From: Rhodobacterales bacterium
GTDB lineage: Bacteria; Pseudomonadota; Alphaproteobacteria; Rhodobacterales; Rhodobacteraceae
DNA: 64,000 nt
Assembly (NCBI GenBank): GCA_002747035.1
Contig: PDRZ01000018.1
Span: 1-64,000 of the forward strand
Direction of reading: 5' to 3'
The notes below the pieces were generated by a model that was not told the DNA's origin, made no database searches, and was given only the letters and a program-made list of their open reading frames with translations. Made by a program: the position numbers and the translations under genes. This document shows, in pieces, positions 1 through 64,000 of the stretch (its first letter is position 1; every line of letters starts with the position of its first letter).

Positions 1-91
1 GAATGCACTCTGCCTTGGGCTGGAAAAGCCCTGTCGCATTCGAGCGGAAAGTGGCTTAAACGAGCACTTGGGGCGGCACAAAAACGTGACA

Positions 92-121
92 GGTCCACCC
101 TCATCGGGTGGTCCGGTTTTA
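92..121. repeat. Hairpin at the presumed right end of the IS3 remnant
   Basis: GGTCCACCC (92-100) and GGGTGGTCC (106-114) form a nearly perfect hairpin with one mismatch, followed on the plus strand by a short T run. It lies just past the stop codon of the transposase fragment, where the terminal inverted repeat of an IS3-type element is expected. It could also act as a terminator for a gene entering from the left edge. The IS boundary is inferred, because no matching left end is visible. Confidence 0.45.
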
Positions 122-124
122 TTG

Positions 125-470
125 TTAGTGCATTGTCGGCCTCTGGTTCATCGGGACGATGCTTTCTGGCGCAGGCGGACGATAGCCCAAAGAGCTATGC
201 GACCTGACCGTATTGTAATGAACGCGCCATTGCTCGATGAGGATTTGCGCCTCCCGCAGGCTGTAGAACAGCTCACCATTCAGAAGCTCATCCGTTGCCC
301 GCCAGGCGATTTGCAAAGCAAATCTGCCGAAAGGGGCGGAACCGAGCGTTGAAGCTTTCGCAATAGCCGTTCTCCCAAGGTGATCCCGGTTCTATATAAG
401 CCGTCTTCGCGCCGACGGCAGCAATCCGGTCCCGCACCTTCTGAGCGATAAATTCCGTTCCGTAACACCT
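125..470 (-). pseudogene. IS3-family transposase (OrfB) 3' fragment, frameshifted
   Basis: Reading leftward, the DNA encodes the end of an IS3-type DDE integrase: GTEFIAQKVRD, then YIEPGSPWENGYCESFNARF, then after a frame change DELLNGELFYSLREAQ and YNTVRSHSSLGYRPPAPE. These are the hallmark C-terminal motifs of OrfB, including the catalytic Glu in the ENGYCESF block. The two halves are in different frames because about 44 extra bases sit between them at 293-336. The upstream DD part of the active site and OrfA are missing, so the element cannot move by itself. It sits downstream of the tonB end of the heme operon. Confidence 0.85.
293..336. repeat. 44-bp palindromic insertion inside the IS3 transposase remnant
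   Basis: In intact IS3 OrfB proteins, FNARFR is followed directly by DELLNGE. Here 44 bases separate the two codon blocks and shift the frame. The insert contains the palindrome GATTTGC-AAA-GCAAATC (308-324). No target duplication is obvious. The boundaries were placed by comparing with the family protein pattern, so each may be off by a base or two. Confidence 0.55.
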
Positions 471-484
471 TCGGAATGACGTTG

Positions 485-758
485 ATTTAGAAGCTATGAT
501 TGCCTGCGCAGCCCTCAAGCAGCGCAGGCAATCATAGCCGGGTCTCAGGTCTTTACAGTGGTTTTGCACAAACCACACCGCAAGGGAGTCCTCGCTCGAT
601 GAGCCAGGCGATGCAGGTGCCCCATCCTGGTCCCTCGTCGCTTCCCGGATCCTCGTCGTGATCGCCACGGCCGCCGCGCACAGATCCGGCAGCACGCAAC
701 CAGCCAAAAAATCCGCATTGGCCTCGAACACCGCCTGGGCCAGCCGGGATCGGCTCAT
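485..758 (-). other. Short ORF downstream of tonB, truncated at the IS fragment; function unknown
   Basis: An ORF starts at 758, 45 bases after the tonB stop, with AAGGG about eight bases before its ATG. It begins MSRSRLAQAVFEANADFLAG, reads an Ala/Arg-rich stretch, passes through the hairpin at 493-538 and then runs into transposase sequence. It may be a gene of the heme operon cut by the IS, or a chance ORF. I do not recognise its sequence. Confidence 0.25.
493..538. repeat. Perfect 17-bp inverted repeat (hairpin)
   Basis: GCTATGATTGCCTGCGC (493-509) is repeated as its exact reverse complement at 522-538 around a 12-base loop. There is no T run, so a classical terminator is unlikely. It lies at the outer border of the IS3 fragment, which suggests an end of a mobile or repeat element. 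Confidence 0.6.
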
Positions 759-802
759 TCGGATACCCTTGATCCATTGCCCGGCATGTCGCGCGAGGCG
801 GT

Positions 803-1855
803 TTATCGTGCCTTGACGGGCAAACGGAAGGTGTGCTTGCGGATGCCAAGCTTTTTGGGCGCGGCCGGGAAGCGGCCCGCGTTGCGAACGGCGGCAAGGG
901 CCAGTTTGTCAAGCTTGGCGTTGCCCGAAGACTTGGACAACCGCACGCCGAGCAAGGAACCGCTGCCGGATACCGTGATCGTCACCACGGCGGTGCCGCG
1001 CCCAACTCCGCGCGGGGCGCGGCGGGCGATGCGGGCACGGATCTGACCGCCCCATTTGGCCAAAAGCGAGCGTTTTTGTGACTTCGAAACCGTGGCCGCC
1101 CGGGATTTTTTGTTGTTACCCTTGGCGACACCGCCGCCGGTGCCCTTGGCGACCCGACCGCTGGACCCGATCGAGGACTTGGTGGATTTCTTTTTCTGTG
1201 ACTTAGACGCCTTTTTCGGTGCCGTCTGTTTGCGTTTTGCCTGTTTCGAAGTGGTCTTTGGTTTGGGTTTGGCCTTCTGTTTCGGTTTGGGCTTGAGCTT
1301 CGGTTTTTTCTTGACCTTGGAGCGCGGCGGTGGATCAACCGAGACTTGCGGCTGGGCCTCCGGGGGGGGGGCCATTGACAAGGCGGGCTTGTTCGGGGTC
1401 ACAGAGCGGTTAGACGGCAGTGCGGGGGCCGACGGGGCGACCGCCATATCCGGCAGGGCAAGCCCAGCCGACATTTCCGGCGACCGGGTAAGCTTTTCCG
1501 GCGCTCGTTTCTGGTATTCGGGAGTGTCGGGGCTGTGCGGATCCGCAAGCGTTTCCAGAGCGGATGCATCGGGCCGGGCAACAGGGTCCGCCTCAAATGT
1601 CTGAATATCCGGGGGCGTCAGTTCGGCCAGTTCGGGTTCCGTCATCACCACGTCGGTCACGACATCCAGGTCCGGGGGGGTGTCCCAGGTCTCGACCATA
1701 GTCGCGACACTGGCCGTAGAAGCCTTGATCGACAGGATCGCGTCACCCTGTGCCCCAGCCCCCTCAAGGCCAGCGGTCTGACGCGGCGACCAGACCGCGA
1801 TATGAGCGACAAGGGCGATTGCGACGAAACCGGAGAGTTCAAAGAACGTACGCAT
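803..1855 (-). CDS. tonB: TonB-family energy transducer of the heme-uptake operon
   Basis: This 350-residue protein has a single N-terminal membrane anchor (about residues 8-24). A long, very basic Pro/Lys linker follows (about 175-230, with KPKLKPKPKQKAKPKPK), then a C-terminal TonB domain (about 265-345) ending FRLPVKAR. TonB carries proton-motive energy from ExbBD to outer-membrane receptors, here most likely HmuR and perhaps BtuB. It is the last clear gene of the heme operon, and its ATG lies three bases after the exbD stop. A run of ten G (plus strand, 1362-1371) lies in the linker region of the coding sequence and could be prone to slippage. Confidence 0.9.
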   Translation of the reverse strand: MRTFFELSGFVAIALVAHIAVWSPRQTAGLEGAGAQGDAILSIKASTASVATMVETWDTPPDLDVVTDVVMTEPELAELTPPDIQTFEADPVARPDASALETLADPHSPDTPEYQKRAPEKLTRSPEMSAGLALPDMAVAPSAPALPSNRSVTPNKPALSMAPPPEAQPQVSVDPPPRSKVKKKPKLKPKPKQKAKPKPKTTSKQAKRKQTAPKKASKSQKKKSTKSSIGSSGRVAKGTGGGVAKGNNKKSRAATVSKSQKRSLLAKWGGQIRARIARRAPRGVGRGTAVVTITVSGSGSLLGVRLSKSSGNAKLDKLALAAVRNAGRFPAAPKKLGIRKHTFRLPVKAR

Positions 1856-1858
1856 GAC

Positions 1859-2239
1859 CTACCTCGCCACCGAAACCAGCTTGACCCGGCGCACCCCATG
1901 GGCGGCCAGCCTGGGCAGAAGGGTTGCAATAAGGCTGGCTTCGACCGCCTTGTCGGCGCGGATCATCAGGGCCTCATCCGTGCCAAGGTCGGACAACCCC
2001 GACAGCACGGCATCACCGCGCAAATCCCCCATGGCCAATTCGCCGCTGGCCGAGATATAGAGGATGCGTTTACCATCCGCCGGAGCTTCGGCGCTGGAGT
2101 CCGGTGGGTTAACCTCGAACGGTTCGGGCGGCGCGATCTGCGCCGTCATCAGGAAGAAGATCAGCAGCAGGAAAACGACGTTGATCATGGGTACAACGCC
2201 TTCGCGCCGGTCGCGCTTTGTGGCTTGGGGCAGGTCCAT
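1859..2239 (-). CDS. exbD: ExbD/TolR-family biopolymer transport protein (second copy)
   Basis: This 126-residue protein has the ExbD plan: a short cytoplasmic N-terminus, one membrane segment (VPMINVVFLLLIFFLM, about residues 16-31) and a periplasmic domain. It works with ExbB to power TonB. In the membrane segment the usual D of PMIDVVF is N (PMINVVF), whereas the neighbouring ExbD keeps PMIDVVF. That Asp is the proton-path residue in ExbD. This copy is therefore probably structural, or contributes to a mixed ExbD dimer. It sits between the other exbD and tonB. Confidence 0.88.
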   Translation of the reverse strand: MDLPQATKRDRREGVVPMINVVFLLLIFFLMTAQIAPPEPFEVNPPDSSAEAPADGKRILYISASGELAMGDLRGDAVLSGLSDLGTDEALMIRADKAVEASLIATLLPRLAAHGVRRVKLVSVAR

Positions 2240-2244
2240 TCTGC

Positions 2245-2622
2245 TTACTCCACCAAGATCAGGGAATCGTAACCGGCCTTGCCAAGGGCCTCCATCACCT
2301 CGACCACCCGCTGTAGGTCGGCCTTGTCACGGGCGCGCAGGATGATGGCATCACTATGGGACAACATCATGCTGCCCAGTTCCGGCAAAAGCTCCTCCAT
2401 TGGCTTGTCGATGCCATTCAACCGCACGCCTTCCGGCAATATATCGATCAGCCGCGGTGGCCCCTGATAGGGTTTATCCGAGGCGGTGCTGATCGGCAGG
2501 TCGATGACCACGTCCTGGCCAAAGCGTGAGGCCAGCATGAAAAACACCAGCAACAGAAAGACCACATCGATCATCGGGGTCAGGCTGGGCTTACGACGGG
2601 TTGGAGCGGGGCCGAGTTGCAT
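2245..2622 (-). CDS. exbD: ExbD/TolR-family biopolymer transport protein (first copy)
   Basis: This 125-residue protein has one membrane segment (SLTPMIDVVFLLLVFFML, about residues 13-30), which includes the conserved Asp that takes part in proton flow. A periplasmic domain ends YDSLILVE. It should pair with the ExbB encoded four bases upstream and energise TonB. Two different exbD genes in one operon suggest a hetero-ExbD unit, which is inference. Confidence 0.92.
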   Translation of the reverse strand: MQLGPAPTRRKPSLTPMIDVVFLLLVFFMLASRFGQDVVIDLPISTASDKPYQGPPRLIDILPEGVRLNGIDKPMEELLPELGSMMLSHSDAIILRARDKADLQRVVEVMEALGKAGYDSLILVE

Positions 2623-2626
2623 GGGG

Positions 2627-3304
2627 TTATTCTGCGGCGGCGGGCATTGCGGCGGGCACCGGCTTTGGCTTGCGGATCAACACGCGGGTGATGGCATCCT
2701 CCATGTCGGCCTGTGCCCGGTCCGCCACGCTTTCAAACCACGCCAGTGCGACACCGGCGGGAATCGCCACCGCCATGCCTGCGGCGGTGGTCAGCAGCGC
2801 CTCCCAAATCCCACCGGCCAGCGCCGCGGGATCGGCACGCGACCCAGCCTCCTGCAACGTCTGGAACGCGGAAATCATGCCCAGCACGGTGCCCAACAGG
2901 CCCAGCAGTGGCGCGATCGTTGCGATCAGATCCAGCGCCCTGAGGCCGGTCCGCGCACGCGCCAGTTGGTTCTTGGCCACGCGCTGAATTTCTTCGCGGA
3001 CTTCGCTGTCGTCAAACTCGGGGTTGGTGCGGGCATCCATCGCCGTGCGCACCACCACCGCGCGCAGAGATCGGCGCTTTGCAATCAGGTTCCGCGCACC
3101 GGTGGGGTCGCCGCCTTCCCATTGGCGCACGGCCGCTTCCGTCCGCCGCCCGGCCCAGGCCCCCATCAGCACAAGTCGCCAGACCTTCCACAGGATCAGC
3201 GCAAGGGTCAGCACCGACAGCGCCGCAATCGCCCAGATCGCAGGGCCACCCTTGATCAGAAAATCCTGAACCTCACCCCAACGCGCAAGAAAATCCATGG
3301 TCAT
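2627..3304 (-). CDS. exbB: ExbB/TolQ-family MotA-like proton channel protein
   Basis: This protein of about 225 residues has three hydrophobic segments: one near residues 20-45 and two in the C-terminal half around LIATIAPLLGLLGTVLGMIS and LLTTAAGMAVAIPAGVALAW. These are the signature MotA/TolQ/ExbB segments. It forms the pentameric channel around ExbD. Two starts are possible. ATG at 3304 overlaps the stop of the preceding VOC gene (ATGA), and ATG at 3298 lies eight bases after a GGAG, which is better spacing. Either way translation is coupled to the upstream gene. Confidence 0.92.
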   Translation of the reverse strand: MTMDFLARWGEVQDFLIKGGPAIWAIAALSVLTLALILWKVWRLVLMGAWAGRRTEAAVRQWEGGDPTGARNLIAKRRSLRAVVVRTAMDARTNPEFDDSEVREEIQRVAKNQLARARTGLRALDLIATIAPLLGLLGTVLGMISAFQTLQEAGSRADPAALAGGIWEALLTTAAGMAVAIPAGVALAWFESVADRAQADMEDAITRVLIRKPKPVPAAMPAAAE

Positions 3305-3675
3305 CTCTCCGGAAAACTGTGCCCATCGGGCAATTCATCTGTGCTCATGCCAAACTTGAGCAGGTTACCGTGGGGGTCGTGCAAATAAAATTCGGTCATG
3401 CCCCAAGGGCGGCTGTATATGTCGGTCAGACGCTCCGCACCTCGCGCCGACAGTGCCTTGTGCAGTTCAAGAATACCGCCGCCGCGAATGTAGCAACTCG
3501 TCTCGCTACAAACATCAGGACGCGCGGTAAGCGCATAATGCAACTCGATACCATAGCCGCACAGAATCGCATAGCCGTCCCACACGGACACATGAAACCC
3601 CAGCGACAGGGCATATTCGCGCGTTTCGGCGATGTTGGGCGACAGGAGGATCGGTATGGCCATCAGCTCAGTCAT
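3301..3675 (-). CDS. VOC-superfamily (glyoxalase/bleomycin-resistance-like) protein inside the heme operon
   Basis: This protein of about 124 residues starts MTELMAIPILLSPNIAET and carries the vicinal-oxygen-chelate pattern: a first beta-alpha-beta unit with YALSLGFHV, an ELHYAL strand, and a final EFYLHDPHGNLLKFG. The His of ELHYAL and the Glu of TEFYLHDP are at the usual metal-ligand places. The ATG at 3675 lies just after the hmuV stop, and the stop overlaps exbB. It is clearly co-transcribed with heme-uptake genes, but its substrate is unknown. A role with heme, its breakdown products or a siderophore-like ligand is speculation from context. Confidence 0.8.
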   Translation of the reverse strand: MTELMAIPILLSPNIAETREYALSLGFHVSVWDGYAILCGYGIELHYALTARPDVCSETSCYIRGGGILELHKALSARGAERLTDIYSRPWGMTEFYLHDPHGNLLKFGMSTDELPDGHSFPER

Positions 3676-3676
3676 G

Positions 3677-4462
3677 TCACACCGCCACCAGCCCGGCCGC
3701 ATGGGGCAGAATAAACGTGCCCGTTGACGGGGCCGCATTGACCCGCACGTCACAGCGATACGCCCGGCTCAGCAAGTCGTTGCGCAATACCAGATCGGGC
3801 GCGCCCTGACTCAGAACATGGCCCTCGGCAATCAATGCCACGCTGTTGGAAAACATCGACGTCAGGTTCAGATCGTGCATCACCGCCACCACGCCCCCCC
3901 CGGCATTGGCATAGTCCCGGGCGATCTGCATCACCTGAAGCTGGTGACCAATGTCGAGCGCCGAAACCGGTTCATCCAGGAACAGCCAGCGCGGTTCGCC
4001 ATCTTCGACAGCATTCCAAACCTGGGCCAACACCCGGGCCAGTTGCACGCGCTGTTGTTCGCCCCCCGAAAGCTCCTGATAGAACCGGCCTTCAAATCCG
4101 TCTAATCCGACCCGCAACAGCGCCTGGCGGATCAGCCCATCGGTTCCGGCGGCCAGGCCACGGCTCAGCCCCAGTCGAACCACTTCGACCACGGTGAAGG
4201 GAAAGGCCAGCGGCGTCGCCTGTGGCAACACAGCCCGGATCGCGGCCAGCTCCCAGGGTTTGACCCGGGTGATGTCATGACCGTTCAACATGACCCTGCC
4301 GTCAAACTCGGCCTCGCCGGTCAGGGCCCGCAATAGCGTGGTTTTGCCCGATCCGTTGGGTCCGACAATTGCGGTGACCTCACCGGCCTGTGCGGTGAAT
4401 CCGACCGCATGCAGGATCTCGCGTGCCCCATATGAAACCGTGATGTGTTCTGCGCTTAGCAT
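3677..4462 (-). CDS. hmuV: Heme ABC transporter ATP-binding protein HmuV
   Basis: The protein has about 261 residues from the ATG at 4462 (MLSAEHITVSYG). It has Walker A (GPNGSGKTTLL), the signature LSGGEQQRVQLARVLAQ, Walker B (WLFLDEPVSALD) and the switch His (VMHDLNLTS). It drives heme across the inner membrane with HmuU. The sequence RVLAQVWNAVEDGEPRWLFL, between signature and Walker B, is typical of the HmuV family and of proteobacterial hemin importers. It starts just after the hmuU stop. Confidence 0.95.
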   Translation of the reverse strand: MLSAEHITVSYGAREILHAVGFTAQAGEVTAIVGPNGSGKTTLLRALTGEAEFDGRVMLNGHDITRVKPWELAAIRAVLPQATPLAFPFTVVEVVRLGLSRGLAAGTDGLIRQALLRVGLDGFEGRFYQELSGGEQQRVQLARVLAQVWNAVEDGEPRWLFLDEPVSALDIGHQLQVMQIARDYANAGGGVVAVMHDLNLTSMFSNSVALIAEGHVLSQGAPDLVLRNDLLSRAYRCDVRVNAAPSTGTFILPHAAGLVAV

Positions 4463-4466
4463 TACG

Positions 4467-5543
4467 TTACATGTCCAACAGGCCGCGTTGCCGCAGCAGG
4501 ATCCAAAGGAAGAATGGCCCACCCAGCGTGGCGGTGATGATCCCGATAGGAAGCTCGGCCGGAGCGATGACTACCCGGCTGATCACGTCCGCGCAAAGCA
4601 GAATCGAAGCGCCCAGCAGCGCGGAATTCAACAACAGATATTTGTGATCCGGCCCCACGATCAGGCGCAGCAGGTGCGGCACCACGATACCCACGAATCC
4701 GATGCCGCCGCTGACGGCAACCGCGGCACCGGTGGCCCCTGCAACCATCAGAATCGCGGTGTTTTTCAATCTCTGAACCGGAATACCGATATGCGAGGCT
4801 GCGGCCTCACCCAAGGCCAACCCGTTCAGCCCGCGCGCCAGAAAGGGCGAGACAGCCAGCGCAATAATGATCAGCGGTGCCGCCGCCAGAACCTTGGCCC
4901 AAGTCGCCCCACCGATGGACCCCATGCTCCAGAAGGTCAGGGTTCTGAGTTCCGCGTCATTGGCAATATAGGTCAGCGCACCTGAAATCGCCCCGGTCAA
5001 CGCGCCAAGCGCAATCCCCGCCAGAAGCATGGTCGCAACCGAGGTGCGGCCCCGACGGGTTGAAATGCGATAAAGGATCATTGTCGAGCACCACGCACCA
5101 ACAAAAGCCGCAACCGGCACCATGTAATACCCCAAAACGCCAGAAATCGCCGCAGGAAGCATCCCCCCCAACACGATTGCCCCGATAGCCCCCAACCCTG
5201 CACCGGCGCTGACCCCGACCAGCCCGGGATCGGCAAGGGGGTTGCGAAACAGCCCCTGCATCACCGCGCCGGACACGGCCAGCGCCGCACCAACAAGAAC
5301 ACCCATCGCCGTGCGCGGCATCCGGATGTCGTAAAGCACGATTTGATCCCGAAGGGTCAGATCCTGTGCCGACGTCACGCTACGCGCAACGTCCCACAAC
5401 GATACACTCGTGGCCCCGACGCCAAGGCTAAGCAACACGGCGAGGAACAGCACCACCAGAAGAAACAGGGCCAGCGCCCGTGCCTTGTGGCTTCGGTCGC
5501 CGGGCAGCACCGTGCCGGCGATGTCTTGGGTAAGGATGCTCAT
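4467..5543 (-). CDS. hmuU: Heme ABC transporter permease HmuU (FecCD family)
   Basis: The protein has 358 residues with about ten membrane segments. It carries the FecCD/BtuC hallmarks RMPRTAMGVLVGAALAVSG, MQGLFRNPLADPGLVG and GFVGIVVPHLLRLIVGPDH. It forms the heme channel as a dimer, served by HmuT outside and HmuV inside. It ends five bases before the hmuV start. Confidence 0.95.
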   Translation of the reverse strand: MSILTQDIAGTVLPGDRSHKARALALFLLVVLFLAVLLSLGVGATSVSLWDVARSVTSAQDLTLRDQIVLYDIRMPRTAMGVLVGAALAVSGAVMQGLFRNPLADPGLVGVSAGAGLGAIGAIVLGGMLPAAISGVLGYYMVPVAAFVGAWCSTMILYRISTRRGRTSVATMLLAGIALGALTGAISGALTYIANDAELRTLTFWSMGSIGGATWAKVLAAAPLIIIALAVSPFLARGLNGLALGEAAASHIGIPVQRLKNTAILMVAGATGAAVAVSGGIGFVGIVVPHLLRLIVGPDHKYLLLNSALLGASILLCADVISRVVIAPAELPIGIITATLGGPFFLWILLRQRGLLDM

Positions 5544-5549
5544 GTCGCG

Positions 5550-6428
5550 TCAGCGTCCCGTCTCTTTCAGCGCCCGGGACAGTTCGGTGATTGCCTCGGC
5601 GGTGCGCACCGAAAACCCCAGCATCTTCATGCCATCCATCCGGATCACCGTTCGGGTCTGCCCCGCAGGTGTTCCGGAAATGGCCGGGTGAGAGAACAGT
5701 TGTTCGTCGGTAACGCCACGATTGTCCCCGCGATCCATCAACAGGATCACGTCTGCCCGGCTTTCGATAATGGCTTCGTCGGTCATGGGTTTGTAACCTT
5801 CAAACCCGGTCGCCGCATTTGAGGCCCCGGCCAGCTCGATAATTCCCTGTGCTGCCGTGTTCTGACCGCCGACCATGACGCGCCCTCCGGCCATGGTCAG
5901 AATGAACAGCACCCGTTTTTCGCGCATGTCTTCGGTCATCGCCGCCGCGGCTTCAAGTTCCGAGCGCACCTGTTCGGCAAGCACCGCCCCCTTTTCGGGA
6001 ACGCCCAACACGTCGGCCACAGCCGTGATTTTGTTTGTAACAGCATCCGCCGTATATCCTTCCGGGATCTCGATCAGCGGTATGGCGGCTTCGCGCAAAA
6101 GCTGCACGGCTTCGACCGGGCCGGCCCCCTGTTCGGCGATCAGCATGTCGGGATTGACCGACAAAATACCCTCGGGAGAAAGGCGGCGGATATATCCGAC
6201 ATCTGGCAGTTCCAGCGCCGCAGCCGGGAAATTCGACGTGGTGTCGCGCCCGACAAGCCGATCTTCTTCACCAAGGGCGTAGATGATTTCGGTCACCGCG
6301 CCGCCAACTGAAACAATGCGATTGGCGGGCTGGTCGGCCTGCCCCACCTGTGCAGAGGCAAGGAAAATAATGGACATCAACAGGCCCAGACCGGCCCGCG
6401 CCCAAAAGAATGAAACTGGGGTTTTCAT
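5550..6428 (-). CDS. hmuT: Periplasmic heme-binding protein HmuT
   Basis: This 292-residue protein has a signal peptide (MKTPVSFFWARAGLGLL, cleavage expected near AQVGQA|DQ). The mature part has the helical-backbone (BtuF/FhuD-like) fold, starting NRIVSVGGAVTEIIYALGE and holding RLVGRDTTSNFP and MDGMKMLGFSVRTAEA. It captures heme released by HmuR and delivers it to HmuUV. The ATG overlaps the hmuS stop (ATGA), which indicates translational coupling. Confidence 0.94.
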   Translation of the reverse strand: MKTPVSFFWARAGLGLLMSIIFLASAQVGQADQPANRIVSVGGAVTEIIYALGEEDRLVGRDTTSNFPAAALELPDVGYIRRLSPEGILSVNPDMLIAEQGAGPVEAVQLLREAAIPLIEIPEGYTADAVTNKITAVADVLGVPEKGAVLAEQVRSELEAAAAMTEDMREKRVLFILTMAGGRVMVGGQNTAAQGIIELAGASNAATGFEGYKPMTDEAIIESRADVILLMDRGDNRGVTDEQLFSHPAISGTPAGQTRTVIRMDGMKMLGFSVRTAEAITELSRALKETGR

Positions 6429-7477
6429 GTCAACACCGCCTCTTCCCGGGTTTCGAAACCGGCAACCATTTCGTTCCAGCCCCGCGCGGCGTCCTCTCCG
6501 CGCAAAACACCGAAGAATTGAGCGATCAATCCGCCATCGGCATCAAAGGCTTCAACTGAAATCGCATCTCCGGCGCGGGTGGATTTGGTCACGGCGTACA
6601 CCTCGGCAATGTGATCTTTGCGCAGGTGCAGATCAAAGCCAGGATCAAGAACATTGATCCACGGCCCCATCTCGACGATCCTTTCAACCGGTCCGGTGTG
6701 GATTTCGATACACCCCATGTTGCCGACAAACACCATGATGGGAATCGCGGTCTCAGCAGCCTTGTAAAGAAGCTCTTGGATCACGCTGTTTTCGAGGCGC
6801 CTTGCATAGGGTTCACCCGCAATGCGATAGGCACCAAGGCGGTTCATCTTCATCCGCCGTGTCATGATCAGGAACTGATGGGTATCAGTCATCTGCTCCC
6901 ATTCCTCGCGCAGCTTTTCAGCCTTGTCCGCATCGCCCCTGGCCGGTTCGGTGGGCTTGCGCGCCTCAACCTCCAGCGTGTTGGACTGATCTTCAATCTT
7001 CAGATCGCGCACAACTGCCGACCATTCTTCGATATTCGATGCCTCCCGAAGGAACACCTTGTGAACCGCATCACCGGCGGCATCAAACACCTGAATCGTG
7101 CGGCGCGGACCGCGCTCGGTCTCCTGCTCGATTGCGAAACCGTAAACCCAGTGCTTGGGGAACATCCGCAGGTCGATCTGGCCATTGACAACCATCGAGG
7201 CATGCGTCCCGGAGGTATATTTGTCATATACCCCCACCTTTTCGATCACGCAGCTTTCGTTGCGCGTCAGCGCCATGACCTCACCAAACCGACCAAGCGC
7301 AGGCATCAGACGATCCATGTCAGCAGTGATTCTCGTCACCGTCTCACCGACATCCGCAGCGACCAGTTGCGCCTCGGAAATGCCCAGACTGTCGGCCAGA
7401 TCCCGGTCGCGCATCTTGGGGTTCTCGGCCCTTGCTGTCTTGATTTCAGACACAGACATAGCGGTTACTTCGGCCAA
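6425..7477 (-). CDS. hmuS: Heme-degrading/heme-carrier protein HmuS, TTG start
   Basis: The protein is of HemS/HmuS type, about 350 residues, with two tandem domains (about residues 30-170 and 200-340). It takes heme in the cytoplasm and either carries it or opens the ring. Start choice: an excellent AAGGAG (complement of 7485-7490) lies seven bases before the TTG at 7477, giving MAEVTAMSVSEIKTARAENP. This fits the family N-terminus. The upstream ATG at 7495 would put the ribosome site inside the gene, and the ATG at 7459 is too far from it. HmuS heads the nine-gene minus-strand heme operon. Confidence 0.92.
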   Translation of the reverse strand: MAEVTAMSVSEIKTARAENPKMRDRDLADSLGISEAQLVAADVGETVTRITADMDRLMPALGRFGEVMALTRNESCVIEKVGVYDKYTSGTHASMVVNGQIDLRMFPKHWVYGFAIEQETERGPRRTIQVFDAAGDAVHKVFLREASNIEEWSAVVRDLKIEDQSNTLEVEARKPTEPARGDADKAEKLREEWEQMTDTHQFLIMTRRMKMNRLGAYRIAGEPYARRLENSVIQELLYKAAETAIPIMVFVGNMGCIEIHTGPVERIVEMGPWINVLDPGFDLHLRKDHIAEVYAVTKSTRAGDAISVEAFDADGGLIAQFFGVLRGEDAARGWNEMVAGFETREEAVLT

Positions 7478-7547
7478 TTCGGCTCTCCTTTTCATCGGTA
7501 TTCCAAAGGCGCGCCAGACTTGAGGCAGGAGAGCCACAATTGCTGGT

Positions 7548-7565
7548 GCACCGTGATCACTGTGC
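7548..7565. promoter_or_regulatory. 18-bp near-perfect palindrome in the hmuS/hmuR divergent region
   Basis: The 18 bases at 7548-7565 are an inverted repeat (GCAC-c-GTGA / TCAC-t-GTGC) with only the central c/t positions unpaired. It lies between the divergent heme genes, upstream of the iron-rhodo-box. It looks like an operator for a dimeric regulator, which I cannot name. Confidence 0.45.
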
Positions 7566-7577
7566 GATCTTCATTAT

Positions 7578-7592
7578 TGACAAAAATACTCA
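7578..7592 (+). promoter_or_regulatory. Iron-rhodo-box (TGA-N9-TCA), probable RirA site, overlapping a -35 element
   Basis: TGA (7578-7580), nine bases, TCA (7590-7592) match the iron-rhodo-box bound by the Rrf2-type iron regulator RirA in alphaproteobacteria. It overlaps TTGACA (7577-7582), which reads as the -35 box of the hmuR promoter. Binding would therefore block transcription when iron is sufficient. The position relative to heme genes supports the call, but the motif is short. Confidence 0.65.
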
Positions 7593-7697
7593 AGTTAATT
7601 AGCGAGCGCAAGTCTCCCACTTTAGGGATCAAAAAAAACTATGACACAGCCAGCATCTCGCCAGCCCGGAATTCGTAAGGAATGGAAAGGGAAAGAA

Positions 7698-9707
7698 ATG
7701 CGCGCGAAATACTCCGCCAAGGCGGCCCTGATGATGGGTGCCGCCGCACTTTGGGCCATACCGGCAACAGCACAAGAGGCCGTAACCGACCTTGACGCGG
7801 TGACGCTTGGGAAAAGCAAACGCGAGATCGCCACAGACACCGCGACATTGCAAACCACCGTCGACCAAACGGAAATGGACGACCGCCAGGCCGGAACAAT
7901 CGGGGAATTGGTCGATTCTGTGCCCGGTGTCACGCTGATCAACGGCACAACCCCGCAAGGATCGGGAATCAACATTCGCGGTTTCGGGTCCAATGCCACC
8001 TTTGGCAGCGACCAAAAGGTGTTGATCCAGGTGGATGGAGCCAATGTCGGGGGCGAAGAAATCTATCGCATCGGAACCCAGCTTTATACCGATCCACAGC
8101 TCTATAAAGAAGTCACTGTCATTCGGGGCATGGCGGGGACATTCGAATATGGGGCAGGCGCAATCGGCGGGATGGTCCGGCTTGAAACCAAGGACGCGTC
8201 TGATTTTACCGGCGGTGTTCCGGGCTTCAAGCTGCGCCAGACCTTGCAGTTTTCGACCAATGGCGATGGCGTCAGCAGTTCAACCATCATGGCCTGGCAG
8301 CCCACCGAAGATTTCGAGGTTCTTGGCAACTACACCTATTCCACGCAAGAGGATCAGGTGGACGGAGCCGGTGCGGTTATCGGCAATTCGGCCTTTGGCA
8401 ACCCGAGCTGGAACATCAAGGCCCGCAAAACCTTTGGAAATGGCGATCACTCGCTGACATTTTCGATCGCGGACACCCAGTCCGACCAAAACGACGTACC
8501 CTATAATGATCGATCGGCCACCACCGACTTTTTCGGCAATGTTGATCGTGACATTCACACACGTGCCGCAACGCTGGCCTATAACTACAATCCGGCCGAC
8601 AATGATCTGATCGACGTCGACGTGTCCCTGAGCTACTCGGATCAGAACATCCAGAACACGTATCTCGATGGCACCTCGGCACTTCAGGGGGCGACCCCCT
8701 ATGCCGCCTTCTGTGCCAACCCGTTCTTTGGTGTGGTCTGCGCCGATATCCGGGACGAAATCACCACCTTCACGGTCAAGAACACCGCGATTTTCGACAC
8801 GGGGAACGTCAGCCACAACCTGCGCGCGGGGATCGAATTCAAGCGCAAAGAGCGTAATGACCGCATTGACCAGAACGCCGCCCCCGGGGGGTTGGACAAT
8901 CAGATCGCCCTGTTCGTTGTGGATGACATGAAAATCGGCGAGCGTTTCACCTTCAGCCCGGCCATTCGCCTTGTCAAACAGGACATCGAAAACGCCGACG
9001 GATCGTCGTCTTGGTCAAACGACGCGGTAATGGGCGGTATTTCCGCTCACTACAAATTCGACAACGGTTTCGCGATCTTTGGTTCTGCGGCATATACAGA
9101 AGGCATGCCGATCATCGACGATACGGGGAACCCAGCGTTGATGACGCAAAGCGAAAAGGCAAGCACGATCGAATTGGGATTCTCCTATGACAATCTCGAT
9201 GTGTTCACCCCCGGCGACGACCTGTCATTCAAGTTCAACGCATACAAAACCAAAATCTGGGACATCACATCCTATTCCGGTGTCACCGATGCCGAGATGA
9301 AGGGGCTTGAACTGGAAGCGGCTTACAGCCTGTCCAATGGTTTCTACACCGATTTGAACGCCAATATCCAACGTGGCTACAACACCACCCCCGGCGCGGC
9401 ATCGGATTTCTGGGCCGGTACACCCGCGGACCAGGTTCGCCTGACTGTGGGCAAGAAATGGGACGAGGAGTTCGATCTTAGCTGGGAAGTTGTTGCCAAC
9501 CGCAAGATGACCCGATCATCCAGCCCGAGCGATTCCCACATCACCCACAACCTGCGTGCAACCTACCGTCCGCAACAGGGTGTTCTGGAAGGGGCTGAGC
9601 TGCGCATTGGGGTCGAGAACCTGTTCGATCTCGACTACCGTCCGCACCTGGCAACAAAACAGGCCCCCGGCCGCACAATCAAGTTTACAATAGCAAAAAC
9701 CTTCTGA
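7698..9707 (+). CDS. hmuR: TonB-dependent heme/hemoglobin outer-membrane receptor
   Basis: This receptor of about 669 residues is read from the ATG at 7698. GGAAAGGGAAAGAA lies just before it, and a signal peptide follows (MRAKYSAKAALMMGAAAL, cleavage after ATAQ). The plug domain begins near residue 35 and holds VDSVPGVTL, NIRGFG and YGAGAIGGMV. A 22-strand barrel follows and closes RTIKFTIAKTF with the terminal Phe usual for outer-membrane proteins. It imports heme with TonB/ExbBD. It is transcribed away from hmuS, and an iron-rhodo-box lies in the shared region. Confidence 0.93.
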   Translation: MRAKYSAKAALMMGAAALWAIPATAQEAVTDLDAVTLGKSKREIATDTATLQTTVDQTEMDDRQAGTIGELVDSVPGVTLINGTTPQGSGINIRGFGSNATFGSDQKVLIQVDGANVGGEEIYRIGTQLYTDPQLYKEVTVIRGMAGTFEYGAGAIGGMVRLETKDASDFTGGVPGFKLRQTLQFSTNGDGVSSSTIMAWQPTEDFEVLGNYTYSTQEDQVDGAGAVIGNSAFGNPSWNIKARKTFGNGDHSLTFSIADTQSDQNDVPYNDRSATTDFFGNVDRDIHTRAATLAYNYNPADNDLIDVDVSLSYSDQNIQNTYLDGTSALQGATPYAAFCANPFFGVVCADIRDEITTFTVKNTAIFDTGNVSHNLRAGIEFKRKERNDRIDQNAAPGGLDNQIALFVVDDMKIGERFTFSPAIRLVKQDIENADGSSSWSNDAVMGGISAHYKFDNGFAIFGSAAYTEGMPIIDDTGNPALMTQSEKASTIELGFSYDNLDVFTPGDDLSFKFNAYKTKIWDITSYSGVTDAEMKGLELEAAYSLSNGFYTDLNANIQRGYNTTPGAASDFWAGTPADQVRLTVGKKWDEEFDLSWEVVANRKMTRSSSPSDSHITHNLRATYRPQQGVLEGAELRIGVENLFDLDYRPHLATKQAPGRTIKFTIAKTF

Positions 9708-9737
9708 GCAGAGTTTTCAGTCATGCGAAAACAACTT

Positions 9738-9765
9738 GGGCGCCCCGCATGGGGCGCCCCTTTTC
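9738..9765 (+). terminator. Rho-independent terminator after hmuR
   Basis: GGGCGCCCC and GGGGCGCCC pair perfectly around GCAT, followed by CTTTTC. It lies 30 bases after the hmuR stop. The same hairpin may also serve bfr from the other side. Confidence 0.85.
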
Positions 9766-9799
9766 AATCGGTCTCTGGTTTAAAAACACCGCCTAGAGA

Positions 9800-10285
9800 T
9801 TACTCCGCTTCATCGGCACAAGTAGCGTTGAGCTGGCCATAGTTTTGCGCCCCAATCTCATCCAGAAGCCCGATCTGGGTTTCAAGGAAATCAATGTGGC
9901 CCTGCTCGTCCAGGATCAGTTCTTCGAACAGATGCATGGAGGCGTAATCGCCAACATCAGAGCAGTATTTGCGCGCTTCATTGTAAAGCGCCACCGCTTC
10001 CATCTCGGCATCCAGATCACAGGTCAGCGTCTCTCGGACGTTTTCGCCAATCCGCAACGGGTCAAGCGTTTGCAGGTTGGGATGACCCTCCAGGAATATG
10101 ATCCGGTCGATCAGCTTGTCGGCATGCTCCATCTCTTCGATGGATTCTTCGCGCATCTTTTTGGCAAGCTTGCCATAGCCCCAATCCTGTTGAAGCCGAT
10201 AGTGCAGCCAGAACTGGCTCACTGCGGTCAGTTCGACCCGCAATGCCTTGTTGAGGTATTCAATGACCTTCTTGTCGCCCTTCAT
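9800..10285 (-). CDS. bfr: Bacterioferritin
   Basis: This 161-residue four-helix protein stores iron in a 24-mer shell. It carries ferroxidase ligands in [41 protein letters not shown] and [14 protein letters not shown], and Met52 ([10 protein letters not shown]) is in the usual place of the heme-ligand Met. The start has AAAAGGAG nine bases before it. It overlaps the end of bfd by 26 bases in another frame, so storage and release proteins are co-transcribed. Confidence 0.96.
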
Positions 10286-10526
10286 AAACTTGTCTCCTTT
10301 TGGCTGGTGTCTTTAATCCACGTAGCTCGAACGGCACTTCCAGCTTGGTATTTTTCCGCATGGAGGCGACGAAGAGTTTCATGCAACCGCCGCAGTCGGG
10401 CGTTTTTCCCAATGCGTGGTATATCTTTCCAGGTGTGATAATCGTGCTTTCATCGGCGGTCCGCATCCAGTCGATAGCGGCATGGATGTCACGGTCCGAG
10501 ATGTTCTGACAGCTGCAAATAATCAC
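10260..10526 (-). CDS. bfd: Bacterioferritin-associated ferredoxin ((2Fe-2S) BFD-like), GTG start
   Basis: This protein of about 88 residues has a Fer2_BFD domain: [11 protein letters not shown] near the N-terminus and [11 protein letters not shown] later, which give the four cysteines for a [2Fe-2S] cluster. Bfd donates electrons to bacterioferritin to release iron. I start it at the GTG at 10526 ([10 protein letters not shown]), eight bases after AAGGG, because family members begin right before ICSC. The longer reading frame upstream is not needed. Confidence 0.9.
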
Positions 10527-10630
10527 GATATCGGCCCTTTCGGTTACTTCCCGGCATTTTGGCCAAAAAAGCCGACATTGCAAGCCTACAGCTTACCCCG
10601 CGCGCAAATGGCACAAATCACAGTTAAGAA

Positions 10631-10656
10631 ACTGAAAATCAATCGTAATTTTCAGT
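10631..10656. promoter_or_regulatory. Inverted repeat upstream of bfd-bfr, candidate iron operator
   Basis: ACTGAAAAT (10631-10639) and ATTTTCAGT (10648-10656) are exact inverted copies around eight bases, about 105 bases upstream of the bfd start. The AT-rich symmetry in GC-rich DNA suggests a regulator site such as Irr or Fur. It does not match the published Irr box exactly. Confidence 0.4.
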
Positions 10657-10791
10657 ACCCCACGCCTTCGTCCCATCCTTCTTTGCAAATGAAAACTGAA
10701 AAAGAATCGGGTCGGTGAAAGCCGGGCAAACCAATCAGGTTTTGAACCGCCAACTCCCATGACCGGGCATTCAAACAAACCCATCCAGCCC

Positions 10792-10838
10792 AAAGCGTGT
10801 CCGGTTATTGTTGGATCACAGCAATAGCTGGAAACGCT
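10792..10838. repeat. Intergenic palindromic repeat, core type B
   Basis: AAAGCGT at the left and ACGCT at the right enclose a core containing ATTGTTGGATCACAGCAAT. This is the reverse-complement match of the copy at 62267-62319, with a few substitutions. See the finding on the repeat family. Confidence 0.75.
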
Positions 10839-10859
10839 CACACGCCTGATATGTTGCGC

Positions 10860-10905
10860 GGCGTTTCCACATCATGCTGAGTCAACGTAATGCGGAAACG
10901 CTTTA
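10860..10905. repeat. Intergenic palindromic repeat, core type A, containing the cbiZ stop codon
   Basis: The repeat core GAGTCAACGTAATGC matches the copy at 59148-59198 (GTGTCAACGTAATGC), and the right arm GGAAACGCTTTA is intact. The left arm is slightly decayed (GGCGTTTCC). It lies 21 bases from the type B copy and reaches into the end of cbiZ. Confidence 0.75.
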
Positions 10906-11588
10906 TCGTCTTGCTCGTCACTGTTGGTCGCAGAGGTCGTTTCGGCGCTCAGGTTGGTGGACTTCCATTGCCGCGCCCCGTCCAGAACGGCGTCATAGAC
11001 GGCACGGCCGACGGTTTCCCCGATATCGGTGTGCAGCCCGCAATACCGGATGCCTCCCACCCGAGAGGCGACAGCCACGCAATCGGTTCCGGTGCCGGTG
11101 GCGATCCCCGGCGGCAGGTGCAACTGCGCATCCATCACCGCTGCGGTACGGGCCTGTACGGCGACGCTCATGGTTTCCAGCAACGCCGGCACCGTCAATC
11201 CAGCGTTGAGTTGCAGGGCCACATTGATCGTGCCCCAATCCTTGCCGCTGCGGTCCACCCGATGCCCGACCCGCTCGGCGTTGGAGAACCCGACCGTGGC
11301 CACGGCATGGGCGCGAATGTCGCCGATGACAGCCGTTTTTTCCGTGAAACAGTTGATATCGCGCGAGGTCAGGAAGGTGACCGCATCCTCCGCATTCCGC
11401 GCGCGCAGTTCATCGGCCAACCAGGCGTCAACATCCAGATCGGGGGGCAGATCGGCATCGCGCACCTCGCGCCACAGGATGCGCCGCGCCTGCACCAGAC
11501 CGGGACGATTCACCGCCCAGCTCAACACCTGACTCTCGGTGCCGAGGTCTAGTTCAAGCCAGGGCCGCTCCAAGGTCACGCGTCTCAT
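10872..11588 (-). CDS. cbiZ: Adenosylcobinamide amidohydrolase CbiZ
   Basis: This protein of about 238 residues reads from the ATG at 11588, which has a strong GGAGGTGAT. It has the CbiZ pattern: AVNRPGLVQARRILWREV, FLTSRDINCF, then TVGFSNAERVG, INVALQLNAGLT, GTGTDCVAVAS and YCGLHTDIGETVGRAVYDA. CbiZ cuts the aminopropanol arm from adenosylcobinamide or incomplete cobamides to give adenosylcobyric acid for rebuilding. It is the last gene of the riboswitch-controlled B12 uptake operon. The final dozen residues (DDKAFPHYVDSA) are encoded by an intergenic repeat. Confidence 0.92.
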   Translation of the reverse strand: MRRVTLERPWLELDLGTESQVLSWAVNRPGLVQARRILWREVRDADLPPDLDVDAWLADELRARNAEDAVTFLTSRDINCFTEKTAVIGDIRAHAVATVGFSNAERVGHRVDRSGKDWGTINVALQLNAGLTVPALLETMSVAVQARTAAVMDAQLHLPPGIATGTGTDCVAVASRVGGIRYCGLHTDIGETVGRAVYDAVLDGARQWKSTNLSAETTSATNSDEQDDKAFPHYVDSA

Positions 11589-12343
11589 CGGATCACCTCC
11601 AGCGGTTGAAAGACCGGCCCCTGATCGGTTGTCTGATACCAGGCTGTGATGCCGAAAACCTGCGCCAGTCGCGCGGGAGTCAACACCTCGTCCGGGGCAC
11701 CGTCGGCGACCACCCCGCCATCGCCCAACAGGATCAGGCGGGTGCAATGGCGCACGGCCAGCCCCAGATCGTGCAGCGAAACAAGCAGGGATTTCCCCTG
11801 TTGCGCAAGCGATGCGAAGGTCTCCATCGTCGCAATCTGATGGGCCGGATCAAGCCCGGCAATGGGCTCATCCGCAATCAGCAGCGGTCCGCCCTGTGCC
11901 AGCGCCCGCGCAATCAGAACCCGCGCCTGCTCGCCCCCTGACAGTTGCGTGGCGGCGCGGTGGCGCATGTGGCTCAGCTCCATACGGTCCAGCGCGGCGT
12001 CAACTTTGGCGCGATCCTCGGACGTCGGATTACGCAACGATCCCATATGCGGGGTGCGTCCCAGCATCACCACGGTTTCCACCGTCACCGGCCATGCAAT
12101 CTCGCGCGCTTGCGGCATCCACGCGGCCAGTCTGGCCCGGTCCGGATCGGGAAGATCGGCCAGGCTGCTTTGCCCCGCGAAAGGCAACAGGCCAAGCACC
12201 GCGCGCATCAGCGTGGTTTTGCCCGCGCCGTTGGGTCCGACCAGCCCGACAAACTCGCCCGCACCTATGTCAAACGACACATCGCGGAACACATCGCGCC
12301 CGCGCAGCGCAACAGAGATGTTCGAGACGCTTAAAAGACTCAT
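11585..12343 (-). CDS. btuD: Cobalamin ABC transporter ATP-binding protein BtuD
   Basis: This protein of about 252 residues reads from the ATG at 12343 (MSLLSVSNISVAL, with AAGGAG before it). It has Walker A (GPNGAGKTTLMRAV), a signature at LSGGEQARVLIARALAQ, Walker B (LLIADEPIAGLD) and the switch His (SLHDLGLAVRH). It powers vitamin B12 import with the BtuC encoded upstream. The ATG overlaps the btuC stop (ATGA). Upstream in-frame residues are a chance extension. Confidence 0.94.
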   Translation of the reverse strand: MSLLSVSNISVALRGRDVFRDVSFDIGAGEFVGLVGPNGAGKTTLMRAVLGLLPFAGQSSLADLPDPDRARLAAWMPQAREIAWPVTVETVVMLGRTPHMGSLRNPTSEDRAKVDAALDRMELSHMRHRAATQLSGGEQARVLIARALAQGGPLLIADEPIAGLDPAHQIATMETFASLAQQGKSLLVSLHDLGLAVRHCTRLILLGDGGVVADGAPDEVLTPARLAQVFGITAWYQTTDQGPVFQPLEVIR

Positions 12344-13326
12344 ATCCGCTCCTTGCGCAGTTTCAGGATCAGATGCAGGAACAGCGGTGCCCCGATCAGG
12401 GCTGTCAGAACCCCAAGTTTCAGATCGCGCGCGGGCAGGATGATCCGGACAGCGATGTCTGCGCACAACAGCAACGCCGCCCCGCCAAGACCCGACGCCC
12501 AGAGCAACCGCGACGGATGCGCGCCCACCAGCGGACGCAGAATATGCGGCACGACCAGACCGACAAACCCGATGGCCCCCGCCACCGCAGTTCCCGCCCC
12601 CACGACACAGGCCGTCCCGATGACCAGCTGCAATCGCAGACGGTTGATATGGATGCCCATAGCCTGTGCCACATCCTCGCCCAGCGTCAGCGCATCAAGC
12701 CCCCGTCCCAGTGTGGCCAGCAGAACCCAGCCCAGGATCATGAAGGGCAGCGCCAGCCAGACATGGGTCATCGACCGGTCCGCCAACGATCCCATCATCC
12801 AGAACACGATCTCGTTGGCGGCAAAGGGATTGGGCGACAGGTTCAGCACCAGCGAGGTCAGCGCCGCCGCCAGCGCCGACACCGCGATCCCGGCCAGGAT
12901 CAAGGTCAGCGACGTACCGCGCGGTCCGGCCAGAAGCATCACCATCACCACGCCCAACAGCGCCCCGGCAAGCGCGGCTAAAGGCAGACCCATCGCAAAC
13001 GCGCCCGCAAGGCCGGTATGCAGTGCAAGGACCGCGCCCAGCGCGGCCGTACCCGACACCCCGATCAATCCCGGCTCGGCCAGCGGATTGCGCAGATAGC
13101 CCTGCATTGCGGCCCCGGCAAGCCCCAGGCTGGCACCGATCATCATCGCCAACAGCGCCCGCGGCAGCCGGATTTCACGCATGACAAGCGTGATCGGCCC
13201 GCCGTCTCCGCCAATCAGCGCCGCAAGGCTTTGTTGCATACCAAAACCCGCAGGCCCGATCAGCAACGACGCCAGAAACAGCGCGGCCACCAACACAACC
13301 ATCACGATCGCCAAACGCCTCATCAC
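12340..13326 (-). CDS. btuC: Cobalamin ABC transporter permease BtuC
   Basis: This 328-residue FecCD-family permease has about ten membrane segments and the hallmarks REIRLPRALLAMMIGASLG, MQGYLRNPLAEPGLIG and GAIGFVGLVVPHILRPLVG. It imports cobalamin delivered by BtuF. The start overlaps the btuF stop and the stop overlaps the btuD start. Confidence 0.94.
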   Translation of the reverse strand: MMRRLAIVMVVLVAALFLASLLIGPAGFGMQQSLAALIGGDGGPITLVMREIRLPRALLAMMIGASLGLAGAAMQGYLRNPLAEPGLIGVSGTAALGAVLALHTGLAGAFAMGLPLAALAGALLGVVMVMLLAGPRGTSLTLILAGIAVSALAAALTSLVLNLSPNPFAANEIVFWMMGSLADRSMTHVWLALPFMILGWVLLATLGRGLDALTLGEDVAQAMGIHINRLRLQLVIGTACVVGAGTAVAGAIGFVGLVVPHILRPLVGAHPSRLLWASGLGGAALLLCADIAVRIILPARDLKLGVLTALIGAPLFLHLILKLRKERI

Positions 13327-14177
13327 CGCTCTCCCGTCAGAGCCCGCCGGGCCGTGGACAGGGTTTCGATGGCGCGCAGCACATAGGGTGTGCCACAGAC
13401 CCAGTCCTGATCACTCATAACAGCACCACGCCGGTTTTCGCGCAGGGCCTGTACCACCGGATGATCCAGAATCTGTTCGGACCGCGACGTGCCCGGGTAG
13501 CGGCGCGCGGTGATCACAATGTCCGGGTTGGCCATCGCCAGAACCTCAAGCGGCAGTTTGCGCAACGCGGCAAGCCCGGTTTCCCCGGCGGCATTGGCGA
13601 ACCCGGCGGCCAAAAGGATGCGCCCGGCCAGCGTGGCATCACCTGCCGAATAGCCGTTGGCATAGTAGAGTATTGCGCGTGGATTGCGCCCTGTTTCCGC
13701 GCCAAAATCCGCAAGCCGCGCTTCAAAATCGGCCCGCATGGTCTGCGCCTTGCCAATCTGGTGCAACGCCGCGCCCATCTGCTCGATCCGTTCCCCGACA
13801 TCCTCCAGCGAATTGGCCGGCTGGAAGCGCACAACCGGAATGCCCAACCTCCGCAACAGGCGCACCGTGGCCTGCCCCGAATAGGCCCCAGCAAGCACCA
13901 GATCAGGCTGCATCAGATAAATCTCTTCCGCCAGTCCATGGTTGATAACATAGCCTGCGGCTTCTTTCGTCATCGCCGAGCTCCGTGGGTCCAGCGCAAT
14001 ATGCGACACGGAATGAAGCTGTCCCGGCCCGGCAAGCAACATCGCAAGCTGATCGGTACACAGGTTCATCGACACCACACGCCGTGGCGGCGGCCCCGTG
14101 GCGTCCTCTGCCACCGCCAAATCCGCCGCGATCCCAAAAGAAACCGCGGCGGCAAAAGCGATGCGCTTAAAACTCAC
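13323..14177 (-). CDS. btuF: Periplasmic cobalamin-binding protein BtuF, GTG start
   Basis: This protein of about 284 residues has a signal peptide (MSFKRIAFAAAVSFGI, cleavage after ADLAVA). Its mature part has the BtuF fold: RRVVSMNLCTDQLAMLL, MQPDLVLAGAYSG and WVCGTPYVLRAIETLS. The GTG at 14177 gives a normal signal peptide and overlaps the btuB stop by ten bases, which suggests coupling. A clear Shine-Dalgarno is absent, and GTG at 14180 is an alternative. Confidence 0.9.
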   Translation of the reverse strand: MSFKRIAFAAAVSFGIAADLAVAEDATGPPPRRVVSMNLCTDQLAMLLAGPGQLHSVSHIALDPRSSAMTKEAAGYVINHGLAEEIYLMQPDLVLAGAYSGQATVRLLRRLGIPVVRFQPANSLEDVGERIEQMGAALHQIGKAQTMRADFEARLADFGAETGRNPRAILYYANGYSAGDATLAGRILLAAGFANAAGETGLAALRKLPLEVLAMANPDIVITARRYPGTSRSEQILDHPVVQALRENRRGAVMSDQDWVCGTPYVLRAIETLSTARRALTGER

Positions 14178-15978
14178 CACGAAGCCCGAAATACACGGAC
14201 CGGCCCGGCTGATTGTAGCCGCCCACTGTCTCGTAATCCTCGTCGGTGAGGTTCTCGATCCGAAGGTAGGCCTTGGCGTTGTCGGTGAGCTCCAGATCCA
14301 AGCCGACATTCAGCAATGTGTGATCACCCACCTTGTTGGCCGCCGGAGCAAAGGCACTGGGCAGCACATTGGCAACGTGTTGCAGTTCGATATTGCCCGA
14401 CAGCCGCGGCGAAATCCGGGCGTCCAGACCCAGAACCGCCGAATGCATCGGAACCTGAGCCAGCCGGGTACCGGCGTTCCTGACATCGGTATAGGTGTAG
14501 TTTCCGTAAAGCTCGTAGCGATCCGACAGCGCATAGCGACCCGAAAGTTCGATCCCCTTGCTCACGGTTGTACCCGGCCGTTGGGTATATCCGCCCGGAA
14601 GCGGCCCAAGCCAGCCATCGGGATCGAAATATTGGATCAGGTCGTCGACCTCGGAGTAAAACAGCGTGCCGCGCAGCGACCCGTTCGCGCCCAGTTGATG
14701 CTCGATACCAAGTTCGGCACTGCGACTCTTTTCCGGGTTCAACGCGGGGTTGCCGCCAAACGGACCGTATAGTTCGTTAAGCGACGGGGCGCGGAACCCG
14801 GTGGACACCAACGCGCGCAGGTTGGTCGATGCCCCCACATGCCAGACCGCACCCATACGCCCGCTCCAATGCCCGCCAAAAAGCGAATGGTCGTCATAAC
14901 GCGCGGCCAGCGACAAATCAAAATCGCCGGGCTGCAACAACACCTCGGCAAAGGCCGAGCGCGTCTCGGCACTGCCGATGGTTTTGTAGGTTTCTTCGGT
15001 CCGGTCCAGCCCAAAGACCAGCGTCGCCCCGCCCAGTTCAGCATTGGCAAGATAGCCAATCTGATTGCGTTCGCTGTCAAACGCGCTGGTGTAGGTCGAG
15101 GTGACGATATCGCGCTCGGATTCGAACCTGCTATAGCTCAGCGTATGAGTCACGGCCCCTGTCACCACGTCGGCAAAGACACGGGCACCGCGCTGCGTTG
15201 TTGTCCCGGCTCCGCTGGGGTCGAAGGCATTGTTGTCGAAATCATAAGAAAGATCACGGTACAGAACCGCCCCCCCAACCGTGACCGTATCGCTCAGCGC
15301 ATAGCGCAGCGTCAGGTTCAGTTGGGTCTGATCCATCCCGTCGGCTTCGGTATCGCTGCTGAGGGCCGAAAAGCCGTCACTTTTCACCCGCGCATAGTTC
15401 AGCGCCACTTCACCGTTGTCGTCCATGTATCCCAGCATGAGTGACCCGGAATAGGTGTCATAACTGCCAATTTCGGTCTTGGCCACGGCCGAGAAACCCA
15501 TTTTGCGTGGCCGGGACGAGGTGATATCGACGACACCCCCCACGGCTTCGGACCCATACAATGCCGATTGTGATCCCTTTAGCACTTCGACCCGTCCGAC
15601 ACCGACACCGGCCAGCCCGCCGAAATTGAACTGGGTCTGGGTGCTCGACGCATCCGACACATCGATCCCGTCAATCCGCACCCCGATATAGCGGGCTGGC
15701 AGGCCCCGAATCGACAGGCTGCTATTGGTGCCAAGCGGACCGGACTGACTGAAACTCACCCCGGGCAGCCGCGACAGTGTCTGCGATAGCGGCCTGGTAT
15801 CATCCTCAAGCGCGTCCTCTTCGAGGATATCAACAGTGGCGGCGGTACGGCTTTGTGGCAGCGGCGTCAGGCTGCCGGAAATAACGATTGTGTCCAAATC
15901 GGTCACGTCTTCGGCAAATGCCGGTGTCCCGAGAGTTACAGCAGAGGTGGCAAGTGCTGCCTTTGCAAGATGCTTCAT
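14167..15978 (-). CDS. btuB: TonB-dependent vitamin B12 outer-membrane receptor BtuB
   Basis: This receptor of about 603 residues reads from the ATG at 15978 (MKHLAKAALATSAVTLG, signal cleavage after TPAFA), with AAGGA before the start. The DTIVISG segment is the TonB box, followed by a plug (LSRLPGVSFS, SIRGLPARYIGVRIDGI, LYGSEAVGGVVDI). The barrel closes GRSVYFGLRGEF. It lies directly downstream of a cobalamin riboswitch, which makes B12 the expected ligand. Confidence 0.95.
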   Translation of the reverse strand: MKHLAKAALATSAVTLGTPAFAEDVTDLDTIVISGSLTPLPQSRTAATVDILEEDALEDDTRPLSQTLSRLPGVSFSQSGPLGTNSSLSIRGLPARYIGVRIDGIDVSDASSTQTQFNFGGLAGVGVGRVEVLKGSQSALYGSEAVGGVVDITSSRPRKMGFSAVAKTEIGSYDTYSGSLMLGYMDDNGEVALNYARVKSDGFSALSSDTEADGMDQTQLNLTLRYALSDTVTVGGAVLYRDLSYDFDNNAFDPSGAGTTTQRGARVFADVVTGAVTHTLSYSRFESERDIVTSTYTSAFDSERNQIGYLANAELGGATLVFGLDRTEETYKTIGSAETRSAFAEVLLQPGDFDLSLAARYDDHSLFGGHWSGRMGAVWHVGASTNLRALVSTGFRAPSLNELYGPFGGNPALNPEKSRSAELGIEHQLGANGSLRGTLFYSEVDDLIQYFDPDGWLGPLPGGYTQRPGTTVSKGIELSGRYALSDRYELYGNYTYTDVRNAGTRLAQVPMHSAVLGLDARISPRLSGNIELQHVANVLPSAFAPAANKVGDHTLLNVGLDLELTDNAKAYLRIENLTDEDYETVGGYNQPGRSVYFGLRGEF

Positions 15979-16109
15979 ATCTTTGTCCTTCCATGCGCTC
16001 TGTGGCGCGAACGACCATGTAAATTGACTGCGAAGGATTTGAATGCGCAGCCGGTGAAATGCCACCGCTACGGAAGGTCCGTTGCCCAATACGCGCCCCG
16101 CGTTCGGAC

Positions 16110-16300
16110 AGGGTGATCACCTCGGCAGGTCTCCTGACTTGCAGGTCAACGCTTGGCCGGGTCTTCCCACCACGCTTTGCGTGGCAGTGACTTTGGTCCG
16201 GCTTCGCTCACCGCTTACAGTTGCGGGGGCAGTCACGGAATTGGCACCTTATGGCTACACCGCACCGTATTCCCTATTATCCGGATGATATTCCTCCGGA
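16110..16300 (-). ncRNA. Cobalamin (B12) riboswitch controlling the btuBFCD-cbiZ operon
   Basis: On the minus strand the classical B12-box elements appear in order: AATAGGGAATACGGTG, then GGTGCCAATTCCGTGACTG, CCCCCGCAACTGTAAGCGG, a variable arm with CACGCAAAGCGTG, GGGAAGACCCGGCCAAG, and GACCTGCAAGTCAGGAGACC near 16125-16145. It ends about 130 bases before the btuB start. B12 binding should reduce translation or transcription of btuB. The outer borders are approximate. Confidence 0.93.
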
Positions 16301-16479
16301 CCGAAGCGAGTCTTTGCTTAGCCCAGGATGGGTTTCGGGGAAAGTGTATTATGACGAAATCGCGGTGCCATCACGCGACTATGCGATCGACGACACAACG
16401 ATTTCGCGCCGCATCCGTTCATAATTCCGACGGATGGAGCCCCCGGCAACCTCTCGCAGGTCTCAGCCGCGCGACACAT

Positions 16480-16518
16480 AAAAAACCGCGCCAAGGGGTC
16501 CCTGGGCGCGGCCATTTT
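16480..16518 (-). terminator. Rho-independent terminator after ndk
   Basis: On the minus strand CCGCGCC and GGCGCGG pair around an AGGGACCCCTT loop region, followed by seven T. It lies about 20 bases after the ndk stop. Confidence 0.85.
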
Positions 16519-16540
16519 TCAAATCCTGGAAACAGGCGGC

Positions 16541-16963
16541 TTAGCCGACCAGTTCCAGACCCGAGAAGAAAAAGGCGATTTCGGTTGCGGCGGTTTCCGG
16601 CGCATCCGAGCCGTGGACCGAGTTTTCACCGATCGACAGGGCGAATTCCTTGCGGATGGTGCCTTCGTCGGCTTCGGCGGGGTTGGTCGCGCCCATGACT
16701 TCGCGGTTCTTCGCGATGGCGTTTTCACCTTCCAGAACCTGCACCACGATCGGCTCGCTGATCATGAATTCACACAGTTCGTCAAAGAAGGGGCGCTCTT
16801 TATGCACACCATAGAATTCCTGGGCCTGGGCCAGAGTCAGTTGGATGCGCTTGGACGCAACGATGCGCAGGCCGGCCTCTTCGAATTTCGACGCGATGAC
16901 GCCGGTCAGGTTGCGTTTGGTGGCGTCCGGTTTAATGATGCTGAAAGTGCGCTGAATGGCCAT
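16541..16963 (-). CDS. ndk: Nucleoside-diphosphate kinase
   Basis: This 140-residue protein moves phosphate between nucleoside tri- and diphosphates. It has [17 protein letters not shown] at the N-terminus, the family block NVMGAT-like ([12 protein letters not shown]), and the active-site His in ENSVHGSDA (about residue 117). The ATG at 16963 has AGGAG eight bases before it. The same frame stays open far upstream, but that part is antisense to the MFS gene and is not coding. Confidence 0.97.
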
Positions 16964-17049
16964 GATGAGGCTCCTGTTTGCGTGAAAGATGGTTTGGCGC
17001 CCCAGTAGCACGCGTTCTAGCGTTTGAAAAGCGGCGAATGCGGTGCCCC

Positions 17050-18231
17050 TTAGCCACGCGCCTCGATCCGCCGAATGGCCAGCGCGGCAACAAGACCCAG
17101 CCCGCTGGTTGCGGCCATGAGGATCAGAAGCGCCTCTGCACCAAACGCGCCGGTCACGCCCCACCCCGCGATGGCCGTCAACGCCGCCCCCCCGGCCACG
17201 GTCACCGCTGCGGATAACCCCGCGGCCGACCCGGCCAGATGGGGCGCAACCGACAACACCCCGGCATTGGCCCCGGGCAGGGTCAGCCCATTGCCAAACC
17301 CCACAAAGATCGCGCCTCCGAACAGGAACACAGGATGCCCCACCCCGGCCAGGATCGCGAACATCGCCACCAGGGGACCCAGCGTGGCCACCCACCGCCC
17401 CCAGATCATCAGAATCAGGCTCCCCCTGCGACGCATCAGGCGCGAGCTGACGATATTGCCAACCATGAACCCTGCGGAAATCATCCCCATCCCAAGGCCC
17501 AGCGCACCGGGGCCAAGCCCATAAAGCCGCGCCCCGACAAGCGGGGCCCCCCCAAGGAAGGCGTAAAACCCGCCCACCGAAAAGACGAGACAGGCGCAAT
17601 AGGCCCAGAACAGCCCGGATCGCACCAGTTCGGGATAGCTTTTGAACTGTGCCCCAAAGCTGGCCGAGGGTGTAAGGTTGGTTTCGCCAAGATCGGCCCA
17701 GGTCAGCACAAACACCACGGCCCCCATCAGCGCAAAAACATGGAAATTCGCCCGCCATCCAAACAGTTCGGTCAACGCCCCGCCAAGTATCGGCCCCAGC
17801 AACGGAGCAAGCGCCATAACCGTGCCAATCAACGCAAGGATACGCGCGGCCTCTTCTGGCGGGGCCGTGTCGCGCACCACGGCGCGGGACAAAACCATGC
17901 CCGCCCCCACCACGCATTGCACCATGCGGAACGCCAGGAAACTCCAGACATCCACGGCCAGCGCGCTGCCCAGCGAAGCAATGGTGAAAACCGCCATGCC
18001 CCACAACATGACGGGCCGCCGGCCATAGCGATCACTCAGCGGCCCAAGAACAAGCTGCAACAGCGCCGACAACGCAAGATACCCGCCCAGCGACAGGGAA
18101 ACGAGGGTGTAGGGCGCGTTCAGGTCAGACGCGATTGCATCCAGAGCGGGCAGGAACATGTTCAATGCCAACACGCTGATCGATGTGAGCAGGATCAATG
18201 TGGCAAGGCTCGGGGCAGTGCGGGTGGGCAT
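17050..18231 (-). CDS. MFS multidrug exporter, Bcr/CflA family
   Basis: This transporter of 393 residues has 12 membrane segments. It carries the DHA1 motif A ([17 protein letters not shown], about residues 63-80) and motif C-like [20 protein letters not shown], and starts at [15 protein letters not shown]. Bcr/CflA proteins expel drugs or dipeptides with protons. It shares the minus strand with ndk, 86 bases apart. The ribosome site is weak. Confidence 0.88.
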
Positions 18232-20074
<1,843 letters not shown>

Positions 20075-20105
20075 GCGGATTTCAACTATAGATCGCCTGA
20101 TACGA

Positions 20106-20138
20106 TGGGCCGGGGCATTTCCCGGCCTATTTTGTTTG
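20106..20138 (+). terminator. Rho-independent terminator after eno
   Basis: GGCCGGG and CCCGGCC pair around GCATTT, followed by TATTTTG, about 33 bases after the eno stop. Confidence 0.85.
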
Positions 20139-20393
20139 CCAAGGTGATGTTCGAGTCCTCCGCCCCCCTGATCGGCCCGCGCCCCATTCAACAGGCCACC
20201 CTCTATAGGTTTTTCATGGCCCGGGTCTTCACCCTCGGGGTCTCGCTCGCCACCGCGCGGTAGCTGATCTATGCGGCAAAGAGAACGTTGGCTGTGGGAT
20301 TCACCGACAGCTTGGCCCCGCCCTCCATCATGGCGGGCGTGTTGAACAGGGGTGTGTTTCTGTGGCTTTTTCGCGACCGGATCCCGTTGGTGA
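20139..20393. other. Gene-free region between eno and the FAD oxidoreductase
   Basis: No gene can be supported. The plus strand reads short ORFs (starting near 20216, stopped after 15 codons) and then an open frame, but no family motif is visible. Confidence 0.5.
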
Positions 20394-21467
20394 TCACGTC
20401 ACTACGAAACGCCCGGGCCGATAGGGCGCAAGCATCTGGTCCGGAGCACCGCCCATGAGTTCCTCTGCCACAAGCGCGCCAACCAACGCGGCCAGCGTGG
20501 CCCCGGAATGCATGACGGCAAGGTAAAGCCCCTCGGGCCCGGCAGGACCCAGCACCGGCTTGCCATCTGACGGCACCGGGCGCCAGGCCTGTGTCACCTC
20601 CTGCCACGCGGCGTCCATATCGGGCAACAGCGCCCGAATGCGCACCATCGCCGCCTCGGCCAACATATGCGGCAACCCGGCCACGGTGACGCTTTCATCA
20701 CCCTGATGCCTGGCCGCCGTCGGGGCGATCAGGCGCCCCCGCCGATCCTGGCGCAGCTCTTGCCCCGGGCTGGCCAGAACATGAGAAAGGCACGGTTTCA
20801 CCGGCGTGCTGCGCAGCAACAGGCCGGGGCGCGGCACCATGGGCAGGTCAACGCCCAAAGGCGCGGTTAATCCCGGTGCCCCCGTACCTGCGGCGACCAC
20901 AACCTGATCGCCTGTCAAAATCCCTTGGGACAGGCGCACCCCCATGACCCGGCCCGCCTGGGTTTCGATACCATGCACGGCAGACCCGGACAGGATGCGC
21001 GCATGGCTGGCCAACAACAGGTCGCGGGTTATCCGCTCCAGCTCGACCACCCCTTCCTGCGGGAAATGCAAGGCAAGCTCGGGCGGGGTCGCCACCCCCG
21101 GCTCACGCCGCGCAAACGCGTGTTTGTCCAGCATTTCAACCGCATAGCCCATCTCTTGTAACGCGGCTGCCTCTGCTGCCAGTTCATCCGGCGACGCATC
21201 CCAGACCAGCGATCCGGGCCACGTGATCGCATCACTTTTCACCTGTTCGCAAACCCGGTGCCACGCGGCGATCCCGCCATGGCGCAGGTGGAAATGCGCC
21301 GCGTCGGCGTAAAAGCTTGCGTTGATCCAGCCAAAAGACTGCCCGGACGCCGCCCCCGCGATCTGTCCGGCTTCGACAACCGTGACCTCTGCTCCCCGTT
21401 GCGACAGGGCAAAGGCAATCGCCGCGCCCGTGATACCGGCTCCGATGATAATGACACGTTCCGACAT
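20394..21467 (-). CDS. FAD-dependent oxidoreductase, DAO (D-amino-acid oxidase-like) family
   Basis: This 357-residue flavoprotein has an N-terminal dinucleotide fold (IIIGAGITGAAIAFALSQRG) and the DAO block GGIAAWHRV. The C-terminal segment contains WRPVPSDGKPVLGPAG and AVMHSGATLAALVGALVAEEL, which is typical of glycine/D-amino acid oxidases. Its substrate is not predictable from sequence. It lies alone on the minus strand, and the plus-strand cupin remnant begins just upstream. Confidence 0.85.
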   Translation of the reverse strand: MSERVIIIGAGITGAAIAFALSQRGAEVTVVEAGQIAGAASGQSFGWINASFYADAAHFHLRHGGIAAWHRVCEQVKSDAITWPGSLVWDASPDELAAEAAALQEMGYAVEMLDKHAFARREPGVATPPELALHFPQEGVVELERITRDLLLASHARILSGSAVHGIETQAGRVMGVRLSQGILTGDQVVVAAGTGAPGLTAPLGVDLPMVPRPGLLLRSTPVKPCLSHVLASPGQELRQDRRGRLIAPTAARHQGDESVTVAGLPHMLAEAAMVRIRALLPDMDAAWQEVTQAWRPVPSDGKPVLGPAGPEGLYLAVMHSGATLAALVGALVAEELMGGAPDQMLAPYRPGRFVVT

Positions 21468-21519
21468 GGGTCAGGCTTCTCCTTTACTGCCACGGACAGG
21501 CGGTGTTACCGATTGAACC

Positions 21520-21624
21520 ATGACAAAGGCCGATGAAATCATCAAGCGGCGGGCTCTGTCTCCGCACCCGGAAGGCGGGTATTATCGCCAGACCCGGGAG
21601 GCGGACGGGTTGGATCGTCCCTGA
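21520..21624 (+). pseudogene. Truncated cupin (DUF985) remnant
   Basis: A plus-strand frame reads MTKADEIIKRR, then SPHPEGGYYRQTREADG, then stops after 34 codons. The HPEGGYYR motif is the hallmark N-terminal block of the DUF985 cupins, which normally run about 150 residues. The rest of the gene is gone or frameshifted into the 3' side of the monooxygenase gene. Confidence 0.7.
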
Positions 21625-21653
21625 CCGGTGACACGGCACGCGCCGAATCGCGT

Positions 21654-22829
21654 TTAATCCCCCGCCTCCCGCGTGACGTCATGGGCGTAGATCCAGTCGA
21701 ACTGATGCACCATACGCTCAGGCATGATCGCCCCCCCCAAACGCAGCGCCATATGCGCCGCGATGCGGACGGGTGGGAATCTGAGGTGGTATTTCCATGC
21801 ATTTCCTGTGGCCGCATCAATCACCCGCGTGGCGCGTTCGATCCGGCGCGCCTGATAGCTGGCCAACCCGGCGCTCACAGTTTCCGCCCGGTCCAGCGCA
21901 TCGGCCAGCACCCAGATATCCTCCAACGCCATGACAGCGCCTTGCGCCATGAACGGCAGGGTGGGATGGGCCGCGTCCCCCACAAGCGCCACCGCCCGCC
22001 CATGCCAGGTTTCGGCCACCGGGTGGCGGAACAGCCCCCACAGGTACACCTCATCCACCTGCGCCAACATGGCCTGCGCCTCGGCCCCGAAATCGGCAAA
22101 GGCGGCGCGCAGATTGTCCGGTTTGTCGCGGAGGTTCCACCCCTCTTCGATCCATCCCCGCTGTTCCCGCACGGCGACAAGATTGATCAAGCTGCCCCCG
22201 CGCAACGGATAGCTGACCAGATGCCGCCCCGGCCCCATATGCACCCGCGCCTCTGGGGCAATGCCAAGGTCATTGGGGATCAACGCCCGCCACGCCACCT
22301 GTCCCGTGAAAAACGGCTTGGCCTCGCCGTTCAGCACGGGCCGCAATCGCGAATGAAGCCCATCCGCCCCGATCACGAGATCCGCGCGCCGCGTACCTCC
22401 GTCTTCAAGATGCACAACCGGCTCAACCCCGTCCTCGATCCGTGCAACCCGCGCCCCGGTTTCAATATTGGCCCCGGCGTCGCGTGCCCCCTTTTCCAGA
22501 AGGGAAATCAGGTCGGCCCGATGTACAAAGAAGTATTTCTGTCCCCCAAGCCGATCCAGGTCCAGCCGCAGCACCTCGGACCCGCGATAATCAATCAACC
22601 GCACCGCGTGCCCACGCACCGCGCCGCCCTGTTCCAGCGCCTGTTCCAGCCCCAAGGCCCGCAATACGGCAATACCATTGGGTGAAATCTGTAGCCCCGC
22701 GCCCACTTCGGTGATTTCGGCGGCCTGTTCCAACACGGTCACCCGTGCGCCCTTCATCGCCAAGGCCCGCGCGGCCGCCAAACCGGCAATGCCGCCCCCG
22801 ACCACAACCACCTTCAACCCGTCCAGCAT
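21654..22829 (-). CDS. FAD-dependent aromatic monooxygenase (salicylate/6-hydroxynicotinate hydroxylase-like)
   Basis: This 391-residue flavoprotein hydroxylates aromatic acids. It has GxGxxG (VVVVGGGIAGLAAARALAM) at the N-terminus, the NAD(P)H-related DG motif DLVIGADGLHSRLRPVL and the GD motif GRAVALVGDAAHPTLPFMAQG. I start it at the ATG at 22829, with AAGGAG ten bases upstream. The longer reading frame overlaps the dksA terminator. Confidence 0.88.
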   Translation of the reverse strand: MLDGLKVVVVGGGIAGLAAARALAMKGARVTVLEQAAEITEVGAGLQISPNGIAVLRALGLEQALEQGGAVRGHAVRLIDYRGSEVLRLDLDRLGGQKYFFVHRADLISLLEKGARDAGANIETGARVARIEDGVEPVVHLEDGGTRRADLVIGADGLHSRLRPVLNGEAKPFFTGQVAWRALIPNDLGIAPEARVHMGPGRHLVSYPLRGGSLINLVAVREQRGWIEEGWNLRDKPDNLRAAFADFGAEAQAMLAQVDEVYLWGLFRHPVAETWHGRAVALVGDAAHPTLPFMAQGAVMALEDIWVLADALDRAETVSAGLASYQARRIERATRVIDAATGNAWKYHLRFPPVRIAAHMALRLGGAIMPERMVHQFDWIYAHDVTREAGD

Positions 22830-22851
22830 CCCGGCCCACTCCTTGCGCGAA

Positions 22852-22884
22852 CAAAAAAACGCCGAAGGAACCCCCGGCGTTTTG
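22852..22884 (-). terminator. Rho-independent terminator after the dksA-like gene
   Basis: On the minus strand AACGCCG pairs with CGGCGTT, followed by a T run, about 25 bases after the stop. Confidence 0.8.
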
Positions 22885-22909
22885 GTCATATTGTCGTTCT
22901 CTGCATCAC

Positions 22910-23332
22910 TCAATCGTCGCGGTGCACCTTTTCGCGCCGCTCGTGACGTTCCTGAGCCTCAAGGCTCATCGTCGCGATCGGGCGCGCGTCCAGCCGCTTG
23001 AGGCTGATCGGTTCGCCGGTCACTTCGCAATAGCCATATTCGCCTTCGTCGATACGGCGCAGGGCGCTGTCGATTTTGGCAACCAGCTTGCGCTGGCGGT
23101 CCCGGGTGCGCAGCTCCAGCGCGCGATCCGTTTCTTCGCTGGCGCGGTCGGCCACGTCAGGAATGTTGCGGGTATTATCCTGCAGCCCCTCGATCGTGTC
23201 CCGGCTGTCTTCCAGAATTTCTTCTTTCCATGCCACGAGCTTGCGCCGGAAATATTCGGTTTGACGCTCGTTCATGAATGGCTCGTTCTCGGCCGGGTGG
23301 TAATCCTCCGGCAGGAAAGTCTCCACTTTCAT
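22910..23332 (-). CDS. DksA/TraR-family RNA-polymerase-binding protein with a single cysteine
   Basis: The protein of about 140 residues starts at the ATG at 23332 (GGGAG five bases before). Its long N-terminal coiled coil spans residues 25-100, followed by the DksA finger region. DksA normally binds zinc with four cysteines. Here only GYCEVTGEP keeps one, and the other three places read T, S and A (ATMSLEA). It should still bind RNA polymerase with ppGpp to repress rRNA promoters, but without a zinc site. Rhodobacteraceae DksA-like proteins with fewer cysteines are known. Confidence 0.85.
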   Translation of the reverse strand: MKVETFLPEDYHPAENEPFMNERQTEYFRRKLVAWKEEILEDSRDTIEGLQDNTRNIPDVADRASEETDRALELRTRDRQRKLVAKIDSALRRIDEGEYGYCEVTGEPISLKRLDARPIATMSLEAQERHERREKVHRDD

Positions 23333-23618
23333 TTCCGCTCCCTTTGTTTGGCCAACATCTGTCATTCAAATCGTCCTCAACATTGGCACCCCTCTCGGGC
23401 TGCGTCATACTCTCCTCATGGGGGATTGTCACTAGTCAATACGGCAATTTGAAGACGGAGCATGATCACAGTTGTGCAGAGCGCGGACGGGCGCGCGTTT
23501 TGACAGCACGCCCCGTCCCCGCGATCTGACGCCACGTTTTGGGGGGCGGGGTTGCCAAAACGCGGCGGTCGCAGTACCCGGAAAGAACCTTGTGAACAGG
23601 ATTGGGAAAACACGTATC

Positions 23619-24467
23619 ATGACCGCTCGTTTTGAAGGCACAGACGCCTATGTCGCCACTGATGATCTGACCGTTGCGGTCAATGCGGCCGTCACGCTGG
23701 AACGTCCGCTTCTGGTCAAGGGCGAACCGGGCACCGGCAAAACCGAACTGGCCAAACAAGTGGCCAGCGCGCTGGGTCTGCGCATGATCGAATGGAACAT
23801 CAAATCCACCACCAAGGCACAGCAGGGTCTTTATGAATATGACGCAGTCAGCCGGCTGCGCGACAGCCAGCTGGGCGAAGAACGTGTGCATGATGTGAAA
23901 AACTACATCAAGAAAGGCAAGCTTTGGGAGGCCTTCGAGGCAGACGAAAAGGTTGTCCTGCTGATCGACGAAATCGACAAGGCCGATATCGAGTTTCCCA
24001 ACGACCTGTTGCAAGAGCTCGACAAGATGGAATTCCACGTCTACGAGACCGGCGAAACGATCAAGGCGCGCCATCGCCCGATCATGATCATCACCTCGAA
24101 CAATGAAAAGGAACTGCCCGACGCCTTCCTGCGCCGCTGTTTCTTCCACTATATCCGTTTTCCCGAGGCCGACACCCTGCGCAAGATTGTCGAAGTCCAC
24201 CACCCCGGGATCAAGGACGCGCTTTTGACCGCCGCGCTGACGCAATTCTATGACATCCGCGAACAGGCCGGGTTGAAAAAGAAACCCTCCACCTCGGAAG
24301 TTCTGGACTGGCTCAAGCTGCTGCTCGCCGAGGATCTGGATGCCGAAGACCTGAAACGCGACGGTGCCAACGCCCTGCCCCGCCTGCACGGTGCGTTGTT
24401 GAAGAACGAACAGGACGTACACCTGTTCGAGCGGCTGGCCTTCATGGCGCGGGGTCAGAAACGCTGA
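23619..24467 (+). CDS. MoxR-family AAA ATPase
   Basis: This 282-residue ATPase starts at the ATG at 23619 (MTARFEGTDAYVATDDLT). It has Walker A (GEPGTGKTE, about residues 35-43), Walker B (VVLLIDEIDKAD), sensor I (ITSNNEKELPDAF) and the arginine-rich LRRCFFHYIRF. MoxR ATPases remodel or insert cofactors into partner enzymes and usually sit beside a VWA protein. No VWA gene lies within this window next to it. Confidence 0.9.
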   Translation: MTARFEGTDAYVATDDLTVAVNAAVTLERPLLVKGEPGTGKTELAKQVASALGLRMIEWNIKSTTKAQQGLYEYDAVSRLRDSQLGEERVHDVKNYIKKGKLWEAFEADEKVVLLIDEIDKADIEFPNDLLQELDKMEFHVYETGETIKARHRPIMIITSNNEKELPDAFLRRCFFHYIRFPEADTLRKIVEVHHPGIKDALLTAALTQFYDIREQAGLKKKPSTSEVLDWLKLLLAEDLDAEDLKRDGANALPRLHGALLKNEQDVHLFERLAFMARGQKR

Positions 24468-24612
24468 CCCCCCAAACCATCGCCCTGCGCAACCCGCCCC
24501 GGATATCTGTGGGTTGTCTGGCCCGCATTGGGATAAAACATCGGCGTGGGTAAGCGCGATCATGGATGTAAAGCCGGGCGAGACTTCGTGAGGACGGGTT
24601 AGACGGTTCAGG

Positions 24613-25320
24613 TCACTCGACCCGTGTGGCCCCAAGCACCGGACCATTCGCGCCGGCCTGAACAATCACCGCCACGGGGCCTTGGTCCACCTTGGCGGAC
24701 ATATCCAGAGGCTTGCGCCCGTCCCATTCCCCCGCAACGGTCCAAACCTTGGCCACATTGGCATAGGTGATGGTGCGTCCGGCATTTTCGCCCCTGCGGA
24801 TTTTGGTTTGCGCGGTGGGGACATAGCTGACCACATGGACCACCATCGGGGTCTTGATCCGCCCTTTGGCGCTGGCCATCACACGCAACGTCCCGCCTTG
24901 CCGCCGGGCCGAAACCGCCACTGGCTGGCCTCCCGCCTGATGGCGTTTGATCAACTCGGTCACATCCATCGGATGGTTGCCCACCACATGGTCCTGACCC
25001 TGAATGATCATCTGGGGGGTATAGACGCTGCGCCGCTTTCCGGCCCGGGCATAGGCATGTTGGCGCTGTGTGAACTTCTGCTGGGCATAGGCGTCTTTCC
25101 AACCCAGATAATCCCAATAATCGACGTGTAAAGACAGCGCGATCACATCGTCGCGCTTGGCCAGCTCATGTAAAAACGCATCCGCGGGCGGACAGCTTGA
25201 GCATCCCTGGCTGGTGAACAGTTCCACCACGATTACGGGCTTTTCGGCCCATGCGGCCCCCGCCAGCGCAACCCATGTCACTGCGACCCATCCCCAAAGG
25301 TGTGCCCAGAATCGTTTCAT
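24613..25320 (-). CDS. DUF1223 secreted thioredoxin-fold protein
   Basis: This 235-residue protein starts at MKRFWAHLWGWVAVTW, with a signal peptide (cleavage near AWA|EKP). It has the DUF1223 pattern: VIVVELFTSQGCSSCPPAD (a CxxC centre), then YWDYLGWKD and YTPQMIIQGQDHVVGN. The family has a thioredoxin-like fold. The function is unknown, and export to the periplasm is expected from the signal. Confidence 0.88.
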   Translation of the reverse strand: MKRFWAHLWGWVAVTWVALAGAAWAEKPVIVVELFTSQGCSSCPPADAFLHELAKRDDVIALSLHVDYWDYLGWKDAYAQQKFTQRQHAYARAGKRRSVYTPQMIIQGQDHVVGNHPMDVTELIKRHQAGGQPVAVSARRQGGTLRVMASAKGRIKTPMVVHVVSYVPTAQTKIRRGENAGRTITYANVAKVWTVAGEWDGRKPLDMSAKVDQGPVAVIVQAGANGPVLGATRVE

Positions 25321-25505
25321 GCCAAAGCCCTTTCGACTGTCTTGTTTCAAGACATAGGCCAGATGGGTTGAAACAACCAATCAAGGTTTTGCGAGACAAA
25401 GGTGAGCGACGGGGAGTGAACAGCGGGGGGGCCGAGCGGCGGGCGCAAGGGGTCTGAAAGGGGCTGACCCGGGCGTAATCCCTGCGGCACATGCCAACAG
25501 CCGCG

Positions 25506-25739
25506 CTACACATAAGCCCCCAGCCAGCCGACCGTCGCAATCGCATCCGCAATCGCATCCGCCTCACGGGAAAACACGCGCCCACCATGATGGCCAATAC
25601 TGTATCACCCGCGCCCATCCTCCGGATCGCGACGAAATTCATCGAAACCAAAGCTGCCATCAGGGCGGCAGAAGATGTCGACACAGATCATCTCTCCGCA
25701 GAGGTTGATCGACCGCATCACCGTGTTCTCATGCGCCAC
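25506..25739 (-). pseudogene. Small conserved protein of 77 codons interrupted by one in-frame TGA
   Basis: A minus-strand frame starts at the GTG at 25739 (GGAG before it, just after the lipoprotein stop). It reads AHENTVMRSINLCGEMICVD and then RPDGSFGFDEFRRDPEDGRG up to TGA at codon 45. The same frame then continues YSIGHHGGRVFSREADA, IADAIATVGWLGAYV and TAG at 25506. The second part is clearly a normal continuation, including the tail usual for this Rhodobacteraceae family. A single change such as TGG to TGA explains the break. Confidence 0.65.
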
Positions 25740-25745
25740 GGTCAG

Positions 25746-26255
25746 TCACTCCACGAACACTTCCACCTCGGGCAGGTCGGTCAGCGGCGCGTCCAACACG
25801 CGCAACGCGGCCAGAGACATGCGGCTTCCGGCGGTTTTCCGGCCGTCGATGGGAATCAGATCCACCTGCACCGTCTTGCCATTGGCCGGATAGACCACCC
25901 GCCCCTTGCCTGCGGCGGACACAAGCGGCGTCTTGATCCAGAACCCGGGCTGGGCCGGGTCGCCCAGCGACGCAACGGTGCGGCCCAGCGATTTGCCCAC
26001 GCCGCTTTGCTCGGCCTTTTCCGCAGCCGCTTCGGCCTGTTTACGGTCTTCTTGCGAGGTGGTGTCGAACTGTTCCACGGTCTTTGCGGTTTCCGGGGGG
26101 GTCACGGCTGTGACCGACAACCCGGAGGGGCGCGCAACCGGGCGCATCTGTCCGGTTTCCATCGTTTCGACAGGCGACGTTTCCGCCACCGGTTCAATCT
26201 GGGCACAGCCCATGACGGTGCCACACAACATTAAACCCGCAAATATCTGTTTCAT
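25746..26255 (-). CDS. Predicted lipoprotein, D1-D2-like domain, function unknown
   Basis: This 169-residue protein has a lipoprotein signal (MKQIFAGLMLCGTVMGCAQ, lipobox VMGC). An acidic Ala/Glu-rich linker (about 55-90) follows, then a C-terminal domain with QPGFWIKTPLVSAAGKGRVV and VDLIPIDGRKTAGSRMSL, a pattern seen in small alphaproteobacterial envelope proteins. The true family is not clear. It lies just upstream of the interrupted small gene. Confidence 0.75.
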   Translation of the reverse strand: MKQIFAGLMLCGTVMGCAQIEPVAETSPVETMETGQMRPVARPSGLSVTAVTPPETAKTVEQFDTTSQEDRKQAEAAAEKAEQSGVGKSLGRTVASLGDPAQPGFWIKTPLVSAAGKGRVVYPANGKTVQVDLIPIDGRKTAGSRMSLAALRVLDAPLTDLPEVEVFVE

Positions 26256-26343
26256 GGTCGGGAAGATACGCTCAACCGCACCGGGCTTCAATCCGCTCTC
26301 TCCCCTTGCGCGCGGCTTTCTGCGCGACTAGTTTCGCTTTATC

Positions 26344-27354
26344 ATGACCGCCCCATTGATTGATCCTTTCCAACGCGCCGTGAACTACCTGCGTATTTCC
26401 GTCACTGATCGGTGTGATTTTCGCTGCTCTTACTGCATGTCGGAAAACATGACCTTTTTGCCCAAGCGCGAATTGCTGACATTGGAAGAACTGGACAGGA
26501 TGTGTTCCACCTTCATCCGTCTGGGCGTGGAAAAGCTGCGGATCACCGGGGGCGAACCCCTTGTTCGCAAAGGGATCATGTCGTTTTTTGACGCCATGAC
26601 CCGGCATCTGGACAGCGGAGCGTTGCGGGAATTGACACTGACCACCAATGGCTCGCAACTGCACCGCTTTGCCGATGATCTGTTTGCCGCCGGGGTGCGC
26701 CGGGTGAACATCTCGCTGGATACGCTGGATGACGAAAAATTCGCCCGCATCACCCGCTGGGGGCGGCTCGCCAATGTGCTGCGCGGAATCGAGGCGGCGC
26801 AAAAGGCCGGGTTGCGGGTCAAGATCAACGCGGTGGCCGTCAAGGGGTTCAACGATGACGAACTGTTCTCGCTGACCAAATGGGCGGCGGATCAGGATAT
26901 GGACCTGACCTGGATCGAAGTCATGCCCATGGGTGACGATATCGGCGATGCGGACCGGCTGGATCAATACTGGCCGCTTGCGGATTTGCGCCGACAGCTT
27001 GCCGAACGCTACACGCTCAGCGATCTGGCCGAACGCACCGGTGGCCCGGCGCGCTATGTGCGGTTGGAAGAAACCGGACAAAAGATCGGGTTCATCACCC
27101 CGCTGACCCACAATTTCTGCGAAAGCTGTAACCGGGTGCGGCTGACCTGTACCGGCGAGTTGTTCATGTGTCTGGGACAAGAGGACATGGCCGACCTGCG
27201 CCCCGCCCTGCGCGATCATCCATATGACGATGCGGCATTGGAACAGGCCATCCGCGCCGCCATCCGCTTGAAACCCAAGGGCCACGATTTCGACTATTCC
27301 CGGCAAAAGGCCGATGGCCGCATGACACGCCACATGAGCCATACGGGCGGATAA
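26344..27354 (+). CDS. moaA: GTP 3',8-cyclase MoaA (molybdenum cofactor biosynthesis)
   Basis: This 336-residue radical-SAM enzyme turns GTP into the first molybdopterin precursor with MoaC. It has the N-terminal CDFRCSYC cluster motif, [10 protein letters not shown], and the C-terminal cluster cysteines in [11 protein letters not shown] and FMCLGQ. It ends with the Gly-Gly tail (SHTGG) used for activity. The ATG at 26344 has a weak ribosome site. Confidence 0.97.
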
Positions 27355-27419
27355 CTCGCCCCCGCGCCCGGCCGCCCGGCCCGGCACCCGCCCAGACGAA
27401 CCGGGCGGGGCGCGTCGCG

Positions 27420-28583
27420 CTATTCGGCTGGCATCCGCTTTTCAACCACTTCGGCAAACCAGCTGCACCCGGCCGGAATCGCCTCGTCATTGAAGTTATA
27501 CTCCGGGTGGTGGACCATGGCCGTATCGCCATTGCCCATCAGGATATAAGCACCGGGACGTTCCTCCAGCATGAAGGCGAAATCTTCGCCGCCCATGACC
27601 AATGGTGCCTCTTCGCAATTACCTGATACGGATTTGGCCACTTCGATGGCAAAATCGGTCTGTTCCGGGTGGTTGACCATGACCGGATAATTGCGGTCGT
27701 AATCGACCTCAACTGTGCCACCATAGGTGGCCGCAACCCCCTGACAAATCTCGCCAATCCGCTTTTCGGCCAGGTCGCGCATTTCCGGGCTCATGGTGCG
27801 CACCGTGCCCTTTAGCTGAACCTTTTGCGGGATCACATTAAAAGCCGTGGACGAGGTTTCAAACGAGGTGACCGACACCACGAGCTTGTCAATCGGGTCG
27901 GCGTTGCGACTGGCAATGGTTTGCAGCGCCAACACCGCTTGCGATGCCATGACGGTCGTATCCACCGTTTCCTGAGGTTTCGCGGCATGGCCGCCCAGCC
28001 CTTCGAAATTGATCTCGAACACATCCGTGGCCGCGAAAAACGCGCCCTCGCGGATGGCAAAGGATCCCACCGGTTTGCCGGGCCAATTGTGCATTCCGTA
28101 CACTTCGTGAATGCCGAACTGCTTCATCATCCCGTCATCGCACATTTCCTTGCCGCCACCGCCGCCTTCTTCGGCAGGTTGGAAAATGACCACTGCGGTG
28201 CCATCGAAATTGCGGGTCTCCGAAAGGTATTTCGCCGCGCCAAGCAACATCGCCGTATGCCCATCATGGCCACAGGCATGCATCGCGCCGGGGGTTTGGC
28301 TGGCATAGTCCACCCCGGTCTGTTCGTGGATCGGCAGGGCATCCATGTCGGCACGCAGCCCGATCACCTTGCCCGATTTGTCGGACTTGCCCTTGATCAC
28401 CCCCACCACGCCGGTGCGTCCGATGCCGGTGACCACCTCGTCACAGCCGAACTCTTTCAGCTTTTCGGCCACAAGGGCCGAGGTGCGGTGGGTGTCGAAC
28501 AGGATCTCGGGATGGGCATGAATATCCCGCCGCCATTCGGTGATTTCGTCGTGCAATTCGGCCAATCGGTTTTTGACTGCCAT
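27420..28583 (-). CDS. M20 family amidohydrolase/aminoacylase (hippurate-hydrolase type)
   Basis: This 387-residue metal-dependent hydrolase removes acyl groups from amino acids or short peptides. It has RRDIHAHPEILFDTHRTS, ADMDALPIHEQTGVDYAS with metal ligands, HACGHDGHTAMLLGAAKYL, QPAEEGGGGGKEM (Glu as base) and FAFMLEERPGAYILMGNG. It starts six bases after argE. The ABC-transport genes at the head of the operon point to import of a peptide-like substrate. Confidence 0.9.
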   Translation of the reverse strand: MAVKNRLAELHDEITEWRRDIHAHPEILFDTHRTSALVAEKLKEFGCDEVVTGIGRTGVVGVIKGKSDKSGKVIGLRADMDALPIHEQTGVDYASQTPGAMHACGHDGHTAMLLGAAKYLSETRNFDGTAVVIFQPAEEGGGGGKEMCDDGMMKQFGIHEVYGMHNWPGKPVGSFAIREGAFFAATDVFEINFEGLGGHAAKPQETVDTTVMASQAVLALQTIASRNADPIDKLVVSVTSFETSSTAFNVIPQKVQLKGTVRTMSPEMRDLAEKRIGEICQGVAATYGGTVEVDYDRNYPVMVNHPEQTDFAIEVAKSVSGNCEEAPLVMGGEDFAFMLEERPGAYILMGNGDTAMVHHPEYNFNDEAIPAGCSWFAEVVEKRMPAE

Positions 28584-28589
28584 TGGTAG

Positions 28590-29756
28590 TTACCCCTCTT
28601 TCAGATGATCCAGCAGGCGCTCCATAAACCCTTGTCCTGCCTGGAATTGTGCAACGCTGATATATTCGTTCGGTTGATGAGCTTGTTCGATATTGCCGGG
28701 CCCACAGATCACGGCGGAATAGCCCGCCTGCTGGAACTGGCCCGCCTCGGTGCCGTAGCTGACCACATGGGTCGCGTTGTCGCCGGTGATCCGGCGCACC
28801 AGAGCTTCGGCCTCGCCGTTTTCCTCGGGAACAAGACCGGGCACATCGAATATCTCACTCACCTCGATCCGGGTTTCAGGCACCACGTCTTGCATCATCG
28901 CTTCCACCTCGCGCACACGGGCAAGATAGGCGTCGCGGTGATCCGCGCCCCTCTCGTTGGGGACCGTGCGGAAACTCATGACAAATTCGCAATCCTTGGC
29001 GGTGATGTTATGGGCGGTGCCGCCAGTGATCGTACCCACATGGCTGGTGGTCCAGGGGGGCACAAACGCCGCCGCCACCCCGCTGGGCTTTCGCGCCATG
29101 GCATCGGCATTGCGGTCATTGGACCAGTCGATCAGCTTGGCCCCATACATGATGGCGTTTACGCCGGTATGCATCAGGCTGGAATGCACCTCGAATCCAT
29201 GCAGATGCGTATGGTAACCCAGTCCGCCTTTGTGCCCGGTCACCGCCTGCATCATGGATGGCTCGCCCACGATCACCGCGCTGCCCTTGGGCAAGAGGCC
29301 CTGCATCGCCCGGATCATGGGCGGCGCGCCGGTACAGCCCACCTCTTCGTCATAGGACAGCGCGATTTGCAGGGGGCGTTTGACCCCGGCGTAATGCGCC
29401 TCGACCAACGCCCATATTGCAAGCGCGTCAAATCCTTTCATGTCACAGGTACCGCGCCCGTAATATTTGCCGTCGCGTTCCACCACCGTGAACGGATCGC
29501 TGGCCCAGGGCTGGCCGTCCACCGGCACCACATCCGTATGCCCGGACAAAACCACCGCCCCCTCTACCATCGGCCCCACATGGGCAAACAGCGATGCGTG
29601 GGTTTTATCGTCCCGATACTGGCGATGACATGCGATGCCGTGGCTGGTCAGATAGCTCTCAACCCAATCAATCAACGGCAGGTTGCTGTCCCGGCTTACC
29701 GTCGGAAAAAACACCAGTTTTTTCAATAATTCCAACGGAGTAAGACGTTCTGTCAT
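28590..29756 (-). CDS. argE: M20 family acetylornithine deacetylase (ArgE-like)
   Basis: This 388-residue di-zinc hydrolase removes acetyl groups. It has VVLSGHTDVVPVDGQPW, YGRGTCDMKGFDALAIW and LSYDEEVGCTGAPPMI, with metal ligands HTD, D, E/E and H. The start overlaps the stop of the VOC remnant gene (ATGA). The exact substrate may differ from acetylornithine, because it sits in a peptide-import operon rather than with arginine genes. Confidence 0.88.
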   Translation of the reverse strand: MTERLTPLELLKKLVFFPTVSRDSNLPLIDWVESYLTSHGIACHRQYRDDKTHASLFAHVGPMVEGAVVLSGHTDVVPVDGQPWASDPFTVVERDGKYYGRGTCDMKGFDALAIWALVEAHYAGVKRPLQIALSYDEEVGCTGAPPMIRAMQGLLPKGSAVIVGEPSMMQAVTGHKGGLGYHTHLHGFEVHSSLMHTGVNAIMYGAKLIDWSNDRNADAMARKPSGVAAAFVPPWTTSHVGTITGGTAHNITAKDCEFVMSFRTVPNERGADHRDAYLARVREVEAMMQDVVPETRIEVSEIFDVPGLVPEENGEAEALVRRITGDNATHVVSYGTEAGQFQQAGYSAVICGPGNIEQAHQPNEYISVAQFQAGQGFMERLLDHLKEG

Positions 29757-29992
29757 GAAAGCTCCTTATATTCGCCAAAGAAGACCGGCGTGCAATTTTC
29801 GTCCGCCACATGAAACTCGCGTTGGCCATAAGGCTGATGGAACGGCGCACGCACGCGCCCTTCGGTCAGGGTCGACAGGGCCGGACCCATTGCGGCATAA
29901 TGCGCGTCGATCCCGTCGACATCAATGGAAAACGCGGTCTGCCTGTCCAGTGATGTGCAGCGCACAAACGGAGTGATCTGAGCAAGTGTCAT
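29753..29992 (-). CDS. VOC-superfamily protein with an internal deletion
   Basis: The 79-residue ORF begins with a VOC N-terminus (MTLAQITPFVRCTSLDRQ) and ends with a VOC C-terminus (FSIDVDGIDAHYAA, then GRVRAPFHQPYGQREFHVAD). The usual central strand-helix segment of about 45 residues is missing, because intact relatives run about 120 residues. The frame is preserved. It is translated with argE (ATGA overlap), so it may survive only to couple translation. Confidence 0.7.
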   Translation of the reverse strand: MTLAQITPFVRCTSLDRQTAFSIDVDGIDAHYAAMGPALSTLTEGRVRAPFHQPYGQREFHVADENCTPVFFGEYKELS

Positions 29993-30001
29993 GACCCGCG
30001 C

Positions 30002-31834
30002 TCAATATCCGCTATCCGTGGTCAGGACATAGTGGCCCGCGCTGACCTCCTTGTACTCGGAAGGGGCCGGAACATACCCCACCGGATGGATCGGGGACGG
30101 AATCGGTTTGAAATTCAGATCCTTTTCCGATTTGCGCCGGGCCGGATCGGCAATCGGCACGGCCTTCATCAGCGCCTGGGTATAGGGGTGCTGTGGGTTT
30201 TCAAACACCGCCCGGCGCGATCCCATTTCCACGATGCGGCCAAGGTACATGACCCCGACATTGTGGCTGACCCTTTCCACAACGGCCATGTCATGGCTGA
30301 TGAAAAGGTAACTCAGCCCCAGTTCGGCCTGCAATTCCATCATCAGGTTCAGAACTTGCGCCTGAACCGAAACGTCAAGCGCCGAAACCGCTTCGTCCGC
30401 GACGATCAGCTTGGGATTCAACGCCAGCGCGCGCGCAATGGCCACCCGTTGGCGTTGGCCGCCGGATAATTCATGGGGATAGCGCCGCATGAAACTGCGC
30501 GGCAGCTCGACCCGGTCAAACAGTTGGGCCACCCGGTCCTGAAGCTCAGAGCCCGCTGCGGTGTTATAGTTCCGCATCGGTTCGGCCACCTGATCCATCA
30601 GATGCATCTGCGGGTTGAGCGAGGCAAAGGGATCCTGAAACACCATCTGCATATCCAACCGCGCCATACGCAGTTCGGACGGGTTCAGCGCCATGATGTC
30701 CTTGCCTCCCAGCGCGACATGCCCCGATTCCGGCTCTACCAGCCGGAGGATGGACCGGCCAACCGTGGATTTTCCGCACCCCGATTCGCCGACCAGCGAC
30801 AGGGTACGCCCCTTGCTGATCGAAAACGAAACATCCTCACAGGCATGAACATTCGCCACCGTACGGCGCAAAAGCCCGCCCGTCACCGGGAACCGGGTGG
30901 TCAGGTTGCGCACCTCAAGCAACACTTCGTCCGAGCCGGGAATCGGGTCGGTGGAATGCCCCTCCTGCCCCAAAAGCTTCATAGGTGCGGGAAGGTCAGT
31001 CCCGTCCATTTCGCCCAGCTTGGGCACCGCCGCCAACAGGGCCTTGGTATAGTTGTGCTGGGGGGTGTTGAAAATCTCGTCAACCGTGCCTTCTTCGACC
31101 TTGTTGCCGCGGAACATGACCACCACCCGGTCGGCCATCTGGGCCACCACCGCCATGTCATGGGTAATGAACATCACCGCCGTGCCGGTTTCCCGTTTCA
31201 GCCGGTCCATGAGCGCGAGAATCTCGGCCTGAATCGTCACGTCCAGCGCGGTTGTCGGTTCATCCGCAATCAACAGGCGCGGCTCACAGGCCAGCGCCAT
31301 GGCGATCACCACCCTCTGGCGCATTCCGCCCGACAATTCATGGGGATACTGATGAAGCCGCCGTTCCGCTTCGGGGATACGTACCTGTTTAAGAAGCTCA
31401 AGCGCGCGGGCCTCCGCCTCCTTTTTGGTCATCCCCTTGTGAAGCCGCAACCCTTCGGTCAATTGCCGCCCCACGGTAAAAACCGGATTCAGCGCGGTCA
31501 TTGGCTCCTGAAAGATCATCCCGATCTCGTTGCCGCGAATCGTGCGCATCAGATCCTGACTGGTTTTGGCAAGGTCGATCTGTCCGCCATCGCGACGATC
31601 AAACAACAACCGCCCCCCGGCAATGTCACCGCCCCCGAACTCGATCAGACGCATCAGCGACAGGCTGCTGACCGACTTACCGGACCCTGATTCCCCAACA
31701 ATACAGACGGTTTCACCCGGATTGACGTGAAACGACACGTCCTCGACCCCAACCACGGGGCCGTCCTTGGTCTGAAACTCGACCCGCAGGTTTTCAATTG
31801 TGGCAATCGGCTGATCCTTGATGTGATCCAGCAT
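30002..31834 (-). CDS. dppD: Dipeptide/oligopeptide ABC transporter fused ATP-binding protein (DppD-DppF)
   Basis: This 610-residue protein has two complete ATPase domains. The first has Walker A at [15 protein letters not shown] (near residue 53), signature [16 protein letters not shown] and Walker [13 protein letters not shown]. The second has [14 protein letters not shown], signature [16 protein letters not shown] and [12 protein letters not shown]. OppD/OppF-type linker segments are present. It powers the permeases encoded divergently at 33.9-35.9 kb and heads a minus-strand operon with the VOC remnant, ArgE and M20 genes. Confidence 0.93.
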
Positions 31835-32134
31835 GAGGCCCCCAAAGCTTGCAAAAATTAGATGTCAGACGCTAACGACAGCACGCAGGGGAAGTCAAAT
31901 GCAAGGCGATGCGAAAAAGAATTTCGCGATGTCCGCACAGGCAAGGCTTGCAATTTTCTTCCACTCGGTCTGAGATGCGCTCATTCGTCCGGGGGGATGG
32001 ATGCTGATTTGCCTTGCGCTTTTGCGCGGTTTCATTCGGTTCCCCTGGTTGATCCACCGGATCTGCGCACCAAAGCGCGGGCTGGATGAATCGCACGGAG
32101 GCGCGCGCCCCCCGTGTCCAACAAGGAGTAAGAT
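31835..32134. other. Divergent promoter region between the dppDF fusion and the binding protein
   Basis: These 300 bases hold the two promoters, but I cannot point to clear -35/-10 pairs or an operator. The ribosome site AAGGAGT lies just before the plus-strand gene. No coding sequence is seen. Confidence 0.5.
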
Positions 32135-33835
32135 ATGAAGCTTAAAACAACCCTGCTCGGCGCAGCAGCTGCGTTTGCAATGGCCCCCATGGCCAGCGCG
32201 GAACGCGGCAGCGATGGCCATGTCAGCATTATCTACTGGCAGGCCCCGTCGATTCTGAACCCGTACCTGTCGGGCGGCACCAAGGATATCGAATCATCCT
32301 CGCTGGTGATTGAACCACTTGGGCGCTATGACCCGAACGGCAATCTGGTGCCCTATCTGGCCGAAGAAATCCCCACCACCGCCAATGGCGGCGTGGCCGC
32401 AGACCTCAAATCCATCACCTGGAAGCTGAAATCGGGCCTGAAATGGTCGGATGGTTCGGCCGTGACCTCGGCCGACGTGAAATTCACCGCCGATTACTGC
32501 ATGCACCCCGAAGGCGGCTGCGCACAGTTGGCAAAATTCGACGGTGTGGACAATGTCGAGGTCATTGATGACCTGACCGTCAAGGTGACCTTCAAAGAAG
32601 CCAAACCGAACCCCTATGGCCCCTTCATGGGTGGCCAGTCACCGATCATTCAGGCGGCACAGTTCAAGGACTGCATGGGTGCCAAGGCCCCGGAATGCAC
32701 TGCGGCCAACTTTGGCCCCATCGGCACCGGCCCCTTCGTGGTTAACGAATTCAAACCCAATGACGTGATTTCGATGTCGGCCAACCCGAACTATCGCGAT
32801 CCGGCGAAACCGGCCTTTGCCACGCTGACCTTCAAGGGCGGTGGCGACGCAACCGCCGCAGGCCGCGCGGTGATGGAGACCGGCGAATTCGATTACGCCT
32901 GGAACATGCAGCTTGCGCCTGACGTGCTGGCCAAGATGGCCGAAGGCGGCAAGGGCAAGCCGATCGCGGCCTTTGGTTCGCTGGTTGAACGTCTTGAAAT
33001 GAACCTGACCGACCCGTCGCCGGCGCTGGATGCGAACACCCGGTCCACGGTCAAGGCACCGCACCCGTTCCTTTCGGACATCAACGTGCGCAAGGCGCTT
33101 TCCATGGCCATCGACCGCAACCTGTTGGTTGAAGTGGGCTATGGTCAGGCCGGTCGCCCGACCTGCAACCTTGTTCCCGGACCGGCGGTTTATGCCTCGG
33201 ACAACACCGGCTGTCTGACCCAGGACATCGCTGGCGCGAACAAGCTGCTGGATGATGCCGGTTGGGTCAAAGGGGCCGATGGCGTGCGTGCCAAAGACGG
33301 CGTGCGCCTGTCGATCCTCTATCAAACCTCGACCAACGCCGTGCGTCAGGATTTCCAGGCGCTGATCAAGGACTGGTGGCAACAGATCGGTGTCGAAACC
33401 GAGCTGCGCAACCTCAACGCCTCGGTCTTCTTTGGTGGTGATCCGGGTTCGCCCGACACGTTCCAGAAGTTCTATGCAGACGTGGAAATGTATGCCAACA
33501 ACTTCGACGGCACCGATCCGCAGGCCTATCTGTCCGCGTATCGCTGTGGCAACGAACCCAAGCCGGAAAGCCAATGGCAGGGTGAGAACATCAACCGTTT
33601 CTGTGACCCGGAATATGACAAGCTGATTGACGAGTTGGGCCGTACATCGGATCTTGAAAAGCGTTACGCGCTGGCCAAGAAGATGAACGACATGCTGACC
33701 AAAGACAGCTTCACAATTCTGCCGCTGGTGGACCGTGGCCGGGTTTCGGCCCACTCGATGACCCTTGGCGGTGTTGTTCTGAATACCTGGGACAGCGAAC
33801 TGTGGAACGTTGCCGACTGGCACCGGATCAAGTAA
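32135..33835 (+). CDS. dppA: Peptide ABC transporter substrate-binding protein (SBP family 5)
   Basis: This 566-residue exported protein has a signal peptide (MKLKTTLLGAAAAFAMAP, cleavage after MASA) and the SBP_bac_5 fold: FKLKSGLKWSDG-like WKLKSGLKWSDGSAVTSADV, FGPIGTGPFVVNEFKPND and KALSMAIDRNLLVEVGYG. It captures the substrate for the permeases encoded next. A hairpin follows the gene, which would make more binding protein than permease. Confidence 0.92.
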   Translation: MKLKTTLLGAAAAFAMAPMASAERGSDGHVSIIYWQAPSILNPYLSGGTKDIESSSLVIEPLGRYDPNGNLVPYLAEEIPTTANGGVAADLKSITWKLKSGLKWSDGSAVTSADVKFTADYCMHPEGGCAQLAKFDGVDNVEVIDDLTVKVTFKEAKPNPYGPFMGGQSPIIQAAQFKDCMGAKAPECTAANFGPIGTGPFVVNEFKPNDVISMSANPNYRDPAKPAFATLTFKGGGDATAAGRAVMETGEFDYAWNMQLAPDVLAKMAEGGKGKPIAAFGSLVERLEMNLTDPSPALDANTRSTVKAPHPFLSDINVRKALSMAIDRNLLVEVGYGQAGRPTCNLVPGPAVYASDNTGCLTQDIAGANKLLDDAGWVKGADGVRAKDGVRLSILYQTSTNAVRQDFQALIKDWWQQIGVETELRNLNASVFFGGDPGSPDTFQKFYADVEMYANNFDGTDPQAYLSAYRCGNEPKPESQWQGENINRFCDPEYDKLIDELGRTSDLEKRYALAKKMNDMLTKDSFTILPLVDRGRVSAHSMTLGGVVLNTWDSELWNVADWHRIK

Positions 33836-33852
33836 GCGATCCATTGAAACAG

Positions 33853-33885
33853 GGTGTCCCGCCACACGCGCGGGGCACTCTTTTC
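33853..33885 (+). terminator. Intra-operon hairpin between the binding protein and the permease
   Basis: GTGTCCCGC and GCGGGGCAC pair (one G-U wobble) around CACAC, followed by TCTTTT, at 33853-33885. It sits in the gap between dppA and dppB. It can act as a partial terminator that lowers permease expression, or as a stabiliser of the dppA transcript. Confidence 0.7.
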
Positions 33886-33928
33886 TGCATTCGCCTGACA
33901 GAAAAAACCAAGCAAAAAAGGCGCTTCG

Positions 33929-34936
33929 ATGCTGACATTCACAATCCGCAGGCTGGTCCTTGCGATCCCGACGCTGATCTTCATCAGCCTGGTGATCTTC
34001 CTGCTCTTGCAACTGGCCCCGGGCGATCCGATGGCCCAGGTGCCCCTGACCGTTCCCCCAGATGTGAAACAGAAAATGCGCGAGGCGCTGGGGCTGGGCC
34101 AACCCGTCCACATCCAGTATCTCAAATGGCTGGTTCAGGTGTTCTGGGTCGAACCGCAAGTGTTCTTCGACTATCTCTTTGGCACCGGATTTTCCGAAGG
34201 CAAGCTGCGCGTGATCTCCTGGCAGACCCGCTCGCCGGTCATGGATATCGTGATCCAGCGCCTGCCCCAGACGCTGACCGTTGTGGGACTGTCCTATGTG
34301 GTTGGCATCCTGATCGCTATTCCCATCGGGATTTATTCCGCCTATCGCCAGTATTCCGTGTTCGATCAGACCGGGACCTTCATCACCATGGTTGGATTTT
34401 CGATCCCGCCCTTCTTTACCGGTCCGCTGCTGATCGTGATCTTTTCGGTGAACCTGGGCTGGTTCCCGTCGATCTATGACACCACGCACAGGGTGACAGA
34501 TTGGGAAAGCTTCACCTATCAGCTTCGACAGATGATCATGCCCGTCATGGTCCTGGCCCTGCAAACCACGGCCCAGATCAGCCGGTTCATGCGCGCGGCC
34601 ATGCTGGACAACCTCAACCAGGATTACGTGCGCACAGCCCGGGCCAAGGGACTGTCCGAAGCCATCGTTGTCATGGTCCATGTCGTGCGCAACTCGATGA
34701 TCCCGGTTGTGACCGTGATCGCGCTTGGGGTGCCTGGCATCTTTGGCGGCGCGATCATTACCGAGGTGGTGTTCAAGGTGAACGGCATCGGGGCCTATCT
34801 GATTGATGCGCTCTTTGCCAATGACCTGCCCACGGTGATGACCATCTCCTTTATCTTCGCGATCCTCATCGTGATGTTCAACCTGATCGCCGATATTCTT
34901 TATGGTGTGCTTGATCCGAGGATTCGCTATGACTGA
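33929..34936 (+). CDS. dppB: Peptide ABC transporter permease (DppB family)
   Basis: This 335-residue permease has six membrane segments. It begins MLTFTIRRLVLAIPTLIFIS and holds the DppB hallmarks LLLQLAPGDPMAQ, YVVGILIAIPIG, YVRTARAKGLSE (the EAA loop) and ILYGVLDPRIRYD at the end. It works with the fused ATPase and the DppC encoded next. The stop overlaps the dppC start (ATGA). Confidence 0.93.
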   Translation: MLTFTIRRLVLAIPTLIFISLVIFLLLQLAPGDPMAQVPLTVPPDVKQKMREALGLGQPVHIQYLKWLVQVFWVEPQVFFDYLFGTGFSEGKLRVISWQTRSPVMDIVIQRLPQTLTVVGLSYVVGILIAIPIGIYSAYRQYSVFDQTGTFITMVGFSIPPFFTGPLLIVIFSVNLGWFPSIYDTTHRVTDWESFTYQLRQMIMPVMVLALQTTAQISRFMRAAMLDNLNQDYVRTARAKGLSEAIVVMVHVVRNSMIPVVTVIALGVPGIFGGAIITEVVFKVNGIGAYLIDALFANDLPTVMTISFIFAILIVMFNLIADILYGVLDPRIRYD

Positions 34937-35903
34937 TGATCAAATCACCCCGATCGAGGCCCTGTCGGACGGCGGGGACGACCTGCCCCCGCCCCATTCC
35001 CAATGGCTCGATGTCTGGGTCCAGTTCAGTCGCCACAAGGGCGCGTTGATGGGCGGGACGTTTTTGCTGTTCGTCACGCTGGCCGTGCTGTTTGGCGACC
35101 TGATCTGGCAACTGGACCCCAAAAAGCTGGATATCCGCAACAAGGATATCCGCCCGATCTATACCGCCATCTGGGATGGGGATGCCAAGATCAGCTGGGG
35201 GCACCCGCTGGGCTCGGACAACCTTGGCCGCGATCACCTTGCGCAAATCCTGGCCGGGGGGCGCACCTCCATGGCCGTGGGTTGGGCGGCGATGATCCTG
35301 ACCATGATTATTGGCACCTCGATTGGCGTTTTGGCGGGGTATTTCAAACGGCTGGACGGGGTGTTGATGCGGTTTACCGACCTCGTACTCTCGCTGCCTA
35401 TCCTACCGCTTCTGCTGGTGGCCGTGACCCTGTTCCGACAACCGCTCAGGGCGAATTTCGGGCCGGAAACGGGGATGTTCATCCTGATTGTCGGCGTCAT
35501 CGGCGTCACTTCGTGGATGCAAACCGCACGGATCGTGCGCGGCGACATCCTTGCGCTGAAAGAGCGGGAGTTCGTGCTGGCCGCGCGCGCTGCGGGCACC
35601 ACGTCACGCGGGATCATCCTGCGCCACCTGTTGCCCAACGTGATCTCGCCCATCATGGTTTCGGCCACTCTGGGCCTTGCCACGGCGATCATCACCGAAA
35701 GCGCGCTCAGTTTCCTTGGGGTCGGCTTCCCCTCGGACTTCCCCACCTGGGGCAAGATGCTGGCCGATGCGGTGCCCCGGATGCAGGAATACCCCGAACG
35801 CGTCATGCTGCCCGGTATCATGATCTCGCTGACAGTGCTGTCGGTGAATTATCTGGGCGACGGTTTGCGCGACGCGCTTGATCCGCGTATTCGCGGGCGC
35901 TAA
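34929..35903 (+). CDS. dppC: Peptide ABC transporter permease (DppC family)
   Basis: This 324-residue permease has an N-terminal OppC_N segment (SRHKGALMGGTFLLFV) and the core hallmarks GSDNLGRDHLAQ, DILALKEREFVLAARAAG (the EAA loop) and AIITESALSFLGVGFP. It pairs with DppB. The ATG at 34929 overlaps the dppB stop. An extended upstream frame exists but is not needed. Confidence 0.93.
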   Translation: MTDDQITPIEALSDGGDDLPPPHSQWLDVWVQFSRHKGALMGGTFLLFVTLAVLFGDLIWQLDPKKLDIRNKDIRPIYTAIWDGDAKISWGHPLGSDNLGRDHLAQILAGGRTSMAVGWAAMILTMIIGTSIGVLAGYFKRLDGVLMRFTDLVLSLPILPLLLVAVTLFRQPLRANFGPETGMFILIVGVIGVTSWMQTARIVRGDILALKEREFVLAARAAGTTSRGIILRHLLPNVISPIMVSATLGLATAIITESALSFLGVGFPSDFPTWGKMLADAVPRMQEYPERVMLPGIMISLTVLSVNYLGDGLRDALDPRIRGR

Positions 35904-35923
35904 TCGCGACCTTCAACTCCTGA

Positions 35924-35955
35924 ACCCGGCGATGCGTTTCGCCGGGTCTTTTGCA
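35924..35955 (+). terminator. Rho-independent terminator of the dppABC operon
   Basis: ACCCGGCG and CGCCGGGT pair around ATGCGTTT, followed by CTTTT. It is 20 bases after the dppC stop. Confidence 0.85.
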
Positions 35956-35984
35956 AACGGCCACGACCGACAGCCCCTCAACCG

Positions 35985-36365
35985 TGCGCTGAAGCCGTAA
36001 CTGAATATCCGTGCGGCGGCAAATCCCAGCAGCGACATGGCCTTGCAGGTTTCGATCTCACAAAGTCGCTGAACCACGCGCCCGACCCGCCCGAAGTAAT
36101 GCGTTGCGCCCGGTTGCGGGTGCGGGTGCGGCGTAGCGTGGCGATCCAACAGGGCAACAAGTTGGGCCAGGTCCGCCTCCCGGTCCCGCCCTGCGGCGTT
36201 TTGCGGGCGCGCAAGCGCCAGATAGGCCACCGTTCCCGGTACGCTCAGCGCAGGGAACGGGCGGGCGGGCAATTCGTTGGCCACTTCGTATCTTTGCGGG
36301 TGATCGGCAAAGGCCACGGGCGGGTTTCCTTCGGTGACCCACCTTCCCGCCTCTCGTTTTCCCAA
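35985..36365 (-). pseudogene. DUF3422 protein remnant with an internal deletion
   Basis: A minus-strand frame reads HPQRYEVANELPARPFPAL, LARPQNAAGRDREADLAQ, GATHYFGRVGR, then directly QRLCEIETCKAMSLLGF, followed by unrelated residues. All blocks belong to DUF3422, a membrane-associated family of about 420 residues. The first blocks come from its N-terminal 95 residues and the CEIET block from its middle, so about 130 residues are missing between them and the C-terminal membrane part is lost. The gene is therefore dead. Confidence 0.7.
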
Positions 36366-36428
36366 ATGCCCGGTATTCTGATGACTACATTCAAAGACTC
36401 GGGCAAAAACTTGGGCAAAGACCTGGGG

Positions 36429-37187
36429 TCATTCGTAGATCGGTGCCCGTTTTTCCTTCATCGCTGCGATGCTTTCGGCAAAGTCCGGCGACAACAGGCG
36501 GTCGCGGAACAGCTTGCTCTCCACCAGCATCCGTTCGGCCACCTCTTCGCGCCCCATGCGGATCAACCGTTTGGACCCGGCCAGAGAACGCGGCGAGGCC
36601 CCCGCCATGGCTTTGGCCAGCGCCCCCACCTCGGCCATCAGTTCCCCATCGGGGTAAATGCGCGACGCCAGCCCAAACTGCACCGCCTCGGCGGCGGTCA
36701 ATTCCCGGCCCGCCAACAGGATGTCATTGGCCATGGCCATCCCCACCGTGGCAGGAAGCAGCAGCGAAGACGCCGCCTCGGGTACCAGTGCCAGTCGCGC
36801 AAAGGGTGCAGAAACCCGCGCGGTTAAGGCCATGCACACAAGGTCACAATGCAACAGCAGGGTCAGCCCAACACCAACCCCCGCCCCGTTGACCGCAGCG
36901 ATCAGGGGTTTCTCGCAATCGCGAATGGCCCCCAGAAACCGCCATACGGGCGGCTCTTCGTCGGCCCGGTCGCCGGTGGCAAAATCCCCAAGATCGTTGC
37001 CTGCGGTGAACATGTCCCCGGCCCCGGTGATCACCATCACACGCTGGCTGTCATCCGCGCCATAGGCGACCAGCGCATCGGCCAGCGCGCCATACATCTC
37101 CTGCGTCAACGCATTCTTATTGTCCTGCCGGTCGATGGTCACCCAAACCACCGCCCCGTCCTGTTCCACCCGAATATGTGCGCTCAT
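36429..37187 (-). CDS. Enoyl-CoA hydratase/isomerase family protein
   Basis: This 252-residue crotonase-fold protein has the oxyanion-hole blocks VITGAGDMFTAGNDLGDF and AAVNGAGVGVGLTLLLHCDLV. The catalytic Glu region (ALVPEAASSLLLP) has one of the two usual acidic residues. It may hydrate or isomerise enoyl-CoA in fatty-acid or aromatic breakdown, but the substrate is unknown. It stands alone on the minus strand. Confidence 0.88.
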   Translation of the reverse strand: MSAHIRVEQDGAVVWVTIDRQDNKNALTQEMYGALADALVAYGADDSQRVMVITGAGDMFTAGNDLGDFATGDRADEEPPVWRFLGAIRDCEKPLIAAVNGAGVGVGLTLLLHCDLVCMALTARVSAPFARLALVPEAASSLLLPATVGMAMANDILLAGRELTAAEAVQFGLASRIYPDGELMAEVGALAKAMAGASPRSLAGSKRLIRMGREEVAERMLVESKLFRDRLLSPDFAESIAAMKEKRAPIYE

Positions 37188-37353
37188 GTCCTGTCCTCCC
37201 GAAAGCGTCCCTCTGACCTATGCCGCAACGCCCGAAAACTCAAACCGAATCCCACGTCGCACGGCCCTCATCTGACTCTGAGTATATCCCATTTATATCC
37301 TAGGGCGCGCGAGAGGCTGGCCCTTCGCCTCCTCTGCCCGCGTCCCGCAAACA

Positions 37354-37385
37354 AGAGGGCGCCCGAAACGGACGCCCTCTCTCAT
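37354..37385 (-). terminator. Rho-independent terminator after pntB
   Basis: On the minus strand AGAGGGCGTCCG and CGGGCGCCCTCT pair around TTT (one mismatch), followed by TTGTTT. It lies about 25 bases after the pntB stop. Confidence 0.8.
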
Positions 37386-37403
37386 CTCGATTTGATCACC
37401 GGA

Positions 37404-38837
37404 TTACGAAATCAGGTTCAGCAACTGATCCAGCGACTGCTTCGCGTCGCCATAGAACATGCGCGTGTTCTCCTTGAAGAACAGCGGGTTTTCGATCCCG
37501 GAATATCCGGTGCCCTGGCCACGTTTGGACACGAACACCTGCTTGGATTTCCAGCATTCCAGAACCGGCATCCCGGCAATGGGGCTGTTGGGGTCTTCCT
37601 GTGCGGCCGGGTTCACGATGTCGTTGGACCCGATCACGATGGAAACATCGGTTTCCGGGAAGTCCTCGTTGATCTCATCCATCTCCAGCACGATGTCATA
37701 GGGCACCTTGGCCTCGGCCAGAAGCACGTTCATATGCCCGGGCAGACGACCGGCAACCGGGTGGATCGCGAACCGCACCTCTTTGCCCCTGGCACGCAGA
37801 CGACGGGTCAGCTCGGCCACGTTCTGCTGGGCCTGAGCCACAGCCATGCCGTAACCGGGGATGATGATGATGCTGTCGGCTTCTTCCAGGGCCGCAGCGA
37901 CGCCGTCGGCCTCGATTGCAACCTGTTCACCTTCGACTTCCATCGCCGGGCCCGTGGTGCCACCAAAGCCGCCCAGAATCACGCTGATAAAGGACCGGTT
38001 CATGGCCTTGCACATGATATAGGACAGGATCGCACCGGACGAACCAACCAAAGCGCCAACCACGATCAACAGATCGTTGCCAAGCGAGAAGCCGATCGCG
38101 GCCGCGGCCCACCCCGAATAGGAGTTCAGCATCGACACAACCACCGGCATATCCGCGCCACCGATGCCCATGATCAGGTGATACCCGATGAACAGCGCCG
38201 CCAGCGTCATGATGAACAGCGGGAGGAACCCACCAGTGTTGAAGTACCAGATCAGACAGATCACCGACAGGGCCGCCGCCCCCGCGTTCAGCAAGTGACC
38301 GCCGGGCAGCTTGGTTGCCGCGCTGTCCACCTTGCCCGCCAGCTTGCCATAGGCAATGACCGACCCGGTAAAGGTGACCGCACCGATAAAGATCCCAAGG
38401 AACAGCTCAACCCGCAGGATCGAGATTTCAACCCCGTCCTTCTTGGCCAACAACTTGGCAAAGCCTTCCAGACCCTTCCTGGTTTCTTCGTCCATGGCCA
38501 TGACCCGGCCCAGTTCGATATGGGCGATCAGCCCCACGAACACGGCGGCCAGACCAACAAGCGAGTGCATCGCCGCAACCAGTTCCGGCATCTGGGTCAT
38601 CTGCACCCGGTTGGCCAGTTGATAGCCAATGACGCCGCCCCCCGCGATCAGCACGATCGACAGCAGCCACAGGCCCGAACCGGGTCCGATCAGCGTTGCG
38701 GACACGGCCAGCGCCATGCCCACGATCCCATACCAGACGGCGCGCTTGGCGCTCTCTTGGCCCGAAAGTCCCCCCAGCGAAAGGATGAAGAGGACAGCAG
38801 CGACAACATAAGCCGCAGTGGTAAATCCGAATTCCAT
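37404..38837 (-). CDS. pntB: NAD(P) transhydrogenase subunit beta PntB
   Basis: This 477-residue membrane subunit has about nine transmembrane segments in the first 290 residues, then a C-terminal NADP-binding domain with [39 protein letters not shown] and [19 protein letters not shown]. With PntA it uses the proton gradient to make NADPH from NADH. It follows pntA by 13 bases. Confidence 0.97.
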
Positions 38838-38850
38838 TTGTCCCGCTCCT

Positions 38851-40422
38851 TTAGGATTTCTGGAACATGGCGAGCATACGCCGTGTCACAAGGAAGCCGC
38901 CGAAGATGTTGATCCCGGCCATAAAGACACTGAGCGCCGCTAGAAGGATGACAAGGAAGCTCCCCGATCCGATCTGCATCAATGCGCCCAGAATGATGAT
39001 CGACGAAATCGCGTTCGTGACGGCCATCAACGGGGTGTGCAGCGAATGCGCCACGCCCCAGATCACCTGGAAGCCGACGAACACGGCCAGAACGAACACG
39101 ATAAAGTGCTGCATGAACGATGCCGGAGCCACCAGACCCACGCCCAGCAGCAACGCCGCGCCAATGGCAAGCAGGGTGACCTGTTGCCTGGTCTGCGCCT
39201 TGAACGCGGCCACTTCGGCGGCACGTTTCTCTTCCGGGGTCAGTTCCTTGACTTCGGCCTTGGGTTTGGCCGCGATGGCCTGAACCTTGGGCGGTGGCGG
39301 CGGGAAGGTGATTTCCTTGTCGAACGTCACCGTTGCACCACGGATCACGTCGTCTTCCATGTCATGATTGATCTGACCGTTCTTTTCCGGGGTCAGGTCG
39401 GTCATCATGTGACGGATGTTGGTGGCGTAAAGCGTGGAGGCCTGCGCCGCCATCCGCGACGGGAAGTCGGTGTAACCGATGATGGTCACGCCATTCTCGG
39501 TCACGATCTTTTCGTCCATGACCGTCTGTTTACAGTTGCCCCCCTTTTCGGCGGCAAGGTCAACGATGACCGAACCCGGCTTCATGGCCGCAACCATGTC
39601 CTCGGTCCACAGTTCGGGCGCTTCGCGGTTCGGGATCAACGCGGTGGTGATCACAATATCCACCTCGGGGGCCAGTTCGCGGAATTTGGCCAACTGGGCC
39701 TCGCGGAACTCGGGGCTGGACACGGCAGCATAGCCACCGGTGGCCGCGCCGTCCTGCTGGTCCTCTTCGAAATCAAGGTACACGAATTCGGCACCCATGG
39801 ATTCAACCTGCTCGGCCACTTCCGGGCGCACGTCAAATGCCAGGGTGATCGCGCCAAGCGAGGTCGACGTTCCAATCGCGGCCAGACCGGCCACACCGGC
39901 ACCGACAACCAGAACCTTGGCCGGGGGCACCTTGCCCGCCGCCGTGATCTGACCCGTGAAGAACCGGCCAAAGTTGTTGCCTGCCTCGATCACCGCGCGA
40001 TAGCCGGCGATGTTGGCCATGGAGCTAAGCGCATCCATCTTCTGAGCACGCGAAATACGCGGCACCATTTCCATGGCCATGACGTTGGCGCCCTTCCTGG
40101 CGGCCGTTTCCATGCCTTTTTCATTGGCACCGGGGTTGAAGAACGAAATCAGCGTCTGACCTGCGCGCAAGCGCTTCATTTCGGTCGCATCGGGTTGACG
40201 CACCTTGGCGACGATATCGGCGGCCTTCCACAATGCGGCGGCGGTTTTCACCACCTCGACACCGGCTTCCTGATAGGCCGCGTCGGAAAAGCCTGCATTG
40301 GCCCCCGCCCCGGTTTCGATGACACATTCATAACCCAGCTTCTGTAGCTGTTTGGCCGAGTCCGGAGTCATCGCAACGCGATTCTCCCCCTCGAATACCT
40401 CTTTGGGTGTTCCGATTTTCAC
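38851..40422 (-). CDS. pntA: NAD(P) transhydrogenase subunit alpha PntA
   Basis: This 523-residue subunit has the NAD-binding domain in residues 1-390 ([54 protein letters not shown]). A linker follows with FPPPPPKVQ, then four C-terminal membrane segments. The single-chain form of alpha with its own membrane part is present. It pairs with PntB downstream. Confidence 0.97.
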
Positions 40423-40631
40423 CTGTCCTGGTCCCTTCCTGACTTGTCCCCGGGGGCCAGCCCCGAAATCTCACTTTGCGACATGGGCCGCGCGGTTGAT
40501 GCGGCTTATGTCATATTTTTCTCGTATCCCCGAATGTCGGAATGTCGCATTTCGCGTATTCCAGCGTTTGTTTCTCCGATTCTCGCTGCAGTGCAGCTTT
40601 GCCATCTGAATGCAAATCCCGCCCGCAGGAG

Positions 40632-41084
40632 TCAAACCCAACGCCGCGTCTTTTGGCAGTAGCGCGCGAAATCGGCGCGGAACTTGCGCCGCAGACGATC
40701 CTCTTCGGGAATGATAAAGTGTTTTTCGATCCACCAGACGAAAACCGGGATCAGAGGCAGCGACAGAACCGCATCCCAATAAAGGATGAACCCGGCCAGA
40801 ATCATCGCATCGCCCAGATAGATCGGATTGCGCGATCGGGTGAAAACCCCGCTTTGCACCAACCGATCCGCCTCGCGATGGGGGATCAACGTGGTTTTCA
40901 TCCGCTGGAATTCATAAATCGCCAGCGCCAGAAGAACGAAACCGCCCCCCACCAGCAGCCCGCCCAGAAGATCGGCCAGCACAGGGCCGAAATTCAACCC
41001 CATGGGGTAACAGGTCTTTTGCACCCAAGCGACACCAAGGCAGAGGACAAGCCAGACCGGCGGAATATCAAGCCACTGTTTCAT
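40632..41084 (-). CDS. Isoprenylcysteine carboxyl methyltransferase-family (ICMT/phospholipid methyltransferase-like) protein
   Basis: This 150-residue protein has three or four membrane segments. It ends with the ICMT-type cofactor block RSRNPIYLGDAMILAGFILY and HFIIPEEDRLRRKF...ARYCQKTRRW. These enzymes methylate membrane-associated substrates with SAM. The ATG at 41084 overlaps the stop of a 30-codon ORF encoded just before. Confidence 0.85.
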   Translation of the reverse strand: MKQWLDIPPVWLVLCLGVAWVQKTCYPMGLNFGPVLADLLGGLLVGGGFVLLALAIYEFQRMKTTLIPHREADRLVQSGVFTRSRNPIYLGDAMILAGFILYWDAVLSLPLIPVFVWWIEKHFIIPEEDRLRRKFRADFARYCQKTRRWV

Positions 41085-41173
41085 TCGGGGCTATATGACG
41101 CGTCTTTGCGCCATCCTTCAAGCCCGCTTTGCAGGGCCGACGCCGTCAGCCCCGCAAGCGCAACGGCCTTCAT
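41081..41173 (-). CDS. Putative small protein of 30 residues, coupled on both sides
   Basis: A minus-strand ORF starts at the ATG at 41173 and runs MKAVALAGLTASALQSGLEG, then WRKDASYSPE, to TGA at 41081. Its ATG overlaps the stop of the metallo-beta-lactamase-fold gene (TGA), and its own TGA overlaps the ICMT start (ATGA both times). Such perfect double coupling is hard to get by chance. The N-terminal half is mildly hydrophobic. It may be a real tiny protein or a coupling relay. Confidence 0.4.
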   Translation of the reverse strand: MKAVALAGLTASALQSGLEGWRKDASYSPE

Positions 41174-42117
41174 TCCCATTCCATTTCCTCGAACACACGG
41201 CCCGCGTTTTTGGTGGCCAGCTCTTCGAACGTATCCAGATTTTTCCACCGTTCCTGATCCACGTAATAGGCCCCGGCCAGATCACCGCCCGCCTCGATAT
41301 GCGCGCCCACCTTTTCACGCAGATCGGCAAGATAGTCGCGGGTATACCGCGTCACCTGAGCTAGGTTGGTGGGGTGGCCGTGGCCCGGAATGACATAGGT
41401 GGGGTTCAGCGGCATGAGCCCTTCTTCAAAGGTTTCAATCCAGCACCTGGTGCAGATCCCTTCAAAAATCGGCAGCATCCGTTCGTGGAACGCGATGTCC
41501 CCGGCGATCATCATGCCCCATTGCGGGATCCACACCTGCGTGTCGCCCGGATCGTGGGCCGGGCCAAGGTGCAGCACCTCGATGGTCACGCCGCCAAGGG
41601 TGATCACCTCCTTGTCGCTGAAACTGCGCGACGGGGTGACGATCCGTGTGCCTTCTGCGCGGTCGCGATTATACCGCTGCATGTTCTGCAAAATCTGATC
41701 GGACTTTTCCTTGAAATCGGCAATCGCGTCTTCATGGGCCAGAATCTCGACCCCCTGATCCAGCCAGTAGGAATTGCCCAGCATCGCGTGGCCCTGCCCG
41801 TTTTCGTTGATCACCAACACCACGGGCTTGTCCGTCACCGCCTTGATTTCGTCATGCAGCGCCTTGGCCAGCCGGGCCGAGGCACCGCCATTCACCACGA
41901 CCACGCCTTCATCGGTGACAATGAAGCTGAGGTTGTTGTTATGCCCGGCATTTTCATAGGTGGGCGGGGCGGTGGCTCCGATGGCCGAAAACACGTGCGG
42001 GATCACTTCAACCGGCTTGGAATACAGTTCGGATTGCGGGTATTGATCGGCGATATCTTCGCTGGCACCGGCAGTGGTTGCAACAAACGCAGCGATCAGG
42101 GCGGCTTTGAATTTCAT
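41170..42117 (-). CDS. Secreted metallo-beta-lactamase-fold protein with a half-lost metal site (quinoprotein-relay type)
   Basis: This 315-residue protein has a signal peptide (MKFKAALIAAFVATTAGA, cleavage after GA). The ATG at 42117 has GGAGGAGAG before it. The fold blocks are present: TDEGVVVVNGGASARLAKAL, HLGPAHDPGDTQVW, MIAGDIAFHERMLP and YVIPGHGHPT. The usual zinc motif (HxHxDH) is replaced in INENGQGHAMLGN, so the first half of the metal site is gone while the second half stays. It probably binds one metal or none. Confidence 0.85.
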   Translation of the reverse strand: MKFKAALIAAFVATTAGASEDIADQYPQSELYSKPVEVIPHVFSAIGATAPPTYENAGHNNNLSFIVTDEGVVVVNGGASARLAKALHDEIKAVTDKPVVLVINENGQGHAMLGNSYWLDQGVEILAHEDAIADFKEKSDQILQNMQRYNRDRAEGTRIVTPSRSFSDKEVITLGGVTIEVLHLGPAHDPGDTQVWIPQWGMMIAGDIAFHERMLPIFEGICTRCWIETFEEGLMPLNPTYVIPGHGHPTNLAQVTRYTRDYLADLREKVGAHIEAGGDLAGAYYVDQERWKNLDTFEELATKNAGRVFEEMEWE

Positions 42118-42349
42118 CTGGCTCTCCTCCAAGGTTTCACCCCTTATACTTATTCAAATCCCTGAATGTCTAGTCAGCACAACCCGTTTCCCGTTTTCAT
42201 TCTCAACGCGACCGCGCCCTTCCTTTCGTAATCCCCCGTCACCCGCCTCCCCCGGAGAGAAAGTGACGGAACGGCGTATCTTGTCACCTCCCATCCTTTG
42301 CAGCCACTCTGACAGCAATTGAAACCGGCACTGAAAACGGGAGAGAGAT

Positions 42350-43102
42350 ATGTCATTGAAGGGTAAACACGCACTGGTCACCGGCGGCGGCACCGGGATC
42401 GGCCTGGCCATCGCGCGGGCGCTGGCGGCAGATGGGGCACAGGTCACCATCACCGGGCGGCGCAAAGAGGTGTTGGACGCACAATCCGGCAACGGGCTTC
42501 ACGGCATGGTCATGGACGTGGATGACGAAAGCTCGATCATCGACGTGACGGCGGCGGCGGTCAAGGCGCGCGGCCCGGTTCAGGTCTGTGTCGCCAATGC
42601 GGGCATCGCCATTGGGCGCAAGGCGTACAAGACCGAACTGAGCTTCTGGCGTCAGATCATGCGCACCAATCTGGACGGTGTGTTTCTGACCATCCGCGAA
42701 TCCCTGCATTCGATGATGGAAACCGATTACGGACGGGTGATCGCGATTTCCTCCATGGCCGGTCTGCGCGGTATGCCGGGGGGCGGTGCCTATTCGGCCT
42801 CCAAACACGGGGTCATCGGGCTGATGCGCTCATTGTCCGAAGACTATCTGGGGTCCCCCATCACCTTCAATTCGCTCTGCCCCGCCTATGTGGATACACC
42901 CATCGTGTCCAAAGGGGCCAAAGACATCTCAAAACGCGCCGGGATCGACGAAGAACAGGCGCTTCAGATCATGGTCAAGGCCAACCGCCACAAACGGCTG
43001 ATCGCCCCGGAAGAGGTGGCCGAAGCCGCCATGTGGCTGTGCCACCCCATGTCCAGCAGCGTGAATGGTCAGGAAATCCAGATCGCGGGCGGGTCGCTCT
43101 GA
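42350..43102 (+). CDS. Short-chain dehydrogenase/reductase (3-hydroxybutyrate-dehydrogenase-like)
   Basis: This 250-residue SDR has TGGGTGIGLAIARALAADG (NAD(P) fold), the NAG motif VANAGIAIG, the catalytic Ser-Tyr-Lys in ISSMAGLRG and AYSASKHGV, and the C-terminal WLCHPMSSSVNGQEIQIAGG. The ATG has GGGAGAGA before it. The substrate is not fixed by sequence. Confidence 0.9.
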   Translation: MSLKGKHALVTGGGTGIGLAIARALAADGAQVTITGRRKEVLDAQSGNGLHGMVMDVDDESSIIDVTAAAVKARGPVQVCVANAGIAIGRKAYKTELSFWRQIMRTNLDGVFLTIRESLHSMMETDYGRVIAISSMAGLRGMPGGGAYSASKHGVIGLMRSLSEDYLGSPITFNSLCPAYVDTPIVSKGAKDISKRAGIDEEQALQIMVKANRHKRLIAPEEVAEAAMWLCHPMSSSVNGQEIQIAGGSL

Positions 43103-43115
43103 TCCCTCAACTTTG

Positions 43116-43163
43116 GGACCGCGTGTTGCTATGGGGGTGACCCCGGTCGCAACACGCGGTTCC
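43116..43163. terminator. Long hairpin after the SDR gene (possible terminator, no T run)
   Basis: GGACCGCGTGTTGC (43116-43129) and GCAACACGCGGTTCC (43149-43163) pair with one small mismatch around about 19 bases. No T run follows. It may be a transcript end, an RNA stabiliser or a repeat. Confidence 0.5.
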
Positions 43164-43526
43164 GTTATCTGCCCGTTACCCGGTTGCCTGGCCGAAACGG
43201 GTCAGTTGCATTTACCGCTTTGTGCAAGCGCCTTTTGCGCATACTCCACCCGTTTGGACAGCGACAACGGGCGCGGCCATTTGCACAGCCCCTAGTCCTC
43301 GCGTGACAGGTACAGCTGCGCAGGTCGACACGGGAAAAGAACCCCGGCCAGCCCAACAGCGTCGGCCAGTGACATCAGGAACAGAAAGCGTTAAAGCGTT
43401 ACCTTAACCTGAGACAGAGAAAAGGGCGAACGCTTTATCCATCCAAACCCGGCAGATCGCAGCGTTGTATTGCCTGTCAGATCGCGGATAATGTCCCGAT
43501 GACACACCATGTTACAGGAGCGAGCT
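43164..43526. other. Gene-free region between the SDR gene and mmcQ
   Basis: About 360 bases hold one palindromic repeat (43391-43438). No coding sequence is seen on either strand. Confidence 0.55.
43391..43438. repeat. Intergenic palindromic repeat, core type C
   Basis: The outer arms TTAAAGCGTT and AACGCTTTA enclose a core with CTTAACCTGAGACAGAG and AAAAGGGCG. The same core recurs at 49938-49980. Confidence 0.7.
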
Positions 43527-43883
43527 TTGACCCGCGATGAATTCAACACGTTCTGCGCCGCCCTGCCCGCCACCACCCATGTGGTACAATGGGGTAATTC
43601 GGATGTGTGGAAGGTGGGGGGCAAGGTGTTTGCGCTTTGCGGCTGGGCGGAAGAGCGGGATGCCTTCACCTTCAAATGCTCCGATATCGCGTTCGAGGTG
43701 CTACAGGACACGCCCGGCATCCGCCCCGCGCCTTATCTGGCCAGCCGGGGGATGAAGTGGTTGCAGCAATATGATCTGCCCGGTCTTTCGGACGAGGAGT
43801 TAAAGGCGCATATTCGGGCCTCTTATGACATGATCGCGGCCAAGCTGACGAAAAAGCTGCGCCGCGAACTGGGATTTGACTAA
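43527..43883 (+). CDS. mmcQ: MmcQ/YjbR family DNA-binding protein, TTG start
   Basis: This protein of about 118 residues has the MmcQ/YjbR fold: RDEFNTFCAALPATTHVVQW, VFALCGWAEERDAFTFKC, PGIRPAPYLASRGMKWLQ and LRRELGFD at the end. AGGAG (43516-43520) lies six bases before the TTG at 43527, so TTG is preferred. The upstream ATG at 43509 has no site. The family's role is unclear. Confidence 0.85.
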   Translation: MTRDEFNTFCAALPATTHVVQWGNSDVWKVGGKVFALCGWAEERDAFTFKCSDIAFEVLQDTPGIRPAPYLASRGMKWLQQYDLPGLSDEELKAHIRASYDMIAAKLTKKLRRELGFD

Positions 43884-44319
43884 AGCCGTCGCGCCGCACC
43901 CTCGCCCGTCCTTACGTCCGGTCTCGGAGTTTTGCAGCGGCCCGCAACGCCTTGCTCTGTTCCTGCCTCCTGACCCTGTCTGCCCGCTGCGATGGGGGTC
44001 GCCCGGTGGCGAAACACTCCCCTGCCACAATTGACCGCAACAAATCCCGCCTTTTTGCGAGGATTGATGCCCGATGGGAAACCTGACGGGCTGTTGGCAG
44101 GGTCTGACTCTCTGTTCAATGCTCTCAAAGGGGATTTCCGGCCTCATTCCTGCCACATGTCGCCGGTTTCGCCGCAATTCGAACAGGTTCGTCGAAAACT
44201 TACCTTAAATGCCGCCCAATCCTGCCGCCGTTCGACTGTATCCATATTGGAAACAAGCCCGGCAAAATTCGGGAAATCAGGGAAAACCCCTATCGAGCAA
44301 ACAGAAAGTTGCAGGGCCA
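43884..44319. other. Gene-free region upstream of the RTX/Hint gene
   Basis: No gene is seen in these 436 bases. It presumably carries the promoter of the large secreted protein, but I cannot recognise a specific site. Confidence 0.5.
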
Positions 44320-46785
44320 ATGGCGACGATGAACACAGGACTGGGTGGACCGGCAGGATACGGCGAGAACGTCTTTTCCTCGACCGCCAAGGCCACGGGC
44401 AACAATGATGACGGGGCGGTGGCGGTTGACGTCACCTCGGTTTTCGGTGCCTCTGGTATCGACTTCTACGGCACGTCCTACACAACGATCTATATCAACT
44501 CAAACGGGGTGATCAGCTTTGGCGCGGCGCAAACCGGCTATTGGCCTGCGCTGGCATCGACCTCGACCCCCCTGCTGGCACCGTTCTGGGCCGATATAAA
44601 CATCAACTCCGGCGGCGAGATCTATTGGGATATTGATCCGGCAAACGGAGCGATCACCATCACCTGGGATGGCGTGGCCCCCTATTCAGGCAGCGGTACG
44701 AATTCGTTTCAGGTGGTGCTGACCTCGACCGGATCGGGCGGGTTTGACGCCGAATTCATCTATGAAGACATCCAATGGACCTCGGGCGGCAGTGGCACGG
44801 CCCAGACCGGGTTCACCGATGGCGGATCCAACGACACCACGTTCGAAGGGTCCGGCAATGCGACGATCCTGTCGAACTATGAAAACAACGATTTCGACAA
44901 TGGTGACCCCAACGGGGTGTATTCAATCAGCGTGATCAATGGCGAACCCTATGCGGGCGACGGGATTGTTCAGGGCACCGGGGCCGCCGAGCTGATCGAC
45001 GGTACATATACGGATGCCCAGGGCGACGGGATCGACAGTGGGTTTGGCACCGGCGCGGACGGCTATGACGACAGCGTCACCGCAGGGGCCGGCAATGACA
45101 CCGTCTTTGGTCAGGCCGGTGGTGACACGCTGGAAGGTGAGGCCGGGAATGATGTGCTTTACGGCGATTTCAACGGCACACCCCCGACCCTGTCGGAAGA
45201 GCTGAACTGGAACACGCTTGGCGCGGACGGCACCAGCCTTGCCAGCGGGGTGAGCACCTCGACCGGGCAGATGGAGGTGTCGGTTTCCTTCACCGATGAT
45301 GGCAACAACAACGCCACCTACCGGGTGGAAACCAGCAACACGCAATATGTCGGCACAGGCGAGCCGTTTTCCACGTCTTCGTCCTTGCGTCTATTTGGTA
45401 CCGGCGACGCGGATACCTCGACCACCACAATCAACTTTGCGGCGTCTACATCTATCTATGCGGATGAGGCAGAGAATGTCACCTTCCGTATCAACGATCT
45501 GGATTGGGGTAACGGCAATCACCAGGACCGGGTGACGGTCAACGCCTATGACGCCGATGGCAATGCGGTCGCAGTGTCACTGACGCCCGGGGCCGGGGAC
45601 AGCCTGTCGGGCAATACCGTAACGGCCGGGACAACGGCAGAATCCCCCAGTGACGCGGGCGGATCGACTCTGGTTGATATCGCGGGTCCCGTCGCCCGGA
45701 TCGAAATCATCTACTATAACGCGCTGGCGGGGAACCCGGCCACCCACGCGGTGTATGTGACCGATCTGCATTATGACGTGGTCGCTTCGGCCAATGTCGG
45801 CGGCGACGATTCGCTGGATGGCGGAGCGGGCAATGATGCGCTTTATGGGGAAGATGGCGACGATACCCTACTGGGCGGAACCGGGCTTGATACCCTGACA
45901 GGGGGCGCGGGCGACGACCTGCTCTACATCGCACAAGGAGATATCGCCACAGGGGATGGGGGTGAAGACCTGTTCATCGTCACCGACTATGGCGACGCGG
46001 GCGCGGGCACGATCACTATCGACGGGAGCACCACGGATGAACCGGGGGGGGATACGCTTGACCTGAACGGGTTGGCGGATCGCACCACGCTGTCCATGAC
46101 CGCCTCGGCCATCGACCCGGATGGGTTTGACGGCTCGGTCACGCTGACGGACGGAACCGTTCTGACCTTCTCGAATATCGAGAACATCATATGTTTCACC
46201 GCCGGCACCCGGATCCTGACCGAACGCGGCGAAGTGGCGATCGAACAGCTGAAGGCCGGGGACAAGGTGATGACCGCTGACCACGGCGCACAACCGATCC
46301 GCTGGATCGGGCAAAGCACAGTGCCCGCGATGGGCAAACTGGCCCCGATCTTTGTTCCCGCCCACCGGTTGCCGGGGGCGAAACGTGGGCTTCTGGTGTC
46401 GCCCCAGCACCGATTTGCCTTTGGCCACTGGCAGGCGGAACTGATGTTTGGTGAAGACGAGGTCTTTGTGTCCGCTACCCATATGGAAGACGGTCATGAC
46501 GTTCTGCGTATGCCCTGTGCCTCGGTGACCTATTTCCATATCCTGCTGGACCGGCACGAAGTCATCTTTGCCGAAGGGGCGGCAACCGAAAGCTTCCATG
46601 CGGGTGAAACCGGGATGCAGGCCCTCAGCGGACCCGCGCGCGAAGAGCTTTATAAAGCGATGCCGGAGTTGCGCGACGATCTTGGGGCGCACGGACCAAC
46701 CGCCCGTCGGGTGCTGCGCAAACACGAGGCCGCGCTGTTGCTGCCCCATCTATCGCCGCAACCGGATTGGCAAATGGTGGCCTGA
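44320..46785 (+). CDS. Secreted RTX protein with NIDO-like N-terminus and C-terminal Hint domain
   Basis: This 821-residue acidic protein starts MATMNTGLGGPAGYGENVFS and has no signal peptide, as expected for type I secretion. Residues 30-190 resemble a NIDO-type domain (TTIYINSNGVISFGAAQTG, PLLAPFWADININSGG). Ca-binding RTX repeats (GAGNDTVFGQAGGDTLEG, GAGNDALYGEDGDDTLLGG) lie near residues 250-290 and 490-545, with a middle beta-sandwich-like stretch. A Hint/hedgehog-intein domain begins at Cys625 (CFTAGTRILTERGEVAIE). Roseobacters carry many such proteins. The gene's role in attachment is inferred. Confidence 0.88.
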   Translation: MATMNTGLGGPAGYGENVFSSTAKATGNNDDGAVAVDVTSVFGASGIDFYGTSYTTIYINSNGVISFGAAQTGYWPALASTSTPLLAPFWADININSGGEIYWDIDPANGAITITWDGVAPYSGSGTNSFQVVLTSTGSGGFDAEFIYEDIQWTSGGSGTAQTGFTDGGSNDTTFEGSGNATILSNYENNDFDNGDPNGVYSISVINGEPYAGDGIVQGTGAAELIDGTYTDAQGDGIDSGFGTGADGYDDSVTAGAGNDTVFGQAGGDTLEGEAGNDVLYGDFNGTPPTLSEELNWNTLGADGTSLASGVSTSTGQMEVSVSFTDDGNNNATYRVETSNTQYVGTGEPFSTSSSLRLFGTGDADTSTTTINFAASTSIYADEAENVTFRINDLDWGNGNHQDRVTVNAYDADGNAVAVSLTPGAGDSLSGNTVTAGTTAESPSDAGGSTLVDIAGPVARIEIIYYNALAGNPATHAVYVTDLHYDVVASANVGGDDSLDGGAGNDALYGEDGDDTLLGGTGLDTLTGGAGDDLLYIAQGDIATGDGGEDLFIVTDYGDAGAGTITIDGSTTDEPGGDTLDLNGLADRTTLSMTASAIDPDGFDGSVTLTDGTVLTFSNIENIICFTAGTRILTERGEVAIEQLKAGDKVMTADHGAQPIRWIGQSTVPAMGKLAPIFVPAHRLPGAKRGLLVSPQHRFAFGHWQAELMFGEDEVFVSATHMEDGHDVLRMPCASVTYFHILLDRHEVIFAEGAATESFHAGETGMQALSGPAREELYKAMPELRDDLGAHGPTARRVLRKHEAALLLPHLSPQPDWQMVA

Positions 46786-46909
46786 CCTTTGGTGCCGTCG
46801 ATCTTGTGGTGCAGCCGGTCTTGACCACACCAGAGTAAGGACCAGAACAAGGGAACAGCCCGCAGTTTCGCATCCCCCCTTCGGGGCGCTGCCGCCTGCG
46901 GCGGGCGGG

Positions 46910-46954
46910 GGCGTTTATCCAGACGCGCGCAGCGCGCGCGTCTGGATAAACGCC
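46910..46954. repeat. Perfect 21-bp palindrome with a 3-base loop
   Basis: The arm GGCGTTTATCCAGACGCGC extends to 21 bases and is repeated exactly in reverse complement after AGC (46910-46930 and 46934-46954). It sits in the gap between the convergent RTX and glycosyltransferase genes. It could be a bidirectional terminator without a T run, or a repeat element. Confidence 0.6.
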
Positions 46955-47069
46955 GGGCCCAACCAACGAGGATTGCGCACAAGCGCAACCGCACCGGGCG
47001 GGAGAGCCCCCTTGCGGGTTTGTGCCTCCCAAAGGGGCAAAAAGGAGCAAGAAAGGACAAATCCCCCGG

Positions 47070-47945
47070 TCAGAAAACGCCGAAAAACCGCTCGGGCAAT
47101 TTGAACTGTAACGCATAGTCGGGTCTGTCAAATTGATAGAACCCCGTATCCCCACGCGGGCCAAAGCTGCGTTTCATCCGACGGCGATAGGGGGACATGT
47201 CAAACCCTTCGACCATCTCCAGCCCGGCGAAGGCCTCGAATTCGGCCCGGTCTTCGCCCCGGGCTTCGGCAAACCAATGGCGACCAATCGCCGTTTCCTT
47301 TACCCCTGCTCCGATTTCCCTGGTCACGGCATTCCGCCGGTTCATCGCCGCCACGTATTCGGGGAAATCACAAAACTTCAGGTGAAAGAGATAAAGGCAT
47401 TCAGGCGCAATCAGCTTGTCAAACTGGGTGAAATGCCCCCCCCGCGCAATTTTCGTACCCACGGACACGACACAGGGTTTGGAATAGTGCGGGGCCAGCC
47501 GCACGTGCCGACGGGGGCCAAGAACGCGGTCCGTGATTGCTTCGGGTTCCACATCGATGCGATGGATGACTTCAAGCCCCAGCGGGGTCAGCACCCGGCG
47601 TTCGGGTTGCTCTTGCAGATATTCCAGCAGGGTTTTCCCTTCGCCCGGATCCACCACCACCAGTTCATCCACATCTCCCACGATCACGTGAGCATAATAG
47701 CTTTTCAAGCCCGCCACGAGACCGTTGAGCAACCGCCAGCGTTTCATGTCGAAATTCCGGTGCGGATCTCCGGGAATGCCGATGATGTTGCAACCTTTGG
47801 CAAGCTCGGCCACAGCCTCGCCCCGGCCGTGGTTGACGATATAGCAGTTTTCGCGCCCCAACACCTCGCCATAGTGATGCAGCCAGGTTTTCAGGAAAAA
47901 CAGATCGTCACGCACCATCGTGACCGCCGCTGCCGTCGATTGCAT
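47070..47945 (-). CDS. Glycosyltransferase family 2/92-like protein
   Basis: This 291-residue enzyme has a GT-A-type pattern. It starts VTMVRDDLFFLKTWLHHYGE and has VIVGDVDELVVVDP (DxD motif near residue 93), and a C-terminal region with MKRSFGPRGDTGFYQFDRPD. It would transfer sugars, probably onto surface polysaccharide. It is convergent with the RTX gene and next to a sulfotransferase-like gene. Confidence 0.8.
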   Translation of the reverse strand: MQSTAAAVTMVRDDLFFLKTWLHHYGEVLGRENCYIVNHGRGEAVAELAKGCNIIGIPGDPHRNFDMKRWRLLNGLVAGLKSYYAHVIVGDVDELVVVDPGEGKTLLEYLQEQPERRVLTPLGLEVIHRIDVEPEAITDRVLGPRRHVRLAPHYSKPCVVSVGTKIARGGHFTQFDKLIAPECLYLFHLKFCDFPEYVAAMNRRNAVTREIGAGVKETAIGRHWFAEARGEDRAEFEAFAGLEMVEGFDMSPYRRRMKRSFGPRGDTGFYQFDRPDYALQFKLPERFFGVF

Positions 47946-48102
47946 CGCTCACACACCTCATTTTGGCACCGGTTCCCGGACATCGGTTTATGATGCCATT
48001 CGTTATGGCTCTTCTTTATCGCTTTCGGGTCGCATTGAGAATGAAAATATGCGCAGAATGGCGGCAACTGTGACCTTCGATTGACCTCAGGACCCCTCGC
48101 CC

Positions 48103-48882
48103 ATGCTTCCCGACACGTTTCGTGACACCGGCCTTAGCCTCTATCGCGCAGATGACGTGACCCCGACCCGGTTCCAGGTGCTGGGCGAGCGCGGCACAGG
48201 CACCAATCTTGCGCGCAAGCTGCTGGAAAAGAACACGCATCTGGAGCGCAGCGAGGCGCTGGGGTGGAAACACGCCCTGCCCCATATGGTGGGCGTCCCG
48301 GCCGATATGGTGGTGATCTGTGTGGTGCGCCACGCGGAATCCTGGGCGCTTTCCATGCACAAACGCCCCTGGCATGCCCATCCCGCGCTGCAATCCATGA
48401 CGTTTTCCGATTTCATCCGCGCGCCCTGGCACGGTATCGTCGACCGGCCCAGCGATTTTGCCCAGATTCCAGAGGGCCACGTTCTTCGCAATCGGGAGCT
48501 GCAGTTCGACCGCCACCCGATCACCGGCCTGCCCTTTGCCAACCTGTTCGCCCTGCGCCGTGTGAAACAGGCCGGGTTGCTGGGGATGCTGAACCGGGGC
48601 TGCAACGTGGTGTTTGTTCAGACCGAAATGGTACAGCGCGACCCCGAAGGCTATGTCGAACGGTTTCGTGCGTTGTTTGATCTGAAGCAGAAGGGCAAAG
48701 GGTTTCGCGGGGTGCATCGCCGCCTGGGCAACCTGCACAAGGTGTCGGTCACAGACCACCCCGAAACGCCCCGGGAAATGACGGCAGAAGACCGCGCCTT
48801 CATGATCGACCAGCTTGATTTGGCCGCTGAAACCGCGTTGGGCTATCACTACGGACCGGGTGACCGACCGGGCGCGCAATAG
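48103..48882 (+). CDS. Sulfotransferase-like P-loop protein
   Basis: This 259-residue protein has a P-loop (FQVLGERGTGTNLARKLLEK, near residues 24-43) that resembles the PAPS 5'-phosphosulfate-binding loop. Later blocks include VVRHAESWALSM, and FRALFDLKQKG. Sulfotransferases move sulfate from PAPS to sugars or lipids. It is divergent from the glycosyltransferase gene, which suggests surface sugar modification (inference). Confidence 0.75.
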   Translation: MLPDTFRDTGLSLYRADDVTPTRFQVLGERGTGTNLARKLLEKNTHLERSEALGWKHALPHMVGVPADMVVICVVRHAESWALSMHKRPWHAHPALQSMTFSDFIRAPWHGIVDRPSDFAQIPEGHVLRNRELQFDRHPITGLPFANLFALRRVKQAGLLGMLNRGCNVVFVQTEMVQRDPEGYVERFRALFDLKQKGKGFRGVHRRLGNLHKVSVTDHPETPREMTAEDRAFMIDQLDLAAETALGYHYGPGDRPGAQ

Positions 48883-48895
48883 ACCCCGGGCTGGC

Positions 48896-49120
48896 TCATC
48901 CGCCCTTACAGGCGGCCTCGCGCAGCCCCTTGGCGACCAGGATCAGAAAAGGCGCGCCATGCATCAGCATGTCGAATATGTCGATCGGGCGCGAAAGCGT
49001 CCCCGCCGCCAGCATCCTGAGCTTTTCCCACAGATGCGGTTCCGGGGTAAAGGGCGCGAGGCCAAGGAAGATACAGGCGACAAACAGGATGTTCCACGGA
49101 ATACCGTCAAGAATACGCAT
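48896..49120 (-). CDS. Small conserved membrane protein (74 residues), unknown function
   Basis: The protein starts MRILDGIPWNILFVACIFLG and has two hydrophobic stretches (about 8-26 and 50-66). A short loop with TPEPHLWEKLRML lies between them. Similar small proteins occur in Rhodobacteraceae, some labelled RND transporter, but no mechanism is known. It ends just past the sulfotransferase-like gene on the opposite strand. Confidence 0.7.
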   Translation of the reverse strand: MRILDGIPWNILFVACIFLGLAPFTPEPHLWEKLRMLAAGTLSRPIDIFDMLMHGAPFLILVAKGLREAACKGG

Positions 49121-49185
49121 CTGTCCTACCTGTGACCCTTGTGATCCCTATGCTTGTGATCCCTGTGATCGAAAAGGGGGGGAAG

Positions 49186-49262
49186 TGGCGCGGTTGACGG
49201 GGCTCGAACCCGCGACCCCCGGCGTGACAGGCCGGTACTCTAACCAACTGAGCTACAACCGC
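49186..49262 (-). tRNA. tRNA-Asp (anticodon GTC), encoded CCA
   Basis: On the minus strand the cloverleaf is complete. The acceptor stem is GCGGTTG/CAACCGC, the D-loop has AGCTCAGTTGGTTAGAG, the anticodon loop is CTGTCAC (GTC) and the T-arm is GGGTTCGAGCC. The discriminator is G, followed by encoded CCA. A second copy lies 197 bases upstream. Confidence 0.97.
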
Positions 49263-49416
49263 GCGTGACGGCTGACCTACCCTGCCCAATCCACCGCGTC
49301 AAGAGGGGTTTGTAATAGATTTGCTGTTTTCCCGCCCCCTTGATCCACCCATGGTTCGCCAGCACAGCGCAACCATCCGACAAGGAGGCGCAGCATGGCA
49401 ACAGAGACAACAGAGG

Positions 49417-49444
49417 CAAAAAAACCCCACCTTGCGGCGAGGTT
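49417..49444 (-). terminator. Terminator between the two tRNA-Asp genes
   Basis: On the minus strand AACCTCGCC pairs with GGTGGGGTT (two G-U pairs) around GCAA, then seven T. It ends the upstream tRNA transcript. Confidence 0.75.
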
Positions 49445-49459
49445 TCTTTCAGTCAGCGG

Positions 49460-49536
49460 TGGCGCGGTTGACGGGGCTCGAACCCGCGACCCCCGGCGTG
49501 ACAGGCCGGTACTCTAACCATCTGAGCTACAACCGC
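49460..49536 (-). tRNA. tRNA-Asp (anticodon GTC), second copy
   Basis: The sequence is identical to the copy at 49186-49262 except for a single base in the D-loop region (AGATGGTTAGAG instead of AGTTGGTTAGAG). CCA is encoded. It is transcribed in the same direction and has its own terminator downstream. Confidence 0.97.
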
Positions 49537-49802
49537 CCGCTGCACAGCCCCCGAAAGGGCGTGGAGGTTCTCTTAGGCCGACCTGTGCACCACGTCAAGC
49601 GGATCATGAGGTGTTGGGTTGGAAAAATGCACTGCGCGCCCCCGGAACTCTTGGAACCCTGCTACGACTCTGCGCTTCGGCCCAAATTCTGCCACATTTT
49701 TGCCCCGCTTGCGGCCCGATTTGCGGGCAGTCTGAAAGGATCAGCAAACAGCGCCACCCGGCGCGTGCCGGGTGGCGTCTCTTGAAGAATAAGGAGAGCC
49801 CC

Positions 49803-49916
49803 ATGGCCTCGACCAAATCCACGAAACCGGGCCCTGTTGCCCAGACCCAATCGCAAAAACCCGCGCCCAAACCGGCACGCCCCGCGCCGGAGATTACGGA
49901 TTACGCCAGCCTCTGA
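49803..49916 (+). CDS. Small basic Pro/Ala-rich protein of 37 residues
   Basis: AAGGAGAG lies five bases before the ATG. The protein reads MASTKSTKPGPVAQTQSQ, then PAPKPARPAPEITDYASL. It is low-complexity with a conserved-looking acidic end (EITDYASL). The strong start site is the main support. The function is unknown. Confidence 0.55.
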   Translation: MASTKSTKPGPVAQTQSQKPAPKPARPAPEITDYASL

Positions 49917-49937
49917 CCTCTGGTTTTCCACCGGGAC

Positions 49938-49980
49938 TAAAGCGTTCGACCTTTAACCTGAGACGGGGAAAAGGGCGATC
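49938..49980. repeat. Intergenic palindromic repeat, core type C (right arm lost)
   Basis: TAAAGCGTT then CTTTAACCTGAGACGGGG and AAAAGGGCGA match the copy at 43391-43438, but the right arm AACGCTTTA is missing. Confidence 0.65.
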
Positions 49981-50010
49981 TCAGCGCGACATTTATGTGT
50001 TTCGCGCGTC

Positions 50011-50043
50011 CTGCCAAAAATCCATGAGTCAGGTTTTTGGCAG
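50011..50043. repeat. AT-rich inverted repeat
   Basis: CTGCCAAAAA (50011-50020) and TTTTTGGCAG (50034-50043) are exact inverted copies around TCCATGAGTCAGG. It lies about 30 bases right of the type C repeat. Confidence 0.6.
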
Positions 50044-50298
50044 CACGCTTCAAGATCAGGGTTGGGCCATGCCTGTCCCCGTATCCTCAACCAGTGTCCT
50101 CAATCCGCAATCCTGGTCCCGGTGAGGGTCAGGGAATAAAACGTCACGGCCTGTCTCCGGTTGGTGTCAGGCCCGCCAGACCGCAGAGATAAGACCCGGA
50201 CCTGTTCCGATGACCCGAACCCCCGCAGGCCAGGCCCGCGCCAATAGCCCACGGCGGCAAAACCGAAATTGGGGGCTTTATCTTCTCAACAGACACCT

Positions 50299-50304
50299 TA
50301 TAGT
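50299..50304 (+). promoter_or_regulatory. Probable -10 box of the leuA leader promoter
   Basis: TATAGT lies nine bases before the leader ATG at 50313, so transcription would start at or very near the ATG. A good -35 box is not visible. Confidence 0.5.
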
Positions 50305-50312
50305 CCGGTCTC

Positions 50313-50396
50313 ATGTCACAGCAGACACATATTGTTTCCCCACTGGACCAGACCGCGCGCGGCCTGGTGCTTCTGCTGCTTCTAAGCCGCCTCTGA
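50313..50396 (+). CDS. leuL: leuA leader peptide LeuL (27 residues, leucine-rich), probably leaderless
   Basis: The ORF reads MSQQTHIVSPLDQTARG and then LVLLLLLSRL, with seven Leu codons near the end and a stop inside the attenuator hairpin. There is no Shine-Dalgarno, and the -10 box is so close that the message starts at the ATG, as in the leaderless trpL leaders of Rhizobiales. The peptide senses charged tRNA-Leu and controls leuA. Confidence 0.8.
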   Translation: MSQQTHIVSPLDQTARGLVLLLLLSRL

Positions 50397-50439
50397 GCGT
50401 GCCGTAAACTGGCGCGACCGCTCAGAGGGTTTGCCTTTT
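50390..50439 (+). terminator. leuA transcription attenuator hairpin
   Basis: CCTCTGAGCG (50390-50399) pairs exactly with CGCTCAGAGG (50419-50428), followed by GTTTGCCTTTT. The first arm contains the leader stop codon. Ribosome stalling at the Leu codons would prevent terminator formation and allow leuA expression. Confidence 0.78.
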
Positions 50440-50594
50440 CGCGCCATAGGCCAACAACACGTTCAGCCTTACAGGAATCTGCATCACCTGTTCGCATTTG
50501 GGCTCCATCCAATGCCCGCACGAAAGGCCGCGAAAAGCGATACAACCCTGGCTGAAAATTGTTTAGAAGACTTTCAAACATCAAGAGACATGAC

Positions 50595-52184
50595 ATGACC
50601 AACACAACCGATTCCCGCCCCGATTCCCGCCCGGATTCCCGCGTGGTAATCTTTGACACCACCCTGCGCGACGGCGAACAAAGCCCCGGCGCAACCATGA
50701 CCCATGACGAGAAACTGGAAATCGCCGAGATGCTGGACGACATGGGCGTCGACATCATCGAAGCCGGGTTCCCGATCGCGTCGGAAGGTGATTTCAAAGC
50801 GGTCAGCGAAATTGCCGAACGCTCGAAAAACGCGGTGATCTGCGGGCTTGCTCGTGCGAATTTCAAGGATATAGACCGCTGTGCCGAAGCGGTGCGCAAA
50901 TCGGCGCAACCGCGCATCCATACGTTCATCGGCACCTCGCCGCTGCACCGCGCCATTCCCGACCTGACCATGGACGAAATGGCCGACCGCATCCACGAAA
51001 CCGTGACCCACGCGCGCAATCTGTGCGACAACGTGCAATGGTCGCCCATGGATGCAACGCGCACCGAATGGGATTACCTGTGCCGGGTGATCGAGATCGC
51101 GATCAAGGCCGGGGCCACCACGATCAACATTCCCGATACCGTGGGCTATACCGCGCCGGAAGAAAGCGCCGACCTGATCCGCCGCCTGATTGAAACAGTG
51201 CCCGGTGCCGACGAGGTGGTGTTTGCCACCCATTGCCATAATGACCTTGGCATGGCCACGGCGAACGCGCTGGCCGCTGTGGCCGGCGGCGCGCGCCAGA
51301 TCGAATGCACGATCAACGGGCTGGGCGAACGGGCCGGGAACACGGCGCTGGAAGAGGTGGTCATGGCGATGAAAACCCGCCATGACATCATGCCCTGGAC
51401 CACCGGCATCGACACAACCAAAATCATGGCTATCTCGCGCCGCGTGGCCACCGTGTCGGGCTTTCCGGTACAGTTCAACAAGGCGATCGTGGGCAAAAAC
51501 GCCTTTGCCCATGAAAGCGGCATCCACCAGGACGGGATGCTGAAGAACCGCGAGAACTTTGAAATCATGCGCCCCGAGGATATCGGCCTCTCCGGCACAT
51601 CGCTGCCGCTGGGCAAACATTCGGGCCGCGCGGCGTTGCGGGACAAGCTCGCGCATCTGGGCTTTGATGTGGGGGATAATCAGCTCAAGGATCTGTTCGT
51701 GCGGTTCAAGGATCTGGCCGACCGCAAGAAAGAGGTGTTTGACGACGACATCGTTGCGCTGATGCGCGTGGGCGAAGACGGTGAAAACGACCGCCTGCGG
51801 CTCAAAACCCTGCGCGTGGCCTGTGGCACCGGTGGCCCTGCGGAAGCAACGCTGGTTCTGGAAATCGACGGGGAAGAGAAAACCTCGATCGAACGCGGGG
51901 ATGGCCCGGTCGATGCCAGCTTCCGCGCCATTCGCGCTCTGCACCCGAACACGGCCCATCTGGAGCTTTACCAGGTGCACGCGGTGACCGAGGGCACGGA
52001 CGCCCAGGCCACAGTGTCGGTGCGCCTGGAAGAAGGCGGCAACATCGCCACCGGCCAATCGGCGGATACCGACACGGTCGTGGCCAGCGCCAAGGCCTAT
52101 ATCCACGCGCTCAACCGCCTGCTGATCCGCCGCGACCGGCTTGGCGAAGACGAAAAAGAAATCAATTATCGCGACGTGACCTGA
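50595..52184 (+). CDS. leuA: 2-isopropylmalate synthase LeuA
   Basis: This 529-residue enzyme performs the first committed step of leucine synthesis. It has FDTTLRDGEQSPGATMTHDEK, TFIGTSPLHRA, FATHCHNDLGMATANALAAV, TINGLGERAGNTALEE and the C-terminal allosteric domain (GRAALRDKLAHLGF and beyond). I start it at the ATG at 50595. A triplicate 12-base repeat encodes DSRPDSRPDSR near the N-terminus, before the catalytic core. Confidence 0.96.
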   Translation: MTNTTDSRPDSRPDSRVVIFDTTLRDGEQSPGATMTHDEKLEIAEMLDDMGVDIIEAGFPIASEGDFKAVSEIAERSKNAVICGLARANFKDIDRCAEAVRKSAQPRIHTFIGTSPLHRAIPDLTMDEMADRIHETVTHARNLCDNVQWSPMDATRTEWDYLCRVIEIAIKAGATTINIPDTVGYTAPEESADLIRRLIETVPGADEVVFATHCHNDLGMATANALAAVAGGARQIECTINGLGERAGNTALEEVVMAMKTRHDIMPWTTGIDTTKIMAISRRVATVSGFPVQFNKAIVGKNAFAHESGIHQDGMLKNRENFEIMRPEDIGLSGTSLPLGKHSGRAALRDKLAHLGFDVGDNQLKDLFVRFKDLADRKKEVFDDDIVALMRVGEDGENDRLRLKTLRVACGTGGPAEATLVLEIDGEEKTSIERGDGPVDASFRAIRALHPNTAHLELYQVHAVTEGTDAQATVSVRLEEGGNIATGQSADTDTVVASAKAYIHALNRLLIRRDRLGEDEKEINYRDVT

Positions 52185-52193
52185 TCCAAAGGC

Positions 52194-52213
52194 GTGCCCG
52201 CGCGGGCGGGCAC
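52194..52213 (+). terminator. GC-rich hairpin after leuA
   Basis: GTGCCCG and CGGGCAC pair around CGCGGG ten bases after the leuA stop. The T run is poor. Confidence 0.5.
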
Positions 52214-53565
<1,352 letters not shown>

Positions 53566-53617
53566 ACGCCCCACCTTTCCTTCCGGAGTGTGAGGGACAC
53601 GAACCCAAGGGGGGCAT

Positions 53618-54544
53618 TTGGCCAAGGACAGGACCCATAACGAAGACTATACCGGCCCGCTCAAACGGTTGCTGGCGGCGATCCTGATCCTTGCCTGTAC
53701 GGCGGTCTTTCTGGTCTGGCGCATCGATTCCCCTCGGGTTGAACGGTTTCGCGCCCAGGTGATCGACCGGGTCATGCCCTCGTTCGGCTGGGCCATGGCA
53801 CCGGTCACAGGGGCGGTGAACCTAGTGCGGGATTTTCAATCCTATCAACAGGTTGTCGAACAAAATCAGGAACTGCGCCGGGAACTGGCCCGCATGAAGG
53901 CGTGGAAAGAGGCGGCAGTCCAGCTACGCGATGAAAACGCCCGTTTGCTGGATCTCAACAAGGTTCAGCTTGACCCCCGGCTCACCTTTGTTACCGGCGT
54001 GGTGGTGGCCGACAGCGGTTCACCCTTCCGCCAGTCCGTGTTGCTCAATATCGGGGCGCGGGACGGAATCCTTGATGGCTGGGCGACGATGGACGGGATC
54101 GGGCTGGTCGGACGCATTTCCGGGGTGGGGCGCAATACGTCGCGGGTGCTGCTGTTGACCGACGCCACCAGCCGGGTGCCGATCACGATTCAACCCTCGG
54201 GGCAACTGGCGCTTCTGGTCGGGGATAATACGCTGGCACCGGCGGTGGAATTCCTTGAAAACCCTGACCTTGTGCGCGCCGGCGACCGGGTGGTCAGTTC
54301 GGGCGACGGGGGGGTGTTTCCCGCCGGTATCCTGATTGGACAGGTGGCCATTGACCCCGGTGGACGGATGCGGGTGCGGCTTGCCGCAGACAATGAACGC
54401 CTTGAATTCCTGCGTGTGCTGCGCAGCCATGGGCAAGAGCGTATTCTCGATCCCGGCACGCTGATCCTGCCGGAAAAAGCGCCCGACCCCCGCCAGATCA
54501 ACAGCGACAGCAACGGCGACGAAACGGCGGAGGCAGGCGAATGA
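53618..54544 (+). CDS. mreC: Cell-shape protein MreC, TTG start
   Basis: This 308-residue protein has a membrane segment near residues 18-35 (RLLAAILILACTAVFLVW), a coiled coil (about 70-105) and the MreC beta domain with FRQSVLLNIGARDGILDGW, GLVGRISGVGRNTSRVLLLT and VVSSGDGGVFPAGILIGQV. It links MreB to PBP2. The start is TTG, with AAGGGGGG before it. Confidence 0.95.
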   Translation: MAKDRTHNEDYTGPLKRLLAAILILACTAVFLVWRIDSPRVERFRAQVIDRVMPSFGWAMAPVTGAVNLVRDFQSYQQVVEQNQELRRELARMKAWKEAAVQLRDENARLLDLNKVQLDPRLTFVTGVVVADSGSPFRQSVLLNIGARDGILDGWATMDGIGLVGRISGVGRNTSRVLLLTDATSRVPITIQPSGQLALLVGDNTLAPAVEFLENPDLVRAGDRVVSSGDGGVFPAGILIGQVAIDPGGRMRVRLAADNERLEFLRVLRSHGQERILDPGTLILPEKAPDPRQINSDSNGDETAEAGE

Positions 54545-55080
54545 ACGACCTTTCCGCCACCCGGCTTTGGCTGATGCGCATCGGCTTTGCCCTGCTTGCC
54601 ATGACCATCCTGTTTTTCCAACTGCTGCCGCTGGACACCACCCCGGCGCGGTTTGCCGGGCCGGACCTGTTGATGGGGTTTGCCTATGCCTGGGTTCTGC
54701 GCCGACCGGAATACGTGCCGGTCCTGCTGGTGGCGACGCTGGTGCTGCTGGGCGATTTCTTTCTGGGCCGCCCGCCCGGGCTTTGGTCTGCGCTGATGCT
54801 GATCGGGTTTGAATCCCTGCGCGGGCGCGAACCGACCCTTCGCAACATGCCTTTTTCGGTGGAATGGGCCACCGTTGCCACCGTGGTGGTTGGGGTGTTT
54901 CTGGCCTACCGGCTGGTTCTGACCATGATGCTGATTGATCTGCCCGGCACCGGGCTTTGGCTCATGCAGATGGTTTTGACCGTGCTGACCTATCCGCTTT
55001 GGGTTGCGCTCTCACGCTTTGTATTCGGCCTGCGCAAGGCCACGCTGGGCGAGGTGAACGCCCTTGGCGAACGGCAATAG
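54541..55080 (+). CDS. mreD: Cell-shape membrane protein MreD
   Basis: This 179-residue protein has five hydrophobic segments and the MreD block RFAGPDLLMGFAYAWVLRRP and DFFLGRPPGLWSALMLIGFE. The ATG overlaps the mreC stop (ATGA). It helps place the wall-synthesis complex. Confidence 0.93.
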   Translation: MNDLSATRLWLMRIGFALLAMTILFFQLLPLDTTPARFAGPDLLMGFAYAWVLRRPEYVPVLLVATLVLLGDFFLGRPPGLWSALMLIGFESLRGREPTLRNMPFSVEWATVATVVVGVFLAYRLVLTMMLIDLPGTGLWLMQMVLTVLTYPLWVALSRFVFGLRKATLGEVNALGERQ

Positions 55081-55098
55081 CGGGGGGCAGCAGCAACC

Positions 55099-57054
55099 AT
55101 GAGCAGAATTCGACGGTCCGCCCGCGACACCGCCACCTCGCAACGCCGCATCACCCGGCGCGGGTTGATCGTGGCCGGGGTTCAGGCCGGAGTGATGGGG
55201 ATGCTCGCCCTGCGGATGCGACAGCTCCAGGTCGAAGAAGCGGACCAGTTCCGCTTTCTCGCCGAAGAAAACCGGATCAAATTCCGCCTGATCCCTCCGG
55301 CCCGGGGTCAGGTATTTGACCGCACCGGGCGTATACTGGCGGAAAACGTGCCCTCCTATCGCATCACCATGACCCGCGAAGGTGCCGGGGGCGACCCGGA
55401 ACAGGTGATTGCGCGTCTGGCCAGGGTGATCCCGCTGGACCCGGAACTGATCGCTGACGCGCTGGAGCAGATGAAACGCCGCCGTGGGGACACGCCCATC
55501 ACGGTGGCCGACCGGGTGACCTGGGCCGACCTGTCGCGCGTCGCCGTCAATGCCCCTGCCCTTCCCGGCGTAACGCCCGAGGTGGGTCTGTCGCGTCGCT
55601 ATCCTCTGGGTGCGGACTTTGCCCATGTGCTGGGCTATGTGGGGCCGGTGTCCGATTACGACCTGTCCCGGATCGAAGACCCCGACCCGCTGTTGCGCCT
55701 GCCCCGGTTTCAAATCGGCAAGGTGGGGGTCGAGGCGAAAAGCGAAGATACCCTGCGCGGCAAAGCCGGCATTGAACGGGTCGAAGTCAACGCCGCGGGC
55801 CGCGTCATGCGCGAACTGGACCGCAGCGAAGGCAAGCCCGGGGCCAACCTGCAACTGACCATCGACCACAAGCTACAGAATTATGTTCAGGCGCGCCTGG
55901 GCGAAGAATCGGCCAGTGCGGTGGTGATGGATGTTCAGACCGGCGACCTTGTCGCCATCGCCTCGGCTCCGACCTTTGACCCCAACCTGTTTGTGAACGG
56001 CATCTCCGTGGCCGATTACAAGGCGTTGACGGAAAACGACCACCGTCCGCTGGCCTCGAAATCGGTTCAGGGGCTGTACCCCCCCGGCTCAACCTTCAAG
56101 ATGATCACCGCCCTGGCGGCGCTTGAGGCGGGCGAGGTCACGACCGAGGACACGTTCCATTGCAAGGGCCACCTGGAGGTGGCGGATGGCAAGTTTCACT
56201 GCTGGAAACGCGCGGGTCACGGCAACGTGGATTTCCTGAAATCCCTGCGGGAAAGCTGTGACGTTTACTATTATGAACTGGCGCTCAAGGTGGGGATCGA
56301 ACGGATTTCCGCCATGGCCAAACGGTTCGGGCTGGGGGTAAAACATGACGTGCCCATGTCGGCGGTGGCGCGCGGGCTGGCCCCGACCAAGGCGTGGAAG
56401 GTTGAGGCCAAGGGCAAGGACTGGGTGATCGGCGACAGCGTGAACGCCTCGATCGGGCAGGGTTTCGTGCTGTCCTCGCCGCTGCAACTTGCCGTCATGA
56501 CTGCCCGGCTGGCCACGGGCCACGCCGTGTCGCCGCGGCTTGTGAAATCGGTGAACGGCGTGGAACAGCCTTCGGGCATGGGCGCGCCGCTGGGGTTGAA
56601 CGAAAACCACCTGCGCGCGGTGCGCAAGGCGATGTTTTCCGTGTGCAACTCCAATCGCGGCACGGCCTTTAGCAGCCGGATACTGACCAAGGGCTACCAG
56701 ATGGCGGGCAAAACCGGCACGTCCCAGGTGCGCCGGATCACCGCCGCCGAACGGGCGCGCGGCGTAACGCGTAACGAAGACCTGCCCTGGGAACGCCGCG
56801 ACCATGCGTTGTTTGTGGATTTTGCCCCCTATGACAACCCGAAATACGCCGTCTCGGTGGTGGTGGAACATGGCGGCGGCGGGTCCAAGACCGCCGCGCC
56901 CATTGCCCGCGACATCACGCTTCAGGCGCTATATGGCGACGACCCGCCGCTCGGGGCCTACCCGCCCCGGGATCGCGGTCGCATCGGCGCACAACAACGC
57001 CGCCTGCGCAAACTACGCCCCCCCGAAGATGACGGGAGGCCCAGCCGCGCATGA
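55099..57054 (+). CDS. mrdA: Penicillin-binding protein 2 (transpeptidase MrdA)
   Basis: This 651-residue protein has a short cytoplasmic tail, a membrane anchor (about residues 14-35) and a transpeptidase domain. The active Ser is in YPPGSTFKMITAL (SxxK near residue 333). Other motifs are SCDVYYYELA (SxN-like) and AGKTGTSQVRR (KTGT). It cross-links lateral cell wall with RodA. The start lies 18 bases after mreD. Confidence 0.96.
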   Translation: MSRIRRSARDTATSQRRITRRGLIVAGVQAGVMGMLALRMRQLQVEEADQFRFLAEENRIKFRLIPPARGQVFDRTGRILAENVPSYRITMTREGAGGDPEQVIARLARVIPLDPELIADALEQMKRRRGDTPITVADRVTWADLSRVAVNAPALPGVTPEVGLSRRYPLGADFAHVLGYVGPVSDYDLSRIEDPDPLLRLPRFQIGKVGVEAKSEDTLRGKAGIERVEVNAAGRVMRELDRSEGKPGANLQLTIDHKLQNYVQARLGEESASAVVMDVQTGDLVAIASAPTFDPNLFVNGISVADYKALTENDHRPLASKSVQGLYPPGSTFKMITALAALEAGEVTTEDTFHCKGHLEVADGKFHCWKRAGHGNVDFLKSLRESCDVYYYELALKVGIERISAMAKRFGLGVKHDVPMSAVARGLAPTKAWKVEAKGKDWVIGDSVNASIGQGFVLSSPLQLAVMTARLATGHAVSPRLVKSVNGVEQPSGMGAPLGLNENHLRAVRKAMFSVCNSNRGTAFSSRILTKGYQMAGKTGTSQVRRITAAERARGVTRNEDLPWERRDHALFVDFAPYDNPKYAVSVVVEHGGGGSKTAAPIARDITLQALYGDDPPLGAYPPRDRGRIGAQQRRLRKLRPPEDDGRPSRA

Positions 57055-58190
57055 GCTATCTTGAGTATAACGTCAAACACGTGCCCACCGGGTTGCGCAA
57101 GGTATTCGCGCTGAACTGGCCATTGCTCTTGCTGCTGCTGGCGGTGGCCTCGATCGGGTTCCTGATGCTCTATTCCGTGGCCGGGGGGTCCTATTCCCCG
57201 TGGTCAGAGCCCCAGATGAAACGGTTCGGGCTTGGCCTGGGGCTGCTTTTTGTCGTGGCCATGGTGCCGATCTGGTTCTGGCGCAACGTGTCGGCGGTGG
57301 CCTATGGCGGCTCTCTGCTTTTGCTGTTGCTGGTTCCGCTCATTGGCGATGTCGGGATGGGGGCGCAACGTTGGATCGACCTTGGGTTCATACGCCTGCA
57401 ACCGTCCGAGTTGATGAAGATTACCCTCGTCATGTTCCTGGCCGCCTATTACGACTGGTTGCCGATCAGCAAAGTGTCACACCCGCTCTGGGTGGCATTG
57501 CCGGTGGCGATCATCCTGTTGCCTACCGCGCTGGTTCTGCAACAGCCCGACCTTGGCACCTCGATCCTGCTGATGACAGCGGGGGCCACGATCATGTTCC
57601 TGGCCGGGGTGCACTGGGCCTATTTCGCCGCTGTGATCACCACCGGGGTGGGCATGGTTACGGCCGTATTTGAAAGCCGGGGCACCACGTGGCAGTTGCT
57701 CAACGACTATCAGTATCGCCGGATTGACACTTTCCTTGATCCGTCCGCCGATCCGCTTGGGGCGGGCTATCACATCACCCAGTCCAAGATCGCACTCGGG
57801 TCCGGGGGATGGACCGGGCGGGGGTTTATGCAGGGCACGCAAAGTCGGCTGAACTTCCTGCCGGAAAAACACACCGATTTCATCTTCACCACCCTGGCCG
57901 AAGAGTTCGGCTTTCTCGGGGCGATCTCTCTTCTGGGGCTTTACCTGCTGATCATCGTATTCTGCGTCTCCACCGCGCTGTCGAACGCGAATCGTTTTGC
58001 CTCTCTGCTGACATTGGGCATTGCCACCACGTTTTTCCTGTTCTTTGCCGTGAACATGTCGATGGTCATGGGGCTGATCCCGGTTGTGGGCGTGCCGTTG
58101 CCCCTGGTCAGCTATGGTGGCTCGGCCATGCTGGTCTTGCTGGTCGCCTTCGGCCTTGTTCAATCCGCCCATGTCCACAAACCGCGCTAA
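57051..58190 (+). CDS. rodA: Rod-shape SEDS glycosyltransferase RodA
   Basis: This 379-residue SEDS protein has about ten membrane segments and the blocks GMGAQRWIDLGFIRLQPSEL, LLPTALVLQQPDLGTSI and RLNFLPEKHTDFIFTTLAEE. It polymerises lipid II with PBP2. The ATG overlaps the mrdA stop (ATGA). Confidence 0.96.
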   Translation: MSYLEYNVKHVPTGLRKVFALNWPLLLLLLAVASIGFLMLYSVAGGSYSPWSEPQMKRFGLGLGLLFVVAMVPIWFWRNVSAVAYGGSLLLLLLVPLIGDVGMGAQRWIDLGFIRLQPSELMKITLVMFLAAYYDWLPISKVSHPLWVALPVAIILLPTALVLQQPDLGTSILLMTAGATIMFLAGVHWAYFAAVITTGVGMVTAVFESRGTTWQLLNDYQYRRIDTFLDPSADPLGAGYHITQSKIALGSGGWTGRGFMQGTQSRLNFLPEKHTDFIFTTLAEEFGFLGAISLLGLYLLIIVFCVSTALSNANRFASLLTLGIATTFFLFFAVNMSMVMGLIPVVGVPLPLVSYGGSAMLVLLVAFGLVQSAHVHKPR

Positions 58191-58221
58191 TCCCCGCTCA
58201 TCCCCCCGTCAAAGACACCCT

Positions 58222-59151
58222 ATGCTCAACATCCTCTTTGCCGCCCGCCCGGAACGCTGGGCCATCTACGAAACCCCGCTGCGCGCGGCGCTGGACGGTG
58301 AGGGTCTGACCTATACCCTCGCCACCGAGATGGCACCCGAAAAGGTGGATTACATCGTCTATGCCCCCAATTCCGAGCTTCAGGATTTCACCCCCTATAC
58401 CCGCACCAAAGCGGTGCTGAACCTCTGGGCCGGGGTCGAGGCGATTGTGGGCAACCGAACCCTGACCCAGCCGCTGACCCGCATGGTCGGCGGCGGGCTG
58501 AGTGAAGGTATGGTGGAATGGGTCACCGGCCACGTGCTGCGCCACCATCTGGGGATGGACGCCCATATCGTGAACCCGGACCGGATATGGCAACCGCGCG
58601 TTCCGCCGCTGGCCGCCGAACGTCCGGTCACGATCCTTGGACTGGGGGAACTGGGTCTGGCCTGTGCCCATGCCCTGACCGCGCTTGGCTTTCCTGTCAC
58701 CGGCTGGTCCCGCAGCCCGAAAACCGTCGACGGGATCACCACCTCCCATGGGGCCGACGGGCTAACCGCCGCCCTGACCGACGCCGAAATCGTGGTGCTG
58801 CTTTTGCCCAACACCCCGGCGACAGAGAATACGCTGAACGCCCGTACGCTGGCGCTGACTGCGCCCGGAGCCTTTGTCATCAATCCGGGCCGGGGGGCGT
58901 TGATTGACGATGACGCCTTGCTGGCCGCGCTGGACAGCGGTCAGATCGCGTATGCCACGCTGGACGTTTTTCGGGTGGAACCCCTGCCCGCCGATCACGG
59001 GTTTTGGTCCCATCCAAAGGTGACGGTCACGCCCCATATCGCGTCTGAAACCCGCCCCGGCCCGGCGGCCCGGGTCATTGCCGACAACATCGCCCGCGCC
59101 GAACGGGGGGTGCCGCTTTTGCACGTGGTTGATCGCGCGGCAGGGTATTAA
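58222..59151 (+). CDS. ghrA: Glyoxylate/hydroxypyruvate reductase GhrA
   Basis: This 309-residue D-2-hydroxyacid dehydrogenase has an NAD(P) fold (TILGLGELGLACAHAL) and the catalytic Arg, Glu and His blocks INPGRGALIDDDALLAAL, DVFRVEPLPADHGFW and VTPHIASETRPG. It starts at the ATG at 58222. Its TAA stop is the first part of a palindromic repeat. Confidence 0.92.
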   Translation: MLNILFAARPERWAIYETPLRAALDGEGLTYTLATEMAPEKVDYIVYAPNSELQDFTPYTRTKAVLNLWAGVEAIVGNRTLTQPLTRMVGGGLSEGMVEWVTGHVLRHHLGMDAHIVNPDRIWQPRVPPLAAERPVTILGLGELGLACAHALTALGFPVTGWSRSPKTVDGITTSHGADGLTAALTDAEIVVLLLPNTPATENTLNARTLALTAPGAFVINPGRGALIDDDALLAALDSGQIAYATLDVFRVEPLPADHGFWSHPKVTVTPHIASETRPGPAARVIADNIARAERGVPLLHVVDRAAGY

Positions 59152-59198
59152 AGCGTTTCCGCATCACGCTGTGTCAACGTAATGCGGAAACGCTTTAA
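59148..59198. repeat. Intergenic palindromic repeat, core type A, containing the ghrA stop
   Basis: TTAAAGCGTTTCCGCAT at the left and ATGCGGAAACGCTTTAA at the right are exact inverted copies (17 bp) around CACGCTGTGTCAACGTA. The ghrA stop TAA overlaps the left arm. Confidence 0.85.
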
Positions 59199-59350
59199 TA
59201 CCTGCGGCTGCCCTGTCCCGGTTAACCTTTGCGCCCCGGTGCCGGGCATGGCCCTGGCCGATGCCGCATCGGTGCCGCCCGGATGCGCAAAAGTCACCCC
59301 TCCTTACGGCGGGTCTCCTGATCCCGTTAACGCAGCGCACGGTGGCGAGG

Positions 59351-60139
59351 TTATTTCAGGATGGGCGGTTTCGCCGGGTCGCTTCCCGGAGCGGGGCGCA
59401 CCGCCTCTTGCGGTGCAACGGGTTGGGGGATTTCATACCACAGCCCAACCTTTTCAAGCCGGATCACCTCCTGATCCGCGAGGTCGAAAAAACCCACATC
59501 CAACCGGGTATCCTCCCCCGAAAACACCAGCGCCTCGTTCACCGAGCGGGCCAGCGGTTCATGGACCCGCGGCGCGGCGTCTACCACCCCAAGGAACAGC
59601 CCCTCGGCCCCGTCTTCGTATGTAATTTCAACAAGGTATCCGCCTTTGGCCAACCCGGCGGCCTGGGCCAGCTTGGTTTGCAATGCGCCCAACAAAGCTT
59701 CGCTTACCCCGCCCGGTGCCCGGATTTCCAGGGCCCTAGCCATCGTTTCCTCGGGTCCCGGGGCGAGCGTATCGGTCAGCCACGCCATCGCCTCGGGGGG
59801 CAACAGGATGGACGAGGGTGCCACCTCAAGATTGACGCCAAGCCCGATTCCCTGCCCCGCCAGCATCCCGGCAAGCGCCCGACCGGAAAGCGCCGCATAG
59901 GGCGCGGGTTTGCCCACAAACGTGGCCAGCCGCTCTTCTTTGTCGAACGCCAGAACGAAAGAATTATCTGATACATCAAACACTTCCGGCGTGATATTGT
60001 CGCCCTGCGGATCTTCTGCCAGCAACAGGAACAGTTCGCAATCGGCCAGGTTTTCGTAAAACCGCATCCGCGCGGAATCGTTTTCGGGTGTGGCCTCCAT
60101 GGCCGCATGGGCCATATCCAAAGGGGTCTGTTCGCTCAT
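59351..60139 (-). CDS. SseB-family protein
   Basis: This 262-residue protein has the SseB N-terminal fold: RMRFYENLADCELFLLLAED, AFDKEERLATFVGKPAPYAA and IGLGVNLEVAPSSILLPPEA, and an acidic C-terminal part. Its function is poorly known. The start overlaps the stop of the uracil-DNA-glycosylase-like gene, so the two may be co-transcribed. Confidence 0.8.
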   Translation of the reverse strand: MSEQTPLDMAHAAMEATPENDSARMRFYENLADCELFLLLAEDPQGDNITPEVFDVSDNSFVLAFDKEERLATFVGKPAPYAALSGRALAGMLAGQGIGLGVNLEVAPSSILLPPEAMAWLTDTLAPGPEETMARALEIRAPGGVSEALLGALQTKLAQAAGLAKGGYLVEITYEDGAEGLFLGVVDAAPRVHEPLARSVNEALVFSGEDTRLDVGFFDLADQEVIRLEKVGLWYEIPQPVAPQEAVRPAPGSDPAKPPILK

Positions 60140-60720
60140 GCGCTCGAAGCCTTTCGAATTTCTTTACGAAGCGCGGGCAGAACCTCGGCTTCGAACCACG
60201 GGTTTTTCTTCATCCATGCCGTATTGCGCCAGGACGGATGAGGCAAGGGGAACAGCCCGGGCGCATGGTCGCGCCATCCGCGCACCGTGTCCGTGACCGA
60301 CCGTTTCGAAGAAAGGTGATATTTCTGGGCATACCCGCCCACAAGCAGGGTCAGGCGAATATGCGGCAGCGACGTCAAAACCCTGTCGCGCCACGTTTTG
60401 GCACAAATGGGCGGCGGAGGCAGGTCCGCTCCGCGCCGGTATCCCGGGAAGCAAAAGGCCATGGGGACAATGGCAATCCGGTCCTTGTCATAAAAGTTTT
60501 CGCGGCTCAATCCGGTCCAATCCCGCAACCGGTCGCCCGATGGGTCGTCAAACGGAATGCCGCTGTCATGCACCCGCATCCCCGGGGCTTGCCCCGCGAT
60601 CAGGATCCGCGCCGAGGGGCGAAACCACGCCACCGGGCGCGGGCGATGCGCGGTTTCAGTGGCTTGAAATCGGTCGGCGCAAATCCGGCAAGCCCTTATG
60701 GCATCGTGTAAATTTTTCAT
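60136..60720 (-). CDS. Uracil-DNA-glycosylase-family protein
   Basis: This 194-residue protein starts at MKNLHDAIRACRICADRF and has the family blocks ILIAGQAPGMRVHDSGIPFD and DRLRDWTGLSRENFYDK near residues 37-75. It also has YHLSSKRSVTDTVRGW and PHPSWRNTAWMKKNPW near the C-terminus. The CxxC near the N-terminus may hold a metal cluster, but not all four Fe-S cysteines are seen. It is divergent from the arsR gene. Confidence 0.85.
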   Translation of the reverse strand: MKNLHDAIRACRICADRFQATETAHRPRPVAWFRPSARILIAGQAPGMRVHDSGIPFDDPSGDRLRDWTGLSRENFYDKDRIAIVPMAFCFPGYRRGADLPPPPICAKTWRDRVLTSLPHIRLTLLVGGYAQKYHLSSKRSVTDTVRGWRDHAPGLFPLPHPSWRNTAWMKKNPWFEAEVLPALRKEIRKASSA

Positions 60721-60742
60721 GCTTCTCCCTAGCGCGGCGGAC

Positions 60743-60766
60743 TTATTTCTACAACCATCGAAATAA
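60743..60766. promoter_or_regulatory. Inverted repeat operator between the glycosylase-like gene and arsR
   Basis: TTATTTC (60743-60749) and GAAATAA (60760-60766) are exact inverted copies around ten bases. A second small palindrome, ATTTCTAGAAT (60793-60803), is just before the arsR ATG. ArsR-type repressors bind such AT-rich symmetries to control their own operon. Confidence 0.55.
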
Positions 60767-60804
60767 ACTGGACAGACGGACATTGTTTCTATATTTCTAG
60801 AATC

Positions 60805-61149
60805 ATGAAACATTCAAACCTGACCGATCTTGACCTGACCCGTGCCGCCTCGACCTTTGCCGCCCTTGGCAGCGAACAGCGGCTTGCCGTACTGCGCGCG
60901 CTTGTGCGCGCCGGGCCCGAAGGCTTGCCCATCGGCGCTCTGGGTGCGCGCACCGGCGTGACCGGTTCGACCCTTACCCATCACATGAAGATCCTGACCC
61001 AGGCCGGGTTGGTCAAACAGGAACGTCAGGGGCGCAAAATCATCTGTGCCGCTGTGGCCTATGACGAACTGCACGGCCTGTCTGAATTCCTCCTGCGCGA
61101 ATGCTGCGCAGATTCGTCCACCCCTCATGAAAGTCACAATCATGGCTGA
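60805..61149 (+). CDS. ArsR/SmtB-family metalloregulator
   Basis: This 114-residue winged-helix repressor has the HTH block AALGSEQRLAVLRALVRAG and TGSTLTHHMKILTQAGLVKQ. It carries a cysteine in KIICAAVAY, a CC pair near the end (RECCADS) and a His-rich tail (HESHNHG). These could bind metal or metalloid. The stop overlaps the permease start by eight bases. Confidence 0.9.
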   Translation: MKHSNLTDLDLTRAASTFAALGSEQRLAVLRALVRAGPEGLPIGALGARTGVTGSTLTHHMKILTQAGLVKQERQGRKIICAAVAYDELHGLSEFLLRECCADSSTPHESHNHG

Positions 61150-62170
61150 ACTTTCCCAATCACCGCGGGGGGTTAGCCTTCGCAAGCTGGACAAGGCCTG
61201 GGGCGCGCTCGCGCTCATCCTGCTGTTGGTTCTGGTTCTGGACCCGCCGCGAATCTGGCCCACCGTGACCTTTGGTGTCAACGCCCTGGTCTCTACCGCG
61301 CCATTCATTGTCTTTGCGGTTCTGGCCGTGGCCTACCTCAAGGCGACCGGGGCTGAAACCCTTCTGGCCAAGGCGTTCGAAGGGCGTGAAACCCGGATGA
61401 TCCTCCTTGCGGCCCTGTTGGGCGGGCTATCGCCCTTCTGCTCCTGCGAGGTCATTCCCTTTATCGCTGCCATGCTGGCCGTGGGGGCTCCCTTGTCTGC
61501 CGTCATGGCGTTCTGGCTTGCCTCTCCGCTGATGGATCCGGCCATGTTCGCGATCACTTCGGGAACGCTGGGCGCGGATTTCGCCGTGGCGAAACTGCTG
61601 TCGGCGCTTGGCATCGGCATGTTTGGCGGGTTTGGGACCATGTTGCTCAAATCTTCACCCGTCTTTGCCGATCCTTTGCGCGAAAAACCCGCCGCGGGGG
61701 GCTGTTGTGGCGTAGAAAAACCGTTTTCGGGCAAGCCGGTTTGGACGTTCTGGTCCGAGGCCAACCGGGTGGAAACCTTTCGCAAAGCCGGACTGGAAAA
61801 CGCCGTGTTTCTGCTGAAATGGCTGGCGCTGGCCTATGTGATCGAGGCGCTGATGATCCACTATGTGCCCGCCGAATGGATCGCTTCGGTTCTTGGGGGC
61901 GAGGGGGTGCGCCCGATCTTCCTTGGCGCTCTGGTGGGGGCTCCGGCCTATCTTAATGGCTATGCCGCCGTGCCGCTGGTTGACGCGCTTCTGGCCCAGG
62001 GCATGGCTCCGGGCGCGGCCATGTCCTTTGTCATCGCCGGGGGGGTGTCCTGTATCCCCGCAGCCATCGCCGTCTGGGCGCTGGTCAAACCCCGGGTGTT
62101 TGCCGCCTATATCGGTTATGCCGTGCTGGGCGCGATGATCGCCGGCATGGCCTGGCAATCGGTGGCGTGA
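61142..62170 (+). CDS. Permease of the YraQ/ArsP (DUF318) family
   Basis: This 342-residue membrane protein has about eight transmembrane segments. It carries the family block SPFCSCEVIPFIAAML (CxC near residue 100), a CC in GGCCGVEKPFSG and GVSCIPAAIAVWAL. ArsP-type proteins export organoarsenicals. The ArsR neighbour fits a metal or metalloid stress role, but the substrate is unproven. It starts at MAELSQSPRGVS. Confidence 0.85.
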   Translation: MAELSQSPRGVSLRKLDKAWGALALILLLVLVLDPPRIWPTVTFGVNALVSTAPFIVFAVLAVAYLKATGAETLLAKAFEGRETRMILLAALLGGLSPFCSCEVIPFIAAMLAVGAPLSAVMAFWLASPLMDPAMFAITSGTLGADFAVAKLLSALGIGMFGGFGTMLLKSSPVFADPLREKPAAGGCCGVEKPFSGKPVWTFWSEANRVETFRKAGLENAVFLLKWLALAYVIEALMIHYVPAEWIASVLGGEGVRPIFLGALVGAPAYLNGYAAVPLVDALLAQGMAPGAAMSFVIAGGVSCIPAAIAVWALVKPRVFAAYIGYAVLGAMIAGMAWQSVA

Positions 62171-62206
62171 CCTGCGAAACCCTGCCTTATGCAACGTCAA
62201 TTGAGA

Positions 62207-62233
62207 CAAAGGCGACTTTCCGAGTCGCCTTTG
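62207..62233 (+). terminator. Terminator-like hairpin after the permease gene
   Basis: CAAAGGCGACT and AGTCGCCTTTG are exact inverted copies around TTCCG. GTCTTGTCTCTTT follows. Outer GAGAC/GTCTC bases can extend the stem. Confidence 0.75.
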
Positions 62234-62266
62234 CGGTCTTGTCTCTTTAGCATTCGGCGCAAACCA

Positions 62267-62319
62267 CTAAAGCGTTTCCAGTTCTTGCTGTGATCCAACA
62301 ATAACTGGAAACGCTTTAG
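62267..62319. repeat. Intergenic palindromic repeat, core type B
   Basis: CTAAAGCGTTTCCAGTT and AACTGGAAACGCTTTAG are exact 17-bp inverted copies around a core with TGTGATCCAACAAT. This is the best copy of type B. Confidence 0.85.
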
Positions 62320-62378
62320 TTTGGCTCAATACACAGCTATAAGAACACCGCATCAAAAACACGGACCCGGGGGAATAC

Positions 62379-63626
62379 ATGTATCGCGTTTGGGGCTTTC
62401 TGACCGACTATTCACTGCTCTTGATCTTTGGTGCGCTGATCGCACTGGGATGGGCCAATACGAACTATGAAAGCTATCATAACTTTGTCGAGTTCGTGAT
62501 CTGGGATCATGCCCCGATCGGGCATTATCACCATGGGCATCGCACGCTGACGCTGCATTATCTTATCAATGACGTGGCCATGGCGCTGTTCTTTGCCATC
62601 GCCGCGAAAGAGGTGTGGGAGGCGGTGATCCTCAAAAACGGATCGCTGCGCGGGAAAAAGGCCGCGACCCCCTTGTTTGCAACGCTGGGCGGCATGGTCG
62701 GGCCGATCTCGGTTTATCTGGGGATCGCTTATTTCATGGGGTCCACCACCTATGACGCCGTCGCCAATGGCTGGGCCATTCCCACGGCAACGGATATTGC
62801 GTTTTCCTATCTTGTGGGACGGCTGGTGTTTGGCGCGGGCCACCCTGCGGTGCGCTTCCTGCTGCTTCTGGCCATTGCCGATGATGCGGCGGGTCTGATC
62901 ATCCTTGCGATCTTCTATCCAAGCGCCGAGTTGGCCCCGGAATGGCTTTTGCTCTCTGTCGGGGCCGCGCTGGCCGCCTATGCCCTGTTCAACGCCCTGC
63001 CCCGGATCATGGATCGGGGCAACCAGGAGCGGCCCTACTCGACCCGCATACGCAAATTATTGGGCGGTCTGCCCTATATCGTGGGCGGATGCATCAGTTG
63101 GTATGGCTTCATGCGTGCCGGGCTGCACCCCGCGCTGGGGCTGTTGCCGATCATTCCGGCGATCCCCCACGCAGACCGCGCATTCGGGATTTTTTCCGAG
63201 GCAGAACAATACCTTCACGACCTTCTCAACGTCATGGAACACGCGTTGAAATACCCGGTTGAAATCATCCTGTTCTTCTTTGGCCTGATGAATGCAGGGG
63301 TTCAGTTTTCGTCGATCGGCGATGCCACCTGGCTTGTCCTTGTCGGTTTGATCATCGGCAAACCTATTGGCATTCTGCTGTTTGGCTGGCTGGCGGCGAA
63401 CCCGCTTGGCCTTGGAATGCCTGAAGGGATGCGGATCATCGACCTTGTGGTCATCGGCTTTGTCGCTGCCATCGGCTTTACCGTGTCGCTGTTCATCGCC
63501 TCCGTAGCGTTTGAACCCGGAGAGGTGCAGAACGCTGCGAAAATGGGCGCATTGTTCAGCTTCTTTGCTGCGGTTCTGTCCTTTATCGCTGGCAGACTCT
63601 GTAAGGTTGAAAAACAAACCCTTTAA
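62379..63626 (+). CDS. nhaA: Na+/H+ antiporter NhaA
   Basis: This 415-residue protein has about twelve membrane segments. The ion-binding Asp pair is in LLAIADDAAGLIILAI (near residues 166-167), with ATDIAFSYLVGRL before it. NhaA swaps sodium for protons, and it suits a marine cell. It starts at MYRVWGFLTDYSLL after the palindromic repeat. Confidence 0.95.
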   Translation: MYRVWGFLTDYSLLLIFGALIALGWANTNYESYHNFVEFVIWDHAPIGHYHHGHRTLTLHYLINDVAMALFFAIAAKEVWEAVILKNGSLRGKKAATPLFATLGGMVGPISVYLGIAYFMGSTTYDAVANGWAIPTATDIAFSYLVGRLVFGAGHPAVRFLLLLAIADDAAGLIILAIFYPSAELAPEWLLLSVGAALAAYALFNALPRIMDRGNQERPYSTRIRKLLGGLPYIVGGCISWYGFMRAGLHPALGLLPIIPAIPHADRAFGIFSEAEQYLHDLLNVMEHALKYPVEIILFFFGLMNAGVQFSSIGDATWLVLVGLIIGKPIGILLFGWLAANPLGLGMPEGMRIIDLVVIGFVAAIGFTVSLFIASVAFEPGEVQNAAKMGALFSFFAAVLSFIAGRLCKVEKQTL

Positions 63627-63653
63627 CCCTGCCAGCCGCAACACCACGAAACC

Positions 63654-63693
63654 GGGCCCAAACGGCAATTTGCGCTGTTTGGGCCTTAATTTT
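63654..63693 (+). terminator. Rho-independent terminator after nhaA
   Basis: GGGCCCAAACGGC pairs with GCTGTTTGGGCC around AATTTGC, followed by TTAATTTT. It is about 28 bases after the nhaA stop. Confidence 0.85.
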
Positions 63694-63814
63694 GCCCGAA
63701 ATCATTGTATATATAGAGGAAACAATACCAGAAAGCCCAAAGGCGGATCTCAACCAAGCCTTAGTAAAACCTCGATAAACAGAGGCAGGGCCAGAGCAGA
63801 ACCGGAGCCTTTTG

Positions 63815-64000
63815 ATGCTCGAATTTGAAAATGTCAGCAAGTCCTTCTGGACCGGCAGCCAACGCAAGGTGATCCTGGATCAGGTCTCCTTTCGTGTGGA
63901 GCTTGGCAATTCCATGGGCATCCTTGCCCCAAACGGCACCGGAAAAACCACTCTTATCAACATGATGGCCGGGCTGGAAAAACCTGATGAAGGCGAAATT
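63815..64000 (+). CDS. Polysaccharide-export ABC transporter ATP-binding protein (KpsT-like), cut by the window edge
   Basis: The first 62 residues read MLEFENVSKSFWTGSQRKVI and GILAPNGTGKTTLINMMAG (Walker A), followed by LEKPDEGEI. KpsT-type ATPases export capsule polysaccharide. The short N-terminal segment resembles capsule or O-antigen exporters (LEFENVSKSFWTGSQRKVIL). The rest lies outside the window. Confidence 0.75.
   Translation, partial: MLEFENVSKSFWTGSQRKVILDQVSFRVELGNSMGILAPNGTGKTTLINMMAGLEKPDEGEI

Follow-up and report, generated by a model that had tools for sequence, protein, structure and literature searches.

Intergenic palindromes of a Rhodobacterales genome form two-hairpin units that are probably IS630-type MITEs

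The RUP element of pneumococcus is about 107 bp long and present in 108 copies; it lies between genes, has ends like those of IS630-Spn1 and targets TA, and IS630-Spn1 is its proposed mover, as stated in the accessible part of the source (PMC2229807). In the same portion of that source, ERIC and Correia/NEMIS are non-autonomous units of 100-160 bp with TA at their ends and stem-loop transcripts (PMC2229807). REPs carry GTAG or CGTC at one end, according to the accessible text on them (PMC3733652). Our subject is a group of palindromes from a Rhodobacterales bacterium (assembly GCA_002747035.1), analyzed in a stretch of 64,000 nucleotides of contig PDRZ01000018.1, hereafter the window, and in the genome to which the window belongs (2.52 Mb in 47 contigs, 77.7% complete). 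The rhizobial intergenic mosaic elements (RIMEs), described by Osteras in 1995, are said to be intergenic, to measure about 108 bp and to contain two large palindromes.

We find that the palindromes of this genome belong to two units, BA and CD, each of which joins two hairpins. RUP is the closest described class. As far as the accessible description of RUP goes, the two groups agree in length (about 107 versus 113-115 bp), copy number (about 100), intergenic position and TA target, and they may agree in having IS630-like ends. They differ in sequence and host; a hairpin-spacer-hairpin plan is not stated for RUP in that text, and for BA and CD no IS with matching ends was found at the loci described below. 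ERIC and Correia/NEMIS, in the accessible part of their description, are also short non-autonomous units with TA ends, but their sequences are different and a plan of two hairpins plus spacer is not stated for them there. REP, BIME and REPIN sequences with their RAYT are likewise high-copy intergenic palindromes that are often paired; in contrast, BA and CD show no GTAG/CGTC foot by eye, TA is duplicated at two nested insertions, and the genome has no Y1 match. RIMEs would resemble BA and CD in their plan of two large palindromes within a unit of about 110 bp. Loci of Hyphomicrobiales show TAGAGCGTTTCC-hairpin-spacer, with a second strong hairpin in 8 of 12 units.

No description of the BA and CD units, and no mover for such alphaproteobacterial intergenic palindromes, was found in the literature searched, from which most subscription papers were missing; the literature consulted included PMC12306157, PMC5082802, PMC2573895 and PMC2245857. 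The original prediction, made from the letters of the window, knew of no named match for the palindromes. This holds for the sequence within the searches made, although the class, that of RUP-like IS630 MITEs, is already known. On sequence grounds we file BA and CD as putative IS630-type MITEs, and their distinguishing mark within that class would be the conserved two-hairpin plan.

Six palindromes had been described in the window as one family with shared outer arms and three different cores (types A, B and C). Palindromes are indeed present at all six places, above chance as judged by window shuffles and a reversed control in the genome. The pattern AAAGCGTT-N10-40-AACGCTTT gives four overlapping matches at three places of the window, compared with none in 100 shuffles, and 30 matches in the whole genome, compared with none for the reversed control. 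Merging the overlapping pair at 43385/43393 leaves 29 distinct places, and copies are thus not confined to the window. Sorted by hand, these places hold 22 type A hairpins, 5 type B, 1 type C and a single A/CD chimera (at C11:37982). The outer arms are both exact in three of the six window copies (43393-43436, 59150-59196 and 62269-62317), but the other three deviate: the arms of 10792-10838 are AAAGCGTG and GGAAACGCTCA, 10860-10905 begins with GGCGTTTCC, and 49938-49980 has the end GGGCGATCTC. The long stems claimed for the best copies are uninterrupted at 59150 and 62269.

The anatomy of the palindromes was read from a 454-kb sample, made up of the window and 20 other stretches of the genome. 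In this sample, 43 hits were obtained with nhmmer models built for the three types A, B and C, and two weak fragments (8.6 and 8.7 bits), one of them the cut-off start of a B hairpin with a nested CD, were left out of later counts. One element, BA, of 113-114 bp comprises types A and B as its halves; its order, read from the flanks, is tip-B(reversed)-spacer-A-tip, with one conserved spacer joining B to A. Type C is half of a second element, CD, mostly of 113 bp, and the other half is a hairpin, D, that is absent from the original prediction: in seven of nine cases C opens a unit that closes with D, and in the remaining two it is solo. Common to both elements is the plan TAAAGCG-hairpin-spacer (22-24 nt)-hairpin-CGCTTTA, the full unit being about 115 bp. 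From AAAGCG to CGCTTT, BA measures 113-114 bp (five measured) and CD 113 bp in five of six copies and 111 bp in one, while solo hairpins measure 47 bp (A), 49-50 bp (B) and 44-47 bp (C). GCGTTTCC opens each hairpin of BA and its complement closes each. In the window (Table 1), the copies at 10792-10838 and 10860-10905 form a single 113-bp element at 10792-10904, and the copy at 49938-49980 supplies the opening hairpin of a 113-bp element at 49939-50051. The A, B and C hairpins do exist, but the picture of three cores under one arm gives way to a simpler one, in which A with B and C with D are fixed pairs in two 113-bp two-hairpin units of MITE type, accompanied by shortened forms. To call the interiors exchangeable was misleading, given these fixed pairs, solo hairpins that resemble deletion products and just one chimera.

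Table 1. Palindromic elements of the window and their parts
Feature	Position	Strand	Remarks
Full-length BA, 113 bp AAAGCG to CGCTTT	10792..10905	+	88% to BA copy over 2-116 of 116; left T of TA lost, right A at 10905
B hairpin of BA	10795..10837	-	nhmmer 46.5 bits
Spacer of BA, 23 nt	10838..10860	+	flank reading
A hairpin of BA	10861..10901	+	nhmmer 55.2 bits; end of - strand cbiZ-like gene falls within
Solo C hairpin, both tips	43393..43437	+	preceded by second tip copy AAAGCGTT (8 bp, 43385-43392)
Full-length CD, 113 bp AAAGCG to CGCTTC, one tip base changed	49938..50052	+	91% to CD copy
D hairpin of CD, missing from the original prediction	50006..50048	+	inverted self-match (C23:50006-50048)
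Solo A hairpin, TA at both tips	59149..59197	+	left edge supplies TAA stop of gene 58084-59151
Solo B hairpin, TA at both tips, context CTAG	62268..62318	+	nhmmer and junction reading

Both elements are abundant in this genome. The pattern GCGTTTCC-N22-30-GGAAACGC has 89 matches, and its control has none. When one copy each of BA and CD served as query, near-complete BA was recovered at no fewer than 39 places (each with at least 101 of 116 bases), in addition to one partial copy, and near-complete CD at 40 or more (each with at least 110 of 115 bases), the query being included in each figure. These numbers are floors, since 40 of 139 first-look candidates were scored for BA and 40 of 87 for CD. 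BA and CD are short, high-copy, mostly intergenic and gene-less, as is characteristic of MITEs.

We propose that BA and CD are non-autonomous, RUP-like MITEs of IS630 type, each built of two hairpins, with the solo hairpins as shortened forms, and we assign this reading a probability of about 0.72. Several observations support the suggested non-autonomous mobile element with a constant terminus: copies are spread through the genome, their tips are constant, two nested insertions show TA duplicated, and the tip recurs in insertion sequences of the IS630 family. In the first nested insertion, a CD inside a B hairpin (C40:221600-221712), the sequence is AGC-TA-AAGCG...CGCTT-TA-TTGCTG, compared with AGC-TA-TTGCTG in other B copies, an exact TA duplication. 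In the second, L218, a unit of a third family lies inside a C hairpin and reads CCTT-TA-AAGCG...CGCTT-TA-TCCTGAG, compared with CCTT-TA-ACCTGAG; TA is doubled and one neighboring base is changed. Target duplication is thus seen at two sites, but a third is not clean: the BA in the IS630 transposase relic L139 sits between CGCCA and TCTGG, four homologs have CAT-CTGG without TA, and the relic has diverged so that the site is ambiguous. With the homologs lacking TA, L139 was dropped as a clean empty site. Among 14 sample units that keep T and A at both tips, a hand count at the outermost tip gave the TA contexts TTAA (6), CTAG (3), CTAT (2), TTAG (1), ATAG (1) and CTAA (1). IS630 reportedly prefers TA within CTAG, a finding attributed to Tenzen and Ohtsubo in 1991.

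A syntenic relative, G094, which ranked first for this stretch among the 352 of 394 family genomes that could be scored (72-77% DNA identity), lacks the elements at 59150 and 62269. It was dropped as a source of exact empty sites, its spacers being too diverged for junction reading. Mean pairwise identity is 0.889 among 16 full-length A copies and 0.903 among 9 B copies, and identical pairs are few (2 of 120 for A, 1 of 36 for B); this divergence argues against a recent burst of movement.

The single hairpins look like deletion derivatives that retain both tips. In another genome of the family, G301, the solo L219 tracks the full two-hairpin unit L220 into the spacer as far as ...GCGGAACGC and from there passes directly to the terminal TTTA, the pattern expected of a deletion at a 2-4 bp repeat. 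Deletion at short repeats between the arms would remove one hairpin and leave a solo with both tips; in BA, loss between two GCGTTTCC-type repeats could yield either a solo A or a solo B, again with both tips. Solos made in this way would produce the appearance of one arm with exchangeable cores. We infer such an origin for most solos. However, exact solos number 22 for A versus 5 for B (two-sided binomial P = 0.0015), and this excess counts against symmetric deletion, which does not predict an imbalance.

The mover is probably an IS630-type enzyme, a common bacterial type of transposase, and the partner IS630 would be expected to have ends TAAAGCGTTTCC. The original prediction pointed to a partner transposase as a check on mobility, and none that is intact and has matching ends was found: a search with DDE_3 (PF13358) gave four matches at three places, all broken or partial genes, and no intact partner IS in this 77.7%-complete genome. 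Among the other carriers of related palindromes (G009, G301, G370 and G045), no DDE_3 match exceeded the cut-off, with one below it in G301, and so the partner is not found where the elements occur. We also looked for inverted ends starting with TA, without requiring (A/G)AGC, at 16 IS630 loci, consisting of 10 of 25 genome loci and 6 from plasmids; from the 25, loci repeating a single IS were excluded, as were three weak matches (L163-L165). TA-flanked inverted ends lie 1049-1066 bp apart at 10 of the 16 loci. TA(A/G)AGC stands at both ends of eight of these alphaproteobacterial loci (L155-L159, L167, L168 and L182, with identical ends in L167 and L182), one end deviates in L154 and L183, and such ends are absent in the other six (L160, L161, L162, L169, L181 and L184). 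In shuffled IS630 loci some pair with at least 15 of 22 matches appeared in 11 of 140 cases; one end pair is therefore weak, and the evidence is the repeated tip together with the repeated length. The tip that units and IS630 have in common beyond doubt is 6-7 bases and no longer. One end of L155, from Martelella, is TAGAGCGTTTCAG and L159 has TAAAGCGTCGAGC, both near the two tip kinds of BA and CD, and no IS630 with the exact ends of the units, or with a long match to them, was found among the 16 loci. A relic whose gene runs into half of a palindrome A (L141) was considered as a possible original terminus of the partner IS and dropped: its protein, which we take to stop well short of the usual IS630 C-terminus, ends too early, and a fusion is likelier. 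A plasmid search with a BA sequence gave no match. Separately, the best plasmid matches of one transposase relic of this genome come from Paracoccus, Dinoroseobacter and Qingshengfaniella. For this kind of intergenic palindrome in alphaproteobacteria, the analysis supplies a TA duplication and, in IS630, a candidate family of transposases.

The genomic placement of the hairpins bears on a different reading. According to a simple home-made codon-usage caller, about 84% of the sample is coding, and 40 of the 41 hits fall outside predicted genes. The single hit counted as genic is the A half at 10861: a cbiZ-like gene (PF01955) extends into the element and terminates within it. Grouped by hand, the 33 loci are convergent (14), tandem (14) or divergent (5); convergent spacers make up 19.7% of spacer bases, and the excess of convergent loci has a P of 0.002. 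Such a distribution would suit hairpins that function as RNA at gene ends, as terminator-like or stabilizing structures, and that were spread by duplication and kept by selection, with mobility old or minor. The hairpins are also kept across genera, and when ten units from three genera are aligned, both sides have changed in 4 of the 32 predicted pairs, with a small covariation term of -0.36. However, no Rfam family reached its gathering threshold over the copies when the window and three further 20-kb stretches (L120, L121 and L135) were scanned, the stems have no long T-run after them, and the nested insertions with TA duplication indicate transposition. Mismatched pairs in the A stems of this genome, read in the A direction, are mostly A.C on one strand (39 versus 8 G.T; 16 versus 12 in B), and compensations are few. 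Because A and B are oppositely directed within the unit, this bias gives no common RNA strand, and the figures for B are weak. An RNA hairpin family, which had been offered beside the mobile element, thus finds no support as the main reading, and we consider it quite unlikely. If BA and CD are IS630-type MITEs, their position at gene ends would reflect insertions that are tolerated there. The units may also affect transcript 3' ends. Given the two-hairpin anatomy, experiments can now ask what the paired hairpins do.

Less probable again is a REP- or REPIN-like origin, in which a RAYT transposase (Y1, IS200/IS605-like) would spread the palindromes by acting on hairpins in single-stranded form. 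BA and CD share with these systems hairpins that are intergenic, high-copy and paired, but PF01797 has 0 matches in this genome (the control matched in 5 of 14 genomes), and the unit tips are TAAAGCG/CGCTTTA with TA doubled at two sites, whereas REPs have GTAG or CGTC at one end in the accessible account (PMC3733652). With no Y1 transposase match in the genome, this origin was rejected. Sites that a single protein such as CcrM (GANTC) or a nucleoid protein binds or methylates are highly improbable, as GANTC occurs in 11 of 18 A copies but in just 1 of 14 for B and 0 of 9 for C, and 113-bp units with fixed halves that sit at gene ends and are rarest in divergent spacers (5 of 33 loci) are unlike operators.

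MITE-like units of this kind extend to other genomes. GCGTTTCC-N22-30-GGAAACGC is absent from 35 of 36 other same-family genomes and has nine matches in G045, which belongs to another family. A search of 394 family genomes with TAAAGCGTT-N20-45-AACGCTTTA identified four carriers, the genome of the window (22 matches), G301 (6), G009 (3) and G370 (1), and the reversed control gave one match in each of two other genomes. Arms of the type GCGTTTCG have 33 matches in G370, 13 in G009 and 11 in G301, compared with 2, 1 and 0 for the control. By hand count, exact hairpin pairs with a 22-nt spacer number seven in G370 and two in G009, C-like and D-like hairpins occur together again in G009 and G301, and the genome of the window carries a copy of the G370 type (L218). 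The two-hairpin plan recurs in three further genera of the same family (G370, G009 and G301) and, more loosely, in Hyphomicrobiales. The loci from Hyphomicrobiales and other alphaproteobacteria come from a pattern scan with at least 118 stretches, many of them chance or other families, from which 27 and 16 were picked by hand; ten loci of the 16 yielded 12 units. These 12 units, from Hyphomicrobiales and some other alphaproteobacteria, begin with (C/T)A(A/G)AGCGTTTCC, and 3 of the 12 end in the complement of GAGTC.

Tentatively, and with more doubt than confidence, we suggest that the units with paired hairpins in this family and in Hyphomicrobiales, perhaps with the RIMEs, could be one ancient IS630 MITE superfamily whose end hairpins must fold. 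The hairpin at each end, which persists while the sequences diverge from genus to genus, would then contribute to recognition by the transposase or in a single-strand step. If true, this dependence on folding would be unexpected in a Tc1/mariner-type system, and solo A hairpins of 47 bp, with their 22 copies versus 5 solo B, would be among the smallest mobile units. An IS630 of Aminobacter (L154) carries TAGAGCGGTTC and TAGAGTCCTTC at its two ends, and the resemblance of the Hyphomicrobiales units to these ends is suggestive.

A relic of IS630, the insertion-sequence family of the candidate mover of these elements, is found elsewhere in the genome that contains the window and consists of N- and C-terminal gene pieces fused to one another. 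The relic gene continues into palindrome A (right half), whose left half is similar to the left end of the relic, TAGAGTTGTTCCCGATCAGGCTGACTC. At one solo A copy, a single hairpin with both tips, the stem extends beyond the element edges into flanks GCAGGGTATT and AATACCTGC, as though a palindrome already present at a gene end had received the copy at its central TA. The doubled tip AAAGCGTTAAAGCGTT is occasionally present (at least 3 units in the genome).

The hairpins were also compared for GANTC, the methylation site of CcrM. This motif occurs in the loops of A hairpins in 11 of a sample of 18 copies. Among the B hairpins, 1 of 14 copies has it, and none of the 9 C copies does. In the window, the BA element, one of two gene-less families of about 113 bp, contributes the stop and the final dozen or so codons of a cbiZ-like gene. 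Copies of BA or of the second family, CD, lie 97-128 bases after the start of contigs C17, C26, C29 and C34, and these repeats may have interrupted the assembly there.

Locations of the features described
Feature	Location	Strand	Detail
IS630 relic	L141 1332-1696 (contig C22)		
Solo A with flanks	window 59136-59210		
Doubled tip	window 43385-43392		
Doubled tip	C23:143576		
Doubled tip	C6:91048		
cbiZ-like gene	window 10872-11747	-	PF01955; reads into BA element
Cobalamin riboswitch	window 16107-16320	-	RF00174; 126.8 bits
Reading frame	window 44209-46785		
Distinct palindrome	window 46911-46953		43 bp

The window also carries a cobalamin riboswitch. A distinct palindrome, GCGTTTATCCAGACGCGCGC...GCGTCTGGATAAACGC, comes after a reading frame and lies outside the BA/CD palindrome family.
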